From positions 1 through 26,756 of the IMG/VR virus record IMGVR_UViG_3300024324_000069: a stretch of 26,756 bases of DNA; one strand, written 5' to 3'. Positions 1 to 26,756 of the stretch are shown piece by piece. The position numbers were made by a program, and so were the translations under genes. This DNA is from a virus. The notes under the pieces are model-generated. The model saw only the letters and a program-made list of their open reading frames with translations, did not search any database and was not told where the DNA came from. Numbering within the stretch: position 1 is the first letter of the stretch; each line of letters begins with the position of its first letter.

Positions 1-103
1 GACATTACAGGGTAGCTATGGTCGAACAGCCAAAGCTTACATGGATTTGGGGTATTTAAACGAATCTGGTGATATTTTAAAGCGGTTCGAGGATGAAGGA
101 TAA
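1..103 (+). CDS. 3' end of an unidentified gene
   Basis: An open frame enters from the left edge (first complete codon at base 2) and stops at TAA 101-103. It gives about 33 residues ending in DILKRFEDEG. The tail is charged and soluble-looking and contains the phrase AYMDLGYL. I do not recognise the family from so short a piece. The next gene starts two bases after the stop, so it probably belongs to the same operon. Confidence 0.55.
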   Translation, partial: TLQGSYGRTAKAYMDLGYLNESGDILKRFEDEG

Positions 104-104
104 G

Positions 105-260
105 ATGAGAAAAACAATTAGATACCGCGTCGCGATGGCGTGGATTAATGTAATATTAATAGGAGATTTACTAATGGAAACATTACGTTGGGGAAAATTC
201 TATGCTATTCAGGCATGGATGTATATCGTGAACGCTTTAAACTCAGTAGTTAAGGTATAA
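105..260 (+). CDS. Small hypothetical protein, 51 aa
   Basis: This ORF starts at ATG 105, one base after the preceding TAA, and stops at TAA 258-260. GGATGAAGGA upstream supplies a purine-rich ribosome-binding region. The protein begins MRKTIRYRVAMAWINVILIG and is hydrophobic near the N-terminus, with several Trp residues. It may be membrane-associated, but no clean transmembrane helix stands out. It is tightly spaced with the genes on both sides and probably co-transcribed. No function can be assigned. It could be a chance ORF, though the tight packing argues for a real gene. Confidence 0.5.
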   Translation: MRKTIRYRVAMAWINVILIGDLLMETLRWGKFYAIQAWMYIVNALNSVVKV

Positions 261-262
261 TC

Positions 263-445
263 ATGAAATGGTTTGATAAATATGTGAAATGGGTATTGTC
301 ATTCAAAAAAATGGAAGCCTTTTCAATAGGGACACTTTTGGCCATATTGACGACAATAATGTTTTTTAATGGGGCGTCGATATTTATATTGGTCCCCACT
401 GCGTACATAACGGGATCGTTTTTGGCCGCATTTATATATGGATAA
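263..445 (+). CDS. Small membrane protein, 60 aa
   Basis: The protein starts MKWFDKYVKWVLSFKK. A basic amphipathic segment is followed by two hydrophobic stretches, roughly residues 20-37 and 40-58, separated by a short turn (NGAS). This looks like a two-helix membrane hairpin with the charged N-terminus inside. The start at 263 lies two bases after the previous stop, with AAGG about 10 nt upstream. The gene ends in tandem TAA TAA. Small two-helix phage proteins include holins and superinfection-exclusion factors, but nothing here singles out either. Confidence 0.6.
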   Translation: MKWFDKYVKWVLSFKKMEAFSIGTLLAILTTIMFFNGASIFILVPTAYITGSFLAAFIYG

Positions 446-448
446 TAA

Positions 449-679
449 ATGGAAAACATGGTAATACATAGCAAGGATTCGATCATAGTTTGGGATTCAA
501 TTTACCAACTAGATGAAACTGGTAAACCAAATATGGCTATTGAACCCCTGCACATAGAAATAGCAGCAGCAAGCGACGATTATTTGAGATCGTTAAATCA
601 AATGGAACTGATTTCATTTGCAAAGTATTTCCAGGAATACCGGGAAATATATTTTGGAGGATACCCATACAATGCTTAA
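449..679 (+). CDS. Hypothetical protein, 76 aa
   Basis: An acidic soluble protein starting MENMVIHSKDSIIVWDS. An in-frame ATG at 458 is an alternative start and neither has a strong Shine-Dalgarno. The C-terminus is aromatic-rich (YFGGYPYNA). Its last eight bases overlap the start of the next gene at 672, which suggests translational coupling. I see no recognisable domain. Confidence 0.55.
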   Translation: MENMVIHSKDSIIVWDSIYQLDETGKPNMAIEPLHIEIAAASDDYLRSLNQMELISFAKYFQEYREIYFGGYPYNA

Positions 680-974
680 TACAGAAGAAGCATATAAAAC
701 AGTAATTGATATTTTATTGACATATACGGACAATCAGAAACTTGAGCTGTTCCACTATATTGCTAAAAATCACCCAGATGCAATTGCTGATGCGGCTATT
801 GAACAAACCGTTCAAGGTACAAAGGTGGACCCTGAAATTTTGGACGCTTTAAGGAATAATAAAAAGATAAACGCAATCAAAATTTATCGTCAAAAGTCTG
901 GTTTGGGGTTAAAAGAATCCAAGGAATATATTGACGAATTGGCTATAATTTTAAAATCAAGGGGCGTCATTTAA
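672..974 (+). CDS. Ribosomal protein L7/L12 C-terminal-like phage protein, 100 aa
   Basis: ATG 672 (MLNTEEAYKTV) is preferred over upstream in-frame starts because it overlaps the previous stop in a typical coupled arrangement and GGAGG lies a few bases upstream. Residues about 66-95 contain KINAIKIYRQKSGLGLKESK. This closely matches the signature of the bacterial L7/L12 C-terminal domain, which docks elongation factors on the ribosome stalk. The N-terminal half is unrelated and helical. Phages do carry proteins with this fold. A role in host translation is inference only. The TAATG overlap ties it to the following gene. Confidence 0.7.
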   Translation: MLNTEEAYKTVIDILLTYTDNQKLELFHYIAKNHPDAIADAAIEQTVQGTKVDPEILDALRNNKKINAIKIYRQKSGLGLKESKEYIDELAIILKSRGVI

Positions 975-1291
975 TGCCAGTAATGAATAAAGGCGTATTG
1001 CCAGTACAAAAGAGAATTCAAATTGACTTGGATGGCCCGAAAGGGAATGCATTTGTGATTTTGGGAACGGCCAAATCACTAGCTAAACAGATTGGTTATT
1101 CTGATCTCCAGACCGAAGAAATTTTGGAACAGATGAGAAAAGCTGATTATGACCATCTGATGCATGTATTTCTGAAATATTTTGATGCGTATGTCGATCT
1201 TTGGACAGCCGATAAAAATTTATTGGAAAAGCTCGATAAGTGGGTCAAGGTTCCAATTGTGGACGATGATATATTGGAACATGAAAGTTAA
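974..1291 (+). CDS. Conserved phage hypothetical protein, 105 aa
   Basis: Starts MPVMNKGVLPVQ, with its ATG overlapping the preceding TAA (TAATG). The middle (IDLDGPKGNAFVILGTAK) resembles a small hypothetical protein I have seen in T4-like environmental phages, in which a DLDGPEGNAF-type phrase precedes a helical region. No catalytic motif is visible. It is the last gene before a strong intrinsic terminator, so it ends the first transcription unit in the window. Confidence 0.65.
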   Translation: MPVMNKGVLPVQKRIQIDLDGPKGNAFVILGTAKSLAKQIGYSDLQTEEILEQMRKADYDHLMHVFLKYFDAYVDLWTADKNLLEKLDKWVKVPIVDDDILEHES

Positions 1292-1294
1292 AAT

Positions 1295-1319
1295 AAAAGG
1301 CTCGAAAGGGCCTTTTTTT
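1295..1319 (+). terminator. Intrinsic terminator
   Basis: AAAGGC at 1296-1301 pairs with GCCTTT at 1310-1315, and seven T follow from 1313. It starts four bases after the stop of the 974 gene. Confidence 0.85.
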
Positions 1320-1402
1320 GTGCCTAAAATTATTTTTTGTGATACTTAACTACAAGGGAATTACATATCTTAGTACTGCATTTGCCGAAAAGGAGAAATG
1401 TT

Positions 1403-2041
1403 ATGGCTAAGAAAAAGAAAATGGTTACTGAGATAATCATAGTATTGGACCGTTCTGGTTCAATGGGTAGTATTCGTCTGGATACTATTGAAGGATTTAA
1501 TAAATTTATAGAAGATCAAAGGAAATTGGGACTTGACGGTAAAATGACGTTAGTTCAATTTGATAATCACTATCAGATAGATTATAGTGGTGTGTCAATT
1601 GATAAGGCGGAATTCTTGTCTGAAAAGACATATGAACCGCGTGGTATGACAGCATTATTTGACGCTATTGGAAAAACGATAAGCGAGACAAAATCTCGTC
1701 TTGAGAAGAATCCAGTCGATAATGTGGTATTTGTAATTATTACAGATGGTCATGAAAATGCTAGTAAAGAATTCACCCAAGAATCCGCGTTCAAGATGAT
1801 TACAGATTGTAAAGCTGATAATAATTGGGAATTTGTATTTCTAGGCGCAAACCAAGACGCCATTCAAACTGGTGGAATGGTTGGAGTCCGTACTGGAAGT
1901 TCCGCTACATTTGCTACATCGAATATCAATGTGGCTTACAGCACACTTTCAGATAATATTGGTACTTATAGGGGTACGGGTGTTTCGGGGAGTCTTGATT
2001 GGTCAATGGCTCAACGGAAAAGTCTTGTAGATACTGACTAG
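1403..2041 (+). CDS. von Willebrand factor A (vWA) domain protein, 212 aa
   Basis: The start is ATG 1403 (MAKKKKMVTEIIIVLD), with AGGAG at 1391-1395 seven bases upstream; an upstream in-frame TTG lacks one. The protein is a single vWA domain. The MIDAS metal site is visible as DRSGSMGS near residue 16, with the supporting Thr in RGMTALFDAIG and the Asp in VIITDGHENAS. vWA proteins bind partners through a divalent metal. Phage copies occur, but their partner is not evident here. Both Trp codons are UGG. It ends in TAG, converging on the minus-strand gene with a 4-bp overlap. Confidence 0.85.
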   Translation: MAKKKKMVTEIIIVLDRSGSMGSIRLDTIEGFNKFIEDQRKLGLDGKMTLVQFDNHYQIDYSGVSIDKAEFLSEKTYEPRGMTALFDAIGKTISETKSRLEKNPVDNVVFVIITDGHENASKEFTQESAFKMITDCKADNNWEFVFLGANQDAIQTGGMVGVRTGSSATFATSNINVAYSTLSDNIGTYRGTGVSGSLDWSMAQRKSLVDTD

Positions 2042-2337
2042 AACCCGTATTTATTCCATATTTTGTTGCATTCATCCATGACATCCTTTGTTAAATCGGG
2101 TGTCATGGTATTGCCGTTTTGTACGCTATATATTATAATATATACACTAATCCGGCCCATATCTTCGTCTAATTCCTTTAGAATACTCGCGGATAAATCC
2201 GTTTGATCTACATTTTTTAGATTCTGAAGTAATAATTCGAATTTTTTGACAAATTCTATTTTGTCCATTGCATTTCCTTTAGCTAAAAGTTCTTTGTCCT
2301 TTAATATCATGGCATAGTCTATCGTGTCCATATTCAT
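2038..2337 (-). CDS. Minus-strand hypothetical protein, 99 aa
   Basis: This is the only credible minus-strand gene in the window. It starts MNMDTIDYAMILKDKE and is acidic and helical, with no motif I recognise. A strong promoter lies directly upstream on the minus strand (-35 at 2371-2366, -10 at 2348-2343). The ATG begins five bases after the -10 box, so the transcript would start at or beside the start codon, and no Shine-Dalgarno can fit. It converges on the vWA gene. Isolated orientation plus a private promoter suggests a moron-like accessory gene. Confidence 0.75.
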   Translation of the reverse strand: MNMDTIDYAMILKDKELLAKGNAMDKIEFVKKFELLLQNLKNVDQTDLSASILKELDEDMGRISVYIIIYSVQNGNTMTPDLTKDVMDECNKIWNKYGF

Positions 2338-2342
2338 AGGTC

Positions 2343-2371
2343 AATATACAAGATTATTTTCACGATGTCAA
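2343..2371 (-). promoter_or_regulatory. sigma70-like promoter, minus strand
   Basis: Read on the minus strand, TTGACA (2371-2366) and TATATT (2348-2343) are separated by exactly 17 nt. The flanking AGC before TTGACA and AATCTTG before the -10 box match the copy at 10948. The ATG at 2337 follows after 5 nt, the same distance as in the three + strand copies. Confidence 0.8.
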
Positions 2372-2395
2372 GCTTTTTTTGCGTAAAATTTAAAA

Positions 2396-2412
2396 TTTGA
2401 TATTTATATGTG
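2396..2412 (+). promoter_or_regulatory. Candidate late promoter motif
   Basis: TTTGATATTTATATGTG lies about 34 nt before the start of the neck-protein gene at 2446. The core GATATTTATATGT recurs at 11901 and 15741 ahead of other structural genes, with a variant at 7438. No consistent -35 box accompanies it, as expected of a phage-specific sigma factor such as T4 gp55. Confidence 0.55.
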
Positions 2413-2445
2413 TAATACATAGAATTCAATATTAGGAGAAAATAA

Positions 2446-3624
2446 ATGACTGATTTAGCTCAAATTCCAATTTGACCTGGTAGTGGATCGGCGGTAAGTG
2501 GTAGTACTCCATATGGATTCTATGACACCGACGCTACATTCCAATCAGAGGCACCCAAATTCGCGAATTGATCAGCTACAACATTGGGGTATCCTATTGT
2601 AGAAGTTGAAATGCAAGACATAAATTTTTATGCGGCATTTGAAGATGCTGTAAATGAATATTCATCACATGTAAATCAAATCAATATTAGAGACAACCTA
2701 TTACATATGCAGGGTCAACCCACATCTTCAAATCTTAGTCAACAGGTAGTAACACCAACATTAGCTAGAACTGTTTTTATGTCACAACAGTATGGTTCTG
2801 AAACTGGGGCTGGTGGATTTGTAGATTGGAAAATGGGACATATTACAGCTAATAGTAGTTCCAATGAATATGACTTGAATGCATTATTTGCAGACGTATC
2901 CGAAAGTGGAGCGGCCATTGAAGTTAAAAGGGTATTCCACGATGGTTCTCCAGCCATATCAAGATATTTTGATCCGTATGCAGGAACTGGTGCTGGTTCA
3001 TACAATATGATGGATAACTTTGGTTGGGGCAATATGACACCCGCCGTACAATTTATGATGATGCCTATATACGCTGATTTACTTAGAATACAAGCGATTG
3101 AGTTCAACGATCAAATCAGAAAAAGTGCGTATCATTTTGAAATCCGAAATAACAAATTGAAATTATTTCCAATACCAACGACATCATTCGCGGTGTGGTT
3201 TGAATATATAATTGTAAGTGAACGTGATAATTCACTTGTAGCTCATTATAGTGGTTCCACATCAGGTAAGATAGCGGATTATTCCAATATTCCGTATAAC
3301 AATATGACATATACAGCAATCAATTCAGTTGGTAAACAATGGATACGCAAGTATGCCTTAGCTAATGCTAGGGAAACATTGGGTGATATCAGAAGCAAAT
3401 TCGGGTCAATTCCAATCCCAGATTCAGAAGTACAGTTGGATGGTGAAACCATGCGTGCAGAGGCAATTGCCGAAAAAGAACGGCTGGTTACTGAATTGAG
3501 GGAAACATTGGAAGCTATCAGTAGAAAAGCACTGGTCGAAGCCGACAAGGAAGAATCAGAGAATTTACAGGAAAAATTGAATAAAATACCAGTTCAGATT
3601 TACATTGGACTTTTGGGAGGATAA
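2446..3624 (+). CDS. Virion structural protein, probable neck protein (2 UGA-Trp codons), 392 aa
   Basis: The start is ATG 2446 (MTDLAQIPI-W-PGSG), with AGGAG 7 nt upstream. In-frame UGA codons at 2473 and 2569 (residues 10 and 42) must be read through. Under the standard code the protein would lose its N-terminus and its ribosome-binding site. Phrases such as PYGFYDTDATFQSEA, LGYPIVEVEMQD and a C-terminal KYALANARETLGDIRSKFG match a structural protein of T4-like environmental phages usually placed in the neck or head-completion region. The C-terminal 70 residues are strongly helical. The neck assignment is from memory of the family and its position; the structural role is firmer. Confidence 0.75.
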
Positions 3625-3625
3625 T

Positions 3626-3802
3626 ATGAAAAAATCAGAACTGCGTGAAATAATTAAAGAAGAAATTTTAAAGGAAGCCAAAAATGAAGCCAAAATGGTA
3701 ATAACTGGTAGAACTATTAACGTCAGTTATGATGACGTCGATGAATTTGCTAAATTTCTTGACAAATATAAAATCAAATACTCATTTCCAGCGAAGGGAT
3801 AA
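3626..3802 (+). CDS. MKKSELR-type small protein 1, 58 aa
   Basis: ATG 3626 follows the neck-gene stop by one base, with GGGAGGAT ideally placed upstream. It is the first of five genes whose products start MKKSELR. Here the segment reads MKKSELREIIKEEILKEAKN, a charged amphipathic helix containing LKE followed by A. The rest (MVITGRTINVSYDDVDEF...) is a small alpha/beta-looking domain. The set recalls the capsid-targeting sequences of T4 internal proteins, which are cleaved after (L/I)xE. That comparison is inference. Confidence 0.75.
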   Translation: MKKSELREIIKEEILKEAKNEAKMVITGRTINVSYDDVDEFAKFLDKYKIKYSFPAKG

Positions 3803-3806
3803 CACA

Positions 3807-4229
3807 ATGAAAAAATCAGAATTAAGACAAATGATAAGGGAAGAAATTCAGGCATTGGATGAAACCGTAGTTAAATTGGCCGATGACAAATATAATATCA
3901 AAAAAGTTGAATTTAAATTTTTGGATAAAATTTCCAAAAGGGGGTGGGAAGGAATTATTTTCCTTGGAGCCGGCGGTGAATTAAACGATTGGGTTAAGGG
4001 TATTAATGATCTATGGAATAAAGAAAAACTTGGAAGTGGTTTAATAGAGGACAAAATGCAGGGATTGTATTTCGTCAAAACTACAGGTGGCCGGATGGAT
4101 TTGGTAATGATATTTAAAACCAAAAGTAAATTGGATATTGGAAAATTGGCAATGTGGAGACTAGCTTTCGGTGACGCATCGTGGCTATCTGATTATGTTG
4201 TTAATTATAAATCTCATCATGAGGATTAA
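3807..4229 (+). CDS. MKKSELR-type small protein 2, 140 aa
   Basis: The start is ATG 3807, preceded by GAAGGGAT. It begins MKKSELRQMIREEIQALDET, with LDE before T as a possible processing site. The body (residues 20-140) has five UGG-encoded Trp and looks like a compact mixed fold: WEGIIFLGAGGELNDW, then KTTGGRMDLVMIF. No known domain is recognised. Since bodies differ among the family while the N-terminal segment stays constant, the N-terminus is more likely a targeting tag than part of a shared fold. Confidence 0.75.
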   Translation: MKKSELRQMIREEIQALDETVVKLADDKYNIKKVEFKFLDKISKRGWEGIIFLGAGGELNDWVKGINDLWNKEKLGSGLIEDKMQGLYFVKTTGGRMDLVMIFKTKSKLDIGKLAMWRLAFGDASWLSDYVVNYKSHHED

Positions 4230-4232
4230 AAA

Positions 4233-4496
4233 ATGAAAAAATCAGAATTAAGACAAATCATACGAGAAGAAATCCAGAAATTGAATGAAGCCAGTTATGT
4301 GGCATTGAAATCATTGGGTAAGGATATGGCTATCGATTCATATGAAGCTACCATATTTAATTCGAAAAGCTCTAAATCAAAGGGATTTGAATATGGAACG
4401 CCAAAATGGTTTGCCGCTTATAAAAAAATGAGTAAAGAAGATAAGAAAATGGTTGACGGAATAGCTGATGATTGGATGGGAAGGAAAGCTCATTAA
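4233..4496 (+). CDS. MKKSELR-type small protein 3, 87 aa
   Basis: ATG 4233 follows the previous stop by three bases, with GAGGAT upstream. It begins MKKSELRQIIREEIQKLNEA; LNE before A fits the proposed processing pattern. The first 20 bases are identical to those of the 3807 gene, indicating duplication. The C-terminal body is Lys- and Ser-rich and ends in DDWMGRKAH. Function unknown. Confidence 0.7.
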   Translation: MKKSELRQIIREEIQKLNEASYVALKSLGKDMAIDSYEATIFNSKSSKSKGFEYGTPKWFAAYKKMSKEDKKMVDGIADDWMGRKAH

Positions 4497-5384
4497 ATGA
4501 CAGGTAGATTTATGAATGATAATCAGAGAGAATGTCCAGAATGCGGAAAAATTTTAACATATTCTTCCGCGAAGGATATGAGATATATTGATAAACAAGG
4601 CCGATTGTGTCATTCTTGTGCCGGCAAAAAAAATGACAATAAAAGGAATAAATGGAATTTGCATAAAATTGATGGAGAGTGGAAACGAAATTGCCCCGAA
4701 TGCAATAAGTCTATGATTTATGCGTCAAAAAATAGTTTAACTAAGGCCGTTAGAACTGATTCAATGTGTGGAAGCTGTAGTCTCAAGGGTGATCGTTCTA
4801 GTTTTTTTGGAAAGTCGGGATCGAAAAATGGTATGTATGGTAAAAATTTGCATGATATTTGAATAAATAAATATGGTAAGCAAAAGGCCGATATTATGTG
4901 AAAAGGGCGATATGAAAATAATGCTAAAAAAGGCAAAGAATCACATTTTTACGGAATTGCCGGGAAATCACACCCAATGTTTGGCAAATCAAATTACTAT
5001 TTTTGGTATGGAAAATATGGAAAAGATAAGGCGGACAAATTGCAATATGAATGGAAAAATTCTATTAGTGCTGGAGTAATAAATTATTTATACGATGGGG
5101 ATATTGCAAAACGTGAAAAATATCTTGATAATTTGCCCAAAAAAGATAAATATTATTATGAAGTTAGAAAATTGAGTGAACGACAACCATTATATTTATT
5201 GGAAAATTGTGAAAATCGTGGGAAATTTGAATATCATTTAGATCATATAATTCCAATAATATATGGATTTAATAATAATATCCCTTCACATGAAATGGCG
5301 AGCATATCCAATTTGCAATTTATTCCATGGAAAGACAATTTGCATAAAAGCTCTACATATAAGGAGACTAATTTTGAGCGGTAG
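4497..5384 (+). CDS. HNH homing-type endonuclease with zinc ribbons and NUMOD3-like repeat (2 UGA-Trp codons), 295 aa
   Basis: Starts MTGRFMNDNQRECPECGK at the base after the preceding stop. Two CPEC...CxxC zinc-ribbon-like units cover about residues 12-100, followed by a NUMOD3-like patch (SSFFGKSGSKNGMYGK). UGA codons at 4860 and 4899 (residues 122 and 135) are read as Trp. Under the standard code the zinc fingers and nuclease would be separate fragments. The C-terminal HNH module is clear: YHLDHIIPI, later SNLQFIPWKDN. The family cuts DNA and promotes its own spread. It interrupts a structural operon and overlaps the next gene by 11 bp, and a 13-bp repeat flanks it (see findings). Confidence 0.85.
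4503..4515 (+). repeat. 13-bp direct repeat, left copy, at the HNH gene start
   Basis: GGTAGATTTATGA occurs here and again at 5380-5392, at matching positions near the start of two consecutive genes in the same reading phase (GRFM in both proteins). The two copies bracket almost the whole HNH gene. Confidence 0.75.
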
Positions 5385-5859
5385 ATTTATGACGGGTCGA
5401 GATTTAAAGCTCTTCGATCGAATCAATAAGGAAGTGATAGGAGATTTAGGATCAGGAAAACCTGGTTGGATAAATCAGACCGCCATATTATACAAAATTT
5501 CAGCCAAAGATACCGCAGTAGATATGTATGGGGAATCTTCAGACGGCAAGACATATAAGGTAGGAATTGAATTTGCATGTTTAATTAACCACGATGATTT
5601 CGACTGGAGCTCGGAAGCATTCGGACCTGATGAAAATCAAAATGCTACATTTCACATATTACGAGACGCGATGATACAAGCGGCAATTGTACCACAAGTG
5701 GGTGATATATTTGAATGGAATTACGCCTATTTTGAGATTAACGGCATCAATGAAAATCAGTTAATATATGGAAAATATGATAATAACTGGTCGGCATCAT
5801 ATATATGTCACAGGATAAGAAAATCCAACCTAAATATAGAAAGGGTGAGATCACAATAA
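5374..5859 (+). CDS. Conserved T4-like virion/neck-region protein, TTG start, 161 aa
   Basis: The frame has no good ATG. TTG 5374 is chosen because AAGGAG (5361-5366) lies seven bases upstream, and because the protein then begins (M)SGRFMTGRDLKLFDRIN, as I remember its homologues in T4-like environmental phages. The conserved order YGESSDGKTY, EAFGPDENQNATFHILRD, VGDIFEWNYAYFEINGINEN and SLNIERVR is typical of that family. The family is structural and lies near the neck/tail-completion genes; the exact role is unknown to me. All Trp are UGG. The start overlaps the HNH gene by 11 bp. Confidence 0.75.
   Translation: MSGRFMTGRDLKLFDRINKEVIGDLGSGKPGWINQTAILYKISAKDTAVDMYGESSDGKTYKVGIEFACLINHDDFDWSSEAFGPDENQNATFHILRDAMIQAAIVPQVGDIFEWNYAYFEINGINENQLIYGKYDNNWSASYICHRIRKSNLNIERVRSQ
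5380..5392 (+). repeat. 13-bp direct repeat, right copy, at the structural gene start
   Basis: Second copy of GGTAGATTTATGA. It encodes GRFM just after the TTG start of the 5374 gene. See the left copy at 4503. Confidence 0.75.
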
Positions 5860-5905
5860 TGAAAAAATCAGAACTACGACAAATGATTATGGAAGAACTA
5901 TTAAA
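5855..5905 (+). repeat. 51-bp direct repeat, copy 1
   Basis: Bases 5855-5905 are identical to 6360-6410. They cover four bases before the ATG plus the first 47 coding bases of two MKKSELR genes. Such identity in a coding repeat points to recent duplication or recombination at this segment. Confidence 0.85.
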
Positions 5906-6347
5906 TGAAGCGGCGACACCACAATCAATTTACTCCGATATGGATTCATTGACAAGTGACATAGTTAAAACCATTAGGAAACTTAAAAAGCTTGATAAAG
6001 AATATCAAATTGCGGCTGAAAATGAATTTAAAGATATATACGATAAAATAGAAAAGGCGTGTAAAAAATTGTACCCTACAGCACGTGTTCATAGGTTAAA
6101 AAATAATTCCGTATCTATAAGTTGGAAAGCTGACGAATACAGGGAAATGTTTATATGGAAAACTAAAAATGCAGGACCACATCCAAAAAATGGGGTGGAA
6201 AATGAAATCAACACTCCAGATTCAATAAAAGTGTCTTCAGATAAGTATGGATTTACAGTTAGTATTACTCAAAAATTTAAGAATGGCGTTTTATCCACAA
6301 AACCTACCAATAGTTTCTATACTAGAATAAATGCCGCAACTCGTTAA
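5859..6347 (+). CDS. MKKSELR-type small protein 4, 162 aa
   Basis: ATG 5859 overlaps the previous TAA (TAATG), and GGGTGAGAT lies upstream. The tag reads MKKSELRQMIMEELLNEA, with LNE before A at residues 15-17. The body is basic: a helical section (SDIVKTIRKLKKLDKEYQ...) followed by a beta-looking C-terminal half (ARVHRLKNNSVSISWKAD, then YGFTVSITQKFKNG). It looks like a small alpha/beta domain of unknown family. Basic character would suit a DNA-contacting cargo protein, but this is speculation. Confidence 0.75.
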   Translation: MKKSELRQMIMEELLNEAATPQSIYSDMDSLTSDIVKTIRKLKKLDKEYQIAAENEFKDIYDKIEKACKKLYPTARVHRLKNNSVSISWKADEYREMFIWKTKNAGPHPKNGVENEINTPDSIKVSSDKYGFTVSITQKFKNGVLSTKPTNSFYTRINAATR

Positions 6348-6359
6348 AACAAAGGATTA

Positions 6360-6410
6360 AATAATGAAAAAATCAGAACTACGACAAATGATTATGGAAG
6401 AACTATTAAA
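6360..6410 (+). repeat. 51-bp direct repeat, copy 2
   Basis: Identical to 5855-5905; it spans the start of the 6364 gene. The two copies are 505 bp apart, so recombination between them would delete or duplicate exactly one cargo gene. Confidence 0.85.
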
Positions 6411-6591
6411 AATCAATGAAGTATCCCGCGATAAACCGGAATATGTCAAACATATAAATGTGGGTCCCAATAAACTCAATGTAATATTGTATAATGATAG
6501 AATAAAAGTAACTAGATTAGTTAGTGGTGATGATTTTATTATGATTGATGAATTGCCCGCATTAATGAAAGTTCTACAGAAAATAAAATAG
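6364..6591 (+). CDS. MKKSELR-type small protein 5, 75 aa
   Basis: ATG 6364 with AAAGGAT upstream. It begins MKKSELRQMIMEELLKINEV; INE before V at residues 17-19 is the candidate processing site. The remaining 55 residues (HINVGPNKLNVILYNDRIKV...) look like a small beta-rich domain. It ends in TAG and is followed after nine bases by the sheath-stabiliser-like gene. Its DNA start is identical to that of the 5859 gene although the bodies are unrelated. Confidence 0.75.
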   Translation: MKKSELRQMIMEELLKINEVSRDKPEYVKHINVGPNKLNVILYNDRIKVTRLVSGDDFIMIDELPALMKVLQKIK

Positions 6592-6600
6592 GAATAAAAC

Positions 6601-7401
6601 ATGGCATCACGCACAAGACCACAACCTAGAACCGAACGACAAACTAAGGGTCGGGTAGTACAAAGAGCAGAACAGGTATCCAGAAAAAATGATACCGAAC
6701 CAAATGTATCCATTGGATTAATGGATATCGATGCCGCAGTTATGTACTATTTTCAGGAAGTGATCAAACCTACCGTAGTCGATAATGGCGAGCAAATAAA
6801 AGTACCAGTTATGTACGCAAATCCAGAACGATGGAAAGCCGCACAAGTTGACGGTTATATTCGTGACAACAAACGACAAATAATTATTCCAGTTGTAGCT
6901 TTCAGGCGAACTGGAGTCGAAAAAGACGATAGCATGCCAGTTGATAAACTGGATGCAAATGATCCAAAATTACACTATGTATTTGAACGAAAATATACAC
7001 AAAAGAACAGATACAGCAATTTTTCAGTAACACAAGGCGCGTTGCCACAACGAGAATACTACAAAGTGGTCGTGCCCGATTATGTTACTTTAAACTATGA
7101 ATGCACATTGTGGACAACCTATACAGAGCAAATGAATAGACTTGTCGAAAAGATAAACTATACTGATGGGTCATATTGGGGCGAACCTGGTAAGTTTAAG
7201 TTCCGATCCGAAGTTAGTGGATTCGATGATGCAAGCGAGTACGATGATGGAGAAAGAAAAATAAAGATGGGCTTTACGCTCACCGTAAAAGGTTATTTAA
7301 TACCAGAATCATTTAACGATTATATAACTACAACTAAAGCATATTCACCCAAAACTACTGGAATCAGCACTTCATTTAAAGAAAAAGTAGCTTTAAGTTA
7401 A
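6601..7401 (+). CDS. Probable tail completion / sheath stabiliser protein (T4 gp15- or gp3-like), 266 aa
   Basis: Starts MASRTRPQPRTERQ after GGAATAAAAC. A basic, probably disordered N-terminus of about 35 residues is followed by SIGLMDIDAAVMYYFQEVIK, VPVMYANPERWKAAQ, REYYKVVVPDYVTLNYECTL and SYWGEPGKFKFRSEV. These phrases match a conserved structural protein of T4-like environmental phages that lies just before the sheath gene. By synteny it corresponds to the gp3/gp15 class that caps the tail tube and stabilises the sheath. The three Trp codons are UGG. Family recognition is good; the exact gp number is uncertain. Confidence 0.7.
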   Translation: MASRTRPQPRTERQTKGRVVQRAEQVSRKNDTEPNVSIGLMDIDAAVMYYFQEVIKPTVVDNGEQIKVPVMYANPERWKAAQVDGYIRDNKRQIIIPVVAFRRTGVEKDDSMPVDKLDANDPKLHYVFERKYTQKNRYSNFSVTQGALPQREYYKVVVPDYVTLNYECTLWTTYTEQMNRLVEKINYTDGSYWGEPGKFKFRSEVSGFDDASEYDDGERKIKMGFTLTVKGYLIPESFNDYITTTKAYSPKTTGISTSFKEKVALS

Positions 7402-7437
7402 AAAGTTTTACTTATAAGCGGGTTTTGATAGTTTTGC

Positions 7438-7454
7438 TTGATATATATATGTAA
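7438..7454 (+). promoter_or_regulatory. Candidate late promoter motif, variant
   Basis: TTGATATATATATGTAA matches the GATATTTATATGT motif of other structural units with one change (T to A). It lies 44 nt before the start of the 7498 gene and opens the sheath unit. Confidence 0.45.
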
Positions 7455-7497
7455 AGATGTTAACAAAACAACAGTTACTAAAAACAGGAGAAAAGTT

Positions 7498-7788
7498 ATG
7501 ACTGAAGTAAAAGAACAGATTAAGTTTTCGGAAACGGAAATGGAATCATTGACAGGATTAAGCACGGGATACCAATCTATACAATTTGAGTTTGGTCAGT
7601 TGAGAATTCGTAAGATGGCCATTAAGGCTGAATTAGACGCGATTGAAGTCCGCGAGGACGCACTGGAAGGTGAATATCGTACACAACAAGAAACCGAACA
7701 AACTTTGGTTAAGGAATTAACAGAGAAGTATGGCCCAGGAACTCTTAATCCGGATACGGGTGCGTTTACGCCCACCGAACAAGGATAA
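7498..7788 (+). CDS. Small coiled-coil phage protein upstream of the sheath gene, 96 aa
   Basis: ATG 7498 is chosen over an in-frame upstream start because CAGGAGAAAAG lies directly before it. The protein is acidic with a long heptad-like helix from about residue 22 to 74 (QSIQFEFGQLRIRKMAIKAE and onward). It ends in YGPGTLNPDTGAFTP, a phrase I recognise from conserved small proteins next to the sheath gene in T4-like phages. Its role is not known; an assembly or accessory structural function is plausible from its position. Confidence 0.75.
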   Translation: MTEVKEQIKFSETEMESLTGLSTGYQSIQFEFGQLRIRKMAIKAELDAIEVREDALEGEYRTQQETEQTLVKELTEKYGPGTLNPDTGAFTPTEQG

Positions 7789-7816
7789 TCAATCCTTATA
7801 AATTAGGAGAATACAA

Positions 7817-10195
7817 ATGGCCGAAAGAATAGTAAGCCCAGGTGTATTTACAAACGAAACCGATTTATCATTTCTTCCACAGGGAATTTCTGAAATTGGT
7901 GCTGCAATAATCGGGCCTACCATAAAAGGACCGGCATTTGTACCCACAATTATTAGAAACTTTCAAGAATTTGAAGAGATTTTTGGATCAACGGATAAGC
8001 GTTTTTATACACCATACGCAGTAGAACAATATTTAAGGAGCGCCGGCACAGTTACCATAGTCAGGACACTAGGACTGGGTGGTTACATAGCCGATTATGT
8101 CGCACTTAAACTTTCAAGTTCACTTGGCGATTACACAGCCGCAGTTCTTGCACCATCACGTGGTGGATCAAATGGAACGGCGGATTTATCAGCATGTACA
8201 ATTACAGGTGATTGATCGTCAGCAACATTAACAATAAGTGGTTCTGGAGTCGCGACTGCCACATACGCGATTTCATTTAATACTGGTAGTGCAAATTACA
8301 TTGAAAACGTATTAAGTGCGAGTCCACAAGTTCAAACTTCTGGACAGGCCACATTAGCCGCGTACCTTTATAAGAATTACAAAACATTCCAATCTAGCCA
8401 TGGATTTGATGCTAACATATCAGCGTCACTTTCTAGTGCATCACTTGATTTCAGCTTTGATTCAACATCTGCAACCGCGATTGACAATCTAGCTGGATAT
8501 ACCCCTTACATACAATCACAATTAATAAATGGATCACGATATAACTTATTTCAAGTTTATACACGCTCGCATGGAACTGATGTGAATAGTAAATATGTGG
8601 TAGTAATGTTAAATATCAAAGCGGCCGGCAGTGTACCGGGAAGTAGCTTTGGTTCATTCTCATTGCAAGTTAGAAAAACGGATCAAGTGGCATGGAAGCA
8701 GAAAAATGAAACGGTAGTGGAACAATGGGACGATCTAAACTTCGATCCTACCAGTACTAATTACTTTGCTCGTGCAATTGGTGATAGATATGTGGACATT
8801 AGCAATACTGGTAAATTGACATATAATGGTGACTGGCCTAATAAGTCCAAGCACGTATATATTAGAAATTACACCGCTATCGCTGATGGTTCCGTTCCAG
8901 TAACAGTAGTCCCAATGGGATTTGCTGCTGTGAGCAACGCCGATCCAACCACAACCGCAGTACCTTCTGCATCATTTGTAACATCTCAAGTGAATCCTGA
9001 TACATCAGCATTCAATTCAGCATATTACTATGGTTGGGATAACACCAAATATGATAATAGGGAATATCTTGCACCAATTCCAACATCAGCGGGCGTTGGT
9101 AACAACGTGACAATGAGTTTGGAAGATGTGTATGGTAATGCCGATGCAAGTGCATTGGGAACACCTTATTCAGACGCATCCGAAACAATCAACTTAACAG
9201 ATTCACACATTAAACAACGTAAATTCTCTGTACCATTCCAAGGTGCTTTTGATGGGGACAACCCAGCAAATCCAAAATCGACTGGTGCTGATATTGCGGC
9301 TAATAATGTAATGGGATATGATTGTTCAAGTGCCACTACTAGTGGATCAGTGATTTATAAACGTGCTATTAACGCCGTAAGTAATCCGGATGAATTTGAT
9401 ATCAATATGTTAGTTACTCCTGGAATTATCCATAAATGGCACCCCGTGGTTACAAATCACGCTGTTGACAAAATGGAAGCCAGAGGCGACGCATTTTATG
9501 TCATGGATGCTGCAGATATTGACGATACCATCGACAACGTGACTGATACGATTAGTGCATTAGACACTAACTATTCAGCTACTTATTATCCTTGGGTTAA
9601 AATCGCTGATAGAAACACATCACTTCCAGTATGGGTTCCACCTGGTGTTGTATTACCTGGTGTGATTGCATATACAGATGGGGTAGCTCACGAATGGTTT
9701 GCACCAGCAGGTCTAAATCGTGGTGGCTTGACTACTGTATTGGAAGCAAAGACTAGATTAACACATGATGAACGTGATACACTTTATGAAAATAGAGTTA
9801 ATCCAATTGCATCATTCCCAGGACAGGGTGTAGTTGTGTGGGGTCAAAAGACCTTACAGGCACTTCCTTCAGCTTTGGATCGTGTTAATGTTAGACGCTT
9901 GTTAATTAAACTGAAGAAATATATCGCTTCAACATCAAGATACTTGGTATTCGAACAGAACGATTCTGCGACTAGAACAAGATTTTTGAATATGGTTAAT
10001 CCATTTTTGGAATCGGTTCAGCAGAATAGTGGTTTGACTGCATTCCAAGTTGTGATGGATGAGACGAACAATACTCCAGACGTGATAGATCGTAACAGAC
10101 TTGTGGGCCAGATTTTTATACAACCGACCCGCACAGCCGAGTTCATCGTTCTAGATTTTGTCGTGGTCCCGACGGGCGCAACATTTCCATCATAA
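7817..10195 (+). CDS. Tail sheath protein (T4 gp18-like; 1 UGA-Trp codon), 792 aa
   Basis: Starts MAERIVSPGVFTNETDLSF with TAGGAGAA upstream. This opening is the hallmark of contractile sheath proteins. GAAIIGPTIKGPAFVPTII and the C-terminal VWGQKTLQA, DRVNVRRLLIKLKKYI, FIVLDFVVVP complete the conserved sheath core. The middle (about residues 110-450) is the variable, surface-exposed insertion. An in-frame UGA at 8213 (residue 133, ITGD-W-SSA) splits the gene under the standard code. No start codon follows within the next 360 bases, so read-through is the only sensible explanation. The protein forms the contracting outer tube of the tail. Confidence 0.93.
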
Positions 10196-10218
10196 AAATA
10201 AACAGTAAAATAAACCTA

Positions 10219-10246
10219 AAACCCTCGATTTATCGGGGGTTTTTTA
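10219..10246 (+). terminator. Intrinsic terminator after the sheath gene
   Basis: AACCCTCGA and TCGGGGGTT pair across the loop TTTA, followed by a T-rich run to 10246. It closes the sheath unit before the early-type island. Confidence 0.85.
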
Positions 10247-10355
10247 TTGGTACTCGATAAGAAAAAGAAGTCGAAAAATAATTTAAAAAAAAATGAAATT
10301 AGATCGGCTCTTTGGGAATCGTATTTACTATATATATATATACAAAGGGGAAACA
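10247..10355 (+). other. AT-rich spacer with possible weak promoter
   Basis: No gene is visible. TATATATATATATACAAAG around 10329-10347 is a loose match to the TATATATATG-type late motif and precedes a GGGGAAA ribosome-binding site. Evidence for a promoter is weak. Confidence 0.3.
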
Positions 10356-10418
10356 ATGGGTTTCCACTTAACAAAAGAAATTCCTAAAATGGGAAGAAAG
10401 AGGTTATATGAAAAATAA
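10356..10418 (+). CDS. Possible 20-aa leader or small protein
   Basis: ATG 10356 follows AAAGGGGAAACA, a good ribosome-binding site, and encodes MGFHLTKEIPKMGRKRLYEK before TAA 10416-10418. It overlaps the 10408 gene by 11 bp. It may be a translated leader that couples initiation of the 10408 gene, or simply chance. The strong upstream Shine-Dalgarno is the only positive evidence. Confidence 0.35.
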   Translation: MGFHLTKEIPKMGRKRLYEK

Positions 10419-10668
10419 TAAGATTAGACTGGAGAGACCAGATGGAGTGTGGATTTGCAGCAAAACGGCCGCTGAAAAATTGGGTCATACTACAACCACC
10501 GGTATTTGTTCAATTGTAAAGACCAATAATGAATTTTGGAAAGGCAATGTCGCCTATGTCAAAACTAGAGGCCGTAAACGACTTCTTGTAAAAGAAGAAA
10601 TATTGGATAAGTATATCAAAGACAATGGATATGATGTCGATCCAGACACCATTGAAATCGTCTGGTAA
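10408..10668 (+). CDS. Hypothetical protein, possibly NUMOD1/HTH-like, 86 aa
   Basis: Starts MKNNKIRLERPDGVWIC after AGAGGTTAT. The stretch SKTAAEKLGHTTTTGICSIV resembles the small helix-turn-helix modular repeats found on homing endonucleases (NUMOD1-type: AAEKLG, then GIC/SxV), so a DNA-binding role is possible. The C-terminus is acidic (DNGYDVDPDTIEIVW). All Trp are UGG. A strong terminator follows by eight bases. The functional guess is weak. Confidence 0.6.
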   Translation: MKNNKIRLERPDGVWICSKTAAEKLGHTTTTGICSIVKTNNEFWKGNVAYVKTRGRKRLLVKEEILDKYIKDNGYDVDPDTIEIVW

Positions 10669-10675
10669 GAAATTT

Positions 10676-10700
10676 GGCCCCTTTATGGGGCCTTTTTTTT
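10676..10700 (+). terminator. Intrinsic terminator
   Basis: GGCCCC (10676-10681) pairs with GGGGCC (10687-10692) across TTTAT, followed by eight T. It ends the 10408 unit just before the next promoter. Confidence 0.9.
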
Positions 10701-10720
10701 GCCGCATTGCAAAATAAAGC

Positions 10721-10749
10721 TTGACTTTGTCATTTTTTTCTTGTATCTT
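10721..10749 (+). promoter_or_regulatory. sigma70-like promoter 1 of the island
   Basis: TTGACT (10721-10726), a 17-nt spacer rich in T, and TATCTT (10744-10749). ATG 10755 follows after five bases. From TTGACT through the first 20 bases of the transcript it is nearly identical to the promoter at 11212, so the two are recent duplicates. Confidence 0.85.
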
Positions 10750-10775
10750 CAGGTATGATAAGAAAAGGACATCAA

Positions 10776-10799
10776 ATGTTGTGAATCTGACCCCGCTAG
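10776..10799 (+). CDS. Possible leader peptide with two UGA codons
   Basis: Inside the structured transcript, ATG 10776 follows AGAAAAGGACATCAA, the same leader as the 11267 gene. With UGA as Trp it reads M-L-W-I-W-P-R and stops at TAG. Both Trp codons are UGA (10782 and 10788). The TAG lies in the first helix of the RNA. Under the standard code the peptide would be only two residues. Size and context recall attenuator leaders, but no regulated downstream gene is certain. Confidence 0.3.
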
Positions 10800-10902
10800 A
10801 GGCTCACCGTGATACGGCGGTAAAGACGGGCTAGGGGAATCGAAACCGTATCGACCCACTACAGAAAACCTAAGTGGGTCCAAGGTTATATTAGGTAAGA
10901 AT

Positions 10903-10927
10903 AGGACTCCATTGGGGTCTTTTTTTT
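10903..10927 (+). terminator. Intrinsic terminator of the structured RNA
   Basis: GACTCC (10905-10910) pairs with GGGGTC (10914-10919), including one T-G pair, across ATT. Eight T follow. Confidence 0.8.
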
Positions 10928-10947
10928 GCGGCAAAATAAAAAAAAGC

Positions 10948-10976
10948 TTGACATTGTGCGGATAATCTTGTATCTT
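10948..10976 (+). promoter_or_regulatory. sigma70-like promoter 2 of the island
   Basis: TTGACA (10948-10953), 17 nt, TATCTT (10971-10976), then CAGGT and ATG 10982. The upstream AAAAAAGC and the AATCTTG before the -10 box match the minus-strand promoter at 2343-2371. Confidence 0.85.
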
Positions 10977-10981
10977 CAGGT

Positions 10982-11215
10982 ATGAATGAAGAATGGAATG
11001 ACATGGAATTTTCAAGGAACGAGGCGTTTATTAGTGAACTCAAAGCTTTGCTAAGAAAGTACAATGCTGAAATTAATGCCATATCAGATGAATATGGCAG
11101 TTATGAATCTTATGGTCCTCCAAGAATTGATATAGATTTTATGGTATATGCTGAAGGGGAGTCAAGCTGTATAGAACTGGGAAGTTATATTGATGGAAAC
11201 GAAAAAAACGCTTGA
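10982..11215 (+). CDS. Small acidic protein, 77 aa; only ORF ending in UGA
   Basis: ATG 10982 lies five bases after a -10 box, so the transcript is predicted to be leaderless or nearly so; the alternative in-frame ATG 11003 also lacks a Shine-Dalgarno. The protein (MNEEWNDMEF..., with AFISELKALLRKYNAEINAI) is acidic, with a helical core and no domain I recognise. Its stop is UGA at 11213-11215, unlike every other gene here. That UGA is part of the next promoter's -35 box. If read as Trp, translation continues in frame through the promoter into the 11267 gene, ending at 11491. Confidence 0.7.
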   Translation: MNEEWNDMEFSRNEAFISELKALLRKYNAEINAISDEYGSYESYGPPRIDIDFMVYAEGESSCIELGSYIDGNEKNA

Positions 11216-11240
11216 CTTTGTCATTTTTTTCTTGTATCTT
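11212..11240 (+). promoter_or_regulatory. sigma70-like promoter 3 of the island
   Basis: TTGACT (11212-11217), 17 nt, TATCTT (11235-11240), followed by CAGGT and ATG 11246. Its -35 box contains the UGA that ends the upstream ORF. Confidence 0.85.
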
Positions 11241-11266
11241 CAGGTATGATAAGAAAAGGAAAAGTA

Positions 11267-11491
11267 ATGAGTTTTACAGACGAAGAAGCAATTGAAATGT
11301 TTGGATGTACTGAAGCTGCCATTATAAAGAGTGTTGAGGAACCTATATTCCCAACCGCTCCGAGTATGTTGGTAATGTCAATCGCTTCAGATGTACAAGA
11401 AGAAATTAGTATGGGTATGTATGAAACTGCCCGACAACACTTAAATGTTATTAAATATATTGTCGCACGTTATTTGCGGGAAACGGAATAA
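11267..11491 (+). CDS. Hypothetical protein, 74 aa
   Basis: ATG 11267 (MSFTDEEAIEMFGCTE) is preferred because AAAAGGAAAAG lies just upstream. In-frame ATG 11246 sits at the predicted transcript start and would add seven residues. The protein is acidic and helical (SDVQEEISMGMYETARQHLN, then YIVARYLRET). No family recognised. It is followed after two bases by the 11494 gene, forming a two-gene operon. Confidence 0.7.
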   Translation: MSFTDEEAIEMFGCTEAAIIKSVEEPIFPTAPSMLVMSIASDVQEEISMGMYETARQHLNVIKYIVARYLRETE

Positions 11492-11493
11492 AA

Positions 11494-11763
11494 ATGAAAA
11501 CACGTGAATATTTATTGAGAGATCGAATTGGAAGTAAAGAACAAATTATATTGCTTGTACCCGAAAAGTGGCTGGCTCCAGAGGTCAAGACATTCGTCGC
11601 TGATCCAGACTATGACATTTTCGAATTAACGCATTGGTCGGCAAAAATGATTACACCCGAAACTATAATTATGACAGTATGGGAATGGCTGGAAGTTAAC
11701 AACCCCGAAAATGCAGACGAATTATATAGGGCATTTGTAGAACTAGAAAGTACCAATGAGTAA
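11494..11763 (+). CDS. Hypothetical protein, 89 aa
   Basis: Starts MKTREYLLRDRIGSKEQIIL, two bases after the preceding stop, with GCGGGAAAC upstream. It is a mixed alpha/beta sequence with several UGG-encoded Trp (WLAPEV, HWSAKM, VWEWLEV) and an acidic helical tail. No domain recognised. It shares promoter 3 with the 11267 gene and ends before a terminator. Confidence 0.7.
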   Translation: MKTREYLLRDRIGSKEQIILLVPEKWLAPEVKTFVADPDYDIFELTHWSAKMITPETIIMTVWEWLEVNNPENADELYRAFVELESTNE

Positions 11764-11804
11764 TCCCAAATTTCTAATTCTATAAGCGTTTAATCGAAGT
11801 ACAT

Positions 11805-11832
11805 TTAAGGTTCTCTATTGAGGGCCTTTTTT
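11805..11832 (+). terminator. Intrinsic terminator closing the island
   Basis: AAGG (11807-11810) and CTC pair with GAG and CCTT (11825-11828) around an internal TT/GG mismatch, followed by T residues to 11832. It is weaker than the others. Confidence 0.65.
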
Positions 11833-11900
11833 GTGCCTAAAAATAAAACTATGAAAAAACTTCTAAGATAAAAACACCTGAAATGGGCCATTTTTTGACT

Positions 11901-11918
11901 TTGTGATATTTATATGTG
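11901..11918 (+). promoter_or_regulatory. Candidate late promoter motif
   Basis: TTGTGATATTTATATGTG, 37 nt before the tail tube start. The core is identical to the 2396 and 15741 copies. A TTGACT a few bases upstream is too close to serve as a -35 box. Confidence 0.55.
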
Positions 11919-11955
11919 AACAAAGATATTTTAAACTTAAAAAAGGAGAATACAG

Positions 11956-12447
11956 ATGGCTAACCTAATTGATGCTTCTGAGATTTTTTTCACACCATTC
12001 GAACCAAAGGTCAAAAATAGATATATAATGTATATAGAGGGAATCCCCGCATATCTTATTAAAACCGCGGCAAGACCTTCAATTACTTTCGAAGAGATTG
12101 AATTGAATCACATCAATGTCAAACGATATGTAAAGGGTAAGGGTTCATGGGAACCACTCGATATCACACTTTATGACCCAGTTGTTCCTTCCGCTGCACA
12201 AGCAGCTATGGAATGGGTTCGTTTAGGACATGAATCAGTTACCGGTCGTGATGGATACTCAGATTTCTATAAAAAGGATATTACAATTAACGTACTCGGT
12301 CCAGTCGGCGACAAAGTTGAAGAATGGACATTGAAAGGTGCATGGATTACCAGTTTCAATGGCAATGATTTAGACTGGACATCCGGAGCAGATGCAATGG
12401 AAATTAGTCTTTCTTTAAGATATGACTACGCAATTTTACAATTCTAG
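11956..12447 (+). CDS. Tail tube protein (T4 gp19-like), 163 aa
   Basis: Starts MANLIDASEIFFTPFEPKVK after AAAAAGGAGAATACAG, the strongest ribosome-binding site in the window, which fits a highly expressed virion protein. Length and pattern fit the gp19 family: NRYIMYIEGIPAYLIKTAARP, HINVKRYVKGKGSWEPL and WTLKGAWITSFNGNDLDW near the C-terminus. It polymerises into the inner tube of the contractile tail. All five Trp are UGG. It ends in TAG. Confidence 0.92.
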   Translation: MANLIDASEIFFTPFEPKVKNRYIMYIEGIPAYLIKTAARPSITFEEIELNHINVKRYVKGKGSWEPLDITLYDPVVPSAAQAAMEWVRLGHESVTGRDGYSDFYKKDITINVLGPVGDKVEEWTLKGAWITSFNGNDLDWTSGADAMEISLSLRYDYAILQF

Positions 12448-12472
12448 AATAAAATAATAGGAGATATAAATC

Positions 12473-13597
12473 ATGGGCTATGATAGAAAATTATACGAAT
12501 CCATAGATAAACAATGGGAAAATTATGTTGAACTGGATGAAATAGATTTCAAAACTAAAGCTGATTTCGACGCATATAAAGAAAAACACAAAATGCGTGA
12601 TACCACAAAAGTTCGTGTGGGTGGCAAAGATACTACTGCCGGCGACGCGTCCGAAGACCCAAATGATGATTTTAATAGGGGTGGTGAAAGTGGTGGTGAA
12701 GACGACGACATTGGATATAGTTCAGAAGATAGATGGGACGACTTAGACCAAGAAGAAAAAGATGAAATTGAGAATACTCCTTGGAAAGAATTGGAAAAGC
12801 GGGAACGGGATATGCTTAAAGATGCGGGCCTCGATCCAGAATCTAAAGCACAAGAAAAATCTGCAACCAAATCCGGCTCAAAAATGTCTGATAAAGAAAA
12901 GCAAAAATTTAAACCAAAATACGATCACGATTCCAGAACCCAAAGCCCTGAAGTAAAAGCGGCCTTGAAAATGCATTGGAAAAAAGCTGCACAATATGGC
13001 TGGGAAGATCACATTGGTACAAGTGATGAAGATTTTAAACATATTCATCCCAAAGTTATAAGTCAAAAGGTATCTAATAAAAAGCAGTGGGATACTGATA
13101 GTAGTTTTGCTAGTGAGAGTGATTTTAATAAGGGTGTTCGGAGACCGGAAGAAGACAGACGGACTACTGATGAGAGAAAAATGCAATTTATTAGGCAGGG
13201 AATACACCCATTCGGTGGTAGAATGACAGATCATGGGTCTGGGGTATATCATTATTCAAACATGTATCAGGCAGATCACCCAGAAGAAATTAAACATTAT
13301 CAAGATGAATTAAAAGGACTTCTGAAAAAGGACCCAGACTTGATAAAACATGCCAATAAAAATAATCCCGATAATTATCTTCAAGATTTATTGGATTGGA
13401 AACCAGGAGATAAAGTACAATCTACTATAAATCACGAACCATATCCAGACTATCACGCGCGAAATGAAAAGGCCATTGGTATGAAATCTATGAAAGCCGC
13501 TGAAAAGGGGAAACCATTTACAACATTAACCAGAGGTGGCAAAGAAAAATACGAATCAATCTCCAAAAGATGAGAATCATTTATACAAAGGAAATAA
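12473..13597 (+). CDS. Large charged protein with YESI-KQWE N-terminal module (1 UGA-Trp codon), 374 aa
   Basis: Starts MGYDRKLYESIDKQWENY after TAGGAGAT. Residues 1-60 form a module shared with the 13791 gene. The rest is highly charged and low in hydrophobics, with acidic, disordered-looking residues 60-150 and a His/Lys-rich centre (HIGTSDEDFKHIHPKV). The standard-code stop is UGA 13571. Read as Trp, the protein ends eight residues later at TAA 13595, two bases before the next ATG, and its tail (YESISKRWESF) repeats the N-terminal motif. No enzyme motif seen. An encapsidated or structural accessory role is possible. Confidence 0.75.
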
Positions 13598-13599
13598 TC

Positions 13600-13788
13600 A
13601 TGGAATTAAAAAATAGAAAAGTATTAATAGCAGCAGTGGTATTCGCCACCGCAACAGGACTGTTAGGTATTGGCGCACTGACCGCAACATTATGGGTTGA
13701 ACTAACCAAATGGATTTTAATCACATTTGCAGGTGGTAATGGTTTTGAACATGCCGCTGGAGCATATAAAGCAAAAGCTGGGGAATAA
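13600..13788 (+). CDS. Small membrane protein, 62 aa
   Basis: ATG 13600 (MELKNRKVLIAAVVFATATG) follows CAAAGGAAATAATC. The in-frame ATG at 13570 is rejected because it would overlap the extended 12473 gene and lacks a Shine-Dalgarno. A single strong transmembrane helix spans about residues 8-30, with a second weaker hydrophobic stretch (LTKWILITFAGG) at 35-46. Similar small membrane proteins of unknown role occur among structural genes in environmental T4-like phages. A holin role cannot be excluded, but no lysis gene is adjacent. Confidence 0.7.
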   Translation: MELKNRKVLIAAVVFATATGLLGIGALTATLWVELTKWILITFAGGNGFEHAAGAYKAKAGE

Positions 13789-13790
13789 CA

Positions 13791-14219
13791 ATGAAAAAGG
13801 GATTATATGAATCAATAGCTAAACAATGAGAAAATTTTGTTGAATTGGATGAAATCGATTTCAAAGATCAAGCCGAATTTGATGCATATAAAGAGAAGCA
13901 TAAAATGCGTGATTCTACAAAAGTCAGGGTAGGTGGAAAAGATACTACGGCTGGGAAAGCTTCAGGCAAGAAAAAGAAACCGATGGTTTCATCCGATCAT
14001 ATACAAATGAGAGGATTACCTGGTTGAGAGCTTGAATCATTGGAAGGATATTTAATAGGTCCTAATGGTGAAGAACTTAAACCCAAAACTAAAGAGTGGA
14101 AAAAAATATATAAGAAATTGACTGGGTTTGATAAAAGGGATGTTGATGACGTTCTTTGGCAAAATAAAGATAATGCACGTATAAGTCGCTGACCATCTAT
14201 CCCCAAATGGATTAGATAA
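13791..14219 (+). CDS. Paralogue of the 12473 N-terminal module (3 UGA-Trp codons), 142 aa
   Basis: Starts MKKGLYESIAKQ-W-ENFVEL. Residues 4-56 align closely with residues 6-60 of the 12473 protein, including FDAYKEKHKMRD and TKVRVGGKDTTAG. UGA at residue 13 is opposite UGG in the paralogue. Further UGA codons are at 14025 and 14190 (residues 79 and 134). Under the standard code the gene would be cut into three pieces. The C-terminal half (GYLIGPNGEELKPKTKEW...) is unique. Tandem duplication followed by divergence of the C-terminal bodies is the simplest history. It ends TAATG, overlapping the next gene. Confidence 0.8.
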
Positions 14220-14707
14220 TGAAGCACATCAAGCTCACATCTTTAATGGAAGGTCCGAAATTTACAAGTATTAAGGACGCTCCAAAAAAATCCAAACCAC
14301 TTCCAGATGATCTTATTCAATCATACAATGACAATGAAATGCAACTTAGATACCAACAAACACATGGGGCTGGGCTTGGTTGGCACATGCAAAATGAACA
14401 ATATGGTTCAGTAGGAAATACTAGAATATATTTATGGAAAAGCTTTCAAATGGGTGAAAAGAAATTTCTTCAATTTGGAGTTGAACTTAATGGCAAATGT
14501 GAAATTTCAATGAGTGAGTGGGATGGCAAAGAAAGAAGTTATACGGTAGATAAAGTTCCATTTAAATTAAATTATGATGGGATTGAGTGGGGTGATTATT
14601 GGCACGACGATAATAAAAAACGTCAAAAAGAAGATGCTAAAAGATTTGATAAAGTTGTGAAACACGCCAAGAAAAATTGGTCTAAATATGCAAAGAAATT
14701 TAAATAA
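14219..14707 (+). CDS. Hypothetical protein with short tag-like N-terminus, 162 aa
   Basis: Starts MKHIKLTSLMEGPKF, overlapping the previous stop (TAATG). The short basic-hydrophobic opening containing LME before G resembles the (L/I)xE patterns of the MKKSELR proteins and may likewise be a processed tag. The body (YQQTHGAGLGWHMQNEQYG..., then NTRIYLWKSFQMGEKKFLQF) looks beta-rich with a very basic helical C-terminus (KHAKKNWSKYAKKFK). All six Trp are UGG. Function unknown. Confidence 0.7.
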   Translation: MKHIKLTSLMEGPKFTSIKDAPKKSKPLPDDLIQSYNDNEMQLRYQQTHGAGLGWHMQNEQYGSVGNTRIYLWKSFQMGEKKFLQFGVELNGKCEISMSEWDGKERSYTVDKVPFKLNYDGIEWGDYWHDDNKKRQKEDAKRFDKVVKHAKKNWSKYAKKFK

Positions 14708-14710
14708 GAG

Positions 14711-14724
14711 GTTCTAAATAGAAC
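14711..14724 (+). other. Small hairpin before the chaperone gene
   Basis: GTTCT and AGAAC pair across AAAT in the short gap between the 14219 and 14758 genes, followed by repeated AAACA units. There is no T-run, so it is not a simple terminator. It may be a processing site or nothing. Confidence 0.3.
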
Positions 14725-14757
14725 AAACAAAAACAAACAAAAACAAAAGGAGTTACT

Positions 14758-15531
14758 ATGAGCGAAGAAATGAAATTTCCTAGCGAAATTGTTTCGCTTC
14801 CGAGTAAAGGATTCTTCTATGCAGAAGATAATCCGTTGAGCTCAGGCGAATTAGAGATGCGGTATATGACCGCAAAAGATGAAGATATTTTAACATCACA
14901 AAACTTAATAAGAAGGGGGGTGGTTATTGACAAGTTATTAAAGTCCCTCGTAGTTGACAAATCTATTGATTTAGATTCAATGCTTATTGGAGACAAAAAT
15001 GCATTGATGGTAGCGGCCCGCGTATTAGGATATGGCAAAGATTATAACTTTGAAGTCGATTGTCCTGCATGTTCAGAACATAATAAGGATAGTGTCGATC
15101 TAACCCTATTAGTTGAAAAAGCTGTCAGTTTTGATGGTCTTGAAAAAGGAATTAATGAATTCAGTTGAACACTTCCAAAGTCGAAAATTGATATTAAATT
15201 CAAATTGCTCACCCAAAAGGATGAACGTGAAATTGATGCCGAACTCAAGGGTCTAAAGAAAATTAGTAAAAACGACGTTGAAAGTGATATCACAACCAGA
15301 CTGAAAAAAGTGATTACAAGTGTCAATGGAAATTCAGAACGAGCTTTCATTAATAACTTTGTAGATACCAGCTTATTGGCAGTAGATTCAATGCCATTCA
15401 GAGAACACCTTAGAAATATCACACCAGATGTTGATATGTCATACAACTTTGAATGTTCATTGTGTGCTCATGCTGAGGAGGTGACTGTCCCTATGACGGT
15501 CCAGTTTTTTTGGCCTTCCGCCAGAGTATAG
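14758..15531 (+). CDS. Baseplate/tail assembly chaperone, T4_baseplate (gp26-like) family, short form (1 UGA-Trp codon), 257 aa
   Basis: Starts MSEEMKFPSEIVSLPSKG after AAAAGGAGTTACT. The opening PSKGFFYAEDNPLSSGELEM with MTAKDEDIL is characteristic of the gp26-like base plate family. CPAC near residue 101 and CSLC near residue 241 form a likely zinc site. UGA at 15166 (residue 137, NEFS-W-TLPKSK) is read as Trp; homologues as I recall have an aromatic residue there. The 0-frame ends at TAG 15529, but the family's C-terminal region continues in the +1 frame (15512-15736). The gene lies between the tube and tape measure genes, the classical site of frameshifted tail chaperones. Confidence 0.8.
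15505..15511 (+). promoter_or_regulatory. Probable frameshift slippery site (seven T)
   Basis: TTTTTTT read as CAG-TTT-TTT-TGG in the 0 frame. A +1 or -2 slip lets tRNA-Phe re-pair perfectly and enters the frame that stays open to 15736. It lies 18 bases before the 0-frame TAG. Confidence 0.55.
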
Positions 15532-15736
15532 AGTAACCGTACACGAAGAAATCTATACTTTGTGTTATCATGGGAACGGCGGATTCAATCATACTGAGGT
15601 GTATCACATGCCCGTATGGCTCCGCCGCTTCTATATAAAAATGATTCAAAAATCTATCAAAGATGAACAAGATGCACACGATAAAGCCCAAAATAAGAAT
15701 TCGGGTATTGCGCGTGGTCCACAACTGAAAACTTAG
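15512..15736 (+). CDS. C-terminal extension of the tail chaperone in the +1 frame
   Basis: Open from the slippery site to TAG 15734, encoding GLPPEYRVTVHEEIYTLCYH, later VYHMPVWLRRFYIKMI. I recognise the HEEIYTLCYHG...MPVWLRRFY phrase from the end of homologous baseplate chaperones. No plausible independent start exists: the first in-frame ATG, 15608, lies inside the conserved part and has no Shine-Dalgarno. It is therefore most likely translated as a fusion to the 14758 product, comparable in layout to lambda gpG-T. A one-base assembly error would also explain it. Confidence 0.6.
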   Translation, partial: GLPPEYRVTVHEEIYTLCYHGNGGFNHTEVYHMPVWLRRFYIKMIQKSIKDEQDAHDKAQNKNSGIARGPQLKT

Positions 15737-15740
15737 GAAT

Positions 15741-15757
15741 TTGATATTTATATGTAA
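15741..15757 (+). promoter_or_regulatory. Candidate late promoter motif
   Basis: TTGATATTTATATGTAA, 17 nt before the 15775 start. The core is identical to the copies at 2396 and 11901. Confidence 0.55.
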
Positions 15758-15774
15758 ATAGATAGGATTGAACT

Positions 15775-16050
15775 ATGAGTTCATACAAAACAATTAAGAA
15801 TGAATTTGAACGGTTATGTAGTAAATATTTAATCGAAGTGCCGGACATTGTGCCGGCACTGGTTGATGATAAATGTGATACTACCAATCCTCCATATTTT
15901 ATAAGAATAAAAGAACAATCATGCGATTCCATATATCAGGCTAGACATTTATTTGGGCATTATTTATCAGATTTACATGCTATAAATGACGAACAATCAG
16001 ATATCGTCGCGGATATTATTGCCAAATTAATCGGAGAAAATTATGAGTAA
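15775..16050 (+). CDS. Hypothetical protein, 91 aa
   Basis: Starts MSSYKTIKNEFERLCSKYL after AGGATTGAACT. The pattern RHLFGHYLSDLHAINDEQSD suggests a small helical domain with conserved His residues that I have seen in phage hypothetical proteins near the tape measure gene, but I cannot name it. Two Cys (residues 15 and 34) precede it. It overlaps the next gene by eight bases, indicating coupling. Confidence 0.65.
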   Translation: MSSYKTIKNEFERLCSKYLIEVPDIVPALVDDKCDTTNPPYFIRIKEQSCDSIYQARHLFGHYLSDLHAINDEQSDIVADIIAKLIGENYE

Positions 16051-16282
16051 ATTAAATGAGGGCATCATGGATATATTGGATAACTTTTTAACATTTCTAC
16101 TTAGAAATGACACGAAAGGTGCCAAGAAGTATATAAAGAATCATCCAGAAATAAAAAAACATAGAAAAGAATTGGATCGACGAATAAAATCGGCAAATGC
16201 TGCTTGGGCAGAAGTGGATATTGATAAACTTGAAAGGGTTATTACAAAAAAAGAATTCATGTCTGAATATTTCAAACGGTAA
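16043..16282 (+). CDS. Small basic helical protein, 79 aa
   Basis: Starts MSKLNEGIMDILDNFLTFLL after CGGAGAAAATT, overlapping the 15775 gene. An amphipathic N-terminus is followed by a Lys-rich helical region (KGAKKYIKNHPEIKKHRKEL). LNE before G at residues 4-6 again fits the proposed (L/I)xE processing pattern, though it is very close to the N-terminus. Function unknown. It directly precedes the tape measure gene. Confidence 0.65.
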   Translation: MSKLNEGIMDILDNFLTFLLRNDTKGAKKYIKNHPEIKKHRKELDRRIKSANAAWAEVDIDKLERVITKKEFMSEYFKR

Positions 16283-16305
16283 TGGATTGGTAAGGATTAA
16301 ATAAA

Positions 16306-19008
16306 ATGGCAAAACGAACTTCTAGAAATATTGAGGCCAAAGAAACACTTGATTTAATGCGAGCTCAAATCACGAAGCTTGATGAGCAAATTGAAAAGGC
16401 CGATACTTTGGCAGAAAAGGGTAAAAAACGTAGTGCGGCCGAAGAAGTAACATATCAAAATATAAAAAAGCAAAATGCCGAATTAAAGAGAAAAATAAAA
16501 AACACCGCTACAAACGAAACTCAAATAGAAAATCTCGGGAAAAAATTTGCCAATCTTAGCAAGTCACAACAAAAGATTCTACAAAATACAGTCAATTGAA
16601 CTGACAATATGGCAACTCTGCAAGGAATTACCCTAAAGGAATCGGAATCACTGCAAAAAATACGAGATTTATCTAGTGAAACTATGGATTTGGGTTTGGC
16701 TATGGTACACAACCGGAAGAATTTAAATTCTGAAGAATTTGAAACGGTTGATTTATCTTCACATTTATCCGATCTGATGAAAACTAGAAAATCTCTGGCC
16801 GACGGTGAATATGATATTACGGAACAAGGTGTTGAAAATAATATTAAACTGATAAACGCTCAAATCAAAAATGTTAAAAGTATGCAAGCACAGTCAAAAA
16901 TGCATGATTTGATAAACAAAAAAAATACAGAATTAAATTCAAAAATTGAAGCTCAAAAGGAAAAATGGGGTGATATAAAGGCCAAATTGATATCCATTGT
17001 CACCAATCCAATAACGGCCCTTAAAGTTGGCATTTTGGCTATAGGGGTGGGGTTAGTAGCATTGGGTAAGAAAATGGTTGATTTCGGTAATGAAACTGGA
17101 TTTTCATATGGTCAATTAATTCAATTTGGACCGGCCATATTGTTTGCGCGAGAGGAAGCGAAAGCACTATTGGCTGAGTTTGGTTCACTTGATATAGCGA
17201 CAAGTCAAAATTTAATGAAAATGAAATTATTGGGATTCCAATATGGGGTATCCGCCGAATCTACAGCTAAATTGGCTGAAATGATGATGGCTGTATCAGG
17301 TTCATCCTTTTCAGCATCAATGCATAGTTTGGCAATGGTAGGTGAATTGGCTCGAGCAAACAAAGTTGCTCCAGCGGCAGTTATGGAAGATTTGGCTGGG
17401 GACACCGAAATGTTCGCCACATACGCAAAAGACGGTGGGGACAATTTATTTACAGCGGCAATCGAAGCTCGTAAATTGGGATTGAGTATTGCAACGACTG
17501 CAAAAATGGCTGAAAGTCTATTGGATTTTGAAAGTTCAATCGAATCTTCAATGGAAGCATCAATTCTATTAGGCAGAAATATCAATACGGATAAAGCTAG
17601 ACAATTGGCATTTACAGGTGACTTGGCAGGAATGCAACGAGAGGTATTAAAACAAGTTGGTAGTCAAGCGGAACTGGAAAATATGCAGTATTTCCAAAGG
17701 AAAAAATTAGCTGCAGCATTTGGTGTGGGAGTTGAAGAATTAACAAAAATGGTATTGAATCAAGAGCATTTAAATCATATGTCAACCGATCAAACTGCCG
17801 CTGCAGAAAAACACGCTGCAATGGTAAAGAATATCGGGACCGCGTGGAACGACATTACTGGGGCTTTAAAGAAAAGATTTCAACCAATGTTAGAGTCCAT
17901 TGGTGAAAAAATACCTGCAATATTGGAAACGATGAGTGGGTGGATAACTGACTATATAGCTCCAGCATTAGAATGAATGGTTAAAAATTGAAAAATAATA
18001 GCTATAACAGTCGGCGTACTTTTACTACCAGTTATTGCGATAGCGGCAAAATTTGCATTGATGGTGGCCTCCGTTGGTTTATTGGTCACTGGTATTAAAA
18101 AACTGTATGAATATTCTCCAGGATTATTGGCGAGCCTGACAGCTCTCGCTGCGGTTGCTTTATTATTCAGAAAACGAATTATTGGCAATGGAATGCTCAC
18201 AAAGTTGGGCAAAATGAAAGGTTTGATATCTGGAATGGCCTCTTCAAAGGGTGGATTATCAACAGATAAGGCTGGCAGATTAAGAGATGCTAAAGGAAGA
18301 TTTGCAAAAGCTCCAAAGCCAAAGGGTAAGGCTGGACTTGGATTCGTGGAACGAATTAATCCCAAAAAGATGTTGGCTGGTGCTGCAGCAATGGTAATTG
18401 TGGCTGGTGCATTATACATAACCGCACAGGCATTGGTGGTATTTAATAAAGTGGATTGGCCCAGTTTGGGTAAGGCCGCTTTAGCATTGGGTGGATTGGT
18501 AGTAGCGGTATTAGCATTGGGGGCAATAATGTCTAGTGGTGTTGGAACTGTGGCAATTTTGGCTGGTGCGGCAGCAATGGTAATAATGGCTGGCGGATTA
18601 TTGGTATTGGGATATGCTATTCAGGCGATAGGAACTGGATTTACTATGTTATCTGCTGGATTTCTTAGTTTTGAACCTATACTTACAAAATTGGCCCCAA
18701 TGACATCTTCCATAATAAGCTTGGGAGAAGCATTTGGTAAACTTGGTTGAGGTATGGCAAAACTGGCTGGCGGGGCATTATTATTGTCTCCATTTTTGCC
18801 TGTATTGGACAAATTGACTGGAATAGGTGGATCGTCGGATGTGACTGTTTCTGGAGATGGAAATACTGTTAATCAAGCGACTGATATGGCCGAAACGAAT
18901 AAATTATTAACTCAAATAGTGGGTGTAAATAGGGAATTATTAAAACAAAATAAGGATTTGATGAACAAACTGACTGGTAAAGTTGGAGAACTGGGAGTAT
19001 CGGACTAA
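16306..19008 (+). CDS. Tail tape measure protein (T4 gp29-like position; 4 UGA-Trp codons), 900 aa
   Basis: Four standard-code fragments in one frame join into a single 900-residue protein once UGA at 16597, 17974, 17989 and 18748 (residues 98, 557, 562, 815) are Trp. The N-terminal 200 residues are coiled coil. Hydrophobic segments follow at about 235-255 and 564-610 (AITVGVLLLPVIAIAAKF), then Ala/Gly-rich membrane-like stretches at about 690-780. The C-terminus is short and polar. Long helices with internal hydrophobic patches are typical of tape measures, which set tail length and enter the host membrane. At about 1.5 angstrom per residue it would give a tail near 130 nm. Confidence 0.85.
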
Positions 19009-22000
19009 TGAGTATTATAGATTTAACAAGTGATTTATCAGCTGGTGCTGGAGACAATTTAAGTCAACATGGTGGACGCCATGGTGGATTATCAAATGAA
19101 ACTCCATCCATGCCTGCACATTCAATTGAGCATTCTCAACTTGATACTGGAGTTGGTAATTCAAGTAATGCACAATCATTTAATGATGGTCATGGATATA
19201 CTGTTACTGGAAATAAAGAATTTGATAGACCCAATGAAAGTGCATTAGCTAATATGCTGGAAGCGGTGGGCAGTCAGGTACACCCAACTGGTGAAGGTAT
19301 TCAAACTGGTCCTGTTAATTATTTTAGTGGGGTTACTGGAGAATGGGGACCTGGGACATTGCCCGCTGGATTTACTTTTAATATGGCATACGGGGACTCA
19401 AAACTGGCACCAAATGACACAATGGCACTAAGTACAACCAGACATACTGTGGGGTTAGATACATTGGAACCTATCATCTTTGCGGCACCTAATGCATATG
19501 ACAGCGATTTTATGACTACTCCAATTGCTAATAACATAAGTAATCTGCAGGGATTTTCAGATTCATTAACTCATAATGTAAGTATGATTACATTAACTGG
19601 ACCAACCGCTGGTGAAACATATCAAACGGCAATAAATACGACACCCAGTACATTGGGCGCACATGGGAGTGATTTTATGACTACTCCAATTGCCAGTTAT
19701 ATTAGTAGATATGCTCCTCCAATTGAAACATCGGTAACTAATCCTGATATTGTTTATGACACTCCGGCGATAACATTGCCAATTTCATACGCTAAAACTA
19801 GAGCGGCATTTAATCATCACACGGCGATTCCATTTGCAGATTCTGTTCAATATATGACAGGAGACATAGCTGATACTGGTGTTCCAATATCATATGAGAA
19901 AACAGACCGAACATTTTTTGATCATTATCCAGAGGTAGATTTTGAAGATTCATTGCATTGGATTGAGGGTGATGTCAATTTGGCCGCACACAATCCAACT
20001 ACTATTAGAGCTAGACAATTATCTAGAATAGCGACTGCTCCAGTATGATCCACAACTAAAGATGCTATCAATACATCATTTGTGGATGGAAAACAACCTA
20101 CATTTCATATTCCAAAACAATATAGTTTTGTTGGTAATTATGGATTACAGACTAGAATACTGACCGATTCGGATGAAAACATTGATTGGGCTGGAACATA
20201 CCTACCAAATAAAGCGTCTACTAAACCTACATCAACATTACAATTTGCCAGCTTATTTGGACCAATTAAAGACAGTAGATTTAAAACCGGCGATGCAATA
20301 AACATGACATTTACGGATATATTTGGGCATGCATATGAAGCATTGTCGTCATTGAATTCCAATATCGCTTTACCTACAAAAGAAGATACTCCAAGTCCTA
20401 CGGATTCGTGGTTTAAAACATTCAGTATAGGCAAGTCATATACAAAAACATACAAACGACGATCTAGAATTCAATATTTTGATACCAGTACCACATTGAC
20501 AATGGAACCATATACTAGAAATTTTCAATTGGGCAAACAGAATGAAAATTCACCAAAATTTCTGAATACTGGTTTTTATAGGGGGGAGGCTTATTCTCCT
20601 TCCGTGGCCAAAATTGGAGAGGGCAGCTCAATAACAAATAACACACGTGGTGATCAATCACGCTTAAAAGATTTGCATAAAGATTCGTGGGGAAATGATG
20701 ATGCTACAAATTTGGATAATTATTACGGCCGTGGATTTAAAGACGGTGATGAACTCAATTATAGAATTGGAGATGGACATAATGATATAGGATTTAACCA
20801 ACCATTTTACCTTCATGATATAGGAGATAAATATGGATTGGGTAATACAGGCGCTTTTGATGAGGGCATAGTACGTGGTGGATTAATTACATCCATATCA
20901 AGAACTATTGCCGATGTATTCAGAATCGGCAAATTTATACTTTCGACTAAAGGTGTTCTATTTGGAATAAAACAAGTGGCATTGCAGACCCTTAATACTA
21001 AGGAAGAAACTAGAACATGGAATCCATTGTCATTGGGTTCTATAACGCCTACAGTTCATATCAACCGACATTGGAATACTGGATCACCACTTGTATCATC
21101 TACCGTTTTGGAATTCGAAGCGGCCAATCCTTTAGATACAAAACTTGTTGATTGGGGTGAAAATTCATTGAATTATCATTTCAGAAAAGAAGAAGCAATT
21201 ATAGATAATCCGGGAACAAATCCGTTATTATCAAAACTGGGAAGTCTACTGGGCAATAATGCGGAAGCAAGTAGAGAGATAGATAGAATTCGAAAAGATC
21301 AATTTGGTGATGATGAAAAATTTGCTGTAATTGATGTTGGAGATCAAAGTAATGCTGGAATTCTTAGACAATTTACAGATGGGTCTGAAACAACCGGAGA
21401 TGGATTTTTCTTTAGGCCCGAGACATTTAATGCCGGTTTGAAAAAGGCTGGTTTTAGTCATATTAAGGCCGATTTGGGATCGAGTAAGCTTATGACAAGT
21501 AAGGTTGACAAAGTTAATGCCCTACCATACGGGAGTGTTAATGGAAAAGAGCCAAAGGAAATTAACAATTTAGAAGTACGAGATTTCATTCCATTTAAAT
21601 TTAAAGATGTGGTCAATAATAAATGAATCATTTTCAGAGCCATTCTGTCTGGGATATCGGATAGTGTTACACCAGATTGATCAGAAGAAAAATACATAGG
21701 CCGCCCCGATAAAGTATATACATACGCTGGAGTGGACAGGGAAATAAGTTTCAATTTCAATGTATATCCAAAGACGAAACAGGAACTGCCAATTTTATGA
21801 GAAAAAATGAATTATTTAATTGGAATGTGTTACCCCAGCTGAAAAGATTTTTCCAATAGTGATATGGAACGAATGGTATCTCCATTTGCCGAATTGACCA
21901 TTGGTAATATGTGAACGGGGGCTCCAGGATTTTTAACCAGCTTATCAATAACGGTAGAAGATAACACCACTTGGGAATTGGATGATCATTTCAAATTGCC

Positions 22001-22262
22001 CAAGCATTTAAGTGTTAGTGTTGGGTATAAATACATTGGAAAACACAAGCCGGCTCAAAAGGGTAAGCATTATGATTTGGATTGGCTGGATTATAAAAAT
22101 AACAATAATAAAAGTTCCACTGCATATTTGGATAATCCAAATGGCAATTATCCCGATAGGCATTCCGATGGGATGGATTTAAGGGAATTGTTCGCGGAAA
22201 TGGGGCAATCTGGAAAGGGCGATGGACCATTTTCATGGTCTGATCCATCGTGGGAGGATTAA
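19008..22262 (+). CDS. Large baseplate protein, probable tail-tube initiator (gp48/gp54-like; 6 UGA-Trp codons), 1084 aa
   Basis: ATG 19008 overlaps the tape measure stop. Six UGA codons (20046, 21624, 21678, 21798, 21840, 21912) join three long frames and a 117-codon UGA-rich bridge. The C-terminal domain has the conserved order RAILSGISDSVTPD-W-SEEK, GRPDKVYTYAG, ELPIL-W-EKMNYLIGMCYP, then LTIGNM-W-TGAPGFLTSLS. This matches baseplate-tube junction proteins with a tube-like fold. The N-terminal 350 residues are polar and Thr/Asn/Ser-rich with two repeated SDFMTTPIA units, like a flexible or fibrous region. The assignment rests on domain resemblance and neighbours. UGG also occurs about 12 times. 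Confidence 0.75.
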
Positions 22263-22265
22263 AAA

Positions 22266-22568
22266 ATGGGTAGATATACACACACCAATATAAAAAGAAA
22301 TTCTTTAAAAAACCGTGTATTTAAGACTACATTGTATCCCAAGATTCCAATATTGGATTCTGATATTTTCACAATGTCCAAAAAAGGTGACAGGCTAGAT
22401 TTGCTTGCATTTAAATATTATGGAGACACATCGTTGTGGTGGATAATAGCACTTGCCAATGATATAGATGATGCAAATTTTACATTAAAATCTGGACTGG
22501 ATATCAGAATACCCACCGACACTGCACAAATATTTAGTGATTTGGAAGAATTAAATAGGGGGTTTTAA
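22266..22568 (+). CDS. Baseplate wedge protein, gp53-like with LysM motif, 100 aa
   Basis: Starts MGRYTHTNIKRNSLKNRVFK, three bases after the previous stop, with GGGAGGATT upstream. The middle reads DIFTMSKKGDRLDLLAFKYYGDTSLWWIIALAN, which carries the LysM signature (a GDRLD-type turn, then KYYGD and WWIIALAN). In T4-like phages the short LysM-bearing baseplate protein is gp53, which links wedges around the hub. Length suits an isolated LysM unit. Both Trp are UGG. Confidence 0.8.
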   Translation: MGRYTHTNIKRNSLKNRVFKTTLYPKIPILDSDIFTMSKKGDRLDLLAFKYYGDTSLWWIIALANDIDDANFTLKSGLDIRIPTDTAQIFSDLEELNRGF

Positions 22569-22570
22569 TA

Positions 22571-25018
22571 ATGATTAATCTACAACCCATACATAGTAAA
22601 ATTAGGGCGGAATTGCACAGACGACAAAAGTTGTTAAATAGAGAAGGCATACTATTTGAAGGTCCGCAGACCGATGGTACTGGGAAAAAGAAAGCCGACG
22701 CAAATAACATTTTTGCAAAATCGACTTGAATCCGGATGGTTGGGCTTATCAAAGATGATAAACCTGTAATAATAGGTGGGGGATTGTTAAAAGAAAATCA
22801 AGAAGCATATTATGGTTTTGAGGATATGTATAATTCTCCTAGAAATACTGGTGATAATCAGTACAGACCAATGCCTGGAGTAAAAAGTATTAGTGTTGAA
22901 TATAAAAATACATTGGCGACATTGCGTACTGCTACTATTAATTGGACTTGTTGGTCATTTGACGATGTTACCAAATATACTCCATATTTTTTAAAACCGG
23001 GTAGAACTGTTATTTTAGAATGGGGATATTCATATTCGGACAATGATATGGTATTACATGATATAAATGAAAAAAGCCCAGATATGATATTGGCACATAA
23101 AAAAATGATGGAAAATTCATTTAATTCCAATGGAACTTATGATGGTATGATTGGTCTCGTAACCAATTTTGAATGATCGACTAGAGACGATGGGGGAATC
23201 GATTGCACTACCAATATTTCTTCAATGGGATTAGACATATTAAAACAACGAATTACTCCAGTGGACAATATAAATGTCGCAAAAACGGATAAAAATGATA
23301 ACCGAAAAGTTGAACTTAAACAAAATTTCCAAACATTTCTAAGGGACATTTCAACCAAACTTGAAAAATTTAAACATGTGGATGATGGTGGAATTGGCAA
23401 TGAAGGAATGCCATTACAATGAATTAAGAATAGATTTGAACCATCTACCGGTGCCGATCCGAGATCACATGAATTATATATATCATGGGGATGAATAGAA
23501 GATAATATATTAAATAAATATTTAAGCAAAGTGGACGCTCACGGTGTAGTAATAAGTTCAATTCGAAGTATAGAACCTATATTAAAAGACAACGGGGATC
23601 AACACACAATCGAAACGGCTGGATTGGCTGAAACTGAAGGATTGCCCCCAGATCAGCTGGCATGACAATCAACTAAAATATCAAGTCATGATAAATTGAT
23701 TTCTCCAGATTATAAATTTTTTATTTTACCTGGACAATCGCATAGAAATGTGGATGATCTTACTGATGTTCATCCGATATTGCGGGATTTTAATAAGGAT
23801 TTCCCAACGTTCCAAGTAACTGATGATCCAGCTGAATATAAAAATTTAAAGATAGGATACATGCGAAATATAATGTTCAATTGGAATTATTTGATAACAA
23901 ATGTATTCAATGACGCGTCTGATATCACCAGTGCACTTAAAAAATTGTTTGAGAGAATGAATGAAAATGTTGGAATATGAGATTTGCAATTGGTATCTGC
24001 ACCAGATAGACCCGGTACATTAAAGATTGTAGACATGAATCTTACCAAACAATCTGTAAAATCGTTGCTTAAAATTCCGAGTGAATTGGATAAATATTGA
24101 GAAACTGTTACTGGTGGTTTATTCCATTTCCCAGTTATGGGTAAGGATAGTATTGTTACTGCACAATCATTAAATGCTAAAATTACAAATGAAATGGCTA
24201 TGGCGATGATGTGGGATAATGCTGAGGAAATTACGTCACCTTCCCAAATGGGAGGCATTAAAATTGTCGCTGCTAGTAAATTGGGTAGTGCTCCTGGTGA
24301 TAAAGACGGGCTGATTCATGATATTAAACCCGGTTGAAATTTTGATAAATTTGGTAATAAATCCGCTGGGGTAAATTCCAAATTTGATACGGAAAGTGGT
24401 CCCGATGTTGGTATTGAGGCCATTGATAAAAAAGGGTCAGATTCAGAAAATCACGATGATGAAACCGCCGAAACTGTCAAAAGCATACATACGTTGAAAT
24501 TTACCGAAAAACAATTTTTTGATTTTAATTTCAAATCGGAAGATAAAGACACATTGACTGGCAGTGTTTATGGATATTGGGGGAATTTATTAAATACCAA
24601 GGACACTCCATGATTGGATGTCATGAAATATTTAATTACATACGATGAAAAAGAATCGGTTTCTATTGATTTTGATCCCATGGTCGCGTTGGAAATCTCA
24701 TTAACATTGGATGGTATATCTGGGATTTTCCCAGGAAATTGTTTTACAAGCAATTATCTGCCTTCCCAATATAAAGATCGGGTATTATTTCAGGTTATGA
24801 GTTCTACACAAGAGCTGGACGCGTCCAGCTGAAAAACTTCCATTGTGGGAAAAATGAGAATATCCGTAAGGGATCAACTTGACACGGAAAAATCCGACCG
24901 AAATTTCCTAAAAGATGAAAAGGCCGAAAATGAAGAACAAATTGAAAGGACTGAGAACTCGGAAACGAAAGCTGAATTAATGAGACGATTGGGTTATATT
25001 ATTCCGGATGCATTATAA
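22571..25018 (+). CDS. Baseplate hub-like structural protein (10 UGA-Trp codons), 815 aa
   Basis: Starts MINLQPIHSKIRAELHRRQK just after the gp53 stop. Ten UGA codons (22727, 23174, 23420, 23492, 23663, 23978, 24098, 24335, 24611, 24830) would cut it into eleven pieces. With UGA as Trp one frame stays open for 815 codons. FAKST-W-IRM, RPMPGVKSISVEYKNTLATL, INWTCWSFDDVTKYTP, GRTVILEWGYS and YISWG-W-IEDNI are, as I recall, typical of a large baseplate/hub protein of environmental T4-like phages, where Trp occupies the UGA positions. A charged tail ends in AELMRRLGYIIPDAL. UGA outnumbers UGG here (10 to 7). Confidence 0.8.
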
Positions 25019-25021
25019 AAA

Positions 25022-25609
25022 ATGATAAAAAAAATTAAAAATATAAGAGATAAAATGGATCGTAAATTGACTGGTCGTATCACTGGGATAAATGAATTTA
25101 CCTATGACAATGGTAACTGGGTTAGAGCCGACTTGCCATATTCTATATATTACACAAAGGATAAAATTGAATATTATATTACGGACACAATTGTTCCAGA
25201 AATAATTACACTAAAAAAGGGTAGTACCGATTTCGCCAAATATAAAAAGTCCAGAAATGGCAATATAGCATCCACCTGGTTTGTAACACCATACGCCGTG
25301 GAAGTGAAGAAAAAAGATATCAAAAATGGATATTTGGACAGGTATTTTGTTCAACGATTAAACGACAATCATTCTCCACTAATCGAGATCAATAAATCCC
25401 AATTTGGAAATCCATTACCATATTATACAAAAGGTCAAATACGCTGGGTCATATCTGGAAAATTGAATGATGTGGTAGAATCAAATATAAAAGCATTGGA
25501 CTTGCTGAGAGACATATTTCCAGAGACATTCATATCAATTAGCTTCACAGAATACTGGCAGGATGTCCCAACAAAAAAGGAAGCAATCGAAAAAAAACTG
25601 GGGTTTTAA
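25022..25609 (+). CDS. Conserved phage structural-region protein, 195 aa
   Basis: Starts MIKKIKNIRDKMDRKLTGRI, three bases after the hub stop. No obvious Shine-Dalgarno is present, so coupling to the hub is likely. The phrases LTGRITGINEFTYDNGNWVR, NGYLDRYFVQRLND, SQFGNPLPYYTKGQIRWVIS match a hypothetical protein that follows the hub gene in T4-like environmental phages. Its role is unknown; a baseplate or assembly function is suggested by position. All four Trp are UGG, in contrast to the UGA-rich hub gene. Confidence 0.7.
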   Translation: MIKKIKNIRDKMDRKLTGRITGINEFTYDNGNWVRADLPYSIYYTKDKIEYYITDTIVPEIITLKKGSTDFAKYKKSRNGNIASTWFVTPYAVEVKKKDIKNGYLDRYFVQRLNDNHSPLIEINKSQFGNPLPYYTKGQIRWVISGKLNDVVESNIKALDLLRDIFPETFISISFTEYWQDVPTKKEAIEKKLGF

Positions 25610-25645
25610 ACATATACGCTGATACTTATAATAAAGGTTGTATAA
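25610..25645 (+). promoter_or_regulatory. Short gap with possible weak promoter before the polymerase gene
   Basis: GATACTTATAATAAAGG at 25621-25637 resembles GATACTTAACTACAAGG at 1341, ahead of the vWA gene. Both contain GATACTTA and end in A-rich/AGG. With only two copies this is weak evidence for a middle-type promoter. Confidence 0.3.
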
Positions 25646-26756
25646 ATGGTTATTGAAACAATATCACAATTGGATGATTTTATGGCACTATGGGGTTCCC
25701 ATGAGTGGATTGTAGTGCCCATTATGTCCGACACCAAAGTACACCCATTACAGAACAAATTATGTGTCCTATACGTCAAACCCATAGAAAGTGATACCGA
25801 CGCTATTTTGGCATTCGATCATACAGAATCATTGAATCTTCCATATGACGCTCTGGCCAAATTAGAGACTGGTCAGAAAAAATATGTGTACGATAAAAAG
25901 GAAATGAATCATATATACAAATTTGACAATGTAATCGATGTTAATATGCTCCACTATCAGATGAACAACAAGCCGCTGTTGATCGATAATATCACGACTC
26001 CAGCACACCAGTTTTTTCACGTTAGGCATTATAGAAAATCGAATTTGAACTCGGTCATCCCTATAATGAAGCACTTGGAATATTGCAGAAATTTGGCTGG
26101 CGAGTTGGGAATATGGACATTCATACCACCAAATGATTTATATAATAATCAGTATATGGACAATATGGAATACATAGAATCGGCGGGATTGCGGACATTA
26201 GACGGCATGGCATATACGAATTACAATATGTACACTAGTACGGGGAGACCTTCAAATGCGTATGGTGGTACTAATTACGCGGCATTGAATAAATCGGATG
26301 AGACTAGAAAAAAATATATCAGTAGATTTGGCAAGGATGGATACTTGATTGAATATGATTTCAGCGGTAATCACTTGTATATCATTGCTGATTTAATAGG
26401 ATTCAAATTTACAGAATCTCCCCACGATTACCTTGGAAAAATTTATTTTGATACTGACAAGCTAACCCCAGAGCAATATAAAGAGGGCAAAGGGATCACG
26501 TTTCAATTATTATATGGGGGAATTGATAGGGAATTTGAAAAAATCGACTTTTTTGCACAAGTTAATATGTATATACAGAAGTTGTGGAATAAGTATAAAA
26601 TGCATAGCGTAGTGTCTCCCATAAGTGGGAAAACCATATACAAATCAAATTTAAAAAATATGAATCCACAAAAATTGTTTAATTATATGTTACAATTACT
26701 GGAGTTCGAAGATGTACATGAATACTTGAATCAAATTAAAATTATATTGGATAGAT
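25646..26756 (+). CDS. DNA polymerase, family A-like, 5' part (runs off the window)
   Basis: Starts MVIETISQLDDFMALWGSH after AAAGGTTGTATAA. 370 codons are present. A family A-like core appears from about residue 190: STGRPSNAYGGTNYAALNK resembles the TGRLSSxxPNLQ motif, LIEYDFSGNHLYIIADLIG resembles motif A, with its catalytic Asp in EYDF, and KEGKGITFQLLYGG resembles motif B. Motif C would lie beyond the window. The N-terminal 190 residues may be a degenerate exonuclease-like part. This compact polymerase type is widespread in environmental T4-like phages as I recall. The four Trp are UGG and no UGA occurs. Confidence 0.8.
   Translation, partial: MVIETISQLDDFMALWGSHEWIVVPIMSDTKVHPLQNKLCVLYVKPIESDTDAILAFDHTESLNLPYDALAKLETGQKKYVYDKKEMNHIYKFDNVIDVNMLHYQMNNKPLLIDNITTPAHQFFHVRHYRKSNLNSVIPIMKHLEYCRNLAGELGIWTFIPPNDLYNNQYMDNMEYIESAGLRTLDGMAYTNYNMYTSTGRPSNAYGGTNYAALNKSDETRKKYISRFGKDGYLIEYDFSGNHLYIIADLIGFKFTESPHDYLGKIYFDTDKLTPEQYKEGKGITFQLLYGGIDREFEKIDFFAQVNMYIQKLWNKYKMHSVVSPISGKTIYKSNLKNMNPQKLFNYMLQLLEFEDVHEYLNQIKIILDR

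Follow-up and report, generated by a model that had tools for sequence, protein, structure and literature searches.

UGA as a predicted tryptophan codon in one clade of uncultured T4-like phages

The window analyzed here is the whole stretch of 26,756 nt, and across it and the sister species G001 (a contig of 140 kb) we found T4-type sheath, tube, baseplate, capsid and terminase genes together with UvsX and DNA polymerase. Ten genes of the window carry in-frame UGA codons; they are given below, followed by two structural genes used for contrast.

2446..3624, plus strand: head-tail adaptor (neck), phrog_211 (E 9.8e-13); UGA at codons 10 (2473) and 42 (2569)
4497..5384, plus strand: HNH-type endonuclease, a name taken from an earlier sequence-only reading; phrog_5104, of unknown function (E 2.7e-15); UGA at codons 122 (4860) and 135 (4899)
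7817..10195, plus strand: tail sheath, phrog_23 (E 7.9e-69), PF04984 and PF17482; UGA at codon 133 (8213)
10982..11491, plus strand: gene of unknown function; UGA at codon 78 (11213), as in its G001 homologue
12473..13597, plus strand: gene of unknown function; UGA at codon 367 (13571)
13791..14219, plus strand: paralogue of the N-terminus of gene 12473; UGA at codons 13 (13827), 79 (14025) and 134 (14190)
14758..15531, plus strand: T4-type baseplate protein, PF12322 (E 2.8e-11); UGA at codon 137 (15166)
16306..19008, plus strand: tape measure, phrog_4372 and phrog_167; UGA at codons 98 (16597), 557 (17974), 562 (17989) and 815 (18748)
19008..22262, plus strand: large putative tail/baseplate gene; UGA at codons 347 (20046), 873 (21624), 891 (21678), 931 (21798), 945 (21840) and 969 (21912)
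22571..25018, plus strand: putative baseplate hub; UGA at codons 53 (22727), 202 (23174), 284 (23420), 308 (23492), 365 (23663), 470 (23978), 510 (24098), 589 (24335), 681 (24611) and 754 (24830)
11956..12447, plus strand: tail tube (contrast gene), phrog_4542 (E 4.5e-29); five UGG, no UGA
6601..7401, plus strand: tail sheath stabiliser, gp15-like (contrast gene), PF16724; three UGG, no UGA

The hub and the gene at 19008 are named from position alone: their products had no match in PHROGs or Pfam, and the hub no significant match in the PDB. The phrog_5104 match of the HNH-type gene spans its UGAs, and its homologues are few. Five ORFs of the window (at about 3620, 3729, 4233, 5805 and 6364) have in common the N-terminal motif MKKSELRQMIREE, exactly or in a near variant, which we take to resemble a capsid-targeting peptide of the kind seen in the internal proteins of T4, with its I-x-E cleavage site. 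A diverged copy of the window gene at 25022-25609 lies at 290-874 of another contig of the same species (L262), with UGA at one of the window's UGG sites and another UGA at a Ser codon of the window; the divergence between the two copies suggests recombination of this gene.

The sequence-only reading had held that nine genes are broken by UGA alone, 30 times. Our direct count in the nine genes that it named is exactly 30 (neck 2, HNH 2, sheath 1, 12473 1, 13791 3, 14758 1, tape measure 4, 19008 6, hub 10), and the gene at 10982-11491, absent from its list, contributes a 31st. No in-frame TAA or TAG occurs in the UGA-bearing frames over 5,220 codons. Given that TGA makes up 38% of the off-frame stops within the same genes, the chance of 30 out of 30 being TGA is ~2e-13. 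The full-length proteins proposed on the assumption that UGA encodes Trp agree with their starts and with AGGAG-like sites upstream. As had also been stated, UAA and UAG serve as the stops elsewhere, with the ends of the 33 complete window ORFs that we inspected divided between TAA (26) and TAG (7), and none at TGA. When genes are predicted with code 4, the coding density of the window is 0.92 instead of 0.83 and the mean ORF grows from 155 to 249 aa, whereas standard-code relatives gain almost nothing in either. Standard gene calling, in turn, splits three genes into fragments: tape measure, 19008 and hub.

Interior stops could also arise from sequencing or assembly error, or from genes in decay. 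The sequence-only reading had named base-call errors as the finding that would undo it, and the replicates speak against them: other IMG/VR contigs of the window's species carry identical UGAs and hardly any codon differences, and for G001 there are three more contigs, 99.98-99.99% identical along shared stretches. The recurrence of the same UGAs in separate contigs excludes base-call error. Decay is further opposed by the lack of any UAA or UAG in the same frames. We found no point in favor of either, and give error or decay a probability close to nil.

To which amino acid does UGA correspond? We collected 236 related loci and masked UGA as X, so that the alignments were unable to favor Trp. 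At the UGA columns, homologues from relatives below 97% identity have TGG 175 times, Tyr 110, Phe 108 and Gly 10. A codon decoder restricted to standard-code loci scored Trp at 39.0, Tyr at 23.0, Phe at 14.9, Cys at -11.7 and Gly at -13.7, and assigned 60 of 61 sense codons correctly as a control; with all loci, Trp reached 52.7 and all 61 sense codons were correct. The leading residues (W, Y and F) are common to UGA columns and UGG columns. Thus the sites are mainly Trp, then Tyr or Phe, and the prospect of non-aromatic columns, which the sequence-only reading had set as its other test, did not materialize. These scores also bear on code 25, in which UGA encodes Gly as in Gracilibacteria and Absconditabacteria. 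The phages do carry tRNA-Gly genes, but with anticodons UCC and ACC and none with UCA; with Gly scoring so far below Trp, the column test refutes this assignment, to which we attach hardly any credence.

The individual columns follow the same trend. Codon 10 of the neck corresponds to Trp or Tyr, and codon 42 to Trp (24), Phe (8) and Tyr (1). At sheath codon 133, relatives at 60-97% identity have TGG 11 times, TGA once and other codons 3 times. Baseplate codon 137 is Phe or Tyr in standard-code relatives. Sister species G001 has TGG at tape measure codons 98, 557 and 815. In the 19008 gene, column 891 is TGG 21/Tyr 14 and column 931 TGG 24/Tyr 13, with 945 and 969 mostly Tyr, Phe or Trp; in the hub, columns 308, 470 and 754 are nearly all Trp, and 53 and 202 Trp or Phe. 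Paralogy within the window is equally informative. The motif YESI-KQ-W-EN is written with UGG at the N-terminus of gene 12473 (YESIDKQ-UGG-ENY) and with UGA at codon 13 of gene 13791 (YESIAKQ-UGA-ENFVELDEIDF), a column that is TGG in three of three homologues; the UGA of gene 12473 itself lies in YESISKR-UGA-ESF, a copy of its own N-terminal motif. UGA and UGG exchange at orthologous sites among three recoded species: tail tube codon 87 and two sites of the sheath stabiliser are UGG in the window and UGA in species G002. At other sites (neck 10, baseplate 137, hub 308 and 470, and UvsX 39) all three have UGA. Taken together, the alignments indicate that UGA is almost certainly a tryptophan codon in these phages, with UAA and UAG as the stops of the window.

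We found interior UGA codons in the window's species, in G001, in G002 (39 kb) and in the L164/L163 and L010/L011 lineages, that is in at least four species, and a single interior TGA in one further locus (L148). Another 173 loci had none over 220,660 aligned residues, which include 2,367 TGG. The sheath tree unites the recoded rows in a single group (support 89/71), sister to L125, the nearest relative, represented by 7 kb only. The aligned genes of L125 have 18 TGG and no interior TGA, and its neck gene stops at TGA, with the next stop 63 codons further. A sister that terminates at TGA sets the polarity from stop to Trp, on moderate clade support. Among these contigs, the recoding is restricted to one clade of uncultured T4-like phages comprising at least four species, and the switch is placed, with the same moderate support, within this clade, on the branch after the split from L125. 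With the recoded clade next to a sister that stops at UGA, the code switch can be assigned to a point in the phylogeny.

The use of UGA is uneven. It amounts to 22% of the Trp codons of the window, versus 73% A in comparable purine-ended (NNR) boxes. In the window's species the UGA:UGG ratio is 23:54 (30%) in structural genes versus 4:150 (2.6%) in the replication block (P 5e-9); the bias has the same direction, but is weaker, in G001 (P 0.011) and in G002 (P 0.073, not significant). The claim that UGA is used across the virion genes goes too far: in this species the tail tube, the sheath stabiliser and a gp53-like gene lack it, the HNH gene does not belong to the virion set, and UGA occurs outside virion genes both in this species and in its relatives. 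We assigned genes as late or early from their function. UvsX, a recombination gene and not expected to be late, has UGA at codon 39 in three recoded species (L109 12446-13564, and the G009 and G002 orthologues). A glycosyltransferase gene is likewise UGA-bearing, and one G002 gene has UGA near its start where orthologues have TGG. From its distribution over genes, the predicted sense use of UGA is not strictly late.

Some early genes have UGA at the position of UAA in a sister species, followed 2-7 codons later by a backup stop, so that the stop and Trp readings yield nearly identical proteins. The sites are:

33640-33978 of G001: early gene with UGA for UAA
17559-17924 of G009, reverse complement: early gene with UGA for UAA

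Judging from these sites, UGA may still terminate some early genes of the clade, and its partial and gene-class-biased use looks like an intermediate stage of recoding. UGA is the leakiest of the stop codons, and this, together with the few early genes that seem to end at UGA near a backup stop, could be taken to mean that UGA remains a stop throughout, passed by programmed read-through or by selenocysteine insertion at special sites. However, with ten UGAs in a single gene the losses would compound unless read-through were nearly complete, and UGA and UGG swap between species; these swaps and the negative Cys score lead us to reject selenocysteine or Cys, and we regard the whole explanation as very improbable.

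By sheath, capsid and terminase the closest phages are Microcystis phage Mel-JY01, Flavobacterium phage vB_FspM_immuto and one uncultured phage, with immuto and Mel-JY01, the closest cultured relatives, at 47-55% identity in these proteins; a capsid relative (63%) is encoded on a contig that was binned with a Flavobacteriales MAG. A sheath-based scan of a genome collection found no relative. On phage kinship and the one binned contig, the host would probably be a standard-code bacterium of the Bacteroidota. The phages might instead share the code of a host that itself reads UGA as Trp (code 4), like mycoplasma phages. Consistent with such a host, we found no decoder in the recoded contigs and no window gene ending at UGA among 33, and in INPHARED 22 of 27 table-4 phages are mycoplasma or spiroplasma viruses, which may share the code of their hosts (PMC11210395). 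In an AT-rich code-4 host, however, UGA should dominate the Trp codons, which is contrary to the shares given above for the window and for the replication block; the relatives infect Flavobacterium and a cyanobacterium, and the nearest sister, L125, stops at UGA. The argument from UGA share might lose force after a recent change of host, and we consider a code-4 host unlikely rather than negligible. The low share of UGA and its scarcity in the replication block are better explained by suppression in a standard-code host. Of the earlier claim that the phage uses code 4, the Trp assignment holds; the code is probably not that of the host, and UGA is an unevenly used, minority Trp codon.

We searched for the decoder with the Rfam tRNA model and with ARAGORN in default, intron and lowered-threshold modes. 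No tRNA with a UCA anticodon was found in the recoded contigs (those of 140, 72 and 39 kb and shorter ones, from genomes not fully assembled); the lowered-threshold matches were noise-like, and a UCA "SeC" candidate in G001 sits within a coding gene. Neither an RF-1-family release factor nor a TrpRS/TyrRS-family synthetase was found in these contigs, the 140-kb one included. G001 has no terminal repeat and its ends appear cut, so its genome may be incomplete; a search for contigs extending beyond the end of its record found none. A missing decoder is usual, since only 15% of the table-4 phages of INPHARED/UHGV have a UCA suppressor tRNA (Cook et al. 2024; PMC11210395).

Other tRNA genes were present. 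The tRNA-Gly(UCC) gene adjoins an aberrant tRNA-Gly-like gene in G001 (L110 1817-2058) and in the window's species (L249 1500-1656, minus strand). In the latter gene the anticodon loop has six bases (UUUCCA) and the T-stem two U-U mismatches; it is conserved in two species, between which the anticodon stem shows compensatory changes. We set it aside as a UGA decoder, as its six-base loop lacks UCA; perhaps it supplies glycine for a use other than translation, or serves as a decoy against tRNA-cutting defences. A 174-kb relative, G003, carries a tRNA of amber-suppressor type with a CUA anticodon (L091, L094). Its structural genes are without sign of UAG recoding, and this phage does not seem to be TAG-recoded.

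We favor, with some reserve, a standard-code host in which UGA is suppressed late in infection. In infected cells, and above all late, UGA would be captured by a Trp-inserting activity ahead of release factor 2; this activity would most likely be a tRNA-Trp(UCA) from an unassembled part of the genome, or the tRNA-Trp of the host combined with lowered RF2 activity. Late genes could then tolerate UGA for Trp, and replication genes, translated while UGA terminates, would mostly keep UGG. A specific form, in which the clade weakens host RF2 and the ordinary host tRNA-Trp(CCA) reads UGA without any suppressor tRNA of its own, seems to us slightly less probable again than a code-4 host; if true, it would mean stop reassignment by control of termination and not by a new tRNA.

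A contractile-tail T4-like phage with this code had been called unusual. This is right for the present lineage, for which an open-access literature search found no report of UGA=Trp, but phages with UGA=Trp have been published (PMC7886860, PMC11210395). Recoding of UGA to Trp is already known in phages, and what is new is the T4-like lineage. At least four recoded species beside a UGA-stopping relative make comparative tests possible, for instance of whether recoding delays late products, and of the order in which decoder and codon appeared. Compared with the table-4 phages of INPHARED/UHGV the code is the same, and the relatives of the present clade point to a standard-code host. The code-4 phages of Borges et al. 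(2022), as cited in PMC10746230, have RF1, a suppressor tRNA and TrpRS, none of which we found in the present contigs, and share with ours UGA=Trp; in that account recoded stops are tied to structural and lysis genes, and the late-gene model of Borges and Yutin is matched here by enrichment of the recoded codon in structural genes. Among the standard-code T4-like relatives other than immuto and Mel-JY01, interior UGA is absent. The closest likeness is to crAss-like phages (Crassvirales, e.g., the Zeta group; Yutin et al. 2021), in which UGA has come to encode Trp, chiefly in late genes; codes differ between close relatives, and the suppressor tRNA is sometimes not found (PMC7886860). The present clade shares the first two features, and no suppressor tRNA was found in its contigs, from genomes not fully assembled; crAss-like phages, however, are gut phages, whereas this clade is T4-like and contractile-tailed, with sheath, tube, baseplate and capsid of T4-type families.

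What the first reader, a model, noticed from the sequence alone, without database searches (positions are those of the whole stretch)
3626..6591. Five unrelated small proteins share an MKKSELR tag ending in (L/I)xE: possible capsid-targeting signal
Proteins at 3626, 3807, 4233, 5859 and 6364 share the first 12-15 residues but not their bodies. In each, the tag ends in LKE-A, LDE-T, LNE-A, LNE-A or INE-V. T4 internal proteins carry an N-terminal capsid-targeting sequence cleaved by the prohead protease after (L/I)xE. The set may be a cassette of packaged, injected proteins (anti-host or anti-defence cargo). The 14219 (LME-G) and 16043 (LNE-G) proteins may belong too.
Basis: inference. Interest (0 to 1): 0.75.

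Follow-up and report, generated by a model that had tools for sequence, protein, structure and literature searches.

The report
Phage address tags for capsid cargo
An uncultured T4-like phage carries five different small proteins that share one N-terminal address tag ending in a protease cut site, very probably the tag that loads proteins into the phage head for delivery into the host, and the same tag is found on well over a hundred otherwise unrelated proteins in related phages.

Summary
Five ORFs (3626, 3807, 4233, 5859, 6364) begin MKKSELR[QE][IM]I.EE[IL] and end the tag in LKE, LDE, LNE, LNE and INE, followed by unrelated bodies. The tag pattern occurs in 99 stretches of viral contigs and in none of 257 Gb of bacterial and archaeal genomes. 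Among 217 distinct tagged proteins, 82% reach [LI]xE by residue 27, against 13-18% in controls; the bodies form 161 clusters. Relatives carry a T4 gp21-type protease; their gp21 and gp23 N-termini carry the same kind of [hydrophobic]xE site. The same cargo occurs behind different tags, with homology starting at or within a few residues of the xE junction; one such cargo matches an ADP-ribosyltransferase family, like T4 Alt. In the window the tagged genes sit between gp13, gp14 and gp15 homologues, where T4 has no genes. Best reading: T4-type capsid-targeting sequences on packaged, probably injected proteins, with tag sequences not found in the papers searched. Of the extra candidates, 14219 is plausible, 16043 doubtful; 12473 and 13791 join through a different tag. 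Packaging, cleavage and injection are inferred, not shown.

The parts
2446..3624 (+). gp13-like neck protein (left flank of the cassette), read with TGA=Trp
   Evidence: profile to T4 gp13 3e-11; phrog_211 head-tail adaptor Ad2; ORF under code 4
3626..3802 (+). tagged protein 1, MKKSELREIIKEEILKE|A, 58 aa
3807..4229 (+). tagged protein 2, MKKSELRQMIREEIQALDE|T, 140 aa
   Evidence: body only in near-identical contigs
4233..4496 (+). tagged protein 3, MKKSELRQIIREEIQKLNE|A, 87 aa; body has relatives behind the same type of tag in L007 and L076
4497..5384 (+). HNH-type homing endonuclease-like ORF (TGA=Trp) inserted at the start of the gp14-like gene; not cargo
5377..5859 (+). gp14-like neck protein inside the cassette
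   Evidence: profile best match T4 gp14 1e-5 among six T4 proteins; 77% identical in G007
5859..6347 (+). tagged protein 4, MKKSELRQMIMEELLNE|A, 162 aa
   Evidence: body only in near-identical contigs
6364..6591 (+). tagged protein 5, MKKSELRQMIMEELLKINE|V, 75 aa; orthologue (61%) at the same place in G007
6601..7401 (+). gp15-like tail terminator (right flank)
   Evidence: profile to T4 gp15 6e-9
12473..13597 (+). probable further cargo with another tag, MGYDRKLYESIDKQWENYVELDE|IDFK; the following module lies behind MKKSELR in L058 and behind a third N-terminus in L084
13791..14219 (+). second protein with the same alternative tag, MKKGLYESIAKQWENFVELDE|IDFK; intact only with TGA=Trp
14219..14707 (+). 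possible cargo with an IKL-type tag, MKHIKLTSLME|G
   Evidence: resembles the IKL tag type but one residue short; no body relative found

Best explanation
The shared N-terminus is a capsid-targeting sequence of the T4 internal-protein type. During head assembly it would bind the prohead core and carry the attached small protein inside. The phage's gp21-type serine protease would then cut after [LI]xE, remove the tag and leave the mature protein in the head with the DNA, to enter the host at infection. The five genes are interchangeable cargo inserted among the neck genes 13, 14 and 15. Shown from sequence: the tag, its xE ending, unrelated bodies, tag exchange at or near the xE junction, location in the structural gene module, and gp21 and gp23 with matching sites in relatives. 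Inferred: packaging, cleavage, injection, and a role against host defences.
For: Tag on 217 distinct proteins with 161 body clusters, 82% reaching [LI]xE by residue 27, against 13% in body windows of the same proteins and 43 of 234 (18%) N-termini of other predicted genes in G007. None in cellular genomes for the MKKSELR pattern. Peptidase S77 (gp21) in 17 and gp23 in 15 of 27 tag-bearing records; GELDHP and SSRG motifs in the relatives aligned with GELNHP and SSRG of T4 gp21. gp21 and gp23 N-termini carry [hydrophobic]xE followed mostly by S, A or G, e.g. QQITE|S and QLIDE|S in G007. The same cargo lies behind different tags: RKVLNE|SKQVGTLYHFTD in L275 against LIDLLNE|SKQVGLLYHYTS in L217, and the IDFK/LDFK module behind LDE in the window, ITE in L058 and INE in L084. 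The L217 cargo matches an ADP-ribosyltransferase family above cut-off. All 8 exact tags of the 140-kb relative G007 lie within 3.7-38 kb, in its head and neck gene region. The gp13-gp15 interval varies between phages by tagged genes. T4 IPI, IPII and IPIII have the same kind of leader end: TITE|A, FIAE|A, FIAE|A.
Against: No proteomics. gp21 is not in this fragment; gp21 and gp23 are seen in relatives only, the nearest being G007 (gp13 88%, gp15 86% identical). The tag is not alignable to the T4 CTS (MKTYQEFIAE) beyond MK. About 18% of tagged proteins lack a clear [LI]xE. Several tagged genes lie 17 kb or more from gp21 in other phages. Single-sequence structure predictions of two cargo proteins were uninformative.
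Confidence: 0.86

Rival explanations
1. The tag places small proteins in the prohead core as structural or scaffold helpers (like T4 gp67 and gp68) that are cut and lost, not as cargo delivered to the host.
For: One cluster of 34 tagged proteins, all seen examples with the MKKSELK version, is acidic and scaffold-like. Tags lie next to gp21, gp22 and gp23 in G007, G008 and G022.
Against: The bodies are extremely diverse (161 clusters) and gained or lost at one locus, which does not suit essential scaffold parts. One cargo is an ADP-ribosyltransferase relative.
Confidence: 0.2
2. The tag docks proteins onto another assembly (neck or tail), since the genes sit among gp13, gp14 and gp15, and the xE ending is incidental.
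For: Position between neck genes in the window.
Against: In close relatives most tags lie between gp21 and gp23. The xE ending recurs across several tag types and at swap junctions.
Confidence: 0.06
3. The conservation is of DNA, not protein: a recombination target or translation-start cassette copied between genes.
For: 5859 and 6364 tags are identical over 42 nucleotides, so copying of the tag DNA does occur.
Against: Ser, Leu, Arg and Ile codons vary freely across the set while the residues hold, and upstream DNA is not shared.
Confidence: 0.04

Closest known systems
T4 internal proteins IPI, IPII, IPIII and their capsid-targeting sequence (PMC9026906, PMC3012670, PMC12373910)
   Same: Short N-terminal leader shared by small, otherwise unrelated proteins; L/I-x-E at its end; gp21 protease in the phage group; variable gene sets.
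   Different: Tag sequence is different (MKKSELR..EE..LNE, 16-20 residues, against MKTYQEFIAE, 10 residues, in IPII and IPIII); genes lie among neck and head genes, not near lysozyme e or gene 57 as in T4; packaging not shown.
T4 Alt, packaged ADP-ribosyltransferase (PMC9026906)
   Same: A relative's cargo behind an IKL-type tag (L217) matches Tox-ART-HYD1 above cut-off, and a homologue lies behind the MKKSELK tag in L275, with a weaker match.
   Different: Smaller protein and another ART family; not in the window; packaging not shown.
SPN3US and phiKZ head proteins cut by gp21-like proteases (PMC9026906)
   Same: Propeptides removed from packaged head proteins after a short motif ending in Glu.
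   Different: Distant phage group; propeptides were not compared here.

Membership tests
T4-type capsid-targeting sequence / internal proteins | Short N-terminal leader shared by proteins with unrelated bodies | tested here: met
   5 in the window, 217 distinct in relatives, 161 body clusters
T4-type capsid-targeting sequence / internal proteins | Leader ends at L/I-x-E | tested here: met
   5 of 5 in the window; 82% overall against 13-18% in controls
T4-type capsid-targeting sequence / internal proteins | gp21-type S77 protease in the same phage, with matching sites in gp21 and gp23 | tested here: inconclusive
   Met in relatives; the window's own record is a fragment with no gp21 match
T4-type capsid-targeting sequence / internal proteins | Sequence similarity of the leader to T4 MKTYQEFIAE | tested here: not met
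   Only MK and the xE end are shared, by eye against T4 ipII and ipIII; so it works like a CTS, but is not shown to be homologous
T4-type capsid-targeting sequence / internal proteins | Protein found inside the head, cleaved, and injected | not testable with these tools
   needs virion proteomics and infection assays
T4 Alt | ADP-ribosyltransferase domain behind a cleaved leader | tested here: not met
   No such domain in the five window proteins; found only in cargo of relatives L217 and L275

The most novel reading that the evidence does not exclude
T4-like phages of the environment use several unrelated N-terminal address tags (MKKSEL, NFDL..KYLAEGKL, IKL..LL.E, and LYES..W in this window) as interchangeable modules joined to cargo at the prohead-protease site, so that tag plus xE can be used to read out a large catalogue of packaged proteins, including ADP-ribosyltransferase-like ones, straight from metagenomes.
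Probability: 0.65. Interest if true: 0.75.

Novelty: new variant of a known kind. Interest (0 to 1): 0.62.

Why it matters
In T4, three internal proteins with a shared leader each block a different restriction enzyme (PMC12373910). If these tags do the same job, they point to well over a hundred unknown proteins that environmental phages deliver into their hosts, which makes a search for new anti-defence proteins and host-takeover enzymes directly testable. It would also show that the targeting principle works with several different tag sequences.

Tried and rejected
tblastn of the 20-residue tag in named phages found nothing; short and low-complexity queries are weak in BLAST, so this is not proof of absence. 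The stretches scanned of Microcystis phage Mel-JY01, Flavobacterium phage immuto, RM378 and a 484-kb phage hold no MKKSEL tag, though immuto has NFDL-type N-termini. Structure prediction of 3807 and 5859 from single sequences gave mean pLDDT 43-45, so no fold search was run. Body searches for 3807 and 5859 returned only near-identical contigs. TATAAATA (T4 late promoter) is not enriched: 6 found, 4.3 expected, 5 of the 6 on the other strand. A literature search for the tag letters found no paper. 16043 was set aside as weak: the G007 orthologue begins MGIMD.

Full report
What is there. The record is a 26,756-base fragment of an uncultured virus. Five ORFs start with MKKSELR[QE][IM]I.EE[IL] and carry xE ending at residues 17-19, before unrelated bodies of about 40 to 145 residues. 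They are the only hits of the tag pattern in the record.

Is it more than chance. The pattern for residues 1-10 occurs in 99 stretches of viral contigs and in none of 257 Gb of bacterial and archaeal genomes; a longer MKKSELK version found two stretches there, one on a 5.1-kb and one on a 15.4-kb contig of metagenome assemblies. Related patterns widened the set. Of 217 distinct proteins of 40 residues or more, residues 11-14, which the pattern did not fix, are mostly [KR]EE[IL], and 82% have [LI]xE with E at 13-27. In equal windows of the bodies it is 13%. In N-termini of other predicted genes of G007 it is 18%. Shuffling residues 13-27 gives a mean of 64 and maximum of 85 against 175 observed with E at 15-24. 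The residue after the E is most often A, then G and S. Bodies fall into 161 clusters, 146 of them single. Codons vary at Ser, Leu, Arg and Ile while residues hold, so selection acts on protein.

The phage group. Window proteins match T4 gp13, gp14, gp15, gp18 and gp19 by sequence or profile, so the tagged genes lie gp13-[3 tags, endonuclease]-gp14-[2 tags]-gp15. In T4 these three genes are adjacent. The nearest long relative, G007 (140 kb), has gp13 88% and gp15 86% identical and the same gene order; there the two intervals hold no and two tagged genes, one of them the orthologue of 6364. Mel-JY01 has only the gp14-like gene between gp13 and gp15. The locus is thus a site of cargo gain and loss.

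Protease and sites. Of 27 tag-bearing records tested, 17 have Pfam Peptidase_S77 (gp21) and 15 have gp23. The relatives' gp21 proteins keep the GEL[DN]HP and SSRG motifs of T4 gp21; I did not establish which residues are catalytic. Nearly all have [hydrophobic]xE followed by S, A or G near the N-terminus, and most have a similar site near the C-terminus; gp23 has one shortly before its conserved body. In T4, gp21 cuts after L/I-x-E, and the first 10 residues of IPIII suffice for packaging (PMC9026906). T4 IPI, IPII and IPIII have leaders with the same kind of end. All eight exact tags of G007 lie at 3.7-38 kb, among the head and neck genes. In several smaller relatives (G008, G022, G023) most tags lie between gp21 and gp23.

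Tag exchange. Besides the MKKSEL tag, relatives hold N-termini of the types NFDL..KYLAEGKL and IKL..LL.E, also ending in xE. The same cargo is found behind different tags with homology starting at the junction or within a few residues: SKQVG.LYH[FY]T behind MKKSELK and IKL tags; CP..TQD cargo behind three tags; the [IL]DFK module behind LYES..W in the window's 12473 gene, behind MKKSELR in L058 and behind another N-terminus in L084. Many other cross-tag pairs are internal or within-ORF matches and were not counted as evidence. The L217 version of SKQVG.LYH[FY]T matches Tox-ART-HYD1 above its cut-off, L275 below it.

Reading. The simplest account is a T4-type capsid-targeting leader with a different sequence, removed by the phage's gp21 protease. 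It works like the T4 CTS; homology of the tag to the T4 leader is not shown. Packaging, cleavage, injection and anti-defence roles are inferred. That T-even internal proteins share only a leader and act against defences is known (PMC3012670; PMC12373910). I found no paper with this tag among those searched; most subscription papers are not held.

Extra candidates. 14219 (MKHIKLTSLME|G) resembles the IKL type, one residue short. 16043 is doubtful: L099 keeps MSKLDEG but the G007 orthologue starts MGIMD. 12473 and 13791 join through the LYES..W tag.

A second feature of the window: TGA is read as Trp. Reading it so joins the sheath, tape measure and other split genes into single ORFs, and the listed ORFs then end in TAA or TAG. 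That no listed ORF ends in TGA follows from the code used and is not evidence by itself; the evidence is that residues aligned with TGA in relatives are most often W, then Y and F. The five tagged ORFs hold no TGA. My gene maps and body clusters of relatives were made with the standard code, so some proteins there are cut short at TGA; the leader statistics are little affected because they use the first 27 residues.

Noticed in passing
7817-10195, 16306-19008, 19008-22262, 22571-25018, 4497-5384: In-frame TGA is read as Trp (code 4): genes are whole only so, and relatives have W, then Y and F, at these places. No tRNA was found in the window, and only two tRNA-Gly in G007.
   Followed up: partly
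4497-5384 and 5377: An HNH-type homing endonuclease-like ORF starts with the same codons as the gp14-like gene (MTGRFM), which restarts behind it as LSGRFM: it seems to have taken over the gene's start.
   Followed up: partly
12473-13597 and 13791-14219: The two proteins share their tag and a KEKHKMRDxTKVRVGGKDTTAG module, then differ; the end of the first carries a second copy of the YESI.K.WE motif.
   Followed up: partly
L029, L102, L098: Some tagged proteins hold two cargo domains or two tags in one chain with a second xE junction between, as if cut into two products.
   Followed up: no
L197 5178-5615: Cargo found behind three tags matches a protein annotated as high potential iron-sulfur protein in named phages.
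   Followed up: no
L141 2632-3633: In Flavobacterium phage immuto a PduO-type cobalamin adenosyltransferase has an NFDL-like N-terminus (MADNFNLRSFLTE) and may be packaged.
   Followed up: no
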